Source: Streptomyces wedmorensis (GTDB taxonomy: Bacteria; Actinomycetota; Actinomycetes; Streptomycetales; Streptomycetaceae). From it: a stretch of DNA of 64,000 nt. The DNA lies in contig NZ_JNWK01000020.1 of assembly GCF_000716445.1 (NCBI RefSeq), forward strand, positions 62,001 to 126,000, read 5' to 3'. Made by a program: the position numbers and the translations under genes. Every line of letters begins with the position of its first letter. Within the stretch, counting starts at the first letter, position 1. This document shows positions 1-64,000 of the stretch, one piece after another. The notes beneath the pieces are model-generated. The model ran no database searches. It was not told the origin of the DNA and saw only the letters and a list, made by a program, of their open reading frames with translations.

Positions 1-2321
1 GCCTCGTCGGGGACGCCGGGGCCCCGGTCGGCGACGCGGAGTTCGACGCGCTCGGCGAGGGCACTCGCCGCGACGAGGACGGGCTTTCCGGGCGGACTGT
101 ACTTGACGGCGTTCTCGACGATGTTGGCGACGGCCCGTTCCAGCAGGCCGCGGTCGACGGCGACCATGGGGAGCGTCTCGGGGATGTCCAGGTCGACACT
201 GTCTTCTGGGACGCCGAGGAGCGCCATCGGTACGACCTCGTCGAGGTCGGTCTCCCTGATCACGGCGGTGACGGTGCCGGTGTCCAGGCGGGACATGTCG
301 AGGAGGTTGCCGACGAGGTGGTCGAGCCGGTCGGCGCCCTCCTCGATGGTCGCGAGGAGTTCCGCTCGGTCCTCGTCCGACCACTCGACGTCGTCGGCCC
401 TGAGTGAGGAGACGGATGCCTTGATGCCGGCGAGCGGGGTACGCAGGTCGTGGCTGACGGCGGCGAGGAGGGAGGTGCGGATCTTGTTGCCCTCGGCGAG
501 CTTGCGGGCCTCCTCGGCCTCGCCGACGAGCCGCTGCCGGTCGAGCACGACGGCGGCCTGGGCGGCGAAGGCGCCGAGGACGCGCCTGTCCTCGGCGGGC
601 AGGACGCGGCCGGTGAGGGCGAGAGCGAGGTGGTCTCCGACGGGCATGTCGACATCCGCGTCCTCGGGGCGACTGATCGGGCGGGGGCCGACGGCCGCGA
701 CGCAAGACCAGGGTTCGGTGTCGTCGCCCCGCTCCAGGAGTGCCACCGACTCCATCGAGAAGGTTTCCCGGAGCCGTTCGAGCAGGGCTTCCAGACCGGT
801 TTCCCCACGTAGCACGCTGCCGGCGAGGAAGGAGAGCGTTTCCGCCTCCGCTCGCAGCCGTGCCGCCTGGTGGGTGCGGCGGGCGGCGACGTCCACCACG
901 GAGGCGACCGCGATGGCGACGCCGACGAAGATCACCAGAGCGACGATGTTGCGCGGGTCGGCGATCGTGAGCTCGTGGATCGGTGGGGTGAAGTACCAGT
1001 TGAGCAGCAGCGATCCGGCGGCCGCGGAGGCGAGGGCGGGCTTGAGTCCGCCGAGCAGGGCCGCCGCGACCGTGAGGGTGAGGAACAGCAGGACGTCGTT
1101 GGCCAGGCCCACGTCGGGCAGAGCTCTGCCGAGCAGCAGGGTGAGCAGGACGGGGCCGGCGAGGCCGACGGCCCAGCCCCACAGCGTGCGGGACCGGCCC
1201 AGCCGCGTCCGGCCGGTCGCCGGCAGGCCACGGCCCTTCGCGGCCTCGTCGTGGGTGACGATGTGGACGTCGAGGTCGGGGCCGGAGTCGCGGGCGACCG
1301 TGGCGCTGACGCCGGGCCCGAACGCGTACTGCCAGGTCCGGCGGCGGCTGACGCCGAGGACGATCTGGGTGGCGTTGACGCCGCGCGCGAACTCGAGCAG
1401 TCCGGTGGAGATGTCGTCGCCGACGACGTGGTGGAAGGTGCCGCCGAGATCTTCGACGAGGGTGCGCTGGAGCGCCAGCTCCTTGGGCGAAGCGGCGGTG
1501 AGCCCGTCGCTGCGGGAGATGTAGACGGCGAGGACTTCCCCGCCGGCGCCCTTCTCGGCGAGGCGTACGGCGCGCCGGATGAGGGTGCGCCCCTCGGGGC
1601 CGCCGGTGAGGCCGACCACGATCCGTTCGCGGGAGCCCCAGATCTTCGAGACCCGGTGTTCGGTCCGGTACTCCTGGAGGTACTCGTCGACCCGGTCGGC
1701 GGTCCAGAGGAGGGCGAGCTCGCGCAGGGCGGTGAGGTTGCCGGGGCGGAAGTAGTTGGAGAGGGCCGCGTCGACCTTGTCCGGCTTGTAGACGTTGCCG
1801 TGGGCCATGCGCCGCCGCAGGGCCTGGGGGGACATGTCGACCAGTTCGATCTGGTCGGCCCGGCGGACCACCTCGTCGGGGACCGTCTCCCGCTGCCGGA
1901 CACCGGTGATCGACTCGACGACGTCCCCGAGCGACTCCAGGTGCTGGATGTTCACCGTGGATATCACGTCGATGCCGGCCGCGAGCAGCTCCTCGACATC
2001 CTGCCAGCGCTTGGCGTTGCGCGAGCCTGGGACGTTGGTGTGGGCGAGTTCGTCCACGAGCGCGACGGCCGGCCGACGGGCGAGGACCGCGTCGACGTCC
2101 ATCTCGGTGAAGACGGTGTCCCGGTACGCGATCTCCTTACGCGGCACCGTCTCCAGGCCGTGCAGCATCACCTCCGTACGCGGCCGGTGATGGTGCTCGA
2201 CGAAGGCGACGACGCAGTCGGTGCCGCGCTCGACCCGGCGGTGGGCCTCCGAGAGCATCGCGTAGGTCTTGCCGACGCCGGGCGCCGCGCCGAGGTAGAT
2301 GCGGAACTTTCCACGTCCCAT
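1..2321 (-). CDS. kdpD: KdpD sensor histidine kinase, copy 1 (3' end outside window)
   Basis: This is the membrane histidine kinase that senses K+ limitation and phosphorylates KdpE. The reading frame is open from ATG at 2321 to the window edge, giving 773 residues of an expected 850-900. Visible parts in order are the N-terminal KdpD domain with a Walker A (GAAPGVGKT, about residues 10-18), a universal-stress-like domain, hydrophobic DUF4118 segments around residues 390-480, a GAF-like linker, the H-box AVSHDLRTPL (His near residue 624) and the start of the HATPase domain (N-box near residue 737). It lies 47 bp downstream of kdpE in the kdpFABC-E-D order. No frameshift was found when the frame was checked at the H-box and N-box. 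Confidence 0.95.
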   Translation of the reverse strand, partial: MGRGKFRIYLGAAPGVGKTYAMLSEAHRRVERGTDCVVAFVEHHHRPRTEVMLHGLETVPRKEIAYRDTVFTEMDVDAVLARRPAVALVDELAHTNVPGSRNAKRWQDVEELLAAGIDVISTVNIQHLESLGDVVESITGVRQRETVPDEVVRRADQIELVDMSPQALRRRMAHGNVYKPDKVDAALSNYFRPGNLTALRELALLWTADRVDEYLQEYRTEHRVSKIWGSRERIVVGLTGGPEGRTLIRRAVRLAEKGAGGEVLAVYISRSDGLTAASPKELALQRTLVEDLGGTFHHVVGDDISTGLLEFARGVNATQIVLGVSRRRTWQYAFGPGVSATVARDSGPDLDVHIVTHDEAAKGRGLPATGRTRLGRSRTLWGWAVGLAGPVLLTLLLGRALPDVGLANDVLLFLTLTVAAALLGGLKPALASAAAGSLLLNWYFTPPIHELTIADPRNIVALVIFVGVAIAVASVVDVAARRTHQAARLRAEAETLSFLAGSVLRGETGLEALLERLRETFSMESVALLERGDDTEPWSCVAAVGPRPISRPEDADVDMPVGDHLALALTGRVLPAEDRRVLGAFAAQAAVVLDRQRLVGEAEEARKLAEGNKIRTSLLAAVSHDLRTPLAGIKASVSSLRADDVEWSDEDRAELLATIEEGADRLDHLVGNLLDMSRLDTGTVTAVIRETDLDEVVPMALLGVPEDSVDLDIPETLPMVAVDRGLLERAVANIVENAVKYSPPGKPVLVAASALAERVELRVADRGPGVPDE

Positions 2322-2368
2322 GGTGATGTGCGCTGCCGTTTCTCGTGCGGGTGGTGTCCGGATAGTGG

Positions 2369-3055
2369 TCAGGGTTCGAAGCGGTAGCCCATCCCGGGTT
2401 CGGTGACGAGGTGGCGGGGGTGTGCCGGGTCCGTTTCCAGCTTGCGACGGAGCTGGGCCATGTACACCCGGAGGTAGTTGGTCTTCGTGCCCGAGCTGGG
2501 TCCCCAGACCTCGGTGAGGAGGCGCCTCTGGCTGATGAGAACGCCCGGGTTGCAGACGAGGATCTCCAGGAGGTGCCACTCGGTCGGCGTCAGCCGTACG
2601 TCACGGCCTTGCCGCCGGACCTTCTTGGCCACGAGGTCGACGGTGAACGACCCGGCCGTGACCAGACTCGTCGTGAGCGGCCGGGTGGACGCCTCTTCGG
2701 TGCGCCGGGTCGCCGCCCGTACGCGGGCGAGCAGCTCGTCCATGCTGAACGGTTTCGTCATGTAGTCGTCGGCGCCGGAGTCGAGCGCGCGGACCTTGTC
2801 CTCGGACCCGCTGCGCGCGGAGAGCACGAGCACCGGGGCTCTGCTCCATCCCCGGAGTGCTTTGATGACGTCGACCCCGTCCATGTCGGGCAGGCCGAGG
2901 TCGAGCAGGATCATGTCCGGCCGTTCCGAGGCAACCAGCCGCAGCGCCGTGGCGCCGTCGGGCGCGGCGTCCACGGTGTACTTCCGTGCCTGCAGGTTGA
3001 TCACCAGTGCGCGTGCGAGCTGCGCGTCGTCCTCGACGACCAGCACCCGGGTCAT
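2369..3055 (-). CDS. kdpE: KdpE response regulator (OmpR/PhoB family)
   Basis: The 228-residue protein is a cytoplasmic transcription factor, partner of KdpD. It has a receiver domain at about residues 1-120, with the acidic pair at D9/D10, the phosphoacceptor Asp52 in the ILLDLGLPD strand and the SARSGSEDKV region containing the conserved Lys. A winged-helix DNA-binding domain follows at about 130-225 and ends in GMGYRFEP, as is typical of OmpR-type regulators. The ATG at 3055 gives the classic MTRVLVVEDD start. A long hairpin separates it from kdpC. It is the natural candidate to bind the TGACG arrays upstream of the potassium genes, which is an inference. Confidence 0.95.
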   Translation of the reverse strand: MTRVLVVEDDAQLARALVINLQARKYTVDAAPDGATALRLVASERPDMILLDLGLPDMDGVDVIKALRGWSRAPVLVLSARSGSEDKVRALDSGADDYMTKPFSMDELLARVRAATRRTEEASTRPLTTSLVTAGSFTVDLVAKKVRRQGRDVRLTPTEWHLLEILVCNPGVLISQRRLLTEVWGPSSGTKTNYLRVYMAQLRRKLETDPAHPRHLVTEPGMGYRFEP

Positions 3056-3090
3056 CGGTGCTGCCCCTCCTGTAGTGGTTCGGTGTGCGA

Positions 3091-3136
3091 CGGAAGCCGG
3101 CGCGTCCGTGGATCGTCCATGGCCGCGCCGGCTCCG
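3091..3136 (-). terminator. Hairpin between kdpC and kdpE
   Basis: The left arm (CGGA-A-GCCGGCGCG) pairs with the right arm (CGCGCCGGC-TCCG) as 13 pairs with a single bulged A and a loop of about 19 nt. It fills the 101-bp gap between kdpC and kdpE. It may lower transcription of the regulatory genes relative to the transporter genes. No U-tract follows, which is common for Streptomyces. Confidence 0.6.
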
Positions 3137-3156
3137 CTGTCATTCGGTTAAGCCCA

Positions 3157-3828
3157 TCAGCCCTTGGCCACCAGGTCCTTGAGAGCGATGTTGAGCTTCA
3201 GGACGTTGACGCGGGGTTCGCCGATGAAGCCGAGGATCCGGCCGTCGGTGTGGGCGGCGACCAGCTCGTCGACCTGGGCGACGGTGAGCTTGTTCCGCTC
3301 GGCGACGCGGTGGACCTGGAGCTTCGCGTACTCCGGTGAGATGTGCGGGTCGAGGCCGGAGCCGGAGGACGTGACGGCGTCGGCGGGGACGTCGGAAGGC
3401 CGCACCTGGTAGCCGGCCGTCGAGTTGTCCTTGATCACGGCGGCCTTGGCGTCGGTGACCCACTTGATCAGGTCCGCGTTGTCGCCGGAGCGGTTGGTCG
3501 CGCCGGAGAGGATGATCGAGTACTGGGTGTTGACGGAGTTGGCGCCGAGGCCGTTGGAAGGGCGCGGCTGGAACCACTTCAGGTCCGCACTCGCGGTCTC
3601 CTCGCCGTCCTTCAGCGGGAGGTGGTAGGTCTGGCCGATGAGTTCGGAGCCGACGACCCTGCCGCTCGCGTCGGTGACCTCCGAGCCGTTCGCCTTGCCG
3701 GGGAAGGCCAGTTGGGCGACGCCGATGACGGCGAGCGGGTAGAGGACGCCGCAGACCAGGGTGAGGACGAGGAGGGCGCGGAGGCCGGCCCAGAGCACGC
3801 GGCCGGTGTTTCCTACGGAGTTGTTCAT
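3157..3828 (-). CDS. kdpC: KdpC, K+-transporting ATPase subunit C
   Basis: KdpC is a 223-residue membrane-anchored subunit that stabilises the KdpA-KdpB complex. A single N-terminal transmembrane helix (about residues 12-33, with the family signature LYPLAV) is followed by FPGKANGS and the soluble part with FQPRPS, GASNxxSGS-like and SGSGLDPHIS motifs, all characteristic. ATG at 3828 is preferred. A TTG at 3840 overlapping the kdpB stop is possible and would add four residues. It is the next gene after kdpB, so it is translationally coupled in the normal way although kdpB is damaged. Confidence 0.95.
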   Translation of the reverse strand: MNNSVGNTGRVLWAGLRALLVLTLVCGVLYPLAVIGVAQLAFPGKANGSEVTDASGRVVGSELIGQTYHLPLKDGEETASADLKWFQPRPSNGLGANSVNTQYSIILSGATNRSGDNADLIKWVTDAKAAVIKDNSTAGYQVRPSDVPADAVTSSGSGLDPHISPEYAKLQVHRVAERNKLTVAQVDELVAAHTDGRILGFIGEPRVNVLKLNIALKDLVAKG

Positions 3829-3836
3829 GGCGGCGA

Positions 3837-5701
3837 TCAACCGATTCCGGGGATGAGGGAGATGAGCAGGTCGATGAGCTTGATGCCGATGAACGGGGCG
3901 ATCAGGCCGCCGAGTCCGTAGACCGCGAGGTTGCGGCGGAGCATCGAGTCGGCGCTGGACGGCCGGTAACGCACACCCTTCAGCGCCAGCGGTACGAGCG
4001 CGATGATGATCAGGGCGTTGAAGATAACGGCCGAGAGGATCGCGGACTCGGGCGAGGCCAGGCCCATGATGTTGAGCTTGTCCAGCGACGGGTAGGCGAC
4101 GGCGAACATCGCGGGGATGATCGCGAAGTACTTGGCGACGTCGTTGGCGATGGAGAAGGTCGTCAGGGCGCCTCGGGTGATGAGGAGTTGCTTGCCGATC
4201 TCGACGATCTCGATGAGCTTGGTCGGGTTGGAGTCGAGGTCGACCATCATCGCCACACCGACGTCCGCCTGCGCGAGCGCCGGGGCGTCGTTCGTGCCGT
4301 CGCCGGTCATCGCGACCAGCTTGCCGCCGGCCTGCTCGCGCTTGATGAGGGCCATCTTGTCCTCGGGCGTGGCCTCGGCAAGGAAGTCGTCGACCCCCGC
4401 CTCCTCGGCGATCGCCTTCGCGGTCAGCGGGTTGTCACCCGTGATCATGATGGTCTTGATGCCCATCCGGCGCAGTTCGGGGTCTGGGCGGTGAACTCGA
4501 TCCACGTGGCGTGGGCGAGTTCGCCCTGGTGGCGCTCGCGCAGCCCGTACTTCTCCTTGGCGAGGACGACGATCGAGCGGCCCTCGGGCGTCTCGTCGGC
4601 GAGCGAGGAGAGCTGGGCGGCGTCGGCCAGTTCGGCCTCCGTCGTCCCGGCCACCGGGGCGAACTCCGAGGCCTGGCGGTTGCCCAGGGTGATCGTGCCC
4701 GTCTTGTCGAGCAGCAGCGTCGACACGTCGCCGGCCGCCTCCACCGCCCGGCCGGACATCGCCAGGACGTTGCGCTGCACGAGCCGGTCCATGCCGGCGA
4801 TGCCGATCGCGGAGAGCAGCGCGCCGATCGTCGTCGGGATCAGGCACACCAGCAGGGCCGTGAGGACGATGAGGGAGGTCTGCTCGTCGGCGCCCGCGTA
4901 GATCGCGAACGGCTTCAGGGTGACCACGGCGAGCAGGAAGACGATGGTGAGGGACGCCAGCAGGATGTTGAGGGCGATCTCGTTCGGCGTCTTCTGCCGG
5001 GCGGCACCCTCGACCAGGTTGATCATCCGGTCGATGAAGGTCTCGCCGGGCTTCGTCGTGATCTTGATGACGATCCGGTCGGACAGCACCTTCGTGCCGC
5101 CGGTGACCGCGCACCGGTCGCCGCCGGACTCGCGGATGACGGGGGCGGACTCACCCGTGATGGCGGACTCGTCGACCGAGGCCACGCCCTCGACGACGTC
5201 ACCGTCGCCGGGGATGACGTCGCCGGCCTCGCACACCACCAGGTCGCCGATCCGCAGCTCGGTGCCGGGGACCTGTTCCTCACCGGTCTTGGTGACGCGA
5301 CGGGCGACGGTGTCGGTCTTGGCCTTGCGCAGGGTGTCGGCCTGCGCCTTGCCGCGGCCCTCGGCGACGGCTTCCGCCAGGTTGGCGAAGACCGTGGTCA
5401 GCCACAGCCAGGCGGTGATCGCCCAGCCGAACCAGTCCCCCGGGTTCTTGACCGCGAGGACGGTGGTGACGACCGAGCCGATCAGCACCACGAACATGAC
5501 GGGAGACTTGACCATGACCCGCGGGTCGAGCTTCCTGATCGCGTCCGGGAAGGACGCGATCAGCTGCTTGGGGTCGAAGAGGCCTCCGCCGACCCGTCCC
5601 GCCGCCGGCTTGTGGCCGCTGGGGACGTCGCTGTGCGGTGCCGCTGTGGTCGAGGCCGTAGGGGACATGGAGTCCTGCTGCTTCTTTGTGTCGATGGTCA
5701 T
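3837..5701 (-). pseudogene. kdpB: KdpB, P-type ATPase subunit, copy 1, disrupted by two deletions
   Basis: KdpB is the ATP-hydrolysing subunit of the Kdp K+ pump. The gene starts at ATG 5701, overlapping the kdpA stop by 4 bp, and the TGES and DKTGT motifs are intact. After EFTAQT (near 4481) the frame jumps directly to ELRRMGIKT in another frame. Compared with the second copy in this window, about 85 residues of the nucleotide-binding region are missing and the frame is shifted, so translation would end at 4445. Further on, GVAM is joined to MVDLDS, an in-frame loss of 12 residues (the [12 protein letters not shown] segment). The C-terminal membrane part is intact. Either a true pseudogene or an assembly or sequencing defect; function as written is very unlikely. 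Confidence 0.9.
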
Positions 5702-7362
5702 GCCGCGAGCCCTTCGGCGAGCGGTCCCAGGGCGAGCGCCGGGAAGTAGGTGAGACCGGTGATGATCATGATGGTGCCGACCAAGAGGCCGGTGAACAGC
5801 GGCTTCTCGGTGCGCAGGGTGCCTGCGGTCTCGGGGACGGGCGTCTGCTCGGCCAGGGAGCCGGCGAGCGCGAGGACGAACACCATCGGCAGGAAGCGGC
5901 CCAGCAGCATCGCGATGCCGATGGTCGAGTTGAACCACTGGGTGTCCGCGTTCAGCCCGGCGAAGGCGGAGCCGTTGTTGTTGGCGCCCGAGGTGTAGGC
6001 GTAGAGGATCTCGGAGAAGCCGTGCGCGCCGGAGTTCGTCATCGAGTTCGCGGGCGTGTCGAGGACGAACGACGCCGCCGTGAAGCCGAGAACGAGGGCC
6101 GGGGTGACCAGGATGTAGCAGGCGGCGAACTTGATCTCGCGGGTGCCGATCTTCTTGCCCAGGTATTCGGGCGTACGGCCGACCATCAGGCCGGCGATGA
6201 ACACCGCGATGACCGCCATGATCAGCATGCCGTACAGGCCGGAACCGACACCGCCGGGCGCGATCTCGCCCAGCTGCATGCCGAGCATCGTGATGCCGCC
6301 ACCGAAGCCGGTGTACGAGGAGTGGAAGGAGTTCACCGCACCGGTGGAGGTGAGCGTGGTGGCGACGGCGAAGATCGAGGAGCCGCCGATCCCGAAGCGG
6401 GTCTCCTTTCCTTCCATCGCCCCGCCGGCGATGTCGAACGCGGGGCCGTGGTGGGAGAACTCGGTCCACATCATCAGCGCTGTGAAACCGAGCCAGATGA
6501 CCGCCATCGTGCCGAGGATCGCGTACCCCTGCTTCAGGGAGCCGACCATGCGGCCGAAGGTGCGAGTGAGCGCGAAGGGAATGAGCAGGATCAGGTAGAT
6601 CTCGAAGAGGTTGGAGAGCCCGTTGGGGTTCTCGAAGGGGTGGGCCGAGTTGGCGTTGAAGTAGCCGCCGCCGTTCGTGCCCAGCTCCTTGATGACCTCC
6701 TGCGAGGCCACCGCCCCGCCGTTCCACTGCTGCGCACCGCCGGTGAACTGGCCCACCTCGTGGATGCCGGAGAAGTTCTGGATCGCGCCGCAGGCGACGA
6801 GGACGAGTGCGCCGATCACGGAGATCGGCAGCAGGATCCGGACGACGCCCCGGACCAGATCGGCCCAGAAGTTGCCCAGTTCACCCGTACGGGACCGGGC
6901 GAAGCCGCGCACCAGCGCCACCGCCACCGCCATGCCCACCGCGGCGGACACGAAGTTCTGCACGGCGAGGCCACCGGTCTGCACCACGTGGCCCATGGCC
7001 TGCTCGCCGTAGTACGACTGCCAGTTCGTGTTCGCGACGAACGAGGCGGCCGTGTTGAAGGCCTGGTCCGGATCGATGGACACGAACCCGAGCGAGCCGG
7101 GAAGCGACCCCTGCACGCGTTGCAACAAGTACAGGAACAGCACGCTCACCGCGGAGAAGGCGAGCACCCCGCGCAGGTACGCCGGCCAGCGCATCTCGAC
7201 CGACGGGTTCGCGCCGACCGCCTTGTAGACCCACTTCTCGGGCTTGTAGTGCTTCTCCGAGGAGTACACCTTCGCCATGTAGTCGCCCAGCGGCCGGTAC
7301 GACAGGCCGAGCGCGACCAGGAGAGCCAGGAGCTGGAGGACCCCAGCCAGAACAGGACTCAT
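5698..7362 (-). CDS. kdpA: KdpA, K+-transporting ATPase subunit A
   Basis: KdpA is the K+-selective channel-like subunit. The 554-residue protein is close to the E. coli length (557) and has about ten hydrophobic segments. The pore-loop repeats are visible as [14 protein letters not shown] (near residue 110), [21 protein letters not shown] (near 230), LTSTGAVNS (near 340) and [12 protein letters not shown] (near 465). Start ATG 7362 gives [12 protein letters not shown]. Upstream in-frame sequence lacks family similarity. It follows kdpF by 8 bp and overlaps kdpB by ATGA. It appears intact, unlike kdpB. Confidence 0.96.
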
Positions 7363-7370
7363 ATCCGTAC

Positions 7371-7460
7371 TCAGAACCTCTCCGGCTTGACCAGCGCGAG
7401 GACGAGGTATCCCAGCAGGGCGGCGGCGACGAGCAGACCGACGATGTTCTCGGCACTCAC
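7371..7460 (-). CDS. kdpF: KdpF small membrane subunit
   Basis: This 29-residue peptide is a single hydrophobic helix ([19 protein letters not shown]) ending in KPERF, the hallmark of KdpF, which stabilises the Kdp complex in the membrane. The GTG start at 7460 overlaps the stop of the preceding small ORF. It lies directly before kdpA. Confidence 0.9.
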
Positions 7461-7540
7461 AGCTTCGCCACCCCCTTGGCGATGAACGCCACCAGCGCGA
7501 AGACCGCGATCGTGGTGACGACGAAGGCCAGGTCGGCCAT
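7457..7540 (-). CDS. 27-residue membrane peptide at the head of the kdp operon
   Basis: The ORF starts at ATG 7540 after a good GGGAG ribosome site and encodes [10 protein letters not shown]... with one hydrophobic helix and a basic C-terminus (AKGVAKL). Its stop overlaps the kdpF GTG, so the two are probably translationally coupled. I recall similar tiny ORFs before kdpF in other Streptomyces. Its role in the Kdp complex is unknown. Confidence 0.7.
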
Positions 7541-7574
7541 CGTGAACTCCCGGAAGAAGGAAGAGCGGATTCTC

Positions 7575-7668
7575 TGACGAGATGAGGAAACAGCCTTTTC
7601 GGCCGCTCACCGCCGCCGTTGACGCCGCCCTGACGCCATTGACGCCGCTCTTGACGCAACCCCTACGC
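7575..7668. promoter_or_regulatory. TGACG box array upstream of kdp operon 1
   Basis: TGACG begins at 7620, 7631, 7640 and 7652 (spacing 11, 9, 12), with a further isolated copy at 7575 and a degenerate CTACG at 7663. The array lies 80-120 bp upstream of the first kdp ORF. Direct repeats at one helical turn are the normal binding pattern for OmpR/PhoB-type regulators, so KdpE binding is inferred. Confidence 0.6.
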
Positions 7669-7831
7669 GATGGAGCGCCCGCCGGCGGCACGCCACCAGG
7701 CCCAGGGACGGGCACGGGCCACGAAGGGGCACTCGTGCCCACGCGGGCAGCCTCGCCACAGGGGCCGGGCGCGGATCTAAAGTCGAATGTGTCCCGGCGC
7801 CGTCGAAACCGTACTCACGGGAGTGAGTCAG

Positions 7832-8164
7832 ATGAGCGATCTGTCGTGGCTGCCGCAGTCCTGCACTCTGCCCACCGAGGGGCAGCCCCTGCGGGTCGCG
7901 GAGTGGAACGCGTTGTTCGCCGAGCGGTTGGCCTCGTCGGCGAGACCCGGGCCGCTCCGGCTGCGCCTCGGCCTCATCGGCGGGCCTGGCGTCGAGCAGC
8001 GGCTGAGGGACCTTGCCGCGCGCGAGGCCGCCTGCTGCTCGTTCTTCGCCCTCACCGTTACGCCCGGCGATGACCTGACACTCCTGGACATCGGGGTGGA
8101 CCCGACGCAGGAGGCCGTACTGGACGCCCTCTCCGCACGGACCGCGACTCGGAGCACACGGTGA
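7832..8164 (+). CDS. Small conserved-looking protein with CC motif, function unknown
   Basis: The 110-residue protein begins at ATG 7832 after GGGAG. A more upstream GTG at 7787 is less likely. The C-terminal half contains [16 protein letters not shown] followed by a short beta-rich segment ([14 protein letters not shown]). I recall this arrangement from small actinobacterial proteins often found near metal- or redox-responsive regulators, but I cannot name the family. The adjacent cysteines could bind a metal or be redox-active. It is divergent from the kdp operon and shares its intergenic region. A possible -10 (TAAAGT) lies near 7780. Confidence 0.7.
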
Positions 8165-8357
8165 GCGTGGGCCTGCGCGGGGAGACAGGTCGCCGCGAGG
8201 ACTCCCCGGGGCCGGAACCTGTGTGATCACCGACCTCTGCAGCGTTCGCGCCGCCCTGGACTGTGGCACGAGGTTCGATGATCAGGGCGGGCGGCCGACC
8301 GCCGGGGCCGGGGCCCGTCGACATTCGGGCGTCCTGCCCATCGGTAGTGTCGGCGGC

Positions 8358-8693
8358 ACGGCAGTCGCTCGTTCCGTCGCACTGTTCGTAGTCGCCGCCC
8401 TGTTCGAGATCGGGGGCGCATGGTCGGTCTGGCAGGGCGTCCGCGAGCACAAGGGCTGGGTCTGGATCGGCGCCGGAGTCATCGTTCTCGGCCTGTACGG
8501 GGTGGTCGCCACGCTCCAGTCCGACGACAACTTCGGTCGCATCCTCGCTGCCTATGGCGGAATCTTCGTAGCCGGGTCGATCGCCTGGGGCATGGTCGCC
8601 GACGGCTACCGCCCTGACCGCTGGGACGTCATCGGCGCGCTGGTCTGCCTCGCGGGCATGGCCGTGATCATGTACGCGCCCCGCAGCCACTGA
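8358..8693 (+). CDS. YnfA/UPF0060 family membrane protein
   Basis: Four hydrophobic helices and the motifs [33 protein letters not shown] and [20 protein letters not shown] identify the YnfA family, small-multidrug-resistance-like inner-membrane proteins of about 110 residues. Family length places the start at AVARSVALF, but the codon there (8358) is ACG and no ATG, GTG or TTG lies nearby in frame. The only standard start is GTG 8223, which would add 45 unrelated residues. The start may be mutated or ACG may be used. The 3' end is followed by a tandem duplication. Confidence 0.85.
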
Positions 8694-8723
8694 CCGTCCC
8701 CCGGTAGCCACTGACCGTCCCCC
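8685..8723 (+). repeat. Tandem 18-bp duplication at the YnfA stop
   Basis: AGCCACTGACCGTCCCCC occurs at 8685-8702 and again at 8706-8723, separated by GGT (21-bp period). The unit includes the last codons and stop of the YnfA gene, so it looks like a recent slippage duplication. Confidence 0.9.
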
Positions 8724-8828
8724 CTGTCCTCGGCCATCACACCGAGGGCGACACGGACGGGATGCCCGCGCTCCACCCGGGCCGGCCCGGTGCGCATGCT
8801 CTCCCCCAGGGCGCCTCAGACCTCCGCG

Positions 8829-9351
8829 TCAGACCCACAGGAGGACCAGGACGAGGGCGGGGCCGAGGGTGGCGAGGGCGAAGCGGGTCAGGACCAGGGG
8901 GCGGAGCCACGCGGGGAAGGCCCTTGTTGGCGGCGGCGATGAGGGCCGTGGCGTCGACGGAGTGCAGGGCGGGGTCGGCGGAGCGGGCGAAGGCGGCGCG
9001 GGTGTAGGCGGTGGCGAAGACCTGGCCGGCGGTGATGAAGCCGACGCCGAGGAGGACGAGCGGCTCGACGATCCAGGAGAGCAGTCGGCCGGTAGGGCTT
9101 CCGGTGAGGTTCAGGACGCCAAGCGCGGTGAGGGTGGCGCCGATGGAGAGGGCGAGGGCGAGTTCCCAGGGCTTCTCGCGGAAGGCGATGCCGTGCTGGG
9201 CGAGGACCGAGGGGCCGTGGCCCTGGCGGCGGATCTCGGCCTCGGCCGCGTCCTGGGAGGCGCCGCCGCGGAGCCAGGCGACGACGGGGATGACGAAGAA
9301 GGTGGCGGCGAGCAGGAGCTGAAGGGCGGCGGCGAGAGCGGTGGTGTTCAC
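8829..9351 (-). pseudogene. Four-helix membrane protein, paralogue B, frameshifted near the C-terminus
   Basis: Translation from GTG 9351 gives VNTTALAAALQLLLAATFFVIPVVAWLRGG and three or four hydrophobic segments. The layout matches the neighbour at 9381-9908, including the AEIRRQGHGPSVLxxHxIxF region. Near 8921 an apparent extra G in a G/C run shifts the frame. The correct continuation (AFPAWLRPLVLTRFAL to LVLLWV, stop at 8829) is in the adjacent frame, aligned with AFPAWTRTLQ of the paralogue. Without the correction the frame runs on to 8737. Function unknown; probably co-regulated with its paralogue by the TetR protein. Confidence 0.75.
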
Positions 9352-9380
9352 GGGAGTCCTTCTGCGTGGTGAGGGGAGGT

Positions 9381-9908
9381 TCAGACGAGGGCGGCGGCGG
9401 TCAGAGCGAGGGCCGAGCCGGCGAAGACGACGGTGTGGCGGACGTTCTGGAGGGTGCGGGTCCAGGCAGGGAAGGCACCCTCGGCCGCCTTGAGGAAGGC
9501 GGGGACGTCGATCCGGGCCAGCTCGGGGTCGCCCTTGCGGCGGAAGGCGGCGGTGACGGACTTCACCGCGCCGAGCTGGCTCTGGAGGATCGCGATGTTG
9601 GCGAGGAAGGCGATAGAAGAGAAGACCCATGTCAGGCCGGTTCCCCAGCCGCTTCCGGTGAGGTTGAGCACGGCGGCGGCGAGAGAGGCGGCGGCGAAGG
9701 CGCCGGGCGCCCACCACTCGTGACCGCTCGCGTCGAAGCGAAGCTTGTTCTCCTCCAGGACCTCCGGGCGGACGTCCTGGCGGCGCAGCTCGGCGACGGC
9801 GGCGGCCTTGGCGACGGCACCGAAGCGGTGGCGGAGGACCGGGATGCTGACGAAGGCGGCGGCGACGAGGATCTGGGCGGCGGCGGCGAGGACGGTGAGG
9901 GTCTGCAT
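9381..9908 (-). CDS. Four-helix membrane protein, paralogue A, function unknown
   Basis: The 175-residue protein starts at ATG 9908 after a GGAG ribosome site. Hydrophobic segments lie at about residues 3-22, 68-88, 92-112 and 155-175, joined by a charged segment (AELRRQDVRPEVLEENKLRF) and a soluble loop before AFPAWTRTLQ. The downstream gene is a frameshifted paralogue 29 bp away. Because the promoter region carries operator-like repeats shared with the divergent tetR gene, repression by that regulator is likely. I do not recognise the family. Confidence 0.8.
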   Translation of the reverse strand: MQTLTVLAAAAQILVAAAFVSIPVLRHRFGAVAKAAAVAELRRQDVRPEVLEENKLRFDASGHEWWAPGAFAAASLAAAVLNLTGSGWGTGLTWVFSSIAFLANIAILQSQLGAVKSVTAAFRRKGDPELARIDVPAFLKAAEGAFPAWTRTLQNVRHTVVFAGSALALTAAALV

Positions 9909-9935
9909 GGTGGGGCTCCTGATCGGCTCCGTTGG

Positions 9936-10023
9936 ACTTGCACTTAGTTCAAGTGGCGATGTCGAGAACTGTAGAACCGGACTTGAACTATGTGCAAGTG
10001 GTCTCTTGAACTTTGTGCAGTTC
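9936..10023. promoter_or_regulatory. Three TetR operator-like sites
   Basis: Site 1 (9936-9954, ACTTGCACTTAGTTCAAGT) and site 2 (9981-9999, ACTTGAACTATGTGCAAGT) are inverted copies of one another with one mismatch. Site 3 (10005-10023) shares CTTGAACTTTGTGCAG. They lie between the divergent membrane-protein genes and tetR, in the usual position for autoregulated TetR repressors. Confidence 0.7.
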
Positions 10024-10048
10024 GACTTCGCGGCCCTATCGTGAGCCC

Positions 10049-10732
10049 ATGCCTCGCTCCACACTGACCCGCGACCAGATCGTCACGACCGCCATCGAGC
10101 TCCTGGACGAGGAAGGCCTCGAAGGACTGAACATGCGCGCCCTCGGGCAACGCCTGGACTCCGCGGCCACGGCCGTCTACTGGCACGTCAAGAGCAAGGA
10201 CAACCTCGTCACCCTCGCCGGCGACCGGGTCTGGGACGAGATCCGCCTACCCGACCTCGACGCCGTCGACTGGCGCACGGCCGCCACCGCCATGGCCGGC
10301 GACCTGTACGCGATGTTCACTCGCCATCCCTGGCTGGTGCAGGCCTTCGCGAGTCACCTCTTCCACGGCGAGGCCAAGGCTCGCCACGACGACCACACCC
10401 TCGCCGTCTACGAGGCCGCGGGATTCAGCGAGCCGGAGGCGGATCGTGCCGCCGGCGCGGTCTTCACGTACGTCCTCGGCAACGCCTCCGCCGTCGCCGC
10501 CACCGCCTCCCTCACCCGCCGCATCGAGCGGGACGGCGAGGACACCGAGGCAGCCTTCGCCGCCACGATGAAGGAGGCCGTCGAGGTCGCCGGCCGCTTC
10601 CCCCGCCTGCGGTCCCGGATCGACGCTGCGGCCGCCGCCGGCTACGCCGACGCACCCGACGACACCTTCGACTTCGGCCTCCAGTCCCTCCTCGACGGCC
10701 TGACCGCCCGCCTGCCGCACACACAGAACTGA
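10049..10732 (+). CDS. TetR-family transcriptional regulator (TetR_C-type)
   Basis: The 227-residue protein has an N-terminal helix-turn-helix (LTRDQIVTTAIELLDEEGLEGLNMRALGQRL... then AVYWHVKSKDNLV, about residues 5-48), the classic TetR signature. A ligand-binding C-terminal domain of the tetracycline-repressor type follows (WRTAATAMAGDLYAMFTRHPWLV). Start ATG 10049. It is divergent from two membrane-protein genes, with three operator-like sites in between, and a fourth lies downstream before a truncated hydrolase. The effector is unknown. Confidence 0.93.
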   Translation: MPRSTLTRDQIVTTAIELLDEEGLEGLNMRALGQRLDSAATAVYWHVKSKDNLVTLAGDRVWDEIRLPDLDAVDWRTAATAMAGDLYAMFTRHPWLVQAFASHLFHGEAKARHDDHTLAVYEAAGFSEPEADRAAGAVFTYVLGNASAVAATASLTRRIERDGEDTEAAFAATMKEAVEVAGRFPRLRSRIDAAAAAGYADAPDDTFDFGLQSLLDGLTARLPHTQN

Positions 10733-10774
10733 CCGGCAGGCCAATACGTCAGGGCCGCGGGGCCCGTAAGGGAC

Positions 10775-10803
10775 AGAAGGCCCGGGGATCCCCCGGGCCT
10801 TCT
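10775..10803 (+). terminator. Rho-independent-type hairpin after tetR
   Basis: A perfect 13-bp stem (AGAAGGCCCGGGG / CCCCGGGCCTTCT) with a 3-nt loop lies 43 bp after the tetR stop. Confidence 0.85.
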
Positions 10804-10851
10804 GCATGCCGTCGACGCCTGGAGATCCCGCACGGGCAGGATCACATCGCT

Positions 10852-10868
10852 CTTGAACTTGGTTCAGG
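10852..10868. promoter_or_regulatory. Fourth TetR operator-like site
   Basis: CTTGAACTTGGTTCAGG matches the sites at 9936-10023 (shared CTTGAACTT) and has the half-site symmetry TTGAAC/GTTCA. It abuts the truncated serine-hydrolase frame, so a deletion may have joined operator DNA to the interior of that gene. Confidence 0.5.
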
Positions 10869-12116
10869 AATCACCAGGACACCCTTTTCCTCGCGGGATC
10901 GATCTCCAAGTCCTTCACGGCGACCGCGCTGATGCGGCTGGTCGCCAACGGCCGCGTCGACCTGCACGCCCCGGTGCGCCGGTACGCCCCCGAACTCGGG
11001 CTCGCCGACGAGCGGTCCGCCGAGACCGTCACCGTCCTGCAGCTGCTCGACCACACCTCCGTCCTCGACTGGCGGTTCGGCGCCGAGACGGGAGAGGGCG
11101 ACGAAGCACTGGCCTCCTACGTGGCCCGCCTGGACGAGGCCCAGCTGATCGGGTCGCCCGGCGCACGCTTCTCGTACAGCCAGACGGCCTACAACCTCGC
11201 CGGGCGGATCGTCGAGAAGGTCACCGGACAGCCCTTCGACCGGGCCGTCGACGTGCTGCTGTTCGCTCCACTCGGGAGGGCGGACACGGTCTACTCGCTC
11301 GACGCGACGCTCACCCGGCCCTTCACGGCCCCGCACCACCGCGACGAGGACGGCACCCTCTCGGCTCTCGCGCCCTGGACCGAGGACCGCGCCAACAGCG
11401 CCGGCGGCGGCGCCGTCTCGTCGATGTCCGACCTGCTCCGCTGGGCCCGGTTCCACCTCCGGCTCGGCCTCTCCGACGACGGCGCCCGCGTGATGTCCCT
11501 TCAGGAGCTGCGCCGGACGCAGCAGCCGACCGTCGAGCTGCGGGCGACGTCGCTCGGCGACGCCATAGGCATCGGCTGGCTCCTGCGCGACACCGACGGC
11601 GTCCGCGTCGTAGAGCACGGCGGCTCCGCCCGCGGCCAGTTCGCCGACCTGCGCCTCGTCCCCGAGCGGGACTTCGCCATCGCCGTGGCGTCCCACGAGG
11701 GCCCGGACGGCGGGCTCGCCCTCAACCAGGCCGTCGTCCGCTGGGCACTTGAGCACTGCCTCGGTGTGATCGACCGCGATCCCGAGCCTCTCCCCTACAA
11801 CCCTGCGCGCGCCCGCGAGATCGCAGGGGACTACGAGAACGAGATGATGACGATCACCGTCGACACCGACCGGTCCGAGCTGACGATCGCCTGCGCGATC
11901 GAGCCGGAACTCCGCGCGGCATCCGCCGCCGAGATGCCGGCCGACCTCCCGGCGGCCGGCCTCGGCCTGCTTCCGGGGGACGGCGACGAGTTCATCGTCA
12001 CCGCCGGCGGCCTCCAGGGACAGCGCGGCTACTTCTCCCGCGACCGCACCGACGCGATCACCGGAGTCGACCTCGGGGGCAGGCTGTTCACCAGGATCAC
12101 CCCGACCGCGCGGTGA
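10857..12116 (+). pseudogene. Beta-lactamase-class-C-like serine hydrolase, 5' truncated
   Basis: The frame encodes a penicillin-binding-protein/beta-lactamase-family hydrolase. The nucleophile motif SxxK is seen as SISK in DTLFLAGSISKSF (codons at about 10893-10904), then YSQTAYN for the YxN motif and HGGSARG for the HxG motif, with a C-terminal accessory domain. An in-frame TGA at 10854 lies only about 13 codons before SISK and there is no start codon between them. The normal N-terminal 40 or more residues are missing. An ATG at 10932 would exclude the catalytic serine. The 5' end abuts an operator-like sequence, consistent with a deletion junction. Confidence 0.8.
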
Positions 12117-12263
12117 CGGGAGGGCGCAGGTGATCCGGCGAGGCGGCACATACGTGCACAGGCCGGACAGGGCAGACTCAGGACTGCGGGCAGCATGTTC
12201 ACGATCGCCGCGAACCATGCCACCAGGTGGATCGGGTGGTCGGGCCGGGCGGCCGGCGACTGT

Positions 12264-12926
<663 letters not shown>

Positions 12927-13009
12927 GAAAGTGCACGGGATCCTGAATTCAGGAGATCGTGAATTATCTCTCGGGCGCCGTCGACTTCAGCCCCTGGAGG
13001 CCGTCGGCC

Positions 13010-15625
13010 TCATGAGTCGGCGTGGGCAGGGGCACCCGGCATCCGGGAATCCGCGCCGGGCAGCGTGACGACCATGGTCAGGCCGCCGCCAGGGGTGTCC
13101 TCCGCGGTGAGGGTGCCGCCCATCGCCTCGGTGAGCCCGCGCGCCAGTGCCAGGCCGAGGCCGACACCGGTGGTGTTGTCGGTGTCGCCGAGACGCTGGA
13201 AGGGTTCGAAGACACGGTCGCGGTCGGCGGCCGGGAGGCCGGGCCCTCGGTCGGCGACACGGAGTTCGACGCGGCCGGAGAGCGTACTGGCCCCGAGGCG
13301 GACGCCGCGCCCGGGTGGGGAATGGCGGACCGCGTTGGCGACCAGGTTGGCGACGACCCTTTCGAGGAGCGGAGGGTCGGCGAGGACGAGCGGGGAGTGC
13401 TCCAGTCCGTCCAGGGTCACCCGGTGCTCCGCGTCCGGGAGCCCGTCCAGGGCGGCGGGGACGACTTCCTCCCAGGCCGTGGGGCGGAGGTCCAGGGCGA
13501 GTGCCCCGGCCTGGAGGCGGCTCATGTCGAGCAGGTTCTCGACGAGTCGGCTGAGCCGGGCCATGGACTCGTCGGCGGTGGCCAGGAGCTCGTCGCGGTC
13601 CTCGGCGCTGAAGTCGACGTCGGGGTTGCGCAGGGAGGCGACGGCGGCCCAGCCGGCGGCGAGCGGGGTCCGCAGGTCGTGGCTGACGGCGGCGAGCAGC
13701 GCGGTGCGCATCCGGTCGGCCGCCTTCACGGGCTCGGCCTCGGCCGCCGCCTCTGCGAGGCGGGCCCGTTCGACGGCGGCGGTGACGTGGGCGGCGAAGG
13801 CGGTGAGGACACGGCGCTCGGCGGCCGGCAGGGTGCGCCCGCGCAGCACGAGGAAGCCTCCGTCGCCGAGGGCGACCTGGCTCGCGGCCGGATCGTCCAC
13901 GGGGTGGTCGACGAGTTCGACAGCGTGGGCACCGAAGGTCTCCCGGGTGCGGGCGAGCAGGGCGGGCACCGTGTGCTCGCCCCGTACGACGGAGCCGGCG
14001 AGCGCGGAGAGGGTCTCGGCCTCGGCGGTGGCCCGCGAGGCCCGGCGCGACAACCGCAGCGACCGGTCGACGATCGCCGCGACGATGCCGGCGACGAGGA
14101 CGAACACCCCGAGGACGAGCACGCTGTCGGGGTCGCCGAAGGAGAACGCTCCGATGGGCGGCATGAACCAGTAGTTGAGCAGCAGTGAGGCCGTCACCGC
14201 GGCGACGAGGGCGGAGCCGATGCCGCCGAAGCACGCCACCCCGACCACGGTGACCAGGAAGAGCAGGGCCTCGCTGGTGAGGTTGAGGCTCCCCCGGGCC
14301 CGGTCGAGGAGCAGTGTCAGCAGTACGGGGAGGACCACGCCCGCGAGGGGGCCGGCGATCCGACGGGGCAGCGGGAGGGTGCGCCGCAGCGAGGGCAGCA
14401 GGCGACCTCGGCCCGCCCGCTCGTGCGTGACCATGTGCACGTCGATGCCGCCGGAGAGGGTGACCGCGGTCTCGCCGATGCCCCGCCCGGTGAGGAAGCG
14501 TTCCAGCCGGCCGCGCCGACTGGTGCCGAGGACCAGCTGGGTGGCGTCCGACGCCCGGGCAAACTCCACCAGCGCCGTCGGCACGTCCTCGCCGACGACC
14601 GTGTGATAGCTGCCGCCGATGCTCTCGACCAGACGCCGCTGGCGGGCGAGCGCCCCGGAGGAGGCTCCCGCCGCGAGCCCGTCGCCGCCCACCACGTGGA
14701 CGGCCGACAGTTCGCCGTGGGCCGAGCGGGCGGCGATCCGGCCGGCGCGGCGTATGAGGGTGTCACCCTCCGGGCCACCCGTCAGACCGACGACGACCCG
14801 CTCCCGGGCCTCCCAGACGCCGGCGATGCCGTGGTCGGAGCGGTACGTCCGCAGCGCGTCGTCGACCCGGTCGGCGACCCAGAGCAGGGCGAGCTCTCGC
14901 AGCGCGGTGAGGTTGCCGGGGCGGAACCAGCCGGCGAGGGCGGCGTCCACCATCTCGGGAGGGTGGACGTTGCCGTGCGCCATCCGGCGGCGCAGCTCCT
15001 CGGGGTCGACGTCGACGAGGACGATCTGGTCGGCGCGGCGGACGAAGCCGTCGGGGACGGTCTCGCCCGGCGGCACCTCGGTGATCCGCTCGACGACGTC
15101 GCTGAGCGATTCCAGGTGCTGGACGTCGATGGTGGAGACGACGTCGATGCCGGCCGCGAGCAGTTCCTCGACGTCCTGCCAGCGGCGGGCGTTTCGGTGA
15201 CCCGGCGGGTTGGTGCGGGCGAGGTCGTCGAGAAGGAGGAGTTCGGGCCTGCGGCGCAGGGCGGTGTCGAGGTCGAACGTGCCGGGAGCGCCGCCCGGAT
15301 CCCTGACGGGCGCGCTGGCGGGGTCACGTCCGGATCCGTAGCCAAGGCCGCCGCCGGGCCGGTTCCCGCTCGCGTGCTCCGGCCGCTCCAGCCGCTCCAG
15401 ACCGTGGAGCAGGGCTTCGGTGTGCGGTCGGCCCCGGCAGTCGGCGGCGCCGACGACCACGTCCGTGCCCCGTGCCGCTCTGCGGTGGCCCTCGTCGAGC
15501 ATCCGGTACGTCTTGCCGACCCCGGCCGCGGCGCCGACGAGGACCCTCAGCCTGCCGGGGCGGGCGGCGGGCGGGCCCGTCTCCGGGCGGGCGGCGGAGG
15601 GGTACGTCTCCGGGCGCCCGGTCAC
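13010..15625 (-). CDS. kdpD: KdpD-like sensor histidine kinase, copy 2
   Basis: The 871-residue protein has the complete KdpD layout: N-terminal domain with Walker A (VGAAAGVGKT), universal-stress-like domain, DUF4118 membrane block (about residues 395-485), GAF-like linker, H-box AAVSHDLRTPLAAGW, N-box VANAVRHSPPGRG and G-boxes DRGPGLP and TGVGLGLALARGL. GTG 15625 is chosen because it lies 2 bp after the kdpF2 stop. Longer in-frame upstream sequence is kdpF2 in another frame. No kdpE neighbour exists, so the partner may be the kdpE at 2369. It is the only intact, full-length KdpD in the window. Confidence 0.92.
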   Translation of the reverse strand: MTGRPETYPSAARPETGPPAARPGRLRVLVGAAAGVGKTYRMLDEGHRRAARGTDVVVGAADCRGRPHTEALLHGLERLERPEHASGNRPGGGLGYGSGRDPASAPVRDPGGAPGTFDLDTALRRRPELLLLDDLARTNPPGHRNARRWQDVEELLAAGIDVVSTIDVQHLESLSDVVERITEVPPGETVPDGFVRRADQIVLVDVDPEELRRRMAHGNVHPPEMVDAALAGWFRPGNLTALRELALLWVADRVDDALRTYRSDHGIAGVWEARERVVVGLTGGPEGDTLIRRAGRIAARSAHGELSAVHVVGGDGLAAGASSGALARQRRLVESIGGSYHTVVGEDVPTALVEFARASDATQLVLGTSRRGRLERFLTGRGIGETAVTLSGGIDVHMVTHERAGRGRLLPSLRRTLPLPRRIAGPLAGVVLPVLLTLLLDRARGSLNLTSEALLFLVTVVGVACFGGIGSALVAAVTASLLLNYWFMPPIGAFSFGDPDSVLVLGVFVLVAGIVAAIVDRSLRLSRRASRATAEAETLSALAGSVVRGEHTVPALLARTRETFGAHAVELVDHPVDDPAASQVALGDGGFLVLRGRTLPAAERRVLTAFAAHVTAAVERARLAEAAAEAEPVKAADRMRTALLAAVSHDLRTPLAAGWAAVASLRNPDVDFSAEDRDELLATADESMARLSRLVENLLDMSRLQAGALALDLRPTAWEEVVPAALDGLPDAEHRVTLDGLEHSPLVLADPPLLERVVANLVANAVRHSPPGRGVRLGASTLSGRVELRVADRGPGLPAADRDRVFEPFQRLGDTDNTTGVGLGLALARGLTEAMGGTLTAEDTPGGGLTMVVTLPGADSRMPGAPAHADS

Positions 15626-15627
15626 GG

Positions 15628-15717
15628 TCAGAACTTCTCCGGGCGGATGAGTGCGGCCACGAGGTAGCCGACGAGGGCGAGGGCGACGAGGAGACCGACC
15701 ACGTTCTCGATGCTCAC
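15628..15717 (-). CDS. kdpF: KdpF-like peptide, copy 2
   Basis: The 29-residue peptide (start GTG 15717) closely resembles the first KdpF: SIENVVGLLVALALVGYLVAAL followed by IRPEKF. It is directly upstream of kdpD2 rather than kdpA, so kdpABC have apparently been lost or never belonged here. Confidence 0.85.
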   Translation of the reverse strand: MSIENVVGLLVALALVGYLVAALIRPEKF

Positions 15718-16560
15718 GAACGATCAACTCCCGTTGGAGTGCCGGCCGGGGCCGGTGTGCGGATGTCTGCTTCCATCGAAGCGGGCGACGTGGCCCGCTT
15801 CCGTCACCTTGACGACGTCCTGTCGCCGGACGGGCGGACACTGATGAAGCCCTGACGGGTCCTGTACGCGTGATGCCCACGGACGGGTGCGGCACTACCT
15901 GGCACGGCAAGGCGAGGCCGGGAGCGTACGGCCGGACTCGTCCGGCCCGCGGCCACCCCCTCGGTGCCGCGGGCCGGATCGTCCCTCGCGTCGGACGGCG
16001 TCGTCGATCGCGCCGAGGTGTCGGTCCGGGCCGTCGGTCACGGACCGTGCGCGCCGGTCTTTCGACGGCGCGTTCCCTCCCACCTCGGACCTTCGAACGG
16101 TCGTCCGATCCCCCGTGAGGTGATCATCCTGCGTCGGTTCCGGTCCCGTTCCGGGCGTCGTTGACGGTCTTCTGACGCCGCGTCGCCCCGCTTTGACGGG
16201 CCTTTGACGAAGCCGTCGGAGACGCCGTAAGAGCCTCGTCAAAGCCTGCCCCGAACCACGGGGCCGGCGGCTCCGGGCGTCTAGATTCGCCCTCGGTCGC
16301 TCACCGACCGGGGACGTCAGTGGCCTGACCGTCCCGGGCCGCGGGGGCGCGGGACGCCCTCCCATCCGGCGCCCGTGCCCCCGTACCGCGCGACCGCGCT
16401 GCCCGTCCACAGCCGCACGGCGGGGGCCGGGGCACGCGCCCCGGCCTCCCGCACGGTGTGCCCCGCGCAGCGGTCGCCGTGCGCTGTGAGCCGATGGCCC
16501 CAGCCGTCCCCTTCCGGCCTCCGCCGCGCGGACGGCCGGCTTCTCAGAAGGTCTCCCGCG
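15718..16560. other. 843-bp divergent intergenic region between kdpF2 and kdpB2
   Basis: No convincing gene was seen. Several short ORFs here lack ribosome sites and domain content. The region contains the TGACG array at 16162-16209 and a possible -10 (TAGATT) near 16282. Its unusual length suggests that intervening genes, perhaps kdpA, were deleted. Confidence 0.5.
16162..16209 (+). promoter_or_regulatory. TGACG box array upstream of kdpB2
   Basis: TGACG begins at 16162, 16173, 16194 and 16205 (spacing 11, 21, 11), so all four face the same side of the helix. An inverted copy (CGTCA) is at 16237. It matches arrays before the other potassium genes. Confidence 0.65.
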
Positions 16561-18606
16561 ATGCACTCCGCCGCGCCCCGACCGACGCCCACCTCCACGG
16601 CCCCGGCGTCCCCCGTGAATCCGTCCGCCCCCGACTTCCCTGCCGTACCACCCCGGAATCCTGCCCCCCGCTTCCGCCCCCGACGGCGCCGGGCGGGCCA
16701 CGGCGGGCTGCTCGACCCGGTGCAGCTGGTGAAGTCCTTCCCGGACGCGCTGCGCAAGCTGCACCCGCGCACCCTCATCCGGAAGCCGGTGCTCTTCGTG
16801 GTGGCCGTCGGATCGGCACTGACCACGCTCTCGGCACTCCTCGACCCGTCCGTGTTCACCTGGACCGTCAGCGTCTGGCTCTGGCTGACCGTGGTCTTCG
16901 CGAACCTGGCGGAGGCCGTCGCCGAAGGCCGGGGCCGCGCGCAGGCCGAGTCGCTGCGCAGGGCCCGTACGGACACGGTCGCGCTGCGGCTCCCGCACTG
17001 GCGGTACGGCACGGACGTCGACCGCGCGGCGACGGAGGCGGTGGCCGCGACCGAGCTCAGACAGTTCGACTTCGTCCTCGTCGAGGCGGGCGAGCTGGTC
17101 CCGGCGGACGGTGACGTCGTCGCCGGGATCGCCTCGGTCGACGAGTCCGCCGTCACCGGTGAGTCCGCGCCCGTGATCCGCGAGGCCGGGGGCGACCGCT
17201 CCGGGGTCACCGGCGGCACGACGGTGCTCTCGGACCGGATCGTCGTACGGGTCACGTCCCGGCCCGGCCACTCCTTCGTGGACCGGATGATCGCCCTCAT
17301 CGAGGGCGCACAGCGGCAGAAGACCCCGAACGAGATCGCCCTCAACATCCTCCTCTCCGCGCTGACCGTCGTCTTCGTCCTGGTGGTCGTCGCGCTGAAG
17401 CCGATGGCGGGGTACGCGGACGCCGCCCCGTCCACGACCGTGCTCGTCGCCCTCCTGGTGACCCTCATCCCCACGACGATCGGCGCGCTGCTCTCGGCGA
17501 TCGGCATCGCGGGCATGGACCGGCTGGTGCAGCGCAACGTGCTCGCCATGTCCGGCCGGGCGGTGGAGGCGGCCGGCGACGTGAACACCCTGCTGCTCGA
17601 CAAGACCGGCACCATCACCCTCGGCAACCGCGAGGCCGCCGCCTTCATCCCACTCCCCGGGGTCGAGCCCTCGCTCCTCGCCGACGCCGCCCAGCTCTCC
17701 TCCCTCGCCGACGAGACCCCCGAGGGCCGGTCCGTCGCCGCGCTCGCCCGTCGGCAGTACGGCCTGGAGGCACCCGCCGAGGGCGAGTTGGCGAACCCCC
17801 GGTTCGTCGAGTTCAGCGCGCAGACCCGCATGAGCGGGATCGACCTGCGCTGGGACGGCGGCGCCTGCCACATCCGCAAGGGGGCCGCGACCCAGGTCGT
17901 CGCCTGGGTGGAGATGTACGGGGGCACGGTGCCGCCCGAGGCCCGCGCCTGGTCCGACGCGATCGCGGACGCGGGAGGAACACCCCTCCTCGTGGCCGTC
18001 CACGACGCCGACGGTCCCCGGGTCCTGGGGATCGTCCACCTCAAGGACGTCGTGAAGGACGGCATCCGGGAACGGTTCGCCGAGCTGCGCCGCATGGGGA
18101 TCCGTACCGTCATGGTCACCGGGGACAACCCGCTCACGGCCCGGGCCATCGCCCACGAGGCCGGGGTCGACGACTTCCTCGCCGAGGCGACTCCCGAGGA
18201 CAAACTCGCTCTCATCAAGCGGGAACAGGCGGGCGGGAAGCTCGTCGCGATGACCGGCGACGGCACCAACGACGCGCCCGCGCTCGCGCAGGCGGACGTC
18301 GGCGTGGCGATGAACACCGGCACGTCGGCCGCGAAGGAGGCCGGCAACATGGTCGACCTCGACTCCAACCCGACCAAGCTCATCGAGATCGTCGAGATCG
18401 GCAAGCAACTCCTCATCATCTTCAACGCCCTGATCATCGTGGCCCTGATCCCGCTCGCCCTGCGCGGCGTCCGCTACACCCCGGCGTCCGCGCACGACCT
18501 GCTGCGCCGCAATCTACTGGTGTACGGACTCGGCGGCCTCCTCCTCCCCTTCGTCGGCATCAAGGTCATCGACCTGCTCGTCTCGGCGATCCCCGGTCTC
18601 GGGTGA
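16561..18606 (+). pseudogene. kdpB: KdpB P-type ATPase, copy 2, with a 52-residue internal deletion
   Basis: The 681-residue frame starts at ATG 16561 after a proline-rich N-terminus. [27 protein letters not shown] and [12 protein letters not shown] are all present. Near 18418 GKQLLI is joined directly to IFNALII. KdpB1 and E. coli KdpB have about 52 more residues here, starting [20 protein letters not shown] and ending SAILSAVI. The frame is kept, but transmembrane helices after the catalytic core are lost, so activity is doubtful. No kdpA or kdpC accompanies it. TCATC-like microhomology at the junction fits a deletion. Confidence 0.85.
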
Positions 18607-18868
18607 ACCCCCGTCAGAAGGCCGTCAGGGAAAGCCCGTTCGGCTTGAGGTCGATCGTCCGCTCCGCTTCGATGGAAGGCATGGACAGCATGTGGCTCCT
18701 GCTCGACCGGCCGCCCCACCGGGCGCCCCGTCGTGAGCCCCGCTGCCCGGAGACCGCGGCACTGCGCTGATCCTCTCCGGTTCCGCCCGGGGCGTCGTGA
18801 CCTCTTCCCGTCCGGCGCCCCTTCTTCGTACCCGTACACCCTCGACACCCGTAAGGGACTGACCAGTC

Positions 18869-19678
18869 ATGTCCGTTTCCGGCCTTTCCTCCCGCACCGT
18901 CCTGGTGACCGGCGCCACCTCCGGCATCGGCCACCAGACGGCCCGGCTCCTCTCCGAGCGCGGCGCCACCGTCCTCGTCCACGGCCGGACCACCGAGGAG
19001 GCGCACGCCGCCACCGACCGGCTGATCACCCTGGCCGACATCGACGAGGCCCTGCTGTGCCCGTTCGGCGCGGACTTCACCCGACTGGAGGAGGTCGAGC
19101 GGCTCGCGCACCGCGTCCTGGCCGAGCACCCGCGCCTCGACGTGCTCGTCAACAACGCCGGCATGGCCGCGCCCGAGCGCCACACCGTCACCACCGACGG
19201 CAACGAGATCGCCTTCCAGGTCAACTTCCTCGCCCACTACCTCCTCACCCACCTCCTCGAACCCGCCCTCACCAGCGAGCCCGGCGGTCGCGTCGTCAAC
19301 GTCTCCTCCGTGCTCCACCGCACCGGCTCCATCCAGTGGAACGACCCCCACCGCGTCCGCCGCTACTCCCGCCTCGCCGCCTACGCCCAGTCCCAGCTGG
19401 CCCTCACCGTCTTCGCCGCCGACCCGCGCGTCACCGCCGTCTCCGTCCACCCCGGCATCTGCGCCACCAGCCTCCTTCCCCTGTACGCGCACGAGGGCAT
19501 CGCCCCGGCCGAGGGCGCCGCCCACGTCGTACGCCTCTGCGACCCGGCCACCGAGATCGTCAACGGCGCCTACTACGACCGCGACCAGCGCGTGACCCCG
19601 GCACCGGTCGCGACCGAGCCCCGCACGGTCAAGCGGCTCACGAAGCTCGCCGACCTCCTCATCGGCCAGAGCGCCTGA
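18869..19678 (+). CDS. Short-chain dehydrogenase/reductase with altered catalytic Lys
   Basis: The 269-residue Rossmann-fold protein has the cofactor motif TGATSGIG (about residues 13-20), NNAG (about 92-95) and catalytic Ser in VVNVSS. The YxxxK motif reads YAQSQ, so Gln replaces the usual active-site Lys. SDR oxidoreductases of this type use NAD(P)H on small carbonyl substrates; the substrate here is unknown. ATG 18869. The 262-bp leader upstream holds only a doubtful 29-codon ORF at 18682. The Lys-to-Gln change needs one base and could abolish activity or be an error. Confidence 0.9.
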   Translation: MSVSGLSSRTVLVTGATSGIGHQTARLLSERGATVLVHGRTTEEAHAATDRLITLADIDEALLCPFGADFTRLEEVERLAHRVLAEHPRLDVLVNNAGMAAPERHTVTTDGNEIAFQVNFLAHYLLTHLLEPALTSEPGGRVVNVSSVLHRTGSIQWNDPHRVRRYSRLAAYAQSQLALTVFAADPRVTAVSVHPGICATSLLPLYAHEGIAPAEGAAHVVRLCDPATEIVNGAYYDRDQRVTPAPVATEPRTVKRLTKLADLLIGQSA

Positions 19679-19691
19679 AGGGGGCCGGGAC

Positions 19692-19769
19692 ATGTCGAAG
19701 CGCGCCCGCGAGAAGAAGGCCCGCCGCAAGAAGAAGGCGAACCACGGCCGCAAGGCCGGCCAGAGCTGA
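19692..19769 (+). CDS. 25-residue basic protein resembling ribosomal protein bL37
   Basis: ATG 19692, preceded by GGGGCCGGGA, encodes MSKRAREKKARRKKKANHGRKAGQS. The composition and the KKANHG(K/R) core resemble the 24-residue actinobacterial ribosomal protein bL37, but the usual C-terminal RPN(A/S) is replaced by KAGQS. It may be a divergent paralogue. It lies 13 bp after the SDR gene. Confidence 0.65.
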   Translation: MSKRAREKKARRKKKANHGRKAGQS

Positions 19770-19833
19770 CCCAGCCCGGGGCGGTCCACCAGGACGGCGG
19801 GCCGCCCCGCACGCGTACCCCCGGAGGTTCCCC

Positions 19834-20622
19834 ATGCTGATCCCCCACCCCGCCCACCAGCCCCCGTCCTGCGCGCGCTCCTTCCCCGTCGGCGCGCCCG
19901 GCACGGCGACACTGGCCGAGCACGTCCTCACCACCGGTCACGGCACCTGGTGGACCGACCGGCCCGTCCGGCCCCGTGCCGTCGCCGTCACCAGCGGACG
20001 CCACGCCCTCCTGGCCGGCGATCCGACCGCCCTCGCCCCGGCCGACCTGTCCCCGCTGGCCGGTCACTGCGTCGAGGCGTCCGCCCGTTTCCTGCCCGTC
20101 CTCACAGCAGCCTTCGACCTCCTCCAGCCGTGGGACCGCATGCTCTACCTCCACCAGGCCGATCCGGCCACCGCCCGCCTCCCCCGCGGCACGGCCGTCC
20201 GACGACTGCGCGCGGACGACGGTCCGGCGCTCGCCGCCGCCGGTCTCGCCCTCGGCTGGACCTTCGCGACATGGGGCGGCGCCGAGGGACTCGCCCGGTC
20301 CGGACACGGTTGGGCGGCCTTCCGCAAGGGCCGCGTCCTGGCCGTGGCCTGCGCGCGGTTCACAGGCAGCCGGTACGAGGACGTGGCCTGCGCCACCGAC
20401 CCCGGCGAGCGGCGCCGGCACCTCGCCCTCGCCTGCGTCACGGGCCTGACCGCCGACGTCGCCGCCCGCGGCCGGACCGCCACCTGGAGCTGCTCCCGCG
20501 AGAACCGGGCCAGCCGCCTGCTCGCATGGACGGCCGGCTTCCGGCTTCACCGCGAGTACGTCCACCACACCACCGGACCGGCCACCGTCAGCGGCACGTC
20601 AAAACTGCTCGCCGCCGCGTAA
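19834..20622 (+). CDS. GNAT-family N-acetyltransferase
   Basis: The 262-residue protein starts at ATG 19834, 6 bp after GGAGG. The C-terminal half has the GNAT fold: RKGRVLAVACARF as the central strand, then DPGERRRHLALACVTGLTADVAARG for acetyl-CoA binding, followed by SRENRASRLLAWTAGFRL, the usual ENxxSxxLxxxxGF motif. The N-terminal domain is unrecognised. The acceptor substrate is unknown. Confidence 0.85.
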   Translation: MLIPHPAHQPPSCARSFPVGAPGTATLAEHVLTTGHGTWWTDRPVRPRAVAVTSGRHALLAGDPTALAPADLSPLAGHCVEASARFLPVLTAAFDLLQPWDRMLYLHQADPATARLPRGTAVRRLRADDGPALAAAGLALGWTFATWGGAEGLARSGHGWAAFRKGRVLAVACARFTGSRYEDVACATDPGERRRHLALACVTGLTADVAARGRTATWSCSRENRASRLLAWTAGFRLHREYVHHTTGPATVSGTSKLLAAA

Positions 20623-20675
20623 ACAGCGCGTAGCCTCCGCCGGACACACACCACCCTGGCCTTAGCGTCAGCGGC

Positions 20676-21206
20676 ATGCAGCCGCCGCTCCCCTCCCCCC
20701 GCCCCTCCTCCGACCTGCTGCACGACACCGGATGGCCCGGTGAGGCCCGGGCCGCCCTCATCTGCTCGGGCCTCCTGCTCGGCGTCGCACTGATCGTCGA
20801 GGCCGGTGTCCATGGCCTGACCCTGCTCCGGACGGTGGGCTGCATCGCCCTGTCGGCGCTCCTGCTGGTGGTCCTGCTGCCCGCCCGGGTGAGCGCGGTC
20901 CCGGGCCTGCTGACGGTCCAGGGGCTGTGGGTCACCAGGACCGTGCGCACCGACCGGCTCGCGGCGGCCGTCTGGCCGGCGGACACCGCCGGGCGCCTCT
21001 CCTTGCGGGACGAGGACGGAGGACGGGCCGAGATCGATCTGCGCGTCCTGTTCGCCAACCCCGCCCTGTGGCTGCGGCTCGAAGCCGACGCCCGCGCCTC
21101 ACGCGAACGCGGCACCCTGGACCACGGCGCGGCCGACCTCGCGCGGCTCGCCCTACACGTCCACACCGAGACGGCCCGCTCCGTCCTCAAGCTCTCCGGT
21201 CTGTGA
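20676..21206 (+). CDS. Small membrane protein, function unknown
   Basis: The 176-residue protein has two hydrophobic helices (about residues 26-44 and 50-68), then a soluble beta-rich part ([24 protein letters not shown]) resembling the PH-like layout of many actinobacterial membrane proteins. ATG 20676 fits the frame. Its 3' end overlaps the convergent DUF4118 gene by 54 bp. Confidence 0.75.
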
Positions 21207-21953
21207 CGGCCGTCCGTCACCGTCGAGCACGAGGGCGGCCAGGCCCGCCAGGTCGACGGCGACGAGCCGCGCCTCCGCGGAGGCCGGTACGGCCCCGGGC
21301 TCCGGCGTCAGGAGAAAGCGCCCCAGGACTCGGCCGCCCGCCACCGCCGGCAGCTCGACCTCACCTTCTGGCCAGCCCTGCCGGTCCAGGTCCCAGATCC
21401 AGCCCTCCACGCGTACCGAACCGTCCGCCCGAAGCCGGGACGGCGGGGGCCCGTCGGGCTCCACGGCGGTGGTGAACCGGCATTCCCGCAGCTCCAGGAC
21501 CTCTGCGAGGTCCCGCCTGATCCGGTCGACCAGCTCGGACGCCGTACCGCCGCCCGACCGCACCCGCCGGAACGCGCGGTGCAGGCGCTCCAGTCGCTCC
21601 GCGTCGGTCACGGCGACCGACCCCATCACGCGGGCGCGGGCGGCGAGCTGGGAGACGACGAGGCCGACGAGGAGCAGCAGGACCGCCGTCTCGACATCGG
21701 CCCGATCCTCGATGTGGAAGCTCTGGTACGGCTGCGTATGGAAGAAGTCGAACCAGGCCGCCGCCGACAGCGCGGCCAGCGCTCCCGCCCACCGGTTGCC
21801 CAGGGCGGCGACGGCGACGACCACCACGACCAGCAGGAGCGCAAGGTTGGTGGGCGTGACGCTCGTACGCGACGGCACCAAGGCGAGAGCCGCCAGGAAG
21901 GGTGCGAGAACCGCAGCCGCCAAGGCGGCCACGTCCCGAAACGGCATACGCAT
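21153..21953 (-). CDS. DUF4118 (KdpD-type sensor membrane domain) protein without a kinase domain
   Basis: The 266-residue protein has four hydrophobic segments near residues 5-110 with the DUF4118 sequence [28 protein letters not shown], as in KdpD, and then a GAF-like soluble part. The histidine-kinase domains are absent. ATG 21953 gives MRMPFRDV; an upstream in-frame ATG at 21992 is less likely. It shares its promoter region and a TGACG array with the divergent APC permease, so it may be a K+- or turgor-sensing accessory protein. Confidence 0.85.
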
Positions 21954-22013
21954 CGTCGGCCTCCTCAGTGGCCCCTCGCACGCACCTGGCACGTCTCAAG
22001 GCTGCGGCCGATG

Positions 22014-22059
22014 TGACGAAGGTGACGCCCTACCGGCGGATCTTGACGGTTCCCTGACG
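22014..22059 (+). promoter_or_regulatory. TGACG box array upstream of the APC permease
   Basis: TGACG begins at 22014, 22023, 22044 and 22055 (spacing 9, 21, 11), about 100-145 bp before the permease start. Same arrangement as the array at 16162. Confidence 0.65.
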
Positions 22060-22158
22060 CGCCCGCCGGATGTGTCTCCGCGCATGCTGCTTACGCTGGC
22101 CCGGCCGCGCGACCAGCGGCCGAAAACCCCTCATCGAGCAGACCTCAGGAGTACCTCC

Positions 22159-24114
22159 ATGGCCACCACGGACGAGACGCGCGGCAGCAGGCTGCGGGCG
22201 TGGATGCTGGAGGGGCTGTCCGACATGGGCAAGGGCAAACCCTCCCGCCCGAAGGCGGCGGCCCCGGACGCCGGGCACAAGGGGCAGCCCTGGTACCGGG
22301 TGATGTGCCTGACCGGTGTCGACTACTTCTCCACCCTCGGCTACCAGCCCGGCATCGCCGCCCTGGCCGCCGGCCTGCTCTCCCCCGTCGCGACGATCGT
22401 GCTGGTGATCGTCACGCTGGCGGGCGCGCTGCCGGTCTACCGGCGGGTGGCGGAGGAGTCCCCGCACGGCGAGGGCTCGATCGCGATGCTGTCGCGGCTG
22501 CTGTCGTTCTGGAAGGGCAAGCTGTTCGTCCTCACCCTGCTGGGGTTCGCCGCCACCGACTTCCTCATCACCATCACCCTGTCGGCGGCCGACGCCTCCA
22601 CCCACCTGGTGGAGAACCCCCACCTGGAATCGGCCCTGCACGACAAGCAGGTGCTGATCACCATGATCCTGATCGCGCTGCTCGGCGCGGTCTTCCTCAA
22701 GGGCTTCCTGGAGGCGATCGGCGTCGCCGTGGCCCTGGTGGGCATCTACCTGGCGCTGAACGTGGTCGTCGTGGTCACGGGCATGTGGCAGGTGATCACC
22801 GAGGGCCATGTCGTCACCGACTGGACGGCGGCCCTCACCCAGGAACACGGCAACGTCTTCGTGATGATCGGCGTCGCGCTGATCGTCTTCCCCAAGCTCG
22901 CCCTCGGCCTGTCCGGATTCGAGACCGGCGTCGCCGTCATGCCGCACGTCCAGGGCGACCCCGGCGACACCGAAGCGCGGCCCACCGGCCGCATCCGGGA
23001 CACCAAGAAGCTGCTCACCACCGCCGCGCTGATCATGAGCGTCTTCCTGATCTGCACCAGCTTCATCACCACGGTCCTGATCCCGCATGAGGAGTTCGAG
23101 TCCGGCGGCAAGGCCAACGGCCGCGCGCTGGCCTACCTCGCCCACGAGTACCTGGGCAACGCCTTCGGCACCGTCTACGACGTCTCCACGATCCTCATCC
23201 TGTGGTTCGCCGGCGCCTCCGCGATGGCCGGCCTGCTCAACCTGATGCCCCGCTACCTGCCGAAGTACGGCATGGCCCCGCACTGGGCCCGGGCCGTACG
23301 CCCGATGGTGATCGTCTTCACCCTGGTCGCTTTTCTGGTGACGTGGATCTTCGACGCCGACGTCGACGCGCAGGGCGGCGCGTACGCCACCGGCGTCCTC
23401 GTCCTGATCTGCTCGGCCGCCATCGCCGTCACCATCGCGGCCCGCAAGGCCGGCCAGCGCGGCTGGACGATCGGCTTCGGGATCATCTCCGTCGTCTTCC
23501 TCTACACGACGGTCGTCAACGTCATCGAGCGCCCGGACGGCGTGAAGATCGGCGCCTGCTTCATCGCCGGCATCATCCTCATCTCGCTCCTCTCGCGCCT
23601 CGGCCGCGCCTTCGAGCTGCGTGTCACCCACGTCGAACTCGACGGCATGGCCGAGCGCTTCATCCGCGACATCGCCAGCCGGACCCCGCGGTTCATCGCC
23701 AACGAGCCGGACAACCGCGACGCGGAGGAGTACCGGGCGAAGAAGGACCAGATCCGTGCCGACAACGACCTCCCGGGCACCGAGGACTTCGTCTTCATCG
23801 AGGTCACCGTCACCGACCCCTCCGAGTTCGAGGCCGGCCTCACCGTCCGCGGCGAGGTCCTGCACGACCGCTACCGCGTGCTCACCGTCGAGTCCTCCTC
23901 CGTCCCCAACGCCCTCGCGGCCCTCCTGCTCCATGCCCGGGACATGACCGGCGTCCGCCCGCACGTCTACTTCGAGTGGACCGAGGGCAACCCCTTCGCC
24001 AACTTCCTGCGCTTCTTCCTCTTCGGCCAGGGCGAGATCGCGCCGGTCACCCGCGAGATCCTCCGCGAGGCCGAGTCCGACCGCGACCGCCGCCCCCGCG
24101 TCCACGTCGGCTGA
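22159..24114 (+). CDS. APC-superfamily permease with C-terminal cytoplasmic domain
   Basis: The 651-residue protein has about twelve hydrophobic helices (residues about 45-490) with the APC-type first helix [21 protein letters not shown] soluble C-terminal part of about 160 residues carries [20 protein letters not shown] and [26 protein letters not shown]. Start ATG 22159 after a good CAGGAG. The TGACG array upstream and the neighbouring DUF4118 and KimA-like genes suggest K+ uptake, although related proteins are commonly called amino-acid permeases. Substrate by sequence alone is unsure. Confidence 0.9.
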
Positions 24115-24228
24115 CCAGGCGGCCGCCCATCGGTCCTGGGGACGCGGCCCGTCGTGAAACCCATGGCGACGGGGTCCGTATCCGGCGGCATGTCCGCTTC
24201 GGAGGCATGGCGGACACGATCCGGCAGG

Positions 24229-26067
24229 CTAACGATCCCGGAGCCGGAACCTCAACCGGCAGATCACGGCGTCGGTGTCCCTGCGTACGGCGTGGGCCAC
24301 GACCGCGCCGCGCTGGTTCTGCAGCAGCCGCTGCCACAGGCTCTCGGGCTCGGCCTCCGGGATGAGGACAGTGACACGGGTTCCGGGGTCGGCGTCGCGC
24401 AGTGCGCGTACGTAGGCGCTGATGGGCCGGCCGAGCGAGCGGCGTTCGAAAGGGAGCCGGACGAGCGGAACACCCGGGTTCCACAGGGCCCAGTCCCGCT
24501 CCAGGGCCTCGGTGACCGCCAGGTCCTCGGGGTCCGGGTGGCAGACGGTGACCGCGCGGACCTCGTCGCCGAGGGAGACGGCGGTGGTGAGGGCCTCGCT
24601 GGTGAGCCGGGTGAGCGAGGAGACGGGGACCAGGACCAGGGAGCGCTCACGATGGGGCGGCTCCGGGATCCTGCCCACGCCGAGGCGCTCACCGATCCGC
24701 CCGTACGCGCGGTGGACGGTCTCGAAGGCGAGGACGAGTGCAGGCAGGGCGATCACGATCAGCCAGGCCCCGTCGTGGAACTTGGTGGCGGTGACGACGA
24801 CCGCGGAGACACCGGTCAGCACAGCGCCGAGACCGTTCAGGAAGGCCCTGCCCCACTGCCGGGTGGCCCTCCAGTGCAGGACCATGCCGGTCTGGGCGAT
24901 CGTGAAGCCCACGAACACCCCGATCGCGAAGAGCGGCACCAGGGTATTGGTGTCGCCGCCGGAGAACACCAGCAGCGCCGCCGACACCACCGCCAGCCAC
25001 ACCACGCCGTGCCGGTGCACCTGACGGTCCGCCTTGAGGCCGAAGACGTGCGGCGCGTAGTTGTCCCGGGCCAGCAGCTTCAGCAGGACGGGCAGGCCTC
25101 CGAAGGACGTGTTCGCAGACAACGCGAGGAGCACCATGGTCGCGAACTGGACGACGTAGAAGGCCCCGTTGTGGCCGAGGGAGGCGTCGGTGAGCTGGGC
25201 GAGGACGGTGACGCCCTCCACCGGCTGGAGCCCGAAGCGGGAGATCAGCACCGACAGCCCGATCAGCATCACGCCGAGGAGCCCGCCCAGCGCGACCTCG
25301 GCGCGCATCGCCCGTCGGGCGGCCGGCGCCCGGAAGGACGGCACCGCGTTGGCTATCGCCTCCACGCCGGTCAGCGCGGAGCAGCCGGAGGCGAAGGCCT
25401 TCAGCAGGAGCAGGGCGCCGACGGTGGTGGCGTTGTCGGCGAGGACGGAGGCGTGTCCGTCGGAGGCGGCGGTGGAGACGGGCGTGTCGCGGAACAGGCC
25501 GACGGCGATCATGACGAGGATCGCGCCGACGAAGACGGCGGTCGGGATGATGAAGGCGCGGGCCGAGTCGACGATGCCGCGCAGGTTCACGGCCGTGATG
25601 AGCACCAGGACGCCGAGGCAGATCACCAGCCGGTCGCCATAGAGCCCTGGGAAGGCCGACGTCAGCGCGGCCACACCCGCGGTGACGGCCACGGCCACGT
25701 TGAGGACGTAGTCGAGGACCAGCGAACCGGCCGCGACCAGGCTCGTACGCCGCCCCAGGTACGCCTTCGCCACCGCGTAGGAACCACCGCCGTCCGGGAA
25801 CGCGGCGATGACCTGCCGGTACGAGGCGACCAGCACCGCAAGCAGCCCCGCGATGGCGAGCGTCACCGGCAGCGTGAATCCCAGCCCGTACCCGCCGGCG
25901 GCCGCGAGGACCAGCACGATGGCCTCGGGCCCGTACGCCACCGACGCCATCGCGTCCAGCGACAGAGCAGCGAGCCCGGTGACGGCCGTCAGCTTGTGCC
26001 GCGCGCCGGTATCGGGCGGTTCCTCGGCGCCGGGTACGGCGCCCTTCTCAGCGGTCACGGTGGTCAT
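24229..26067 (-). CDS. KimA-like APC-superfamily potassium permease
   Basis: The 612-residue protein matches the length of Bacillus KimA (about 607). The first helix signature is LSLDAMASVAYGPEAIVLVL, followed by PDGGGSYAVAKAYLGRR and about twelve helices, then a cytoplasmic universal-stress-like C-terminal domain (RSLVLVPVSSLTRLTSEALTTAVSLGDEV). KimA proteins are high-affinity K+/H+ symporters and in Firmicutes are inhibited by c-di-AMP. ATG 26067. Convergent with the APC permease 115 bp away. A TGACG-like array lies 68-116 bp upstream. Confidence 0.9.
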   Translation of the reverse strand: MTTVTAEKGAVPGAEEPPDTGARHKLTAVTGLAALSLDAMASVAYGPEAIVLVLAAAGGYGLGFTLPVTLAIAGLLAVLVASYRQVIAAFPDGGGSYAVAKAYLGRRTSLVAAGSLVLDYVLNVAVAVTAGVAALTSAFPGLYGDRLVICLGVLVLITAVNLRGIVDSARAFIIPTAVFVGAILVMIAVGLFRDTPVSTAASDGHASVLADNATTVGALLLLKAFASGCSALTGVEAIANAVPSFRAPAARRAMRAEVALGGLLGVMLIGLSVLISRFGLQPVEGVTVLAQLTDASLGHNGAFYVVQFATMVLLALSANTSFGGLPVLLKLLARDNYAPHVFGLKADRQVHRHGVVWLAVVSAALLVFSGGDTNTLVPLFAIGVFVGFTIAQTGMVLHWRATRQWGRAFLNGLGAVLTGVSAVVVTATKFHDGAWLIVIALPALVLAFETVHRAYGRIGERLGVGRIPEPPHRERSLVLVPVSSLTRLTSEALTTAVSLGDEVRAVTVCHPDPEDLAVTEALERDWALWNPGVPLVRLPFERRSLGRPISAYVRALRDADPGTRVTVLIPEAEPESLWQRLLQNQRGAVVAHAVRRDTDAVICRLRFRLRDR

Positions 26068-26134
26068 GCGGACGGACTCCTTCGGATAGGGCTCCGCTCA
26101 GCCTCCGCCCATCCCCCAGGCTTGTCCGCCCTTC

Positions 26135-26183
26135 CTGGCGCATTCTTGGCGCCGCCCGGCCTTCCCCTGACAGGTCCTTGACG
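26135..26183 (-). promoter_or_regulatory. Degenerate TGACG box array upstream of the KimA-like gene
   Basis: TGGCG (26135), TGGCG (26146), TGACA (26168) and TGACG (26179) are spaced 11, 22 and 11, repeating the arrangement before kdpB2 and the APC permease with one-base variants. Confidence 0.5.
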
Positions 26184-26272
26184 CCGGCCTCGACGGCGCG
26201 GGCGCGTCAGGGTGGCGTGAAGACTCGGCGGGCACAGGCCGGCCGGCCCGACCCCGCCCTACAGTTCGGCCC

Positions 26273-26455
26273 ATGACGCGACCCGACGGACGCATGCCTT
26301 CCGACCGCAGCGTGCGCCGGCACTCGATCGCGCTCGTCGGCGGCGCCTGCCTCGCCAGTCCCCTCGGGCTGGCCCTCGACAGCATGTGGCTGCTCGGCGC
26401 CGGCGCGTGGCAACTCATCGCGGCCATCCTCCTGGAACTGGTCTACCGCCCGTGA
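26273..26455 (+). CDS. 60-residue putative membrane protein
   Basis: ATG 26273 encodes a basic N-terminus (MTRPDGRMPSDRSVRRHS) and two hydrophobic segments separated by a short loop, ending LVYRP. No family is recognised and the ribosome site is weak. It is divergent from the KimA-like gene. Confidence 0.45.
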   Translation: MTRPDGRMPSDRSVRRHSIALVGGACLASPLGLALDSMWLLGAGAWQLIAAILLELVYRP

Positions 26456-26550
26456 CCACCCACATCACGGCGCTTCTCTGAATCGCCGGCCGCGACCACC
26501 AGGTGGCCCAAGGCGCCCCGCCGCAATCGCTCGCCCCCACCAACACACAC

Positions 26551-28236
26551 CTAGCGAGGGTCGGGGAAGCCGTCGAGGCCCAGCGAACAGGGGCTGAGCG
26601 GCATACCGTCGTCAGGTGCGTCGGTCAGGAACATCCGGTAGTGCTCGCCCCTGGCGGGGCGCAGCACGAGGGTCGCCTCCGGCACGAGGCTGCTGCGGAG
26701 CGACTCGAGGACGGTAGGCCCGTCGTCGGCTGTGACTTCCGTGTGGAAGATGCAGACGGAGCCGAGGTTGAGAAGGTGCCCTGCGATCGTGATCCCGTAT
26801 TCGGAGCTCGTGACGCGTAGCGACTGCGGTCGTCCGCTGAGCAACTCCCTGGTGTTCGCATCGTCGATCCAGGTGAGTGTGATCGTCAGCTCGCGGCTGA
26901 ATGGCGATGCGACGCAGCGGCCTTCCACCAGGAGGCGAGCCATCCGTAGAGCAATCCGGTCGGCCATCGACATGTCTGCTGGGATGGGGAAGTCCTGTTC
27001 ACAGTGTCGCTGGACCACTTCGAGGTCCTCCAGGAACAGTTGCAGCTGTGCCCAGCGCCGATTGTCATCCGCAGTGCCGCTCCTCGGCAGACGCCCCGCA
27101 CCGGCGATTTGGCCGTCAATCAGCACTCGGAAGTCACCGCCGAGCGAAAGACGCCGACGCAGCCGCAGCACCTTGAGCGCCTCTGTGGGACCGAGGCCGG
27201 CGAGGTCGAATTGATAAGCGAGTTTCGCGGGGGCCGATTCATCGAACGGACGCAGCACCCGAAGCACCGCACCAGGTAGATCCACCTCGACCGAGCTCCC
27301 CAGGGAGCCGGAACCTCGCGCCTTAAGCCGACCCGCGTACGACGCCTGCACTCTGCCGTCCTCGCCGAGGAATGCTATGGAGACTGCAGCATCGGTCTCC
27401 GACACAGGCGAGATGGGTCTCCACAGCACCGTGGTGTTGGTAAATGTCTGCGCAATCCACTCCGGTCCGCTGACCGTCAGGCTCTCTACCACGTCGGCGG
27501 GGAGCTCGACCGCCTCAGCGACTCCGAACCCCAGGGAGCGGGTGACGGCGGCTGACAGGCCGGCGTCCATGGCCCTTCCGGAGATGGTCAGGGTGATGGG
27601 GCTTACCTCATGAGCCCGAGGATGCTTAGCTCGCAAAGTCTGGATGACCTTGTCACCTTCGCGGGCGAAGTCCACCGTCCAGTTCGGGTCAAGGTCGTCG
27701 ACCACGCGCCCCAGAGCCTGCACTCGAGCCCCCAGGTCGGCCGTACCGCACGCCAGAACGTCCTGCTCCCGGTTCATGATCTTCGCGTACTCCAGCAGAC
27801 CAACATCGCCACTGGTGCGGCTGAGACTGCGCTCGATATCGCTATGCGCGGCGAGGCGATCGTCCAGGGCGGCCCGGTCCATCACCGTGACCTTCACGTT
27901 CCGGCCTTCACCCAGACCCATGACGAACGCCCGCTCGCCCGGGGTAAGAGTGCAAGGAACTACGAGGACCCACTCATAGGGGTCGTGGTCCATGGCTCGC
28001 TTGAACGACTTCTTGATACTCGGTCTGCGCCCACGTCCCTGCAGACCGTCAGGGAAGTACTTGAGCTGATAGATCCGCAGGCGGCCGCCTTGCACCACGT
28101 CAATGTCTCGGCCGCCGTCACCGCCGCGCCCGTTGACGGCCCGCACCTCCGCCGTCTCGCTGTAAAGCCGGTGGACCAACGCCTCAACGACTCGGTCGAA
28201 GTGTGGCTGCCCGATCCGATCCCACTCGAACGCCAC
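26551..28236 (-). CDS. PD-(D/E)XK (Mrr-like) nuclease-domain protein
   Basis: GTG 28236 after GGTAGGGG gives a 561-residue protein starting VAFEWDRIGQPHFDRVVEAL. The first 130 residues form a restriction-endonuclease-like domain with GRGGDGGRDIDVV (Asp44) and IYQLKY (Gln57, Lys59), the D...QxK core of the Mrr/PD-(D/E)XK superfamily. Such domains cut DNA in type IV restriction and other defence systems. The remaining 430 residues are unrecognised. Base composition is less G+C-rich than the neighbours, suggesting horizontal acquisition. It stands alone on this strand next to the VMAP operon. Confidence 0.7.
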   Translation of the reverse strand: MAFEWDRIGQPHFDRVVEALVHRLYSETAEVRAVNGRGGDGGRDIDVVQGGRLRIYQLKYFPDGLQGRGRRPSIKKSFKRAMDHDPYEWVLVVPCTLTPGERAFVMGLGEGRNVKVTVMDRAALDDRLAAHSDIERSLSRTSGDVGLLEYAKIMNREQDVLACGTADLGARVQALGRVVDDLDPNWTVDFAREGDKVIQTLRAKHPRAHEVSPITLTISGRAMDAGLSAAVTRSLGFGVAEAVELPADVVESLTVSGPEWIAQTFTNTTVLWRPISPVSETDAAVSIAFLGEDGRVQASYAGRLKARGSGSLGSSVEVDLPGAVLRVLRPFDESAPAKLAYQFDLAGLGPTEALKVLRLRRRLSLGGDFRVLIDGQIAGAGRLPRSGTADDNRRWAQLQLFLEDLEVVQRHCEQDFPIPADMSMADRIALRMARLLVEGRCVASPFSRELTITLTWIDDANTRELLSGRPQSLRVTSSEYGITIAGHLLNLGSVCIFHTEVTADDGPTVLESLRSSLVPEATLVLRPARGEHYRMFLTDAPDDGMPLSPCSLGLDGFPDPR

Positions 28237-28717
28237 AGCGCCCCTACCTCGCAATGGACCCTCCCGCACAGCATGGCACTCGCCACTGACAGCTGCGCAG
28301 AACGAGCCCGTGTCAGCCATCGAGCACCAGGCCGCGCGCAACCGGGCCGATCCGGTCGAGGCGGGCCGCATATGGGCGACGGGCCCCCGTCTATACGCGA
28401 CTCAGGGCGCGGCCTGGGCCTTCACAGGCCCGAGGCCCACGCCACCACCCCGGCGGCCAGACGTCCCGGAACCGCGACCCCACACCCTGAACCCTTCTTC
28501 GGACAATGGAGCCCCTCAGGCCCTTGAGGCGGCATCCGCCCGACGCCGACACGGCATCACGGAGCGTCACGACCGAGAAACGTCTGGGCGGGGCCGGTCA
28601 ACCGCGCGGCAGCCGGCCTCACCATCCCATCGCGAATGCCACGTCCACACGGGCGAGTGCCCTGGTCGGCAGCTTCAACCTACGCATGACGACCCATCAG
28701 AGAACAGGCCGTTCATG

Positions 28718-28753
28718 CGTCAAACGTGCGTCACGTGCGTCAGATATGCGTCA
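28718..28753 (-). promoter_or_regulatory. CGTCA (inverse TGACG) box array
   Basis: CGTCA, the reverse complement of TGACG, begins at 28718, 28729, 28738 and 28749 (spacing 11, 9, 11), and each copy but its flank is preceded by TG (TGCGTCA). The spacing is nearly that of the kdp array at 7620. No potassium gene is now adjacent. Confidence 0.55.
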
Positions 28754-28800
28754 AGATATCGCCCGTAACGCATATAGTGCACACTCGCTAAAGCCGCAGG

Positions 28801-28878
28801 TCAGCGGCCCTTCTCGGCGGGCTCAAGGATCGCCACGCACTCGACATGGTGGGTCATCGGAAAGATGTCGGCCTGGAC
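28801..28878 (-). pseudogene. 3' remnant of a class I SAM-dependent RNA methyltransferase (TrmA/RlmD-like)
   Basis: On the minus strand the frame reads ADIFPMTHHVECVAILEP followed by AEKGR and a stop at 28801. (D/A)xFPMTHHVE is the conserved C-terminal end of tRNA/rRNA uracil-5-methyltransferases. The rest of the gene is absent. I recall that related Streptomyces carry this gene beside APC and TrkA-type potassium genes, so this is probably a deletion scar of an ancestral potassium locus. Confidence 0.6.
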
Positions 28879-28945
28879 GCAGCCAGGAAAGCAGCAGGTC
28901 AGAGATGCTTCTAGGGCCCGAATGAGGACAGCCGGTCGCCCGGAG

Positions 28946-28961
28946 CGTCAAATGAGCGTCA
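28946..28961 (-). promoter_or_regulatory. CGTCA pair at 11-bp spacing
   Basis: CGTCA occurs at 28946 and 28957, the same motif and one-turn spacing as the arrays before the potassium genes. It lies 150 bp before the Trypco1-like gene. Confidence 0.3.
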
Positions 28962-29111
28962 TGGACGTCGGTTCGGTATCGGCAATCAGAGGGTCGCCGC
29001 ACTGCCGGTGGTGTGAGGATCCCGGGCTGGGCGCGCCGGACCTCTGCCAGGAGAAGACCGTTAACAGGCCCGCGCGTCGATGCAGGGAAGTAATCTGAAC
29101 AACTCAAGTGT

Positions 29112-29573
29112 GTGACCGTAATGTTGTCGCCCGAGCAAGGTGCGGACGGCACGGAGATCGGCGACGGGAGCGGCGGAGCTGTGGCGTACCGGGTGCGGGA
29201 AGTGGAGATCGGCGGCGAGACTGTCCTCGCCCGAGTGGAGACGCTCGACCCGGACGAGGTGGATCTGCGCAAACGGCTCACCGAATACGGCGAGGAAGAG
29301 GAGGTCACAGCCCTCGACACCCTGATGGAACGGGTCGACAGCGTCCAGCGGGTGATCCGGTCGGTCGGCACTTCCGTGCTCGAAGCCGCCCGCGAGGCCG
29401 CCCACCCCGACGAGGTGAGCGTCTCGTTCGGTGTCGAGCTGGCAGCCAAGTCCGGCAAGGCGGTCGCGTTCCTCGCCGACGGTGAGGCCAAGGCCGCCCT
29501 CAACGTCACGCTCACCTGGCGGCCCGGCGACCGGAACGACGGCACGACTGCCGGTGCGCAGGGGAATGCCTGA
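29112..29573 (+). CDS. Trypsin-co-occurring domain (Trypco1/CU044_2847-type) protein
   Basis: The protein has 153 residues from GTG 29112, or 150 from ATG 29121. It contains VAYRVREVEIGGETVLARVE, a helical middle and the family-typical end EVSVSFGVELAAKSGKAVAFLADGEAKAALNVTLTW. This family is found next to trypsin-like proteases in bacterial conflict operons and is thought to regulate or be cut by them; its biochemical role is not established. It overlaps the trypsin-VMAP gene by 8 bp, so the two are translationally coupled. It is the first gene of the operon. Confidence 0.8.
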   Translation: MTVMLSPEQGADGTEIGDGSGGAVAYRVREVEIGGETVLARVETLDPDEVDLRKRLTEYGEEEEVTALDTLMERVDSVQRVIRSVGTSVLEAAREAAHPDEVSVSFGVELAAKSGKAVAFLADGEAKAALNVTLTWRPGDRNDGTTAGAQGNA

Positions 29574-31665
29574 CCAGATTCCGCGCCTGGACCGGCTGGC
29601 CAGGGAGGCAACGGCGGCGATCAGTGCCCAGGAAGGCACGCACTGGGGGTCCGCCGGGCTGATCGCACCCGGCTGGGCGCTGACCGCGGCCCATGTGGTC
29701 CGGGCCGCGGGCGCCGCTCCGTACACCGTGACCCTGTGGAACGGCCGCTCGATCTCGGCGAGGACCGGCTATCTGCTGTCCGGGGTGCCCGACAGCGGAC
29801 CCGTCCCCGCGGAGTCGGACATCGCTCTCGTACGCCTGCTGGAGGACGACACCGATCACGCTTGTGTCTGGCTCAGCGACCGCGGCGACCCGCCATCGCG
29901 CGAGGTCCGGGCCTACGGCTGGTACGTCGCCGGCGGCAAGCGTGGCAAGGAACTGCTCGACTGGAACGGCGTCTGCGTGGTCGCCGGGAACGACGGCCCC
30001 TACAGCTTCCGCCTCGGCCCGCAGACGGAGATTCCGAAAGGGGCTTCCGGGGGACCGGTCATCGACCTCTCGCAGGGCGCCCTGGTCGGTCTGACCAAGG
30101 CCAGCAGACGCACATCCGAGGGCGACATCAAGGACGGCGGCCGGGCTGTACGCAGCACTCTGCTGCGGGAGTTCGCCAGCCCTGTCGTCGTGGACCCCGA
30201 CCATGTCCTCGGGCCGGACCCCTATCACGCCCTGGTCTGCGCCCATGACCGGTGGCACGCCGAAAGCGACCTCCGCGACGGATGGACGGACGTCCAGGGC
30301 GAGCTGCCGGGCAATGGTCTGCCGGACAGCACCACCTCCTGGTCGCCGGGCGACCGGCTGGAGTTGTTCGAGCTGCTGGCCGCTCTCCCGGCGCCCGACG
30401 ACCCGACGCTGGTGCGGAGCCTGCTGCGCGTGGTGTTCCACAACCGCGCGAAGTTCCCGGCCACCTCCGCCCTCCGGCACTGGCGGGACGGGCACGGCGA
30501 GATCTATCAGTACCGAATGCAGTTCACGATCGAGGCCTTGCCTTATCTGCGGTACGCCAAGCTCGTCGCCCTCGCCGTCGCATCGATGCCGGGCGCGGCG
30601 TCCTCGGCGGCCGACCTGGACCGCTGGGTGGGACGCCGTATGCGCCGCCTGGGCTTGGAGGCCGACGTCAGCGTGGGCGAGGTCACCCTGCCTGGGCGAG
30701 TCGACGGAGACATCACCGTGCAGGGCGGGACGAACGCAACGGGGGTCCTGGTCCGCCCCGGCGGGCATGCCCAGAACCCACCGCTCGCCGCAGAGCCCTT
30801 ACAGGTCGGCATCCTCGATGCCCGGCCGGGCGACGGGCCCAGCGTGCTGCTGGAGCTCGAACCCGCCCTGTGGTCGCCCTCGGCCGCCTTCCACTGGCGG
30901 CTGCGGGTCCTCGACCCCGAGCAGGACGACGACGCGGTCGTCGACGCCGACGAGAATGGCGACGGGGTCCCACCGGACGACCTGCCGCTCGCGCTCCAGC
31001 GCCCGCTGACCCGGCTCTTCCTCCAGCTGGACACCCCCGAACGCCACGCCCCGCTGGAGGTCGTCCTCCCGCCCGAGCACTTCGACCTCGCCGTACAGCA
31101 CTGGCTGCCGCAGGCCGCCGTCACCGACCTGGACCTCTCAGACCCCGCCTGCTGGCCGCTGGGCGTACGTCGGCAGGTCGTCGTACGGGACGCGTCCCGC
31201 CGAGGCGGCGTCGACCCTCTGTGGGAAATGCGGTGGAAGGAAACGGCCGCGGCGGCGGCGCTGCGTGCTCTGCCGACGCCGCAGCCCGGCCGGCTCCTGC
31301 GCCGCGCCGGTCTCGCCGGTGCCGGGCCTGGCCAGGTCCCAGTGGTCTGTCGGCCAGCCGCCGACGCCACCGGCCGTGAGGCCCTGCGCCTAGCCCTGGA
31401 GAGCGGACACGGCGTCTTCCTGTGGAACGTCGGGCCCCACCCTCCGGACGGATGTGACGAGCAGTGCCGCAGCTTCAACGGCAACGCCGCGCAGCTGTTG
31501 GCGGACGCAGGCTCCGCGGCCGAGCTGCCCGAGCGGCTGCGCGTCCTGCGCGAGCGAATCCACCGCCGCGATCCGCACGCCTACTGGGCCAAACCCCTGG
31601 CCCTGATGTACGACGACGCCGACCGGCCCCTCGCCGAGCCCGCAGGTGTTCTCGACGCACCCTGA
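29566..31665 (+). CDS. Trypsin-like serine protease fused to VMAP-type C-terminal domain
   Basis: The 699-residue protein begins at ATG 29566 inside the preceding gene. Residues 1-205 form a trypsin-like protease with His43 (LTAAHVV), Asp85 (SDIALV) and Ser161 (KGASGGPV). A helical effector-associated segment follows (about 215-330), and then a C-terminal region from about 360 with PLEVVLPPEHFDLAVQHWLP and GVRRQVVVRDASRR, typical of VMAP-C domains of vWA-MoxR-associated proteins. In the published model (Aravind group) MoxR and vWA proteins gate the effector, here a protease. No signal peptide is seen, so it is cytoplasmic. Confidence 0.85.
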   Translation: MPDQIPRLDRLAREATAAISAQEGTHWGSAGLIAPGWALTAAHVVRAAGAAPYTVTLWNGRSISARTGYLLSGVPDSGPVPAESDIALVRLLEDDTDHACVWLSDRGDPPSREVRAYGWYVAGGKRGKELLDWNGVCVVAGNDGPYSFRLGPQTEIPKGASGGPVIDLSQGALVGLTKASRRTSEGDIKDGGRAVRSTLLREFASPVVVDPDHVLGPDPYHALVCAHDRWHAESDLRDGWTDVQGELPGNGLPDSTTSWSPGDRLELFELLAALPAPDDPTLVRSLLRVVFHNRAKFPATSALRHWRDGHGEIYQYRMQFTIEALPYLRYAKLVALAVASMPGAASSAADLDRWVGRRMRRLGLEADVSVGEVTLPGRVDGDITVQGGTNATGVLVRPGGHAQNPPLAAEPLQVGILDARPGDGPSVLLELEPALWSPSAAFHWRLRVLDPEQDDDAVVDADENGDGVPPDDLPLALQRPLTRLFLQLDTPERHAPLEVVLPPEHFDLAVQHWLPQAAVTDLDLSDPACWPLGVRRQVVVRDASRRGGVDPLWEMRWKETAAAAALRALPTPQPGRLLRRAGLAGAGPGQVPVVCRPAADATGREALRLALESGHGVFLWNVGPHPPDGCDEQCRSFNGNAAQLLADAGSAAELPERLRVLRERIHRRDPHAYWAKPLALMYDDADRPLAEPAGVLDAP

Positions 31666-31704
31666 CCCTTGCCCGCACTCCGCTTCCCGTACCGAAGGAG
31701 TTCC

Positions 31705-32709
31705 GTGAACAGCAACTGGTTCATCTACCAGGGCGTGAGCGAACCGCACGACGGCATCAGCCGGCTGCCCCCACCACCCCCCTGGCGCACGTTCGACGGT
31801 GAGCTCGCGGGGGCACCGCCGGCCCCCCCGCTCGACAGCGCCTCCACTCGCCGGCTCGGTACACCCCGGGGCCCGTTCGCCGTCCGTGGCCCCCTGGACG
31901 AACTCGAACTGATCAACGCAGCCCTGTATCTGCGCCGCCCGCTGCTGATCACCGGCGACCCCGGCACCGGCAAAAGCACGCTCGCCCACTCGATCGCGCA
32001 CGAGCTGAAACTCGGCCGCGTGCTGCAGTGGCCCATCGTCAGCCGCAGCACGCTGCGCGACGGGCTCTACCAGTACGACGCCATCGGCCGGCTCCAGGAG
32101 TCCCAGCTGCCCGGCACCACCGACACCGGCATCGGCCGCTACCTGCGGCTCGGTCCGCTCGGCACTGCGCTCCTACCCTCAGGGCGGCCCCGTGTGGTGC
32201 TGATCGATGAACTCGACAAGGGCGATGTCGACCTGCCCAACGACCTCCTCAACGTGCTGGAGGAGGGGGAGTTCGCCATCCCGGAGCTGGAGCGCGCTCG
32301 CCGGGACAACGAAGGCGGGACGGTCTCCGTACTCACCCACGACGGGTTGTCCGCGACGGTCGTAGACGGGCGCGTGCGCTGCCGTGAGTTCCCGGTGGTG
32401 GTGATGACCAGCAACGACGAACGCGACTTCCCCGCCCCACTGCTGCGCCGCTGCATCCACCTTGATATGCGCACCCCGAACGCCGACCGGCTCGCAGCGA
32501 TGGTCCAGGCGCACTTCGGCAGCGCATCCGCGGAGGAGAACGAGGACATCATCGAGCGGTTCCTCTCCACGTCACCTGGCGTGCTGCGCGCCGCCGATCA
32601 GCTCCTGAACGCGATCTATCTGACGCAGTACAGCGCCCAGGAGGATCCTGTGGGGCGCGAGCGCCTCGCGGACCTGCTGATGCGCCCGTTGGGACCGGGC
32701 CGGCCATGA
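31705..32709 (+). CDS. MoxR-type AAA+ ATPase of the vWA-MoxR-VMAP operon
   Basis: GTG 31705 lies 5 bp after GAAGGAG and gives 334 residues. The AAA+ core has Walker A GDPGTGKST (Lys90), Walker B VVLIDELDKGD, a sensor-1-like VVVMTSNDERDF and arginine-rich LLRRCIHLDM. MoxR ATPases remodel partner proteins together with vWA-domain proteins. It follows the protease gene by 39 bp and overlaps the vWA gene by ATGA, so the four genes form one operon. Confidence 0.93.
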   Translation: MNSNWFIYQGVSEPHDGISRLPPPPPWRTFDGELAGAPPAPPLDSASTRRLGTPRGPFAVRGPLDELELINAALYLRRPLLITGDPGTGKSTLAHSIAHELKLGRVLQWPIVSRSTLRDGLYQYDAIGRLQESQLPGTTDTGIGRYLRLGPLGTALLPSGRPRVVLIDELDKGDVDLPNDLLNVLEEGEFAIPELERARRDNEGGTVSVLTHDGLSATVVDGRVRCREFPVVVMTSNDERDFPAPLLRRCIHLDMRTPNADRLAAMVQAHFGSASAEENEDIIERFLSTSPGVLRAADQLLNAIYLTQYSAQEDPVGRERLADLLMRPLGPGRP

Positions 32710-35700
32710 GCACGGAGCCGGGAACGCCCGGAGGCGCCCGGCCGGGAGAGAGGGGGACACAACCCCCAGGCCGTGACACCGCACCAGCCCGCCCACCAGT
32801 GGAGGAGCTAGTGCGCAGGCTCACCGGCGCGGGCCTGTCCACGGCCCCTGACACGATCGCGGACGCTCTGTGGCTGGCCAGGTACGTCACGCCTTCCCCC
32901 ACGGGGCCCAGAGACGCCGGGACGGAGGCGCCGCCCCCCGCGCCCGGGGACGCGCACGCCGCGTTCGCCGACGCCCCGCCGCCCCCGCCCAACCTCCATG
33001 CCGGCCCGGAGGACGAACAGCTGGTGCGCGTACGGGCGCAGGTTGGCCAAGCCGCCGCCCAGGGCGGCGTCCAGCTACCGGGCGGCACCGCGTTGCCGGA
33101 CACCCAGCCGCTGCGCCGCGCCCTGCGCCCGCTCCGGCACTACAGCCCGCCGACGGGAGCGCCCTCCGATCCCGCGCTCAATGAGGACGCTACAGCCGAA
33201 CTCGCCGCCGAGACCGGCTTCCTGCTGCCTGTATTGGAGAGACGAGACCGTCCCGCGGCGCGTCTCCAGCTCCTCATGGACGTCTCCACCTCGATGGCGC
33301 CCTGGCACCAGCTGCTGCGCGAACTCCGGCGTGCCTGCGGACGTTCGGGCGCCTTCCACGACATCACCGTGCACTACCTGCACGAACTCCCCGGCACCGG
33401 GATGGTCGTGGTCTCCGACTCCCCCCGCCCGGACTCCGTGTCCACCCCGGCCCCCGGACTCCGCCACACAGGCGGGCGGACGATCACCCTGGTCCTCTCC
33501 GACTGCACAGGCCCGCTCTGGCGCAGCGGCCACATGCAGCGTGATCTCCACCGGTGGGCGCAGGCCGCACCCGTCGCCGTACTCCAGCCGCTGCCGCAGC
33601 GCATGTGGTCACGCACCCACCTGCCGCCGGTCCCGGGCACCCTGCGGCGGCAGGAACGTAGCGCCCGCTGGGACTTCCGCGCCCACGGCCAGGAGCCGCC
33701 CGATCCAGCGTCGAACGCACTTGCCGTCCCAGTCCTCTCGCCGACGCCTTCGGCGCTCGGAGCCTGGTCCCGCGTGTTGGCGGGCACTACCCCAGTGGTC
33801 AGAGGAGCCGCCGCCTGGGTGCTTCCCCGCCACCTGGCCTCCCGTGCACCGAGGACCACCACGGCCGTGAGCGACCCCGCACACCTCCTGCGTGCCTTCT
33901 TCTCAGCCGCCTCGCCTGACGCCGTCCGGCTCGCGCACTACCTGGCGACCGCCCCCCTCATACTTCCGGTCATGCGCCTCGTGCAGCGAGTGATGCTGCC
34001 CCACACCGGCCCCTCCGAGCTGGCCGAGGTGCTGCTCAGCGGCCTCCTCGTACGCCGTCCCGAGGCATCGGCCGACATCGACGACATCTTCTTCGACTTC
34101 CAGGATGGTGTGCGGGAGCAACTGCTTCTCAGGGTGGACCGCGGCGAGGCCGCCCTCGTTCTGCGCGAGGTCTCGCACTACGTGGAGCGCCAGTTCGGCC
34201 GTGGCACCCGGAACTTCCCGGCGCTCGCAGCGACTTACCTCGACGGCACCACCGGACACATGAGCGACACGGCGGGAGCGGACGAGGGTTATGCGCACCC
34301 CGCCGAGCAGGCGTTCGCCCACGTGGCAAGCCAGGTGCTCCGGCGCTTCTACCCGACCGCGAGCGATTCGCCCCGCCCTGCGTCGGCGGAGTCCGCCGGA
34401 CCCATCCGGCTGCTCAACGCCGAATGGTTCGCCCACTTCCGGCGTGCTGACCGCCATCTGCACCGTTACGACGAGGACGGTGCCGTACGCAACCTGGAGG
34501 AGGCCATTCGGCTGCTCCGCGTGCTGCGGGAGAGCCCGTGCGACAACACACGGTCGACGTGGCTGCGCGGGCTCCTCTCCGGCGCGCTGCTGCGCCGCTG
34601 GCGGGCCCTCGGCATGCCGGAGGATCTGACCGAGGCAGTGGAGACGGCCCACGAGGGGGCCCGGCTGCGGGACCTGAACCGCCCGATCGTGCCTGGCGAC
34701 TTCGTCACCACCGGCGCCCTGGGGGACGCGCTCGTCGTGTTGGCGGGCGAGCACGACAGGACGGAGGACTGGACGCGGCTCGTCCCCCCGGAGCTGCTGG
34801 AGGGCCCGCCCGGGCAGGCTGGCCCGTCCTGGGCGGTGTACGGGCTGCTGACGCGGGCGGCGGACGCCTACGGAGTCGTGGCGGGCCATCCCGATCAGGA
34901 GGTCCACGCGGAGCACGCCGAGCGCAGGGCCGCCACGATGGTGCTGGCGGCTGACGCGCTGGCCCGGGTTTCCGCCGGGAATGCGGGGGACAGCAACACA
35001 CTCGCCGTCGACTACGAGGGCTGTCTCGTCGGCGCGCTCGCCCTGCTCGAACACGGACCAGCCAAGGATGCAGCCCTCCTGGCGACGACCGCGATGAAGC
35101 TGGCCCGTCACTTCAACGGGCAGGGCCCGCTCACCCGCGCCGAACAGCCGGATCTAGCCGAGGCCCACGCACGCAAGGCCGCCTCGGCACTGGCCGAGCT
35201 GCTGGCAGACCAGACCGAGCGGCTGGGCCCCGACCACCACGACACCCTCGCCACCCTTCGCAGGCTCTCCTTCTGGCAGCGGTGGACCAGGGACAGCGAC
35301 CGGTCACGTGGGGCGCAGGGCCCGCTCCCCACCCGCCCCCGCGACGACGAGGCTCTTCCACCCGGACAGCGTTCCGTGGCGGGCTGGCCCGTGCGCCATT
35401 ACGGCCCCGTCCCGAAGTTCAAGCCGGAGCGGTGGGAGTTCCGCGTCTTTGGCGCCACGGCTTCCGGCGACAAGTACACCTGGAACTTCGAGGAGTTCAC
35501 CGAGCTGCCGCTGACGACGATCGTTGCCGACCTGCACTGCGTCTCCGGCAAGACCGTCCCGGACAACGAATGGTCGGGGGTGGCCACGTCGACCCTGCTG
35601 GCACTCGCCCCTCCCGCACCGGACGTCACCCACGTCATGGTCTGGGCCGAATACGGCTACAGCGCCAACCTCCGCCTGCATGAATTCGCCTCCGCCCAGT

Positions 35701-35939
35701 CGCTCCTGGCGCGGTTCCGCAACCGGGAGGCCCTGACACCGGAACATGGATTCCCGGTCCGGCTGGTGGTACCCCCGCTATACGCCTGGAAGGGCCCCAA
35801 GTGGGTCCGGGCCATCGAGTACATGACGGGTGACCGCCGGGGGTTCTGGGAGGAGCGCGGCTACCACAACATCGGCGAGGTCCGGCGCGAGCAGCGCTAC
35901 AGCTATCAGGAGGAGCCGGGTGAAGGGCCGGACCTATAA
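32706..35939 (+). CDS. SAV_2336-type vWA protein fused in frame to a sulfite-oxidase-like molybdopterin domain
   Basis: The 1077-residue protein starts at ATG 32706. Residues 1-165 are low-complexity and proline-rich. A vWA fold follows with a MIDAS-like LMDVSTSM (Asp192, Ser194, Ser196). Residues 560-880 are helical with TPR-like stretches (LGPDHHDTLATLRRLS). From about residue 884 (LPPGQRSVAGWPVRHYGPVPKF) to the end it matches, over its full length, the sulfite-oxidase-like/YedY-type oxidoreductase family, including the Mo-ligand Cys945 (VADLHCVS), GYSANL, GFPVRLVVP and KWVRAIEYM. No start codon suits a separate gene at the join. It is either a genuine fusion or the result of a deletion between two genes. 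Confidence 0.85.
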   Translation: MSTEPGTPGGARPGERGTQPPGRDTAPARPPVEELVRRLTGAGLSTAPDTIADALWLARYVTPSPTGPRDAGTEAPPPAPGDAHAAFADAPPPPPNLHAGPEDEQLVRVRAQVGQAAAQGGVQLPGGTALPDTQPLRRALRPLRHYSPPTGAPSDPALNEDATAELAAETGFLLPVLERRDRPAARLQLLMDVSTSMAPWHQLLRELRRACGRSGAFHDITVHYLHELPGTGMVVVSDSPRPDSVSTPAPGLRHTGGRTITLVLSDCTGPLWRSGHMQRDLHRWAQAAPVAVLQPLPQRMWSRTHLPPVPGTLRRQERSARWDFRAHGQEPPDPASNALAVPVLSPTPSALGAWSRVLAGTTPVVRGAAAWVLPRHLASRAPRTTTAVSDPAHLLRAFFSAASPDAVRLAHYLATAPLILPVMRLVQRVMLPHTGPSELAEVLLSGLLVRRPEASADIDDIFFDFQDGVREQLLLRVDRGEAALVLREVSHYVERQFGRGTRNFPALAATYLDGTTGHMSDTAGADEGYAHPAEQAFAHVASQVLRRFYPTASDSPRPASAESAGPIRLLNAEWFAHFRRADRHLHRYDEDGAVRNLEEAIRLLRVLRESPCDNTRSTWLRGLLSGALLRRWRALGMPEDLTEAVETAHEGARLRDLNRPIVPGDFVTTGALGDALVVLAGEHDRTEDWTRLVPPELLEGPPGQAGPSWAVYGLLTRAADAYGVVAGHPDQEVHAEHAERRAATMVLAADALARVSAGNAGDSNTLAVDYEGCLVGALALLEHGPAKDAALLATTAMKLARHFNGQGPLTRAEQPDLAEAHARKAASALAELLADQTERLGPDHHDTLATLRRLSFWQRWTRDSDRSRGAQGPLPTRPRDDEALPPGQRSVAGWPVRHYGPVPKFKPERWEFRVFGATASGDKYTWNFEEFTELPLTTIVADLHCVSGKTVPDNEWSGVATSTLLALAPPAPDVTHVMVWAEYGYSANLRLHEFASAQSLLARFRNREALTPEHGFPVRLVVPPLYAWKGPKWVRAIEYMTGDRRGFWEERGYHNIGEVRREQRYSYQEEPGEGPDL

Positions 35940-36150
35940 GGACGTCTCACCCCACCTCCAGCACCGCGTTCCCCGCGCTCATTTCCTCCCTCCAGCCATG
36001 AGGCTCTGCGCGAGCTCCTTCAGGGCAACCTGCAAGCATATGCCTGGCCATTCGACAACAAGGGGCGCTGGTCCCCTCCTGATGAGAGTGCGTCCGCCTG
36101 ACCGCACAAACACCTCCGCCTCGTCCGTACCGGACGGGGCGGAGCTTCGC

Positions 36151-37254
36151 TCATGCTGCGATGGTGAGCGGAACGTCCAGCCGCTCCCACGCCCCGAGCA
36201 CTGCCTTGTGGGCATCAGGCTGGAGGTGGGCGTAGCGCTGGGTCGTCTGGAAGCTCTCGTGGCCGAGAAGGTGCTGGACCTCGTAGAGCGAAACTCCCTT
36301 CTGGACGAGCCATGAGGCGCAGGTGTGTCGCATGGAGTGCGGCGGATAGCGCGGGACGGGGAGTTGCTCACCGTCGGTGTCGAAGTAGTGGGCGTTCTCG
36401 ATGGCCGGCCACCAGGTCTGGCGGCGCCAGTTGCCGTCGTCGAGGTGACGGCCGGCTCGGCCTTTGGTGATGGTGGTGAAGACCAGGGCGTCACGGTCGA
36501 GCGGGTGGATGTGCCGTTCGAGGGCGTCCAGGACGTGTGGTGGGAGCGGGACCTCCCGGCGGCTCCTCGAACTCTTGGGGTACTCCTTGATGCCGCTCTT
36601 GGTGTTGACCTCCACCACGAACAGGCGGGAACGGCGCTGGTCGATCCGATGGCGATGCAGGCCGGCGAGTTCGCCCCAGCGCAGCCCTGTGTAGAAGCCG
36701 AGCAGGCACATGGTGCGCCACGGGGCCGGGAGCTCGTCGATGATGCTCTGTGCCTGATCGAGGGTGAACCACTGCGGGGGCTTGATCGCGATCTGCGGCA
36801 GGTCGATGTTCCGGCAGGGACTGACCGCGATGACATCGTCGTCGACGGCCGCACGCATGATGGACGACATCAGGTTGTACGCCCTCTTGATCGCCGAGGC
36901 GCCGACCCCCTTCTCGATCAGTCCGCGGATCCAGCTCTGGACGTCCATGCGGGTGACTGCCCGCATCTCCCAGTCGGCCCAGTGGGGCAGCACGTGGTTC
37001 TTGATGCTGGAGGCGTCGCCGCGCAGCGTGTGAGGCTCGACGACACGGGCCTGCCACCAGCGGGCGTGCCACTCGTGAAACGCCATCTCGCCCGCTCGGG
37101 GGTCCCGCATGCTTCCGCGGGCGAACTGGGTCTCCATCTCGGCGCCCCAGGCACGGGCCTGGGCCTTGAGGGGAAACGACTCGCTGAACCGGTCTCCAGC
37201 CCGGTTGCGGACGGTCGCCTGCCATTTGCCGGACTTCAGCTTCCGGAGATACGT
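36151..37254 (-). CDS. int: Tyrosine site-specific integrase
   Basis: This is the element integrase. Catalytic motifs are Arg in TGLRWGEL, H-x-x-R in HSMRHTCAS and the nucleophile in TTQRYAHL, followed by the usual C-terminal tail. A SAM-like core-binding domain (EWHARWWQARVVEPHTLRGDASSIKNHVLPHW) precedes. Coding similarity (TYLRKLKSGKWQATVRNRAGDRFSES) reaches upstream of the first ATG at 37137, but no standard start exists between there and the xis stop at 37300. ACG 37254, preceded by AGGAAGG, is the most plausible start (367 residues); ATG 37137 (328 residues) is the conservative alternative. Confidence 0.88.
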   Translation of the reverse strand, partial: TYLRKLKSGKWQATVRNRAGDRFSESFPLKAQARAWGAEMETQFARGSMRDPRAGEMAFHEWHARWWQARVVEPHTLRGDASSIKNHVLPHWADWEMRAVTRMDVQSWIRGLIEKGVGASAIKRAYNLMSSIMRAAVDDDVIAVSPCRNIDLPQIAIKPPQWFTLDQAQSIIDELPAPWRTMCLLGFYTGLRWGELAGLHRHRIDQRRSRLFVVEVNTKSGIKEYPKSSRSRREVPLPPHVLDALERHIHPLDRDALVFTTITKGRAGRHLDDGNWRRQTWWPAIENAHYFDTDGEQLPVPRYPPHSMRHTCASWLVQKGVSLYEVQHLLGHESFQTTQRYAHLQPDAHKAVLGAWERLDVPLTIAA

Positions 37255-37299
37255 GGTTCCGTTCCTTCCTGTTTCGCGTACTGAGGGGCTTGGCCCTGG

Positions 37300-37506
37300 T
37301 CAGCGGCGGCGCGCGGGCGAGGAGACCGCCCGACTGTTGATGAAGTCGTCCAGGCTCGCGGCGGGGACACGGACGCGAGAGCGAGCCGGTCCTGTGCGCA
37401 GGTCGACGACGGGCAGCTCGCCGGCGGCGATGAAGCGGTAGACCGTTCGGCGGTCGACGTCCAGGGCGGCGGCGACGGCGGGTATGGACAGCAGGCGCGG
37501 GGCCAT
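37300..37506 (-). CDS. xis: Excisionase-like helix-turn-helix protein
   Basis: The 68-residue protein has an excisionase/MerR-type helix-turn-helix (LLSIPAVAAALDVDRRTVYRFIAAGELPVVDL) and a wing (RVRVPAASLDDFI). ATG 37506 after AGGAA. It is upstream of and in the same frame as the integrase, as is usual in Streptomyces integrative elements, and should direct excision. Confidence 0.88.
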   Translation of the reverse strand: MAPRLLSIPAVAAALDVDRRTVYRFIAAGELPVVDLRTGPARSRVRVPAASLDDFINSRAVSSPARRR

Positions 37507-37821
37507 AGGCGGTTCCTTTACGTGAGAAAGAGCGGCGAGAATTGAGGGATCTAGCCGGGACGGGAGGCAACAAGCCCGGCCGATGCTGCAAGATCGTCGA
37601 ATAGCGCTTCTACGTACGGCCAGGATCTCCGGGCGGAGCGGAAGAAGAAGCGAGCGGGGCTACGTGTACGCGGCGGGGAATCTGAAATCGGCGCGTAGGC
37701 GAATCGAGCAAGGCGTCCTCTGGGGATGTGGGCAGACTTCTGGCAGGGACCGGCGCGACGGGCGTTCCGGGACGCACAATGATCCGGAGAATCCCCGGTT
37801 TCCCTAACCGGGGATCGTCGG
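37507..37821. other. 315-bp gap upstream of xis
   Basis: No gene was seen. It should hold the xis-int promoter. The hairpin at 37791-37815 lies at the XRE end. Confidence 0.5.
37791..37815. terminator. Hairpin A of the element (after the XRE gene)
   Basis: A perfect 10-bp stem (ATCCCCGGTT / AACCGGGGAT) with loop TCCCT lies 7 bp after the XRE stop. It is nearly identical to the hairpin at 43410-43440 and shows a compensatory base change. Confidence 0.75.
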
Positions 37822-38106
37822 CTATATTTCGCCCACTCCGGCCGCCCCTGGGGGTGCGAGGGCGCCGGTGAGGAGGGTCTGCGGGGCGATTCCGAGGGCT
37901 GTGGCGATGGCGACGAGGTCGTCGATGTCGCAGCGACGGACGGTGCGTTCGATGCGGGAGAGCGCGGTGAAGGTCATGGGCCGGCCGAGTGCGGTGACGC
38001 GGGCGGCGAGCTGGCGCTGGGAGTAGCCGCGGGCGGTGCGCGTGCGTTCGATGGCATGGGCGGCGGCGTGTCCGGCGGGTCCGATGGCGAGAGGGCGTGG
38101 CGGCAT
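37822..38106 (-). CDS. XRE-family repressor-like protein
   Basis: The 94-residue protein starts at ATG 38106. The helix-turn-helix is AIERTRTARGYSQRQLAARVTALGRPMTFTALSRIERTVRR, with a short C-terminal tail. Its divergent position to the replication genes suggests control of the element's replication and transfer operon. Confidence 0.85.
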   Translation of the reverse strand: MPPRPLAIGPAGHAAAHAIERTRTARGYSQRQLAARVTALGRPMTFTALSRIERTVRRCDIDDLVAIATALGIAPQTLLTGALAPPGAAGVGEI

Positions 38107-38369
38107 GGGTGATGTTGTAGCTTGCACGCCGGCCGGTCCGGAAGGGTTTTCCTGTCTGCCGTGAGCGATGCGAATCACCCGGCGATTTTCGGTGGCGATT
38201 TCGGTGACCGGGAATTCGTCCCTACAGTTGCGGGACTCGCCGAGGTGGCATGCCGACGGGCTGTACGGAATTCCAGTGCAAAGTCTGGACTTCTGCGCAC
38301 CGGGTGTGGCTGTGTTGGCCATGCACCCGGCGCCGCCGGATTCCCCTGTCCTCCCCTGAAAGGTGGTCG

Positions 38370-39266
38370 ATCGCCATCGCCCGTATCCGCACCATCAAGC
38401 CCGAGGCGTTCTCGTCCGAGTCTCTCGCGGCGGTGTCCCTGTCCGCCGAGCGGACCTTCTTCGGGCTGCTCACCCAGGCCGACGACCAGGGCCGGTTCCG
38501 CGACCAGGCCGCCGTCATCGCCGGCCAGCTGTGGTCGCTGCGCCGCGAGCACGGCCCGGAGGCGGTCGAGGACGACCTGATCCAGCTCGACGGCACCGGG
38601 CTGATCTGCCGTTACGAGGGCGCCGACGGCAAGCGGTACCTGCACATCGTGACCTTCGCCCAGCACCAGAAGATCAACCGGCCCAGCGGCGTCCGCACTC
38701 CCCCGTGCCCACACCACGATCTCGGGATTCCACGCGAGCCCTCACCGCAGACGCAGGGAGCCCTCGCGGAGCCCTCCGCAAATCGTCCGGGAGGACTCAC
38801 GGAGTCCTCCGTGAACGACGAATCCGCAGGTAAGAGCCGGTTCCGTGAGCACTCGCCGCAGCCGCGCGGAGGGCTCACCGAGCCCTCCGTGAGCCCTCAC
38901 CGTCCGGATCTAGGACCTAGGAACAGGGATCTAGGATCTACCCCGTTGGGGGGCGCCAGCGCCCCCGCGCCCGACTCGGTCTCGGCGCAGGACCTGATCG
39001 GCGAGTACGCCGCCGCGTGCCCCCATCGCCCGCCGCAGGACGTGCTCAGCCACCTCGGCCGTGAGGTGAAGAAGCTCCTCGCCGAGGGCATCGCCCCGGA
39101 TCACATCCGCGCCGGCCTCGTCCGCCACCGCGCCAAGGGCCTGCACGCGAGCCTCCTGCCCAGTCTCGTCCACGAGGTCATGAACGCCGTCCCGGCCGCC
39201 ACCGCTCCCCACCGGGCGTGGACCAACCCCACCGACACCGCTGCCGCCTACGGAGGTGACCTCTGA
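38370..39266 (+). CDS. Replication initiator-like protein (phage-O type) with internal iterons
   Basis: Family sequence begins ARIRTIKPEAFSSESLAAVSLSAERTFFGLLTQADDQGRFRD, the winged-helix start of phage-like replication proteins. The middle has repeats (LAEPSA, LTESSV, LTEPSV) and the C-terminal half a helical domain (DLIGEYAAACPHRPP). No ATG, GTG or TTG fits in frame: ATC 38370, 6 bp after AAAGG, sits where relatives have ATG (298 residues). ATG 38250 in frame would add 40 unrelated residues. The DnaC-like loader follows with overlap. The coding repeats are DNA palindromes and may be the replication origin. Confidence 0.8.
   Translation: MAIARIRTIKPEAFSSESLAAVSLSAERTFFGLLTQADDQGRFRDQAAVIAGQLWSLRREHGPEAVEDDLIQLDGTGLICRYEGADGKRYLHIVTFAQHQKINRPSGVRTPPCPHHDLGIPREPSPQTQGALAEPSANRPGGLTESSVNDESAGKSRFREHSPQPRGGLTEPSVSPHRPDLGPRNRDLGSTPLGGASAPAPDSVSAQDLIGEYAAACPHRPPQDVLSHLGREVKKLLAEGIAPDHIRAGLVRHRAKGLHASLLPSLVHEVMNAVPAATAPHRAWTNPTDTAAAYGGDL
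38764..38892. repeat. Three palindromic iterons inside rep (candidate origin)
   Basis: 18-bp palindromes lie at 38764-38781 (TCGCGGAG-CC-CTCCGCAA), 38797-38814 (TCACGGAG-TC-CTCCGTGA, perfect) and 38875-38892 (TCACCGAG-CC-CTCCGTGA). Starts are 33 and 78 bp apart. An AT-richer stretch with CCTAGG/GATCTAGG repeats follows at 38907-38940. An origin within the initiator gene is known from lambda O; assignment here is inference. Confidence 0.5.
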
Positions 39267-39961
39267 CCGCCACCCTCACCCGCGATCCGCAGCAGCCCGC
39301 CCGGATCACCGGCCGCCTCTGCAACATCCTGGCCCAGCGCGGCATCGCCCCCGACACCGCCGCCCAGGAGCCGGCGCCCGAGCCGGTCACCGCACTGGAA
39401 CTGGCCGAGGCCCGTATCCCGGCCCGCTTCCGGCACGCCCTCGCCGACCACCCCCAGGTCACCGCCTGGGCGAAGACGATCGCCCGCGCCGGACGCCGCG
39501 GCCCCGCCGGCGCACCAGGCATCGCGGAGGGGCCTTCCTTGCGCATCGTCGGGCCGACCGGCACCGGCAAGACCCACCAGGCGTACGGCGCCATCCGCAC
39601 CCTGCTCGCCGCCGGAGTCCGTCTGCGCTGGGAAGCCATCACCGCCGCCGACCTCTACGCCCGCCTGCGCCCACGCCCAGGGTTCGACAGCGAACGCGAC
39701 CTACAGAGCCTGATGCGCTGCCCGCTGCTGCTCCTGGACGACCTCGGCGCGGCGAAGACCAGCGAGTGGACCGAGGAGCTCACCTACCGGCTGATCAACC
39801 ACCGGTACGAGCACCTGCGCCCCACCCTGATCACCAGCAACCTCACCACCGACACCCTGCGCGCGGCCCTCGGCGACCGCGTCGCCTCCCGCCTGGCCCA
39901 GATGACCGAACGCGTCACCCTCGACGGCGACGACCGCCGCCGCACCAGACCCGCCGCCTGA
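39263..39961 (+). CDS. DnaC-like helicase-loader ATPase
   Basis: The P-loop ATPase has Walker A GPTGTGKT, Walker B LLLLDDLGA and sensor-1 LITSNL, typical of DnaC/IstB-like helicase loaders. Coding similarity runs upstream of the only nearby ATG (39539) to TATLTRDPQQPAR. The codon at the expected start is CTG 39263, 6 bp after GGAGG and overlapping the rep stop as CTGA, where ATGA is normal. From there the protein has 232 residues. With Rep it forms the replication module. Confidence 0.85.
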   Translation: MTATLTRDPQQPARITGRLCNILAQRGIAPDTAAQEPAPEPVTALELAEARIPARFRHALADHPQVTAWAKTIARAGRRGPAGAPGIAEGPSLRIVGPTGTGKTHQAYGAIRTLLAAGVRLRWEAITAADLYARLRPRPGFDSERDLQSLMRCPLLLLDDLGAAKTSEWTEELTYRLINHRYEHLRPTLITSNLTTDTLRAALGDRVASRLAQMTERVTLDGDDRRRTRPAA

Positions 39962-40050
39962 CATCTGCCACCACACCGCGGTGCCCTCTCCCGGGCGTCC
40001 GTTCCCCTCGCCACGGACGCCTCACCACCCTGCCCTTGGAGCATCCCCGC

Positions 40051-40863
40051 TTGACCTCGCCTTCCCCTGCCCCGCACCCCACCGACCGGTACACCCTCAT
40101 CGCTGCCGGGTTCGTGATCCTCGCCCTCACCGCCGCCGGCTTCTGGCTCTCCTACGCCCACCTCGCCGAGGTCGCCGGAGACCATGGCCTCGGCAACTCC
40201 CCCGCCCGCCAGTGGGCCTGGCCGGCCACCCTCGACGCCTTCGTCGTCGCCGGCGAACTCCTCATGCTCCGGGCCGGCCTGCGCCGCAAGCCCGACGGGT
40301 GGGCCATCGCCCTCACCGCCACCGGCTCTCTCGGCTCCATCGCCCTCAACGTCGCCGGCGTCACCGGCACCCGTGACCCCGCTGACGTCCCCGTCCTCGA
40401 CTACGTCGTCGCCGCCGTACCCCCGACCGCAGCGCTCCTCGCCTTCGGGGTCCTCATGCGCCAGATCCACCAGCACCTCGCACGCCCGAACCGTGAGACT
40501 GGCCTTGTCCATCTCCGGGTCGCCGGGCCTGCGGTGGCCGGGCACCCGCGGGAAGGGGACCGTCCCCGCCCGCATCCCGTCCCCGCCCCGTCCGCTACCG
40601 AAGGCCCCGACCGCACCACCGAGGCAGCTGCAGCCGACAAGCCCCCGGTACGCCCGCGCAAGGTCGGCCGTCCCACGACCGGAGAACTCGACGAGTTCGT
40701 CCGGATCGTCGAGCAGATGGAGGGCAAGCAGACCCGAAAGACCATCCGGGCAACCCTCCGCGCCATCGGCCACACCATCAGCAACGAGCGGCTCACGGAA
40801 CTCCAGGAGCTCCGCGGTGGGACGGCCCCCAAGGGACCGTCCGAAACCCCTGAGGACCACTGA
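40051..40863 (+). CDS. DUF2637 membrane protein
   Basis: TTG 40051 after TTGGAG gives 270 residues. Four hydrophobic helices (about residues 14-36, 52-70, 83-102, 115-135) and the motifs RQWAWPATLDAFVVAGELLMLRAG and SIALNVAGV identify DUF2637, a family found in Streptomyces plasmids and integrative elements and likened to SpdB spread proteins. The C-terminal half is hydrophilic and carries GRPTTGELDEFVRIVE, a helix-turn-helix-like segment. Confidence 0.88.
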   Translation: MTSPSPAPHPTDRYTLIAAGFVILALTAAGFWLSYAHLAEVAGDHGLGNSPARQWAWPATLDAFVVAGELLMLRAGLRRKPDGWAIALTATGSLGSIALNVAGVTGTRDPADVPVLDYVVAAVPPTAALLAFGVLMRQIHQHLARPNRETGLVHLRVAGPAVAGHPREGDRPRPHPVPAPSATEGPDRTTEAAAADKPPVRPRKVGRPTTGELDEFVRIVEQMEGKQTRKTIRATLRAIGHTISNERLTELQELRGGTAPKGPSETPEDH

Positions 40864-41024
40864 CCGGAAATAACCGCAGGTCAACCCGATTCCGGTCGGT
40901 CCGGGTCATCCCAACCCGGACCGACCGGCCCGTCCCCTCCGCATTTCCGGACAGCCTCCAGCCCCGTCGAGACGTCCACGAAGCACGGACCTCCCCTACC
41001 GCCGCCCCACCGAAGGATCCCTGT

Positions 41025-41669
41025 ATGACACCCGCCCCGCAGCACCCCACCCCTGCCGCGACGATCCCGCCCCAGCCGAATGACCGGCCCGCACCGCCGC
41101 AGGTGTCCGCCAGCCCTGCCCCGGGCGGAGCAAGTTGGAGGTTCGGACACTCCCCCGTCGGGGGTGCGTCCAAACCCGTGCCCGCCCCGGGGGTGGGGGG
41201 CACCCTCCCGCGCCAGGGGGCGCGGGAGGGAGGAGCTGCGACCGGGGGCGGACCGCAGCCGGTGCGGCATCGCCGGGGCAAGCCCCGCGTACGCGCTCGT
41301 ACGCAGCGCCGCGCGCACAGCGTCCGCCTCAGCGACGCCGAGCACGCGACCGTCGCCGCCGGCGCCGAAGCGGTCGGCATGAGCATCGCCGGCTTCCTCG
41401 CCCACAGCGGACTCGCCGCCGCCCGCGACCTCGACCGCACCGCAGCCGCCATCGCCACCCGCCAAGACGCCCTGACCGCCCTGTTCGCACTTCGGCGCCA
41501 GCTCGGGCACGCGAACAACAACCTCAACCAGGCCGCCCGCGCACTCAACAGCGGCACCTGCCCCGACGGCCTGGAAGACACCCTCGCCGCCGTCCGCCAC
41601 GCCGCCGACGCCGTCCGCAACGTCACATCCCGCCTCACAGGCCCGCTCTCCGAAGGCACCCCCGCTTGA
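41025..41669 (+). CDS. mobC: MobC-family mobilization (relaxosome) protein
   Basis: ATG 41025 gives 214 residues. A proline-rich N-terminus is followed by a ribbon-helix-helix-type segment (RRAHSVRLSDAEHATVAAGAEAVGMSIAGFLAHSGLAAAR) and the MobC signature LRRQLGHANNNLNQAARALNSG. MobC binds oriT and helps the relaxase nick DNA. Its stop overlaps the relaxase start (TTGA). Confidence 0.92.
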   Translation: MTPAPQHPTPAATIPPQPNDRPAPPQVSASPAPGGASWRFGHSPVGGASKPVPAPGVGGTLPRQGAREGGAATGGGPQPVRHRRGKPRVRARTQRRAHSVRLSDAEHATVAAGAEAVGMSIAGFLAHSGLAAARDLDRTAAAIATRQDALTALFALRRQLGHANNNLNQAARALNSGTCPDGLEDTLAAVRHAADAVRNVTSRLTGPLSEGTPA

Positions 41670-43381
41670 TCCCCCGCATCCACCAGCAGGGCCGCAACAC
41701 CGCCCGTCTGCTCGCCTACCTCTACGGTCCCGGCCGCCGCGAGGAACACACCGACCCTCACCTCGTCGCCTCCTTCGACAGCCTCGCCCCCGACCCCGGC
41801 CGCGACCCCGAGGCCACCCTCCGCGACCTCGCCCAGCTCCTGGACGCACCCCTGCACCTCCTCGCCGCAGACACCCGCCCCACCACCCACGTGTGGCACG
41901 CCTCCGTTCGCGCCGCCCCAGGCGACCGCGCCCTCACCGACACCGAATGGGCGGACATCGCCCGTCGCGTCATCGCCGCTACCGGCATCGACCCCGGCGA
42001 CGGCGCGGGCTGCCGCTGGGCAGCCGTCCGCCACGCCGACGACCACATCCACCTCATCGCCACCCTCGTCCGCGAAGACGGCCGCCGCCCCGACCACCAC
42101 CGCTCCGGCAAGCGCGCCCAGACCGAATGCCGCCAGATCGAAGTCGACTACGGCCTCCACCGCGTGGCGGCGGGGGACGGTACCGCCGCCAAACGCCCCA
42201 CCAGCGCCGAATGCCACAAAGCCGAACGCCTCGGCCAGCAGCGCACCCCACGCGAGGAGCTGCGCGAAGCGGTCCGCCGCTCGGCGGCCGGCACAGCCAG
42301 TGAGGAGGAATTCTTCAACCACCTCGCCTCGGCCGGCCTGCTCGTCCGGCGGCGCATCGCACCCTCGGGCGACACCCTCGGCTACACCATCGCCCTCCCT
42401 GATGACCGCAACGGTAAGGGCGAGCCGGTCTTCTTCTCCGGTTCCAAGCTCGCCCCGGACCTCTCGCTGCCCCGGATCCGTGAACGCTGGACCAAGTCCG
42501 CGGAAGCCCCCTCGTCGGAGTCGTCCCAGCCGTGGGTGACCGGGCCCGCGTCCGCACGCCGACGCGCCACCACGGCCGCCTGGCAGGCCCTGCTCGTCAT
42601 CGACCAGGGCGACGACGGTGTCATCGCCGCACAGATCGCCGCCGCAGGGGAGGTCCTCGACGCCCTCGCCAAAACCTCCGCCACCCACACCCGCCACGAA
42701 CTCCAAGCCGCAGCAGCCGTCTTCGAACGCGCCTCTCGCTCCCACGTCCGCGCCGCACGCGGTCACGATCACGCCTTGCGCCGAGCCGCCCGCGACCTCG
42801 TCCACAGCGGCCCGGCCCTCGGGCGGGGCGAGGACGGCGCCACCACCGCAATGGTCATCGACACGCTGTTCTTCCTGATCACCGCCGCCGCCCACTGGCA
42901 CGCCAAGAAGCAGCACGCCCAGCAGGCCGAAGCCGCCCACCAGGCAGCCGCGCATCTCCGCGCCGCCTACCCGGCCGCTGTCGGGCACTCCATGGCCCTG
43001 CTCCACCAGCAGGGCAGCCGCCTGGCCCCCACCTGGCAGCGCCACCACGCCACCGCCGTACGCCAAGCCCTGCCCGAACTGGCCGACCGCATCCTCGCCG
43101 AACCCAGCTGGCCCGCCCTCGCAGCCACCCTCGACGAAGCCCGGATCGCCGGCCACAACTCCACCGACCTGCTCGCACAGGCAGCCGCCCGACGGGAGAT
43201 GGACACGGTGGAGCGCATGAGCGACGTGCTCGTGTGGCGGCTACGACGGATGGCCGCCCTCCCTGCCGAGCCCCTGTACCCCCGGAGCCGGCAAACACGA
43301 GGCACCGCTGCCGTTTCCTCGCCGGAACGGGCGGCACACATCGATACAGGGTCGGCGAACACTCCTCGCCGACGACGGTGA
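41666..43381 (+). CDS. Relaxase/mobilization nuclease (MobA/VirD2 type)
   Basis: TTG 41666, overlapping the mobC stop, gives 571 residues beginning LIPRIHQQGRNTARLLAYLYGPGRREEHTDPHLVASFD, the usual actinobacterial relaxase start. The metal-binding histidines lie in HADDHIHLIATLVREDGR (about residues 121-138). The C-terminal 300 residues are helical and of unknown role. It nicks oriT and pilots DNA transfer. Because no FtsK/TraB or type IV secretion genes are present, transfer would depend on another element. Confidence 0.92.
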   Translation: MIPRIHQQGRNTARLLAYLYGPGRREEHTDPHLVASFDSLAPDPGRDPEATLRDLAQLLDAPLHLLAADTRPTTHVWHASVRAAPGDRALTDTEWADIARRVIAATGIDPGDGAGCRWAAVRHADDHIHLIATLVREDGRRPDHHRSGKRAQTECRQIEVDYGLHRVAAGDGTAAKRPTSAECHKAERLGQQRTPREELREAVRRSAAGTASEEEFFNHLASAGLLVRRRIAPSGDTLGYTIALPDDRNGKGEPVFFSGSKLAPDLSLPRIRERWTKSAEAPSSESSQPWVTGPASARRRATTAAWQALLVIDQGDDGVIAAQIAAAGEVLDALAKTSATHTRHELQAAAAVFERASRSHVRAARGHDHALRRAARDLVHSGPALGRGEDGATTAMVIDTLFFLITAAAHWHAKKQHAQQAEAAHQAAAHLRAAYPAAVGHSMALLHQQGSRLAPTWQRHHATAVRQALPELADRILAEPSWPALAATLDEARIAGHNSTDLLAQAAARREMDTVERMSDVLVWRLRRMAALPAEPLYPRSRQTRGTAAVSSPERAAHIDTGSANTPRRRR

Positions 43382-43409
43382 TCCGGGAAACGAGGCGGAA
43401 AGATATCCC

Positions 43410-43440
43410 AGAATCGCCGGTTAGCCTAACCGGCGATTCT
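43410..43440. terminator. Hairpin B of the element (after the relaxase)
   Basis: A perfect 14-bp stem (AGAATCGCCGGTTA / TAACCGGCGATTCT) with a 3-nt loop lies 28 bp after the relaxase stop. The core matches the hairpin at 37791. Confidence 0.8.
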
Positions 43441-43483
43441 CCCAACAATTGACCTTCCGACCCCCATCCGGAAGGACTCCCGC

Positions 43484-43863
43484 ATGCCCCAGCCCGAAGC
43501 CCATCCCGAAGTCGTCTCCCTACTCTGGGACACACGTGCTCGACACCTGCACGAAACCGACGTCTGGACTCACCGGGACGGCCGTCCCTTCACGGAAGAA
43601 GAAATGGCTCTGATCTCTCGGGTCACCCGAGCCGACTTCAAAGAACTGAAGGCACAGCAGGCCCGCTATCTGGAGTAAATCCGTGAGTGCGAGGAAGCGC
43701 CCGAGACCATCCAGATTTTCCTCGCCCCGTTCATGGAGCAGCTCGACGAGAAGAACCTCGGCAATGCCCACGAGCTGATGACGGAGGACGAGCGGGCCGA
43801 GTTCAACCGACTGCTCGGGCTCATGATCGATCCCGTCCGCCCGTTCACCCCGTACGCCTTCTG
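43484..43863 (+). pseudogene. Small element protein split by an in-frame TAA
   Basis: ATG 43484 after GGAAGGA encodes 64 residues (VVSLLWDTRARHLHETDVWTHRDGRPFTEEE...) and stops at TAA 43676. The same frame then continues open for 61 codons (IRECEEAPETIQIFLAPFMEQ... to PFTPYAF, stop at 43863). The two halves together align with the paralogue at 43978-44331, including LMTEDERAEFNRLLGLM against FMTHEDMLEYDRLCGII. This indicates a nonsense mutation or a readthrough stop. Function unknown. Confidence 0.7.
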
Positions 43864-43977
43864 ACGAGAAGAAATAGACCATCGGCCGGAAACTCCGCTG
43901 GACCAACCACCCCAGTGGATGCCCACCGTCCCGGCCAGTCGAGCGCCGACCACCCCGAAACCCTCAGGAGATTCCTC

Positions 43978-44331
43978 ATCCCCGCCTCTGCTCCGACCCC
44001 TCGCCCTCACGTCATGACCTTGCTCTTCGACACGGATTTCAACCGGCCTTGGGGATCCCGCAGATTCCGCCACCTCGACGGCCGGCCCTTCACCGACGAG
44101 GAACAGGCGCTCGCCGATGACGCCACCTTCGAAGAATTCCAGGCCGCCGGTGTTCGCGTCCACAATCCCGAAGCCGTCACCGAGGCTGAAGCGGCCGCGA
44201 CCGAACTCGTCGAACTGGTGCATTCCTACGCCCTCCGGAATCACCGGTCCCTCGTCCAGTTCATGACCCACGAGGACATGCTGGAGTACGACCGCCTGTG
44301 CGGAATCATCGTCGCGGGCACCGATTCGTGA
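43978..44331 (+). CDS. Small element protein, paralogue of the preceding gene
   Basis: Alignment with the neighbour (VMTLLFDTDF against VVSLLWDTRA, DGRPFTDEE against DGRPFTEEE) shows the coding region begins at ATC 43978, 7 bp after AGGAG, where the paralogue has ATG. This gives 117 residues. ATG 44014 is the first standard start (105 residues) but lacks a ribosome site. Acidic protein, no recognised domain. Confidence 0.75.
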   Translation: MPASAPTPRPHVMTLLFDTDFNRPWGSRRFRHLDGRPFTDEEQALADDATFEEFQAAGVRVHNPEAVTEAEAAATELVELVHSYALRNHRSLVQFMTHEDMLEYDRLCGIIVAGTDS

Positions 44332-44548
44332 TCCTCAAGCACTGAGACGACCCAGAGACCCATACGGAAAACCGGCCGGTGGCGGGGAACTTCCCGCCGC
44401 CGACCCTCCGGCGTCCAGAAGCCTCCTGGCTTCTGGCGGCCAAGCCCTGGGGCAAATCACGCCAGCAACGAGTTGCCGGAGAAGTCTCAACGCGGGACGC
44501 GCTGACACCCGATCTGGCGCCCCCCAAGGTGCAAGGACCTTGCACCCT

Positions 44549-45733
44549 TCAGCGGGGGATGATCAGATCGCTAAGTTGCCCAGCAGTTGGTATCCGGCCG
44601 CGATTGAAGACCACCGCGACGAACAACACCACCACGGGCAGAAGTGGGACGAGCGCCGCCTCAGGCAAGCCAAGGGTTGCCGCACCAGCCATAACCAGCA
44701 CGACGACGGCGCCCACCGTCAGCATCCGCGTCCGCTCCCGCGGCGTGGCCGGAGCCACATCGGCGAGTTGATCAGCGTCGAGCAGGTCGTCGATGCGGCC
44801 TTCGGCATAGCGCTCGGCAATCGTCAGCAGCATCACGATGAGGTCTTCCAAGGCGCGACCCGGTTCAGAATCCTGCCGGGCCTCGGCTCTTCGTAGCGCT
44901 CCTACCACCAAGGCGGCGTGCGCCTTGAACTGACGTTCGTTGTGTCGTCGGGCCCTGGCACGGCGGGTGCGGTGGGCCCTCCAGATGACCTGCTCGACTG
45001 GCTGCATGGAAACTCGTGGAATCTGACAGTCCGGCTGGGTCTCCTCCCAACGGCGGAGGACTGTGGCGCACTGCGCTGCGACCGTCAACAGAGCAACGGT
45101 CGGCCAGCAGCGCCGGTACTCCATTCGGGCGCTCGTCTTGTCGGGGTATCCCTTGAGAGATTCCAGGTCATATGCCGCGTAGGTCGCGCCGCTGCCGGAG
45201 CTGGTCAGGTTACTGCGCTTGATGACCCACATCTCGGCGACCAGAAACAGGGCAAATGCCGTGATTCCGGCTGCCGGACCGATCACCCCCAGGTTCCAGG
45301 TACGCACTGCGATCGGCACTGAGATCAAGCTGCTGAGCAGTTCCTGAACCACGCCGGGCGTCGGCCCCGGGTCCGCACTCAACCGCAGATGCTCCCAGTC
45401 GGCCATGTCGTCGACGTTCATCAAGACGATTTCCAGCAGGATGAACTGGAGTGTCCTGATTGGCATCGCCAGCGGGGCGGCGCGCCACCAGCGCACGACG
45501 TACAGCGGGGCCAGCCCATGACCGTCGACACGGTCTTGTATTCGAGCAGGCAGTACCAGTATCTGCGTCAGAAGCGGAGCGGCTCGACACACCCCTGAAG
45601 AGTGGCGTATCCGCTCGAAGCGTTCCAAAGAGCGCACCCCCCACCGCTGGACGGGCCCGGGAATCAGGAAGAGGGGGACTGCAACCAAGGCCGCAAGCTC
45701 AACGGCCAGGATGAGATAACCGATTGACGACAC
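44549..45733 (-). CDS. Membrane protein of unknown function
   Basis: GTG 45733 gives 394 residues. Hydrophobic segments occur at about residues 4-26, 160-185 and 335-380, with a long charged helical part between. TTG and lower-G+C codons are more frequent than in neighbouring genes. No family was recognised. It ends about 217 bp from the preceding convergent gene and may be cargo of the mobile element. Confidence 0.7.
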   Translation of the reverse strand: MSSIGYLILAVELAALVAVPLFLIPGPVQRWGVRSLERFERIRHSSGVCRAAPLLTQILVLPARIQDRVDGHGLAPLYVVRWWRAAPLAMPIRTLQFILLEIVLMNVDDMADWEHLRLSADPGPTPGVVQELLSSLISVPIAVRTWNLGVIGPAAGITAFALFLVAEMWVIKRSNLTSSGSGATYAAYDLESLKGYPDKTSARMEYRRCWPTVALLTVAAQCATVLRRWEETQPDCQIPRVSMQPVEQVIWRAHRTRRARARRHNERQFKAHAALVVGALRRAEARQDSEPGRALEDLIVMLLTIAERYAEGRIDDLLDADQLADVAPATPRERTRMLTVGAVVVLVMAGAATLGLPEAALVPLLPVVVLFVAVVFNRGRIPTAGQLSDLIIPR

Positions 45734-45781
45734 CTCGACAGTCTCACGTACCCCACCGACAGTGGCTCTCGAATCGCGCCC

Positions 45782-46297
45782 TCAGCCGATCGGCACGAAG
45801 TACACGCTGGCCCACTTACACCTCGGGTTGGCCATCGTCGGGTCGAATTCCCACGGCTCGACACTCTCGCGAAGCCGGCCTCCGCGAACAACTGGCGGAT
45901 CTTGTCCAGAACGTGGGCCCAGTGATGAGGCGCGTACGTCACGTGGTCGTCCTGGTCGCGGAAGTCGAAATAGGTGTTGATGTCCTCGCAGCAGGCGCGC
46001 TTCGTGCACCAACGCTTGATCATCTCTCGGGCGTCCTCCGGATCCGCCGGATAGTGGCAGAGGACGAAGGCCGCATCCAGCATATCCGTGATGAGTTGAC
46101 CGCCGGGGGCGAGGACACAGTAGAAGCGGCAAGCCGCCGTAGCGCTCCAGGCGCTCCCTGGCCTTGCCGAGTAGATCCTCTCCGAACCCGCCTGGCCCAC
46201 TCTCGACACCACCCTCAATGTCACCGAAGTCCTCACCTGGCGCCTGGGGCGCCTTCCGGATCTGGCAGTCGGGAAGTCCCGCACAACAGGCCGGCAT
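45782..46297 (-). pseudogene. Degenerate SAM-methyltransferase-like gene
   Basis: The protein sequence must be assembled from two frames. One gives GEDFGDIEGGVESGPGGFGEDLLGKARERLERYGG. A second gives FYCVLAPGGQLITDMLDAAFVLCHYPADPEDAREMIKRW... to LFAEAGFAR. The first resumes with VEPWEFDPTMANPRCKWASVYFVPIG and stops at 45782. LAPGGQLITD and the C-terminal arrangement resemble class I methyltransferases. Two frameshifts and a probably missing N-terminus make it a pseudogene. Confidence 0.6.
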
Positions 46298-46494
46298 ACA
46301 GAGATCCGCATGGTCCTGTCACACCCACGCCATGGGCGACGTGGTCAGACTCCCTTCCAAGGAGCTGCTGACACAGACACTGCCCCAATCGGCACATCCC
46401 ACGTTCACCCGGTGAACGGGTCGCAGCTCTCAAAAATGCCGTTCCGCGCCGGGACAGCGAACCCGTTCCAAGCGAGAAGGGGGCGAGATCGCGT

Positions 46495-47031
46495 TCAGTC
46501 GAGCTTGCCCTCCAGCAGCTCCAGCGCCTCCTCCCACCGGAAGCGGTCCGCTCCTCCGCCCGCCTTCGGCCGGTGGGGCTCGTACGCCCCGACCAGCACA
46601 CCCATCTCCCGCAGCTGGTCCAGGCTCCGGCCGTACGCCGGGTGCGCGGCCATGGCCGCGTTCACGTACGGCAAAACGACCGTCGGGATACCCATCCCGT
46701 ACGCCTCGCACAGGATCCCCAGCGCGAGAGTGTCGGCGATGCCGGCAGCCCACTTGTTGATCGTGTTGAACGTGGCGGGCGCGACGGCGATGGCGTCGGC
46801 GGGCGGGAGGGGGCGCGGGTCGCCGGGGCTACGCCAGGCCGAGCGGATCGGGTAGCCGGTCTGGGACTCGATCGCCTTGGTGTCGAGGAAGCCGAGGCCC
46901 TGGGGTGTGGCTATGACGCCGACGCCCCAGCCCTGCTCCTGCGCGGCGGTGATCAGCTTGTGCACGTCGCCCGCGATGCCGGCGGCGCAGACGACGACAT
47001 ACAGAAACGGCTTCTTCGGCCGGTCGTTCAT
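46495..47031 (-). CDS. Flavoprotein-family (Dfp-like HFCD fold) protein
   Basis: ATG 47031 after GAGGGGGG gives 178 residues. FLYVVVCAAGIAGDVHKLI and GVIATPQGLGFLD form the flavin-binding Rossmann-like start, and PPADAIAVAPATFNTINKWAAGIADTLAL is the signature of homo-oligomeric flavin-containing Cys decarboxylases such as PPC decarboxylase. In isolation such proteins act on diverse substrates, including peptide C-terminal cysteines in natural products. The substrate is unknown. Confidence 0.88.
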   Translation of the reverse strand: MNDRPKKPFLYVVVCAAGIAGDVHKLITAAQEQGWGVGVIATPQGLGFLDTKAIESQTGYPIRSAWRSPGDPRPLPPADAIAVAPATFNTINKWAAGIADTLALGILCEAYGMGIPTVVLPYVNAAMAAHPAYGRSLDQLREMGVLVGAYEPHRPKAGGGADRFRWEEALELLEGKLD

Positions 47032-47241
47032 GGCTTTGCCCCCCTCGTCGACGCGCTCCCCTGCGGTCACGATTCAGACCCTAGCCGTCGGCATCCGCGG
47101 ACGGGGCCGGGTCGGAGAAGCCGCGTGCCACCTGCACGAAGGGCACGGTGTCTGAGTACAAGCGTCGGCTGGACCACTAATGCCGGTGCCGCGCGGTGAT
47201 CCTTGTGCACCCGGGTGCTCAGCTCACGTATCGTCGCCAAG

Positions 47242-48288
47242 GTGACCAACGCGCATATGGCGAGCAGGCACCGCATTCCCTCCCATGATCTCGCGGAACT
47301 GATCAAGGACTTCGACCTCGGGGACGTCGTCGACTGGCGTCATCTGGCTGACGGCCTCATGAACATGAACTGGCAGCTGAACACGTCGCGAGGGACCTTC
47401 GCTCTGAAGCGGGTCACGGATGTACCGCTCGACAGGTTGCGCCGCAATCTTGCCGTGTTGCCGACCCTGGCCGAGGCCGGCATTCCAGTGATCGTCCCTG
47501 TGGTCGGCTCGTCGGGTGGGGTCGTGGTCGAGGTCGGCGGGAGCGGGTACTGCCTGTTCCCCTGGGCACAAGGGGCGCACGTTCGTGGCGTGGACCTCCC
47601 CCTCGCTCAGGTGCGACGGCTCGGCGCAGTCCTCGCCAAGCTCCACCTGGCGCTCGGGCACGCCGCCGAAACCGGGGTCCTCCCCGCTGTTCCCGACAAT
47701 CTCACCGCGGACGTCGTCACGCCGGAACGGGCGTCGGAGAAGGCCGACCGGCTCGGCACTGCTGCGCGGGCCCACGGTTCGGGCGACTCCTTCGACGCGG
47801 CGGCGCTCGACGCCCTCGCCAAGCGTCGGGTGCTGCTCGCCGAGTACGCGGCCCTGCGCCCTGAGGGGGACGTCCCCGCAGGGCCGTACGGCTGGACGCA
47901 CGGCGACTTCCAGTACCGGAACCTCCTCTGGGCCGACGGCGAGCTGACGGCCGTCCTGGACTGGGACCGGCTGGGCGTCCGCCCGTACGCCGAGGAAGTC
48001 ACCCGGACGACACAGGTGCAGTTCGGGGTGGAGGGCGTCTTCGACCTGGAGCGGGTGGCGGCCTTCGTGAGCGGCTACCGGTCGGTGATCCCGTTGGAGT
48101 CGGCCGCGCTACTCGACGCCGCACGTCGCCTGTGGTGGAAGCGGATGACGGACTTCTGGCAGCTCGAATTCCACTACGACCGGGGTGACCACTCCTGCGA
48201 CGACCTGTTCATCGCCGACGAAGCGCTCCTCCACTGGTGGACGGAGCGGCTCGACGAAGTGGAGCGGGCGTTCGGCGGCGCTCTCTAG
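47242..48288 (+). CDS. APH-fold phosphotransferase
   Basis: GTG 47242 gives 348 residues; ATG 47257 is also possible. The kinase fold has GLMNMNWQLNTSRGTFALKRV as N-lobe, the catalytic loop THGDFQYRNLLW (His-Gly-Asp with the following Asn) and the metal-binding AVLDWDRLG. The family phosphorylates aminoglycosides, choline, homoserine and other small alcohols; the substrate here is unknown. It overlaps the convergent glycosyltransferase by 4 bp at the 3' end. Confidence 0.88.
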   Translation: MTNAHMASRHRIPSHDLAELIKDFDLGDVVDWRHLADGLMNMNWQLNTSRGTFALKRVTDVPLDRLRRNLAVLPTLAEAGIPVIVPVVGSSGGVVVEVGGSGYCLFPWAQGAHVRGVDLPLAQVRRLGAVLAKLHLALGHAAETGVLPAVPDNLTADVVTPERASEKADRLGTAARAHGSGDSFDAAALDALAKRRVLLAEYAALRPEGDVPAGPYGWTHGDFQYRNLLWADGELTAVLDWDRLGVRPYAEEVTRTTQVQFGVEGVFDLERVAAFVSGYRSVIPLESAALLDAARRLWWKRMTDFWQLEFHYDRGDHSCDDLFIADEALLHWWTERLDEVERAFGGAL

Positions 48289-49316
48289 ATCCCCAGTTCC
48301 CGGAGCTCTGGGAGGCACGGGCGGGTGAAACGTGCCGCTCTGGTCCGTGCCCGCTCCCCCAGCGCTTCGCGGTCCACGTCTCGGATTGCTCGCGCCCACG
48401 CCTCGGGGCCGGCGGTGGCGGGCAGGACGATCCCGGTGTCGCCGATGGCTTCGGGGATCCCGCCGCGGTTGGTACCGATGGTCGGGACGCCGTGGAGGGC
48501 GGCCTCGACGATCACGCGGGGGAAGGCGTCTTCCACGGTGGACGGGGCCAGCAGAAGGCGGTGGCTACGGTACAGCGGCTCCATGTCGTAAACACGGGGC
48601 ACATACGTGACGTTCGGATAGGCCGCGAAGTCGGCAGACGTGTCCCACCAGCCCTCGACCAGGGTGAAGAGCTGCTCCGGCATGAGGCGGATGAGCTGGT
48701 GCAGCAGCTCGGCGCCCTTGGCGGGGATGGGGTTGACCATCAGTACGGCTGGGGTGCGCTCCGTGTCCGTAGCCAGTCGTGGGCGGGCGAACGGCGGGTA
48801 CACCACGTCGATGCGGGTGCCGGGCGTGTGGGGTGCCCGGTCTCGGACGAACTTCGACACAGCAAGCCCATAGTGGGGACGGCCGGCGAGGACGCCCAGT
48901 CCGGTGGCGGAGACGGAGTGGAGCAGGCCGGCGACGAGGGTGGTCGGCTTCGCCAGTTCGGCCAGCCTCGCTGATCCTTCCTGGGCGGTGAACACGACGT
49001 CGGGGCGGAGTTCCCCCAGGAGGCTGCCCAGTGCGTGCTCCACGTTGTTCTGCGTCAGCGCCGCGCACTCGACCCCGTTCCACCGGTAGCGCAGGGTGCC
49101 GTTCGCTTCGTCGTACGGGACGCGATTCCTGTGGAGATGGGCGCGCATGTCGGTGAGCTGGGTGGCTCCGTCCCACGGCGCCTCGTGTGAGCCGAGGTAG
49201 GTGACGCGCCAGCCGGCGGCGGCGAGTTCTTCGGCGAGGAGTTGCTGGGTGACCTCGGCACCTCCGATGAGGAAGGGGGGTGGGGTGCGGCGCCAGGCGA
49301 AGAGGGCGGTGGGCAC
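48285..49316 (-). CDS. Glycosyltransferase family 4-like
   Basis: GTG 49316 gives 343 residues. The N-terminal domain has FLIGGAEVTQQLLAEELAAAGWRVTYLGSH (glycine-rich acceptor-binding loop). The C-terminal nucleotide-sugar domain has LMVNPIPAKGAELL and EDAFPRVIVEAALHGVPTIGTNRGGIPEAI, the E-x7-E motif of GT4. It is the last gene of a tightly packed minus-strand operon, 6 bp after the kinase gene. Sugar donor and acceptor are unknown. Confidence 0.9.
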   Translation of the reverse strand: MPTALFAWRRTPPPFLIGGAEVTQQLLAEELAAAGWRVTYLGSHEAPWDGATQLTDMRAHLHRNRVPYDEANGTLRYRWNGVECAALTQNNVEHALGSLLGELRPDVVFTAQEGSARLAELAKPTTLVAGLLHSVSATGLGVLAGRPHYGLAVSKFVRDRAPHTPGTRIDVVYPPFARPRLATDTERTPAVLMVNPIPAKGAELLHQLIRLMPEQLFTLVEGWWDTSADFAAYPNVTYVPRVYDMEPLYRSHRLLLAPSTVEDAFPRVIVEAALHGVPTIGTNRGGIPEAIGDTGIVLPATAGPEAWARAIRDVDREALGERARTRAARFTRPCLPELRELGI

Positions 49317-49322
49317 CGGCGG

Positions 49323-49937
49323 TCACCTCGTCCAGAAGCCGACGAGGGCTTCCACGGCCCGGGCGACTTCGTCCGGGTCGGCGTCGGCGGCGAGGACCGT
49401 GAGCTCTCGCGTCATGGGCCGGCGGGCCGTGTGGACGAAGTAGTCGCGTGCGTGGTGGAGGAAGCCCGGCTCGTGGAGGAAGTACTCGGACTCGGCGGCG
49501 GTGTGGCCGGCGGTCTTCCGGCGGAGGTGGAGCGTCTCGGCCGGTACGTCGAGGTAGAGGGTGCGATCGGGGCGCAGGAACGGGAGCGTCGTGAGTCGGC
49601 CGCGGAGCCGGTGGTGGACTCCGTATCCGAACAGGGCGTCCAGGGCGTAGGCGTGGGCGAGCAGGGTGTCCACGGAGCGGTCGAGGACGACGAGCTGCCT
49701 GCCGCTCGCGGCGGCCTCGGCCACTCGGGTCGCCTCGATCTCCATGAACCGCTCGAAGGCGGCCAACTGGGCGGCCGCGGAGTCGGTTCGGGCCGGAGGG
49801 ATGTCGTCGCGGTGGGCAATGTGCTTGACGTAGCAGTCGGAGACGAACGCGCGCGAGCCGAGGGCGGTGTGGCGGAGGTGGCGTATAGCCGTGGATTTGC
49901 CGGCGTAGGAGGGCCCTTCCAGGGCGATGATCAGCAC
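49323..49937 (-). CDS. Thymidylate-kinase-like P-loop protein
   Basis: GTG 49937 gives 204 residues. The P-loop is LEGPSYAGKST at the extreme N-terminus, followed by VVLDRSVDTLLAHAYALDALFG (DRS motif of nucleoside/nucleotide kinases) and a LID-like RRKTAGHTAAESEYFL. It overlaps the PIG-L gene by 7 bp. In this operon it more likely phosphorylates a pathway intermediate than dTMP. Confidence 0.82.
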   Translation of the reverse strand: MLIIALEGPSYAGKSTAIRHLRHTALGSRAFVSDCYVKHIAHRDDIPPARTDSAAAQLAAFERFMEIEATRVAEAAASGRQLVVLDRSVDTLLAHAYALDALFGYGVHHRLRGRLTTLPFLRPDRTLYLDVPAETLHLRRKTAGHTAAESEYFLHEPGFLHHARDYFVHTARRPMTRELTVLAADADPDEVARAVEALVGFWTR

Positions 49938-50857
49938 GTCGTCTCCTCCGTCCGGTAGAAGCGCTCGGCGTAGAGTCCCGTGCCGTCGACGAGGTCGGCC
50001 GCCGTGGTGAAGGCGTGCCGGATCGGCCGGTACATCTTCCGGGCTGGGTGCATCTGCGAGCCGTGCATCCTCAGGACGGTGACCTTGTCCAGGACGACGT
50101 CGGTGATGTCGACCAGCTCGGGCCGCATGGCCGCCCCCGTACGCGTACGGAACAGGTGCTGGTCGCAGCCGGCGAGCGCGTACGTCGCCCAGAAGGCGAG
50201 GTCCTCCCAGAACCAGGTGCAGCCGAGGCGGACGGCGGCCTCGTGGACGAGGAGGTGGTCGGGGTGGCGGGTGACGGCGGCGGGGGCGAGGAGCTCGGCG
50301 TCGGGGTGGAGCGCGGCGATCCGGCGCAGCTCCTCGGTGACCCGGTCGAGCAGCTCGGGGTCATAGGACCTGTACGGCGGCTCGGCGTCCCTGTGGCCGA
50401 GAAGGAGTCGGCGGGCGGCGAAGGGTGCGAGCGCGGCGGCACCCTCGCGGTCGCGCAGCTCGGACACCGTGTCGACATCGGCGTACGTGGCTTCCAGGGC
50501 GGGATGCACGCTCCGGGAGCGGGTGAAGACGGTGACCACGGTCAGCGGTCGGGGACGGGCGAGGAAGGCACCCGAGGCGGAGAGGGCGAAGTCGTCGTGG
50601 TGGGGTTCGATGACGAGGACCGGGCGGCCGACGGGGGTACGGGCCTCGACGTAATAGGGGACGCGGGTGTGGGGCGCCGTCACCTCCAGGACACGGTGGT
50701 CCATGGCCCGGTGGCGGGCGGCGAGCTGCTGGGTGTGGGTCTGGTGGACGCGGTGGAGGTCGTCGGGGAAGGTGTAGATGCCGCTGCCGTCCGGGACCGG
50801 CAGGTCGACGGCGGGCAGGGGCTTGCGCTGAGGTCGCACAGGGGTCTCCTTCGTCAT
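49931..50857 (-). CDS. PIG-L family deacetylase
   Basis: ATG 50857 gives 308 residues. The metal site motifs are VIEPHHDDFALSASG (HxDD) and AVTRHPDHLLVHEAA (HxxxVH), as in GlcNAc-PI/MshB-type de-N-acetylases. These zinc hydrolases remove N-acetyl groups from amino sugars. It overlaps the GT2 gene by ATGA and the kinase gene by 7 bp. The first 80 residues are an extra, unrecognised segment. Confidence 0.9.
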   Translation of the reverse strand: MTKETPVRPQRKPLPAVDLPVPDGSGIYTFPDDLHRVHQTHTQQLAARHRAMDHRVLEVTAPHTRVPYYVEARTPVGRPVLVIEPHHDDFALSASGAFLARPRPLTVVTVFTRSRSVHPALEATYADVDTVSELRDREGAAALAPFAARRLLLGHRDAEPPYRSYDPELLDRVTEELRRIAALHPDAELLAPAAVTRHPDHLLVHEAAVRLGCTWFWEDLAFWATYALAGCDQHLFRTRTGAAMRPELVDITDVVLDKVTVLRMHGSQMHPARKMYRPIRHAFTTAADLVDGTGLYAERFYRTEETTC

Positions 50858-51585
50858 CGCACGGTGGTCTCGTACCAGTGGCGCCACATGCGGGGCGACC
50901 GGAGCCGCAGGCGGGCGGTGACGGGGTTCTGCCACCAGAGCATCCGCAGGCTCGACCACTGGTCGTAGCGGCGGGTCGACGGGCGTACGCGCAGCTCGTC
51001 GATGATCGTCACGGGCCGTCTGGTGGTCTGGCCGTGGGCGGTGAGCCGGGCGAAGAACTCCACGTCCTCGCTCATGAACAGGTCGTCCCGGTACCCGCCG
51101 ACATGATGGAAGGCATCGGCGGTGCAGAACTGGTTGACGCCCTGGGCTCCGCCGCGCCGGGTGCGGTAGTGGTCCCAGTACGCGCACAGCAGGCGGGCTC
51201 CGAGCCGTTCGGGCGTGTAGAGCGGCGGGATGGCGCCGCCGACGGCCCCGGCGTCCATGGCGGCAGCGGCGGCGCTGACCGCCTCCAGCGGCAGGGCCAC
51301 GTCGGCGTCGGTGAAGAAGAGACGGCCGCTGCGGGCGGCGCTCGCTCCCGTGTTGCGTACCCGGCCGATGTTGCGGACGGGCTCGGTGACCACACGGGCG
51401 CCGAAGGAGGCGGCCATGTCGGCGGTGGCGTCGGTGCTGGCGTTGTCGACGACGATCACCTCCCCGGTGCGGCCGGTGACCTCCTCCCAGCGGGCGACGG
51501 AGGCGAGGACGGAGGGCAGGTAGCGGGGCAGGTAAGCGACCTCGTTGAAGGCGGGGATCACCACCGACAAGGCAGGGGTGGTCAT
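50854..51585 (-). CDS. Glycosyltransferase family 2
   Basis: ATG 51585 gives 243 residues. GT2 motifs are LSVVIPAFNEVAYLPRYL, VIVVDNASTDATADMAASFGA and RLFFTDADVALP (DxD). MSEDVEFFARLTAHG is the acceptor-side ED motif. Coupled to the neighbours by 4-bp overlaps on both sides. Cytoplasmic, no membrane segment. Confidence 0.93.
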   Translation of the reverse strand: MTTPALSVVIPAFNEVAYLPRYLPSVLASVARWEEVTGRTGEVIVVDNASTDATADMAASFGARVVTEPVRNIGRVRNTGASAARSGRLFFTDADVALPLEAVSAAAAAMDAGAVGGAIPPLYTPERLGARLLCAYWDHYRTRRGGAQGVNQFCTADAFHHVGGYRDDLFMSEDVEFFARLTAHGQTTRRPVTIIDELRVRPSTRRYDQWSSLRMLWWQNPVTARLRLRSPRMWRHWYETTVR

Positions 51586-52466
51586 CGGTACGTCCTTTCC
51601 GGGCGGGGTACGCGAAAGAGGTGCGGGGTCCGTCGGCTCAGCTCGTCCAGGCGGCCGGCCCACCGGGCGCGGTCGTCTCCGGGTTCGGAGTGGGCCCAGC
51701 AGCGCATCGTGTGGAGGACGGCCCAGGCCGCCAACTGGTGGTGGTCCAAGGCGAGCGGATAGGCGTCGGTGACCGTGCGGGCCCGGGCGGAGGCGATGGC
51801 GCCGGTCATGACCAGGGTCTGGGCCACGTCGGACTCGCGGGGACCGGCTGCGGCGTCGGTGAAGTCGACGAGGTGGCGGACGGCTCGGGGCCCGACGAGT
51901 ACGACGTTGTCGCCGTGCAGGTCGCTGTGACACCACACCGGGGCAGCCGCCGGGGCGTCGGCGATGGCGGCCAGGGCGGGCGCGATGCGGTCCAGAGCGC
52001 TGGCCGGGCAGCGACGGCCGATCGAGGTGACCTGCTCGTGGAACGGCCGGCGTGGGGCCCACGGCTGGACCGGGGCCCGGTGTAGACGGCCGAGCAGGCC
52101 ACCGAGGTCCCTCAGGGCTCGCTCGTCGCCCACCCGGCCGGACCGCACGGCGCTTCCCAGGGTGAGCGGGCCGAGGTCCGCGGTGATGAGAGCGGTCACC
52201 TCGTGGCCGGGCACGTGTCCGTGCGCGAGGACGGCGGGCGCGGGGACGTGCTTCGCGACGGCCCGGACCGCTGCCGCCTCGGTCGCGGCGTTGCGGCGGG
52301 CGGTGACCGCGTACAGCTTGATGACCACGCTCCGCCCGCCGGCCAGGAAGGCCCGGTACACGACCGTCCTCGACCGCGCCGACAGGCGGTGTGCGGCACG
52401 GGCCGGAACTCCCACGAGACCGAGGGCGGCCCGCGCGACCGCCGCGGGTACGTTCGTCGTGCTCAC
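51582..52466 (-). CDS. APH-fold phosphotransferase (operon copy)
   Basis: GTG 52466 gives 294 residues. VVIKLYAV is the ATP-binding Lys strand, PVWCHSDLHGDNVVLVG the catalytic loop and RHLVDFTDAAAGP the metal-binding Asp. It probably phosphorylates a sugar or amino-sugar intermediate. GTGA overlap with the GT8-like gene upstream and ATGA with GT2 downstream. Confidence 0.88.
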   Translation of the reverse strand: MSTTNVPAAVARAALGLVGVPARAAHRLSARSRTVVYRAFLAGGRSVVIKLYAVTARRNAATEAAAVRAVAKHVPAPAVLAHGHVPGHEVTALITADLGPLTLGSAVRSGRVGDERALRDLGGLLGRLHRAPVQPWAPRRPFHEQVTSIGRRCPASALDRIAPALAAIADAPAAAPVWCHSDLHGDNVVLVGPRAVRHLVDFTDAAAGPRESDVAQTLVMTGAIASARARTVTDAYPLALDHHQLAAWAVLHTMRCWAHSEPGDDRARWAGRLDELSRRTPHLFRVPRPERTYR

Positions 52467-53350
52467 CACGCACCCGCCGGTTCCGTCCCGAAGGCACCCA
52501 GGCGGCGGACGTGTCGAAGGGCGACCGCCAGGTGCCGCCGGTACTCGGCCACGTCCTCGGTGGCGGGGCAGTCGAGCTGCCAGGGCTTCTCGGGGCCGAC
52601 GAAGTGCACGAGGGCCGCGGCCGGGTCTGGTCTGAGCGACCGAGTGACGACCCGCCGCACCCAGTTGCCCCGCTCCAGGAACCGGCCGGTCTCGAACCTG
52701 TTGAGCCCGGCGGTGGCCTGCCGCACGCGACCGAAGTGCAGGAGCCACAGGTTCAGGGCGTCCTGGTCGTTGTGGAGGATGTGGCGGCGGCCGTGGATGA
52801 GCGCGTGCTCGACGCCCTTGCGGACGACGGGCATGTGGTCGGTGCAGGTCCAGAGGACTCCGGCGTTGAAGTAGGGACGGCCGCGCAGGTGGGGCCAGCG
52901 TTCGGCGGCCCCCGGCAGCGCCGGGCACTCCCCTACGGCCGGGTTGAACTCGTCGCTTACGGCACCGATCTCGTCCTCCCGGAGGGATCCGAGCGGATCG
53001 GTGATGTCTCCACGTACGAGCACGTCCGCGTCCACGTAGATCAGGTAGGGCCGGCGGACGAAGTCCGGCGTGAACTCGAACCGCAGGTAGGTGGTGACCG
53101 TGATGTACGAGGCGTCCGCCATCCGCGAGGCGCGCAGCGGGGCGCAGCGGCGGAAGTCGAAGGAGCCGAAGCCGGCCCGCTTGGCGAAGTCGGAGAGGAG
53201 CAGGGCCTGCGCCGGGGTGAGGTCGAGGGTGAGCACCCGTACCGCGGCATGGCGGCGGGCGACGAGGGTGAGGCTGTCGGCCAGGCTCGCGATCGCGGCG
53301 ATGCCGGGGACGAGGTACTGCTGGTCGATGCAGAGACCGAACGCGTACAC
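52463..53350 (-). CDS. Glycosyltransferase family 8-like
   Basis: GTG 53350 follows AAAGGCGA and gives 295 residues starting VYAFGLCIDQQYLVPGIAAIASL. LIYVDADVLVRGD is the DxD motif, YFNAGVLWTC and HNDQDALNLWLL follow as in glycogenin/LgtC-like enzymes. It transfers a sugar from a nucleotide donor; acceptor unknown. First large gene of the six-gene coupled operon. Confidence 0.88.
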   Translation of the reverse strand: MYAFGLCIDQQYLVPGIAAIASLADSLTLVARRHAAVRVLTLDLTPAQALLLSDFAKRAGFGSFDFRRCAPLRASRMADASYITVTTYLRFEFTPDFVRRPYLIYVDADVLVRGDITDPLGSLREDEIGAVSDEFNPAVGECPALPGAAERWPHLRGRPYFNAGVLWTCTDHMPVVRKGVEHALIHGRRHILHNDQDALNLWLLHFGRVRQATAGLNRFETGRFLERGNWVRRVVTRSLRPDPAAALVHFVGPEKPWQLDCPATEDVAEYRRHLAVALRHVRRLGAFGTEPAGAW

Positions 53351-53415
53351 GAGACGTCGCCTTTCAGGCGTGGCGCACGGAAGGGAGTGAGGGACGGGCC
53401 GGTGAACGCGGAAGC

Positions 53416-53610
53416 TCACCGGTTGTCCCCGCCGCCGGAGGGGGCGAGGACTTGGAGGCTTTCGGGGTCGTCGGTCTCCCAGCAGGGCCCTCCCCCGGTC
53501 GGCGGCCGCAGCACCCACACGGTGCCGCCGGCACGGACGTCGGTGACGATCGCCCGTCGGCCGTCTCCGTCTCGAACGAGGTCACCGACCCACGCGCGCC
53601 GGGCGCTCAC
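53416..53610 (-). CDS. 64-residue protein, function unknown
   Basis: GTG 53610 overlaps the stop of the upstream gene (GTGA). The product is a small beta-rich protein (RRAWVGDLVRDGDGRRAIVTDVRAGGTVWVLRPPTGG), possibly an SH3-like fold. It sits between a resolvase-like gene and the GT8-like gene. Confidence 0.7.
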   Translation of the reverse strand: MSARRAWVGDLVRDGDGRRAIVTDVRAGGTVWVLRPPTGGGPCWETDDPESLQVLAPSGGGDNR

Positions 53611-54053
53611 GAGGTGCCCTCGTCGTGCGTGTCGGTCTGTCCGAACCAGCCGGAGGCCGCGTCCGCGAGGTCGCGGCGGCGTCGGGCCTGACCGGGCGTA
53701 CGGCGGGCCGGGGTGCCGTTCGACGCGTCCGCGAGGAACCCTCCCCGATCGCGGAGGAGCACGCCGAAGGCCGCGAACTGGGCTGCGTCGGAGGCGACAT
53801 GGGCCGCCGCGCTGACGACGACACCCCGGATCATCCCGGCGGACAGGGCGGCAGTGACCGCCTGCCACCCCGGCCGCTCAGCGAGCGGCAGCGCCGGGTC
53901 GGAGTCGGACCAGGCCCCGGCGACGTGCCAGTGCCGGGCGTCGGCGTAGTAGCGGCCACGCTCCTCGCTCTCGCCCAGGGCGGTGGAGGTGGTGGCGCAG
54001 GAGTAGACGGCAACGGGTACGTGCCCGAGGCCGCCGGGCGGGTTGTTCGGCAT
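53607..54053 (-). CDS. Resolvase-fold-like small protein
   Basis: ATG 54053 gives 148 residues. The layout VAVYSCATTSTALGESEERGRYYADARHWHVAGAWSDSD... then GWQAVTAALSAGMIRGVVVSAAAHVA resembles the N-terminal catalytic domain of serine resolvases, but the catalytic Ser context is weak and there is no DNA-binding domain. It may be a non-catalytic relative. Function unknown. Confidence 0.65.
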   Translation of the reverse strand: MPNNPPGGLGHVPVAVYSCATTSTALGESEERGRYYADARHWHVAGAWSDSDPALPLAERPGWQAVTAALSAGMIRGVVVSAAAHVASDAAQFAAFGVLLRDRGGFLADASNGTPARRTPGQARRRRDLADAASGWFGQTDTHDEGTS

Positions 54054-54246
54054 GCCTCCAGGCTGGTGGCCTGCGATGCACGGGCCAAGGCACGGCCCGT
54101 CGCAGCGGAGGAACCTCGTACCGGGCTCGACTACCACGTCCCGTGGCAGCGGTCGCGGACTCCGCCGTGGGGCTGACACGGCCCGTAGCAGTCATGCCAG
54201 CGGCACCCGCGGAGCTACTACGGACCGTGGTACCGCGGTCCGTTCT

Positions 54247-55449
54247 TCAGCGCACCCCGAGCGGGACACCGGCGGAGTTGGCCAGCCCGCGCAGTCGGCT
54301 GACGGACACGCCGGCGAGCCTGCTGATGATGACGCCGGGCAGCATCTGGTGGCGCACCCAGCCGGGAGCCGTCTCGCACACCGTTTGGAGGGTGTCGGCG
54401 GCGGCCTCCCACCGTCGGCATTCCACCTGGGTGAGGGCGACGTCCAGGCCGAAGCGGGCGCGGGTGGCCAGCGGCACGCTGGCGTCCAGGCGGACGGTGT
54501 CCATGAGGCGCAAAGCGCCGCCCGTATCGCCGAGCGCCACCGCGATGCTCATCGCTTGCGTGGCGGCGTACATCGGCCCGTACGGCTGTGCGTGCGAGCC
54601 GCGGGCGTGTTCGTCTCCGATGCGGGCTGCGACGGCGTGCGCCTGGGAGAGGTACTCGCGGGCGTGGTCCGCGCTCGCCCCGCCCCGGGAGGCGGCGACG
54701 GCGGCGTTCGTGACGAGCTGACCGTAGACGCTGAGCCGGTCCGGATCGTGCTCGCTCATCTTGGGCTCGATCCGGTCCGCCTGGGCCGCCGCGAGGAGGA
54801 AGCCCTGCTTGGTGCGGCCATCGCGGAGGTTGACCCACGCTGTTGTGGCGGCGAGATGGGCGTCGCGCAGCTCGTCCCCGCCTTGAACGGCGATCTGCCG
54901 CCCGTACGTCAACGCCGCGTACGCCAGGTCTCGCGACCCGAGCACATTGGCGGCCATGCCCGCGGTCTGGAAGGTGTCGATCAGGACGCCGGCGGCGGCC
55001 TCCCGTTCATCGAGGCCGGCGGCGTCGAACCGGGCGCGGGCTTCTGGAAGGAGCCGCCCGAGGAGGGTACCGAGCTCGGTGTACCGCCCTTCCCAGTAGG
55101 CGGCGTCCGCCCGACGCACGACCGCTCGAAGCTCCTCGACGCTGCCCGGCTCGACATCGGCGGGGATGCCGATGGCGGCGTCGTGGGTCGCCGCGGAGAC
55201 CAGACGCAGCGCGGCCCGCTCGTCGCGGTCCATGGACCGGCGGGGCGCCTGCTGCCCGAGGAGCACGGCGATGTCCGTACCGAGCGCGTCGGCGATCGAC
55301 AGCAGCGACGGCAGGGAAGCCGTCCCGCCGCGTTCGAGCTTGCGGACGACGCCGACGGACACACCGGCGGCCTCGGCTAACTGCTCCTGTGTCATGGCAC
55401 CGCGCAGCGCCTTCAAGCGCTCAGAGGTGGTGTACTCCGACCACTGCAT
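54247..55449 (-). CDS. XRE-family regulator with TPR-like C-terminal domain
   Basis: ATG 55449 gives 400 residues. The helix-turn-helix is RLKALRGAMTQEQLAEAAGVSVGVVRKLERGG (about 10-42). The rest is all-helical with repeated Ala/Arg-rich pairs, as in Streptomyces regulators that bind a ligand or peptide through TPRs. Its position at the head of the glycosyltransferase operon, same strand, suggests pathway control. Confidence 0.88.
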   Translation of the reverse strand: MQWSEYTTSERLKALRGAMTQEQLAEAAGVSVGVVRKLERGGTASLPSLLSIADALGTDIAVLLGQQAPRRSMDRDERAALRLVSAATHDAAIGIPADVEPGSVEELRAVVRRADAAYWEGRYTELGTLLGRLLPEARARFDAAGLDEREAAAGVLIDTFQTAGMAANVLGSRDLAYAALTYGRQIAVQGGDELRDAHLAATTAWVNLRDGRTKQGFLLAAAQADRIEPKMSEHDPDRLSVYGQLVTNAAVAASRGGASADHAREYLSQAHAVAARIGDEHARGSHAQPYGPMYAATQAMSIAVALGDTGGALRLMDTVRLDASVPLATRARFGLDVALTQVECRRWEAAADTLQTVCETAPGWVRHQMLPGVIISRLAGVSVSRLRGLANSAGVPLGVR

Positions 55450-55539
55450 GCTTCAGAACCTCCGCGTGATGGGCCCCACACGGACAGTACTCACAGAAAC
55501 GGGGCGGTGGACAGCCTTCGGCCAGGCGGCAGTTGACGC

Positions 55540-56199
55540 TCAGACCGTGAGCACAGCAGTGACGCCGAGGAGATCCTCCAGCTCTGCCACGGCCCTATCT
55601 TCGTCGGTGACGTGAACGGTCGTGATGCCCAGCTCGGCCGCTGGCGGCAGGTTTACCTCGTGATCGTCCACGAACACGCACCGCTCAGCAGGCAACCCGA
55701 TCCGCTCCAGGGCCAACCGGTAGATCGCCGGGTCCGGCTTCGCCAACCCCTCCAGCTCGGACACGACGTGCACGTCGAAGAGGTCCCAGACCCCCACATG
55801 CTCGTACGGGTTGAACGGGTCTAGCCCGAAGCTGTTCGACAGCAGCGCAAGCCGATGCCCGGCAGCCTGCGCGGCCCGGGCGAGCGCGATCATCCGACGC
55901 GCCGGAGGCACCTCGGCCCAGGCCCGCCCCATCAGGTTCACGGGGTCCACGTGCTCGCCCAGCAGAGCTGCTGTTCCTTCATTCCACTCGGCCTGCCCGA
56001 TCTCCCCGATCTCCAGCGCCGCGTACAGCCGCCGACCTTCGGGGTGATCGTTGAGGGTGGCACGCCACGCGCCCGGCTCCAGTCCTTCGGACACACACCA
56101 GGCCCGGTGAACCTCGATGGGGCTGGCGGTCAGCACCCCCGCGAAATCCAGGATCAGTCCCAGCTGCTCATACCCGTCAACCCTGTTCCCGCGCACCAT
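55540..56199 (-). CDS. HAD-superfamily hydrolase
   Basis: ATG 56199 gives 219 residues. Motif I is LILDFAGVLT, where the second Asp of DxD is Ala, as in a known HAD-IA variant group (DFGGVLT). Motif II is LALLSNS, and motifs III/IV are KPDPAIYRLAL and CVFVDDHEVNLPPA. A phosphatase role on a small phosphorylated metabolite is likely, but the motif I change leaves activity uncertain. Confidence 0.88.
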   Translation of the reverse strand: MVRGNRVDGYEQLGLILDFAGVLTASPIEVHRAWCVSEGLEPGAWRATLNDHPEGRRLYAALEIGEIGQAEWNEGTAALLGEHVDPVNLMGRAWAEVPPARRMIALARAAQAAGHRLALLSNSFGLDPFNPYEHVGVWDLFDVHVVSELEGLAKPDPAIYRLALERIGLPAERCVFVDDHEVNLPPAAELGITTVHVTDEDRAVAELEDLLGVTAVLTV

Positions 56200-56411
56200 C
56201 CGGTGTTCGCCCCTTCCGAGATCGGTCTCGCACGGCGACGCTACCGTGCAACCACCAACCGGAACACACGGGCAGAAGTCGACCACAGGGTACGACCTGA
56301 TGGCGGGAAGTACCTCGCCCAACGCACCAGCAACTCCAGCGCGAGCTGGAGTCGGGCTACAGCCAGACCCAACCTCCGTCGTCATCCGATCAAACGGCGC
56401 GCAGTGCCGGT

Positions 56412-56816
56412 TTACTGACGCCAAAGCCTCAGATAACGGCGGAGACCAGCCGTTCGTCGCGGCCGCTGCTCTCCCCTGTCATGGACGACCAGCAAATGGA
56501 GGTCTCGGTCCCGGTTTTGGTCGATTTCTGCCGCCGAGTAGCGGCGGCTCCAGTGAACGCGACCGTCGCGGATCCAGTAGTGAGACTGGCACGGGAGGGA
56601 CCAGCTGCCGATCGATGGGGTGAGGGAAACATTCTCGCCGTCGTAGGTGAGGGACCACTGGGCTGGGGAGAGTGGTGTGACGACTTCGTGCCCGCATCCG
56701 CAGCAGCACAAGTGGCCGCAGGTGCGGTAGGGGATCGAGATGTAGAGCACCCCTGCGTCCATGGCCTGGGGAAAGGTCTCGGTGAAGACCGGGCTCAGGA
56801 TGTCTTGCGGAGTCAC
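56412..56816 (-). CDS. DUF6527-family protein of the ubiquitin-like module
   Basis: GTG 56816 overlaps the ThiF stop (GTGA) and gives 134 residues. CGHLCCCGCGHEVVTPLSPAQW is a Cys-rich, probably zinc-binding knuckle. PSIGSWSLPCQSHYWIRDGRVHWSRR follows, the DUF6527 signature as I know it. These proteins occur next to multiubiquitin-type Ubl and E1 genes, where an E2- or E3-like role has been suggested but is not proven to my knowledge. Confidence 0.75.
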   Translation of the reverse strand: MTPQDILSPVFTETFPQAMDAGVLYISIPYRTCGHLCCCGCGHEVVTPLSPAQWSLTYDGENVSLTPSIGSWSLPCQSHYWIRDGRVHWSRRYSAAEIDQNRDRDLHLLVVHDRGEQRPRRTAGLRRYLRLWRQ

Positions 56817-57982
56817 CGCCGGTCCTCGTTGGCGATCTCGTTGGTGATCAGCGAGTACGTGGTGTGGGCCTCGTCGGTGGCGTCGGCGTAGATGCCGAGG
56901 GCGCGTTTCCAGCGGATGACGGCCAGGATGGCGTTGAGCGCGTTGAGGTCCGAGGTCTGGATGTTGCTTGCGTAGGCGTCGCGTTCGGGCGCGGGCTTGG
57001 GGATACGCCGGCGGGCGGCTTCTCGGCGACCGGGGAGGCTGGTGGTGATGCGGAGCAGTCCGCTGAGGCGGCCGTCGATCTCTTCGATGCCCATGCCGAC
57101 GTCGATGAATGGCACGTCGTGCGCTTCGATCCAGTTGATGATGGCCGGTTTGCTGGCCGCGTCGTCGGAGGCGAGGAACACGAACGTCGCCCCTTCGAGG
57201 AGGTCGAGGTTGCACTCGTCAAGGTACTGCTCGCAGCCGGTCACGCTGCGGTGCATGTTGGCGTAGACCGAGGCGAGATAGGTGGCCTTGGGCGGACGGG
57301 CGCGGAGGGTGTCGAGAGTGGGGGCCCCGGGTGCGCGGAAGGCGTTGTGGTTGTCGAAGGTGTCGCCGTCGATGAGGAGGATCGAGTCGACCTCGGTCTT
57401 GGCGACCTGGTCGAGGATGTAGCTTCCGCTGCCGCCGAGGCCGACGATGACGATGCGCTGTCCTCGGAATCGGCGGTTGATGGCGGTGATGCCGGCGCGG
57501 GGGGTGGCGGTGTCGCGGTAGGCGAAGGGGCTATCGTCGTCGATCTCCTGCCACGCGGCGCCAGGGGTGGGCGTGGCTGAGGGGTCGAGGGCGTAGGCGT
57601 GGTCGGCGATGATCCGCGTGTATGCGGTGATCTTCGTGTACTGGTCGGGGTAGCCGTTGGGGGTGGGCTTGCTGGAGAGCATGAAGTTCGCCTGCATGTC
57701 CTCGGCGATCACCCGGGTCTCCGGGTTGGCGAGGGTCAGGGGGCGGCCGTGCTCGGTGCACGGGGTGGAGCCGCCGAACCAGATGCGGTGGTCGGTGTCG
57801 GAGACGACTCGGTCTCCGCTGACGGTCACGGGGTAGGTGAGGAAGCCGTACTCGACGGTGCGGTTCTCGGTGACGTACGGGATGCGCTGGACGACGATGT
57901 GGCCAGCGCGCACGACGACGTCGTAGCCGTCGTCGAGGAGGCGGGACAGGTCGGGGTCACGAGCGAGAAGTGCGATAGACAT
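56813..57982 (-). CDS. ThiF/E1-like adenylyltransferase
   Basis: ATG 57982 gives 389 residues. Residues 1-165 are an N-terminal domain I do not recognise with certainty. The ThiF/MoeB/E1 fold follows with IVIVGLGGSGSYILDQ (nucleotide-binding loop, residues 181-187), LLIDGDTFDNHNAF (Asp205/207), FLASDDAASKPAI and DVPFIDVGMGIE. E1-like enzymes adenylate the C-terminus of ubiquitin-like proteins. The start overlaps the Ubl gene by 26 bp, so the two are coupled. Confidence 0.88.
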   Translation of the reverse strand: MSIALLARDPDLSRLLDDGYDVVVRAGHIVVQRIPYVTENRTVEYGFLTYPVTVSGDRVVSDTDHRIWFGGSTPCTEHGRPLTLANPETRVIAEDMQANFMLSSKPTPNGYPDQYTKITAYTRIIADHAYALDPSATPTPGAAWQEIDDDSPFAYRDTATPRAGITAINRRFRGQRIVIVGLGGSGSYILDQVAKTEVDSILLIDGDTFDNHNAFRAPGAPTLDTLRARPPKATYLASVYANMHRSVTGCEQYLDECNLDLLEGATFVFLASDDAASKPAIINWIEAHDVPFIDVGMGIEEIDGRLSGLLRITTSLPGRREAARRRIPKPAPERDAYASNIQTSDLNALNAILAVIRWKRALGIYADATDEAHTTYSLITNEIANEDRR

Positions 57983-58217
57983 CGAAAACCATCCCCTCCT
58001 TCACGCGGACGCTGTGGCCGGCCGTGAGGCTTCCCGCTCCGTGTCCGTCGTGTCCGCGGCTGTAGCGGACGGTGTAGGTGTCCTGGTCGTTCGGCGGCTG
58101 GCCGGGGTAGGCGAGGTCGACGACCTGCTCGTAGGTGATGGCCTTCGCCTCCCAGGTGTGGGGCCGGGCGTTGACGATGATCGTGACGGGCTTGGGCCCG
58201 TGGCTGTCCTGGGACAT
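57957..58217 (-). CDS. Multiubiquitin-domain-type ubiquitin-like protein
   Basis: ATG 58217 after GGAGGA gives 86 residues: VTIIVNARPHTWEAKAITYEQVVDLAYPGQPPNDQDTYTVRYSRGH and VKEGMVFDVYRTSRS. The pattern (I-V-N-x(4)-W-x(4)-ITYEQVVxLAY) is that of bacterial multiubiquitin domains, which have a beta-grasp fold. Only one domain is present and the C-terminus lacks Gly-Gly. It is the likely substrate of the downstream E1. Confidence 0.8.
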   Translation of the reverse strand: MSQDSHGPKPVTIIVNARPHTWEAKAITYEQVVDLAYPGQPPNDQDTYTVRYSRGHDGHGAGSLTAGHSVRVKEGMVFDVYRTSRS

Positions 58218-58326
58218 GGGGTCCTCCTGAAGTGGGGAGCGCGTGTTCGGACTGGTGAGTGCCCGGGGGTATCGGGCGTGCCGCCGCAGGGGGCGGCACG
58301 CCGGACGGCGGTTTCGCGATGGAGGG

Positions 58327-58611
58327 TCAGCGCCGGGGAAGAGCGAGGAGGTTGTTGGTCCACACGCCGTCGGCGTGGGTCCGCAGGTACTTCTCGCCTC
58401 GGGCGGGCGTCACGACGGCGACTTCCGTGCGGTGGCCGGCTGCGTCGCTGGTGTAGGCCTTGCCAGCCTGGTTCTCGATCCAGTCGACGATCTGCGCCCG
58501 GGTGCTGCTGCTTGCCTCGCCGGACGTCTGGTTGGTCCACCACAGGTGGGTGATGTGCTCGTGCGTGGTGCCGCCGGCCGTCAGGCGTACCGCGGTGATC
58601 TGAATGGCCAC
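58327..58611 (-). CDS. DUF3892-type small protein
   Basis: GTG 58611 gives 94 residues: VAIQITAVRLTAGGTTHEHITHLWWTN and a C-terminal part with AYTSDAAGHRTEVAVVTPARGEKYLRTHADGVWTNNLLALP. The I-x-x-V-R-L...H-E-H-I...W layout fits DUF3892 as I know it. It lies 110 bp upstream of the Ubl gene in the same operon. Function unknown. Confidence 0.75.
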   Translation of the reverse strand: MAIQITAVRLTAGGTTHEHITHLWWTNQTSGEASSSTRAQIVDWIENQAGKAYTSDAAGHRTEVAVVTPARGEKYLRTHADGVWTNNLLALPRR

Positions 58612-58766
58612 GTTGCTGTTCCTACTGTTCCTGCCGGCGACGTTCCGACGGGTTCCCGCAGCCGGCGCCGGGTTCCTTGGGCACCCTGGGTGGGGTGCTT
58701 CGCCTGGGACAGACGACGTAACTCGCGGGTAGGAAGACGCGTGCGGTTCGCGAGGCCGGCGGGGCG

Positions 58767-59792
58767 TCAGGAGCAGTCGAAGCAGCGGTCGCTGTTCGGG
58801 GGGAACATCGCGGGCGGGTGCACGATGAAGCAGCCGGGGCAGGCGCGGCCCGGGACACGGGACGGGCAGGCGCAGCGGCCGCAGTCGGGGCACTGAGGAA
58901 CGCGGCAGCTTGGGCAGGCGGGTTCGAAGGAGCGGTACTCCTCGTCGCAGTTCGCGCAGATGTAGTTGCGCGACTGGGGGCCGCTGCCTGCGGTGGGCGG
59001 AGTGAAGGCGCGCCAAGGGGCGGAGTCGGTGACGAGGACGGCGACGATGTAGCCGTCCATGGGGGCGGTGTCAGTGTGCAGTTCGCGTCCGAGGATGCCG
59101 TCGCGGTAACGGACCTGGGTTCTCCCTTGTGCGCGGCCGGAGCCGGTCAGGGCACGGTCGATGACGGGGATGTCACCTTGGAAGCTGCCACGTCGCAGGG
59201 GGCGCTCTCCGTGCGAGGCGGCGAAGGCGAGGTGTCCGGTGGGATCGAGGAGGAGAACGTGACCAGGAGCGGGGAGGTGCTGGGCTGCTCGCACGCAGAC
59301 GGCCATGCGGGAGGCGTTGCTCGCCCGCCACAAGTGGGTGATCGCCAAGGCGGTGAGGCCTTTGACGTCCAGGTGATGACCGACGAGGTGCGCGGGGAGC
59401 AGGATCTCGGCGGCGAACGCGTCGCAGGCGGCATCCTCGAGGAGGACGCCGCCGTCGAGTTCCCGGCTGAAGGGCTCCATAAGGTCAAAGCTGCTCTTCT
59501 GCAGGTGGTGACCGAGTTCGTGCAGAGCGGTGAAGTCCCGCCGTGCCTGACTGGCGGACATGGCGACCGACAGGCGCGGCGGCGGGCCGTAGTCGTATGC
59601 TCCGGCGACGCTACAGCCTTGTGCCGCCTGGCCCTCGGGAACGTCTTTGACGGTGAGCTCGGGCCAGGTCCGCAGTTCCGCGAGGGCGCCTTGTGTCAGG
59701 CGTTCGAGGGCACCGGGGCGAGCCGCTTCGACTTCCTTGATCATGGCGGCGGCCTGAGTGCGGGCTGCGCCGGCGAGCACGTAATTGACCAC
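58767..59792 (-). CDS. ImmA/IrrE metallopeptidase with C-terminal zinc ribbons
   Basis: The 341-residue protein has H91-E-L-G-H95 (FTALHELGHHLQ), the zinc site of ImmA/IrrE peptidases, and LEDAACDAFAAEILLPAHLV, the usual downstream Glu-containing helix. The C-terminal 65 residues are Cys-rich (CANC, CPSC, CPDCGRC, CPGC, CFDC) and probably form two or three zinc knuckles. ImmA/IrrE peptidases cleave repressors in phage and stress systems. The HTH-like protein encoded 20 bp upstream is its likely target. Confidence 0.88.
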   Translation of the reverse strand: MVNYVLAGAARTQAAAMIKEVEAARPGALERLTQGALAELRTWPELTVKDVPEGQAAQGCSVAGAYDYGPPPRLSVAMSASQARRDFTALHELGHHLQKSSFDLMEPFSRELDGGVLLEDAACDAFAAEILLPAHLVGHHLDVKGLTALAITHLWRASNASRMAVCVRAAQHLPAPGHVLLLDPTGHLAFAASHGERPLRRGSFQGDIPVIDRALTGSGRAQGRTQVRYRDGILGRELHTDTAPMDGYIVAVLVTDSAPWRAFTPPTAGSGPQSRNYICANCDEEYRSFEPACPSCRVPQCPDCGRCACPSRVPGRACPGCFIVHPPAMFPPNSDRCFDCS

Positions 59793-59812
59793 GCGAGGTG
59801 CCCCCTTTTCCT

Positions 59813-60721
59813 CTATTTGTCCAGGATGAGTTCGAAGTAGCGGTCCGTGCGGGCGGTCCAGTTCGGCTGGGCGCGGTCATCGTCGCGTGCCGCGAGCGTG
59901 AAGATGCCGTAGGCGGCGCGCAGTCTGCCGTCGCGTTCAGTCTCGTCGTACTGAGCAGCGAGCTTCTTGATCTGCGTGCGGCGCAGGGGGCGGTTCAGCT
60001 CGTGCACGACGACAGGTGGCAAGGCTGGGTTGGCCGCGAGCAGGTACCCGGCCGGCTGGCCGAGGTGCTCGGCAAGTGCGGCGGCTTGGTCGGCGGTGAG
60101 TGCCTGCTGTCCTCTCCATACGGCGAGCGCCTGGGGCGGCAGCAGATTCAATGCGGCCGCGAGCTGCGGGGCGGTGATGGCGTGGGCACGAAAAAGCTGG
60201 GAAAGGCCTCCCGCCCCTTGGGGAGCCCACTGTGCCGAGGCCAAGGCCTCAAGGCGGTCGGCGAGGACTGCGCGGTACTCGTCGGCTGCCGCGGACGGCA
60301 AAGCGCCGCTGCCCCGCTTGGTGCCTGCGATGGCATCGGCCAGTGTGCGGGAGGTGAGGATGTCAGGGCGGTTGGTCAGCTCGCCGACCTGCCGGTCCAG
60401 CACGCACCACGGAAGCGTCGTCTCCATGCCCCACCACAATGCCAGCGGCTGTTCCAGGGTGGTCGCCTGAGCGGGCAGAAGCAGGGTGTCGCTGTCAACG
60501 TACCGTTCGAAGGAGGTCGGCACGGCACGCACGGTGTCATCGTCACCGATCGTTGTGATCAGCAGCAGCTGGATGCTGTCCTCCCATGCCGCACGCCAGA
60601 TCTGGCCCGGACGTGGGTCCTGAGGTGGTGCGGTGGCCACCCGGTGGACGGCGTCGGGCACTTTCAATCCCGCCGCGGCGGCTACCAGCCTCTGGTAGGC
60701 AGTGGTGTGGACAGAGCTCAT
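59813..60721 (-). CDS. HTH-like protein paired with the ImmA/IrrE peptidase
   Basis: ATG 60721 after GGGGGAG gives 302 residues; ATG 60754 is also in frame. The N-terminal half (VPDAVHRVATAPPQDPRPGQIWRAAWEDSIQLLLITTIGDDDTVRAVPTSFE) is an unrecognised beta-rich domain. The C-terminal half includes AHAITAPQLAAALNLLPPQALAVWRGQQALTADQAAALAEHLGQ, which fits an XRE-like helix-turn-helix. XRE plus ImmA/IrrE pairs commonly act as regulator and protease. Confidence 0.6.
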   Translation of the reverse strand: MSSVHTTAYQRLVAAAAGLKVPDAVHRVATAPPQDPRPGQIWRAAWEDSIQLLLITTIGDDDTVRAVPTSFERYVDSDTLLLPAQATTLEQPLALWWGMETTLPWCVLDRQVGELTNRPDILTSRTLADAIAGTKRGSGALPSAAADEYRAVLADRLEALASAQWAPQGAGGLSQLFRAHAITAPQLAAALNLLPPQALAVWRGQQALTADQAAALAEHLGQPAGYLLAANPALPPVVVHELNRPLRRTQIKKLAAQYDETERDGRLRAAYGIFTLAARDDDRAQPNWTARTDRYFELILDK

Positions 60722-60801
60722 GCCGTCTCCCCCGTCTCCTCGGCTGTGGTCCATCAGCGCATTCTCTTCTCACTGGATCCAGACGACGTAACTGGGACGG
60801 T

Positions 60802-61755
60802 TCACGAAGGAGCGTCGCCGCAGCGCCGCAGCAGTGCGGTCATGACTGTCTGCGGGTCACTGTCCACGGATAGGGCGTCACGGAGCAGAGTTTTGAGATT
60901 GGACAGGACCATGGCCGCGTGGCCTTGCCGGATCTCCAGCAGCTGCGCCGCGTGATGGGCGTCCTTGTCGAGGTACGGGAGCAGCAGGCGCTCATTGGGT
61001 GCGAGGCGCTGCCAGATGTCCTCGGCCACTGCGTCGACCCCGGTCGGGTCCGGTGCGGTGGTGACCGTCTGCCGTTCGACGATTTCGGCGACGGTGCCTT
61101 CGTCGGCGTACAGCGGGGTGAAGCGGGCCGGTGCCAGGAGCTCGAACCGGGCCTCGAGGACCTTGGCGAGGTCCTCCTCCCGCACCGCGCCCTGTGCATG
61201 CTGCAGCACGCACAGCAGGATGGTCTTGAGGGCATGGACCGTCTGCTTGGGTGTGGGGCCGGCATGGTTCCAGCGGGTGATGCCGACCCCTGTCACCCGC
61301 GCGGCCCGGGCGATGAGATCGTCCAGGTCTCCCTGCCATACAGCTCCATCGGCATGGTCGGCCAGCGCCCAGCGGGGCGGGGAACCCTTGGTTTTCCGGT
61401 AGGCCAGGTCCTCGCTCATCAGCCGGGCGATACGGCGCCGAAGCTTGCCCCGCGGCGTCTTCTTCGCCTCGTCGATGAAGTAGTGCTTGATCGTCGCGAG
61501 ATACACACGTTCCAGCGAAGCATCGTCCGTGGCGAGCGCGAAGCAGCTTGTGACGAACTTCTGTCCTTTCCCATCGCGGGTCAGCATCGCCAGGACCACC
61601 TCATAGGCAGCGTCATCGCTCCACTCCGCGTGCCCCTCGGGCGGTGGAAAGCCGTAGGAGCGACGAACCTGGTGGACCAGTCGCCGCAGCAGGTCGAACG
61701 AGACCGGCCCCAGCTCGCCCGTCCGTGTCAGCTCCTCGAAAGCCCCGCCTGTCAC
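60802..61755 (-). CDS. Sigma-like protein at the head of the Ubl operon
   Basis: GTG 61755 after GGGGGTGG gives 317 residues; longer in-frame starts to 61884 exist. VYLATIKHYFIDEAKKTPRGKLRRRI looks like a region-2-type helix with basic tail, and LAPNERLLLPYLDKDAHHAAQLLEIRQGHAAMVLSNLKTLLRDAL like a region-4 helix-turn-helix. It may control the operon, but similarity to sigma factors is by pattern only. Confidence 0.55.
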   Translation of the reverse strand: MTGGAFEELTRTGELGPVSFDLLRRLVHQVRRSYGFPPPEGHAEWSDDAAYEVVLAMLTRDGKGQKFVTSCFALATDDASLERVYLATIKHYFIDEAKKTPRGKLRRRIARLMSEDLAYRKTKGSPPRWALADHADGAVWQGDLDDLIARAARVTGVGITRWNHAGPTPKQTVHALKTILLCVLQHAQGAVREEDLAKVLEARFELLAPARFTPLYADEGTVAEIVERQTVTTAPDPTGVDAVAEDIWQRLAPNERLLLPYLDKDAHHAAQLLEIRQGHAAMVLSNLKTLLRDALSVDSDPQTVMTALLRRCGDAPS

Positions 61756-62018
61756 GAGCCACCCCCGATCCCTTGCCCCCGCCCCGGCGCCTGCAGCCAC
61801 GGGGCTTCCAGTCTGCATACACCAGCATCTCCCTCCGCGGCATGCGACACACGCATATTCCCCTCGTCGCACAGAAGGGCCCACCCGCTATCCGGACAAG
61901 GAGGTGTCATGTTCTCTACGGGGCGGCACGGACGGCGGCAGAGACGCGGTGCAGTTCGAGCAAGCAGCGTCCGATCCCGAGGGCGAACCCGAAGCCCTCT
62001 ACAGAGGTCACAACATCA

Positions 62019-63641
62019 GTGCCCTACCGTGCGTTTGGTGTCGACTCGTACGAAGGCAAGGGTGCCGCCGAATCCGGTTCCATACGGCCGGTGACGAGGC
62101 GTGACGTCGCCAATAGCTTGACCGAGATCAACATTGTCGATGGGTCGATTCGCTTCACGGGCGGGTCGTCCATGCCTTGTGCGCCCCTGCGCACTTGCGT
62201 GCTCCGGCTGCCGCAACCGTACTTTCGCGGGGTTCTTGAAGTGCCCGTGCGAGCCGTAGGGGACTCATTGAAGCCGGCCAAGAAGGTACTCCTCGACCTC
62301 GACGCATCGTCGAACGTGTCCATCCGATCCAACGAAGAACTGCTCGGCAAGGTGCAGTCCGCGATCGCTGCGGACGACAAGGCGCGCAAGAAGAGGGAGG
62401 CCGAGCCGCTCCGCCGCAAACCGCTCCTGTCCGGGATCCCGGGCAACGAGCTCGACCGCCGGGTGCGGATCTCCATGTGGGACGTGCTGCACACGCTCGG
62501 CCGGGCCACGACGCTGTCCTGGAAGGGTGCCGGGCGCGGCCTTGCGGAGCACTGGGGAGCCCTGAAGTACAGCCAGGCATTGGCGGGCGGTCCTGACTCG
62601 TTCCTCGGGCTTTCGACCGAAGGGCGGAAGATCGCCGAACGGTACAAGACCATTCAGTCGCACGAGCTCGGCATGGCCTTCGGGCTCACGCTCGCCAAGC
62701 AGGTGCTCGGGCGCCGGTTCCCCGAGCACTCCGTGAGCATCGTCCCCGCCGACACGGTCTTGCGTGCCGGGTGGGCTCTCACGAGCAGGGAGAAGGGCAA
62801 CAAGGTCGGGTACGGGTACCGGCCGCAGTACTTCGCGGAGGTCTGGCGTCCTGGGGAGCCGTCCCTCGTGATCCCCATCGCGACCAAGGGCAACCACAGC
62901 AACGCGGCGATATCGGCCGGCCAGCTGGCGTCCGCGTCGGTGCACGCCGAGGCCGTGCACATCGGCGCGTGGAACGAGACCCCGAGCCTGCTGTTCAGCA
63001 CGGAACTTCCTGCGGACGGCACCGTGACCGTCCACACGCTGCAGGCTCCCGGCCGTGACGGCTGGCTCGCCGGCCCCTCCGGCGAGAGCAAAGCCGATCT
63101 GGACACCGCCCCATCGGAGGAGAACCCCTTTCCGGGGATCCAGCCGCCTCATGTGGGAGGGGCGGCTCGCGAGCCAGTTCCCGGCTGCCACGTGACCCCC
63201 GAGTACTTCAGGTGGTTTCAGCAGGTCCTCGGACATACGGCGGCGGCCGGGCTCATGGCCTTCACCGGCTCCGGTCAGGGCACTGCCCGCTACCTCACCA
63301 AACGGCAGGGCAATGAACGGTTCGACGACTTCGAACACGCTGCCGCCGGCAGCGTCCAGAACATCAGCCACCGCCTCCTCGGACGCACCTACGCCGGCAC
63401 CGACCACGTGTTCCGGCTGAACGGGCCGCGCGTCGAAGCATTCTCCGGCGTGGACAAGGCGCTCTTCGACCTCCTCGTCGAAGGGGAGGTCGAGGAGTAC
63501 CGCCTCCGCGTACACGCGGCCCGGCACACTCGTCCCCAGCTCGCCTGGGACAAGAAGTGGGGCGGCCCCGTATCCGTCCACGCTGACGGATCCGTCCTCG
63601 CCATCCGCCTGCTGCCCGGTCAGCGCGTGAAGCGCAGCTAG
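62019..63641 (+). CDS. 540-residue protein, function unknown
   Basis: GTG 62019, about 10 bp after AGAGG, is the best start; GTG 62088 is an alternative. No known family was recognised. Visible features are an N-terminal beta-rich part, a helical centre (SHELGMAFGLTLAKQVLGRRF) and YFAEVWRPGEPSLVIPIATKGNHSNAA. The last has an acidic residue and a xK strand that could suit a PD-(D/E)XK-like fold, which is speculative. It is divergent from the Ubl operon (263-bp promoter region) and ends before a strong hairpin, so it may be the effector or partner of that system. Confidence 0.75.
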   Translation: MPYRAFGVDSYEGKGAAESGSIRPVTRRDVANSLTEINIVDGSIRFTGGSSMPCAPLRTCVLRLPQPYFRGVLEVPVRAVGDSLKPAKKVLLDLDASSNVSIRSNEELLGKVQSAIAADDKARKKREAEPLRRKPLLSGIPGNELDRRVRISMWDVLHTLGRATTLSWKGAGRGLAEHWGALKYSQALAGGPDSFLGLSTEGRKIAERYKTIQSHELGMAFGLTLAKQVLGRRFPEHSVSIVPADTVLRAGWALTSREKGNKVGYGYRPQYFAEVWRPGEPSLVIPIATKGNHSNAAISAGQLASASVHAEAVHIGAWNETPSLLFSTELPADGTVTVHTLQAPGRDGWLAGPSGESKADLDTAPSEENPFPGIQPPHVGGAAREPVPGCHVTPEYFRWFQQVLGHTAAAGLMAFTGSGQGTARYLTKRQGNERFDDFEHAAAGSVQNISHRLLGRTYAGTDHVFRLNGPRVEAFSGVDKALFDLLVEGEVEEYRLRVHAARHTRPQLAWDKKWGGPVSVHADGSVLAIRLLPGQRVKRS

Positions 63642-63673
63642 CGGACTGTCCCGAAAACGCCGGAAGATCGAGT

Positions 63674-63711
63674 GCGTGACCTGCGGGTGCCGACGAACAC
63701 GCAGGTCACGC
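63674..63711 (+). terminator. 12-bp hairpin after the 540-residue protein gene
   Basis: GCGTGACCTGCG pairs perfectly with CGCAGGTCACGC across a 14-nt loop, 32 bp after the stop. Confidence 0.85.
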
Positions 63712-63782
63712 GCCCTAGCTCACTGATCACACCAGGTGCCTTCTAAGCACTTGACCGAAGGTTCGAGTCCTGCGGAGGCGCG
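63710..63782 (+). tRNA. Degenerate tRNA-Arg(UCU)-like sequence
   Basis: The 73-nt stretch has acceptor arms GCGCC/GGCGC, a perfect anticodon arm (GGTGC-CTTCTAA-GCACT, anticodon TCT) and a T-arm with TTCGAGT in GAAGG/CCTGC (one mismatch). The D-arm (TAGCTCACTGATCACACCAG) cannot form the normal GCTC/GAGC stem and the last acceptor pairs are mismatched. Probably a decayed tRNA gene or an attachment-site remnant. Confidence 0.4.
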
Positions 63783-64000
63783 CGACGGAAGGCATTCTCC
63801 GGTTACGCACAGCTCCTCAATGGAGATCGAACGATCGGCGCGCCCGGCCCCCGGGTCGACGGTCCGCCCCCAGCTCCGGATGAGGCCCCGTCTCTCGGGA
63901 TGAACACACGTCGCGCCCTTCGCGTAGACAGCGAGGGTGGGTCACCGGCCGCCCCAAGCACTCGATTCGGCCCGAACCGAAAATCTTGAGCACTCAAACA
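63783..64000. other. Window end without a recognised gene
   Basis: No coding region, RNA or repeat could be supported in the last 218 bases. Confidence 0.4.

Follow-up and report, generated by a model that had tools for sequence, protein, structure and literature searches.

Genes and box arrays of the potassium region

The window analysed here is a stretch of 64,000 nucleotides from contig C20 of Streptomyces wedmorensis, and its potassium region contains the following genes.

1..2579, minus strand: kdpD1 reading frame, which leaves the window at its left end and has its true start inside, near 2300 (full reading frame in L016, 1811-4579; PF02702 at C20:63689-64315)
2369..3055, minus strand: kdpE, an OmpR-family response regulator and candidate binder of the boxes (NCBIfam KdpE as top match, 243 bits, below the cut-off of 325; KdpE structure PDB 4kny, E 7.6e-63)
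3157..3840, minus strand: kdpC (PF02669)
3837..5700, minus strand: kdpB1, its reading frame interrupted in the assembly
5698..7330, minus strand: kdpA (PF03814, E 9e-225)
13010..15530, minus strand: kdpD2, start estimated (PF02702, HisKA, HATPase_c)
16375..18606, plus strand: kdpB2, a KdpB homologue from which part of the C-terminal region is missing (TIGR01497 matched in two parts, E 1e-255)
20676..21206, plus strand: small membrane protein (by eye), with no Pfam match; a recurrent candidate regulon member in relatives
21153..21992, minus strand: DUF4118 protein (PF13493, E 2e-20); the domain also occurs in the KdpD2 sensor kinase
22159..24114, plus strand: permease, APC-type according to the earlier note; a longer reading frame that contains it had no Pfam match
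24229..26067, minus strand: KimA-like potassium transporter (KimA structure PDB 6s3k, E 1.2e-116)

The genome therefore encodes a KdpD/KdpE pair, with the KdpE model score under its curated cut-off. Small kdpF-like reading frames were seen by eye upstream of kdpA, at about 7330-7540, and a tRNA search of the window gave none. The earlier note had counted three unrelated potassium uptake families here. Kdp and KimA are secure by homology, but the permease at 22159 had no match among solved structures and showed 21% local identity to KimA. What had been read as an APC permease with DUF4118 proved to be two genes, the DUF4118 protein being encoded separately and divergently. The c-di-AMP (ydaO) riboswitch governs potassium transporter genes in other cases (PMC10117811); we found none upstream of KimA, and at the gathering score Rfam matched nothing in the window.

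Arrays of short repeats lie in front of several of these genes. They were scored as single dimers and with a 60-bp matrix built from other kdp loci only.

7616..7675, plus strand: array 1, which precedes the minus-strand kdpA-B-C-E-D genes and has an extra TGACG besides its two dimers, these being 32 bp apart (60-bp score 53.9, best in the window; best match in the genome, E 3e-11)
15806..15870, plus strand: further, weaker boxes ahead of the likely start of kdpD2 (60-bp score 14.5; dimer scores 13.3 and 15.4)
16158..16217, plus strand: array 2, between kdpD2 (minus) and kdpB2 (plus) (60-bp score 36.0; second in the genome, E 5.3e-6)
16224..16244, minus strand: additional single dimer box in opposite orientation, facing kdpB2 (dimer score 22.5; genome-wide E 0.0975 as C20:78223-78253)
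20584..20604, minus strand: weak dimer box that precedes the gene of the small membrane protein by about 70 bp (dimer score 12.4, inside the range of simulated maxima)
22008..22067, plus strand: array 3, between the DUF4118 gene (minus) and the APC permease gene (plus) (third in the genome, E 0.005, over model positions 18-59 only)
26132..26191, plus strand: degenerate array 4, upstream of the KimA-like gene (60-bp score 2.5, higher than any in 60 simulated windows)

A check of the window sequence placed exact copies of TGACG on the plus strand at 7620/7631/7640/7652, 16162/16173/16194/16205 and 22014/22023/22044/22055, and on the minus strand at 28718/28729/28738/28749, exactly where the earlier note had put them. 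Its KimA array is degenerate, as it had said, and keeps the 0/11/32/43 layout; the sole exact TGACG, however, is that at 26179, with TGGCG near 26136 and 26147 and TGACA at 26168 (by eye). The note had also described pairs 9-12 bp apart, separated by about 9 or 21 bp. The arrays are real, but they are better described by a dimer box, TTGACG-N3-YCCWTACG, with half-sites 11 bp apart, usually present as two dimers 32 bp apart. In array 1, the fourth box of this two-dimer layout is CCTACG at 7662; the TGACG at 7640 falls into the gap as an additional box. The half-sites of the arrays are thus direct repeats spaced by roughly one helical turn, as would be looked for in KdpE-binding sites. The best dimer of the window lies at 22041, in array 3 (score 23.8). 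The boxes at 15806..15870 were absent from the earlier note.

Genome-wide occurrence and conservation of the box

TGACG by itself is barely enriched, occurring 218 times in the window against 194.8 ± 14.5 expected, and 7 of 100 shuffles reached 218; counting the 5-mer alone was therefore uninformative as a test of the arrays. The genome scan that the earlier note had proposed was done with the spaced pattern TGACGN4-7TGACGN4-16TGACGN6TGACG. It gave four matches in the 9.38-Mb genome and none for the reversed control. All four are on C20, three in the window and one at C20:129083; the kdpFABC array is not among them because its last spacing is 12. In 41 genomes, this one and 40 relatives, 20 had a match, and the reversed control had at least one match in six. 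As a definition, the exact four-TGACG pattern was too narrow, missing the kdpFABC array and mixing in an array linked to a methyltransferase gene. In relatives it also matched beside decarboxylase genes (four genomes), and in other genera it matched tandem-repeat-like stretches.

The six best window scores of the 60-bp matrix were at 7616, 16158, 15806, 26132, 16186 (minus strand) and 22008. Six window positions scored above -3, whereas 60 windows simulated with a second-order Markov model averaged 0.03 such positions and gave no score higher than 2.2. For genome searches we used a 60-bp profile made from 55 of 79 sites, 24 having been removed by hand to thin similar ones. It ranked the kdpFABC, kdpD2/kdpB2 and DUF4118/APC arrays first to third in the genome (E 3e-11, 5e-6 and 0.005), the third only about 6-fold stronger than the next, unrelated match (0.03). 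None of the five next-best matches outside C20 (E 0.03-0.24) had a 60-bp score above -5 or a gene of the panel described below in the stretch taken. The KimA array was missing from the matches of this genome-wide search; strong KimA boxes are present in relatives.

In the comparison with other Streptomyces, which the earlier note had also proposed, 79 of the 80 further kdp loci carried the box ahead of kdpA. This count was made with a matrix trained on the loci counted, some of them from one genome; the 80th locus (L115) has a 1-bp indel and was outside the site set. The box scored above 12 on the strand opposite kdp in 79 of the 80 loci, and the complementary strand did so in 3 of 80. A GTTT-type, promoter-like block stands at a fixed distance from the box, with TT at +30/+31 in 77 of 79 sites; at kdpFABC it starts about 28 bp past the proximal dimer. 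RNAalifold predicted no pairs on the box alignment. Across the genus, the 60-bp profile found a site in 114 of 121 genomes at E <= 0.05, comprising all 105 genomes with KdpA and 9 of the 16 without it (Fisher 1.8e-7). Among the sites listed (to E 3.4e-4), at least 107 of 116 full-length kdpA genes had a site within 700 bp upstream and the other nine had none, and the kdpA-linked sites lay on the strand opposite the gene in 107 of 107 cases. Outside the genus, 16 of 26 kdpA loci had a dimer scoring at least 15.0 on the expected strand (other strand, 1 of 26) and 10 were under this threshold; the two best dimers were exactly 32 bp apart in 15 of the 26, some of the second dimers being weak.

Forty-one of the listed sites did not lie upstream of a full-length kdpA. 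One is the kdpD2/kdpB2 site of this genome, and the other 40 were classified. Among these secondary sites, 27 of 40 lay within 700 bp before a panel gene, compared with 1155 of 8000 positions drawn at random from those loci. The 27 genes were kdpD/E (8), homologues of the small membrane protein at 20676-21206 (6 of the 40 sites), kdpB2 (4), KimA (3), APC permeases (3), kdpA/C remnants (2) and a decarboxylase (1). Decarboxylase was in the panel because arrays adjoined such genes, and without it the count is 26 of 40. The 13 of 40 listed secondary sites that did not precede a panel gene suggest that the regulon is wider or that the box is shared with another regulator. Sites also adjoin genes for a DoxX-domain protein, a menaquinone-type methyltransferase and a Usp protein. 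TTGACG runs in the sense of the gene at several of the APC and kdpB2 genes, unlike at kdpA.

KdpE as the predicted regulator

We consider the arrays at 7616, 16158 and 22008, and the degenerate one at 26132, to be very probably binding sites of phosphorylated KdpE, an OmpR/PhoB-family regulator, serving a potassium regulon, a prediction made from sequence. KdpD was present in all 23 site-bearing genomes tested and was above the Pfam cut-off in three of the seven without a site (Fisher 0.0013). The minimal KdpE site mapped in Mycobacterium smegmatis (PMC5401905) scored 22.8 bits in register, a value reached by 0 of 20,000 shuffles and 0 of 20,000 random 22-mers. That site, also upstream of kdpFABC, has the same half-site order and 11-bp register, reading CGTAAAGA-N3-CATCAA where the box here reads CGTAWGGR-N3-CGTCAA, and its promoter has a GTTC-type -35 element, comparable to the GTTT here. 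The same account differs from ours in describing one 22-bp site and one target operon, whereas the arrays here have two dimers at a distance of 32 bp and there are several candidate targets; it also reports that KdpE binding at the kdpDE promoter was not seen, whereas kdpDE is among the candidate targets in relatives (PMC5401905). It counted mapped KdpE sites in just four species and noted no noticeable similarity of the M. smegmatis site to the others.

E. coli KdpD/KdpE likewise uses direct-repeat half-sites with kdpFABC as target, but those are AT-rich 6-bp repeats, different from the GC-rich sequence here (PMC3264566). PhoP, a different regulator of the OmpR/PhoB family, binds as a dimer to directly repeated 7-bp motifs separated by 4 bp, giving the same 11-bp period; this likeness is one of spacing (PMC4832192). 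In S. venezuelae, KdpDE is reported not to be required on sporulation medium or in the presence of NaCl or KCl at 0.5 M (PMC10117811, citing unpublished data). Salt is reported mainly to have lowered kdpFABC expression in S. coelicolor (PMC13011467). None of these conditions is potassium starvation. We found no description of a KdpE box of this kind in Streptomyces in titles and abstract openings of the open-access literature.

From box anatomy, conservation, genome-wide ranking, gene neighbourhood and the fit to the published footprint, we infer KdpE binding at the boxes, activation and a potassium signal. Potassium shortage would be sensed by KdpD, leading to phosphorylation of KdpE, whose dimers would occupy the direct repeats CGTAWGGR-N3-CGTCAA (in the direction of kdp; the other strand reads TTGACG-N3-YCCWTACG). 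As a rule two such dimers, 32 bp or three helical turns apart, would activate the neighbouring promoter. The predicted regulon would comprise kdpFABC, the second kdp locus (kdpD2/kdpB2), the DUF4118/APC permease pair, KimA and the small membrane protein gene; kdpDE itself may also be under such sites in relatives, and the regulon may be common to most of the genus.

That a 5-mer common in GC-rich DNA has formed these arrays by chance clustering is hardly credible: TGACG is indeed common, with its 218 copies in the window, but the genome pattern count of four against none reversed, the simulations (six against 0.03) and the retention of the box in 79 of 80 loci all bear out the claim of the earlier note that the spaced arrays exceed chance. 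TTGACG is similar to a -35 hexamer, and a promoter-like GTTT block is close to the boxes, so that they might be sigma-factor -35 elements or other promoter parts instead of regulator sites. We regard this as very improbable, however, since TTGACG at kdp does not lie on the strand of the gene but on the opposite one, four phased half-sites are conserved over about 50 bp, and the GTTT-type block is a separate one at a fixed distance.

Another OmpR/PhoB-family regulator could own the box, or several could share it, as the sites beside DoxX-domain, menaquinone-type methyltransferase and Usp genes and the clear KdpD in three of seven genomes without a site would allow. This too seems unlikely, given the register-exact fit to the M. 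smegmatis footprint, the position of the box upstream of kdpFABC and, in relatives, of kdpDE, and KdpD in every site-bearing genome tested. The earlier proposal of one OmpR/PhoB-type regulator, probably KdpE, thus stands for the potassium genes, with the 28718 array taken out.

The box fits the M. smegmatis site, is kept both within the genus and outside it, and stands at several transporter genes; it thereby gives a defined regulon that is open to direct testing and draws attention to candidate new potassium genes. The chances stand about level that KdpE acts, in Streptomyces and perhaps in many other Actinomycetes, as master switch of a potassium-starvation regulon with several transporters, marked by the 32-bp-period double-dimer box, and that its unassigned members (the DUF4118 protein, the APC permease, the small membrane protein encoded at 20676 and, in one relative, a Na+/H+ exchanger) take a so far unrecognised part in the uptake or sensing of potassium.

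A separate array beside an RNA methyltransferase gene

The inverted array had been taken for a fifth potassium promoter, which was not borne out.

28718..28753, minus strand: different TGACG array (spacings 11-9-11), located 3' of a fragment of a methyltransferase gene and not in a potassium promoter; five copies on C20
28801..28880, minus strand: 3' fragment of an RNA methyltransferase gene, adjoining the array

The kdp-derived profile gave this array E 0.64 genome-wide, with one dimer at 18.9, just above the simulated maximum of 18.5, and no potassium gene lies behind it. It is a genuine but separate element, repeated at the 3' end of the RNA methyltransferase gene and probably not part of the potassium regulon. 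The sole PF05958 match in the genome is the intact RNA methyltransferase gene at C20:168.1-169.5 kb.

Opinion is evenly divided for us on whether the array belongs to an integration hot-spot at the 3' end of this gene (for example, integrase arm-type repeats or an attachment region) carried by inserted islands. A PF00589 search of C20 gave a single match, 7.5 kb from the array, which speaks against it; in its favour, that tyrosine integrase (C20:98220-98771) lies inside one of the segments, each of the five array copies on C20 comes with a methyltransferase 3' end, one being the intact gene, a like array stands 3' of the methyltransferase gene in seven relatives, and in one relative HsdM adjoins the site.

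Anatomy of the box upstream of kdpA

We analyzed the 80 best-matching kdp loci (78 Streptomyces by name, one Kitasatospora-labelled and one Microtetraspora) and found, using an iterative matrix, a site scoring >12 upstream of kdpA in 79/80. On the opposite strand of these regions, such a score occurred in 3/80. These 80 loci also served as the training set of the matrix, so the figure of 79/80 gauges conservation and is no independent test. The 80th locus, L115, carries the same motif with a spacing of 31 rather than 32. Extended alignment placed TTGACG at 0 and again at 32, with YCCWTACG running to 16 and another TACG at 45-48. The box consists of two direct-repeat dimers, with 11 bp within the dimer and 32 bp from dimer to dimer, and it reads CGTAWGGR-N3-CGTCAA along the kdp strand. 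Past the proximal dimer, TT occurs at +30/+31 in 77/79 loci as part of a GTTT-type block.

Boxes and potassium genes in the source genome

The potassium genes and candidate potassium genes of the window are as follows:

kdpA, kdpB1, kdpC and kdpE: all minus strand
kdpD1: minus strand, extending past the window edge
kdpD2 (minus) and kdpB2 (plus): divergent pair at about 16.2 kb
DUF4118 gene on the minus strand, permease called APC-type on the plus strand: divergent pair at about 22.0 kb
KimA-like gene: minus strand, matching KimA structure 6s3k (E 1.2e-116)

The kdpE product is an OmpR-family regulator that matches the E. coli KdpE structures 4kny and 4kfc; its top NCBIfam model is KdpE, at 243 bits, under the 325-bit cut-off. 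The permease called APC-type had no sequence match among solved structures, and its local identity with KimA is 21%. Both kdpB1 (3837-5700; stretches missing, frame change) and kdpB2 (16375-18606; without its C-terminal stretch) look damaged in the assembly, and they share a 70-bp block of 100% identity (4178-4247 and 18349-18418). An assembly artefact at repeats and recombination are both plausible causes of the damage.

We scanned the source genome (9.38 Mb in 259 contigs; the window is 62001-126000 of contig C20, NZ_JNWK01000020.1) with a profile of 55 of the kdp sites, to which this genome contributed none. The three top-ranked matches were:

C20:69616, window 7616: E 3e-11
C20:78159, window 16159: E 5.3e-6
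C20:84025, window 22025: E 0.005, partial model

The fourth-ranked match (E 0.03) lies on a different contig, and the KimA array was absent from this genome-wide list. Within the window, a 60-bp matrix ranked 7616, 16158 and 15806 ahead of 26132 and 16186 (minus strand), tied at 2.5, and then 22008. A 21-bp dimer matrix gave nine matches >15 against a simulated mean of 0.18, one of which (28736) belongs to an array linked to an RNA methyltransferase gene.

The TGACG coordinates of the earlier note were correct at the other arrays; the KimA array, where it had also placed repeats, holds a single exact TGACG. Its view that such spacing is not expected by chance agrees with a whole-genome scan for the spaced pattern, which returned four matches, all on C20, against none for the reversed control, showing that the pattern is rare here. 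It was matched in 20/41 genomes (the source genome and 40 relatives).

Distribution and the probable link to KdpE

Across the genus, a site at E <= 0.05 was present in 114/121 genomes, including all 105 that have KdpA (105/121) and 9/16 of those that lack it. We checked KdpD in 30 genomes, picked so that all 16 KdpA-less ones were included, and found it in 23/23 site-bearing genomes; in the seven site-less ones it was clear in three, below cut-off in one and not found in three. For 107/116 full-length kdpA genes, a site among those listed lies <=700 bp upstream (median 293 bp). Of 40 other sites listed outside the source genome, 27 lie <=700 bp before a panel gene (kdpA/B2/C/D/E, KimA, APC permease, small membrane protein or decarboxylase), compared with 1155/8000 random positions in the same loci. 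The remaining 13/40 were sorted by neighbourhood:

L224: Na+/H+ exchanger
L229: Usp
L233, L235, L286: sites before one same gene (DoxX domain in L233; N-terminal sequence likeness in L235 and L286)
L239, L241, L248: alike neighbourhoods (ubiE-type methyltransferase in L239)
L240, L242, L246, L249, L287: kdp-neighbouring, contig-end or unclassified

The gene at the L233/L235/L286 sites and the L239/L241/L248 neighbourhood are possible further targets.

A class-level search found KdpA in 55/118 genomes, and 26 of the 30 loci listed lie outside the genus. There, a dimer scoring at least 15.0 occurs on the expected strand in 16/26 kdpA loci from nine families, and exactly 32 bp separate the best two dimers in 15/26, both being weak in L261. 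The other 10/26 fall under a dimer score of 15; L261 is among them, and its opposite strand scores high (21.1).

The minimal binding site of Mycobacterium smegmatis KdpE was mapped by footprinting and EMSA (PMC5401905). Placed in one register of our Streptomyces dimer matrix, the site as given there reaches 22.8 bits; 0/20,000 shuffles and 0/20,000 random 22-mers do as well. Its authors reported no evident resemblance to the KdpE sites mapped elsewhere; the likeness becomes visible once the Streptomyces consensus is available. The anatomy of the box, its conservation, genome-wide ranking and neighbourhood, and this fit to a known KdpE site form the basis of the reading to which we commit: the boxes are predicted KdpE sites, through which KdpE would activate a potassium regulon. 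From these we infer KdpE binding, its phosphorylation dependence, activation and a low-potassium signal. Alternatively, the box may be common to KdpE and other regulators; this and the extent of the regulon are the widest uncertainties.

The methyltransferase-linked array

The array at 28718 (minus strand), which the earlier note grouped with the potassium promoters, is instead a separate conserved element that adjoins an RNA methyltransferase gene at its 3' end. Its counterparts on C20 lie at 39.6 (degraded), 129.1, 148.7 and 168.0 kb. Every copy adjoins a methyltransferase 3' end, making five such ends with a TGACG array (one at window 28718-28880), and the methyltransferase gene is intact only at 168.0 kb. 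A pattern-matching array lies near an RNA methyltransferase gene in seven relatives; in all four loci with both called (L055, L057, L062, L067) it starts ~56 bp past the methyltransferase stop codon.

The array is perhaps tied to an integration hot-spot, and the five-fold repeat on C20 shows signs of serial insertion at one such place. A tyrosine integrase (window 36220-36771; PF00589, E 7e-23) lies between two array copies. A Vsr-like endonuclease ORF (L014 2410-2910, by eye) and, in one relative, HsdM were seen at such sites. The 606-aa protein at window 26551-28371 has no Pfam or NCBIfam match and is duplicated with the array at C20:146.5-148.8 kb (~85% DNA identity over 2.3 kb).

On C20, a third KdpD-domain protein (177229-177855) lies ~9 kb from the array of the intact methyltransferase. 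KdpD lies 9.4-9.8 kb from the methyltransferase-linked array in five relatives, and several relatives have a KimA-like gene ahead of the methyltransferase; because of these neighbours, this array too may have a potassium link. In four relatives (L056, L060, L061, L063), TGACG arrays adjoin ornithine/DAP/arginine-type decarboxylase genes.
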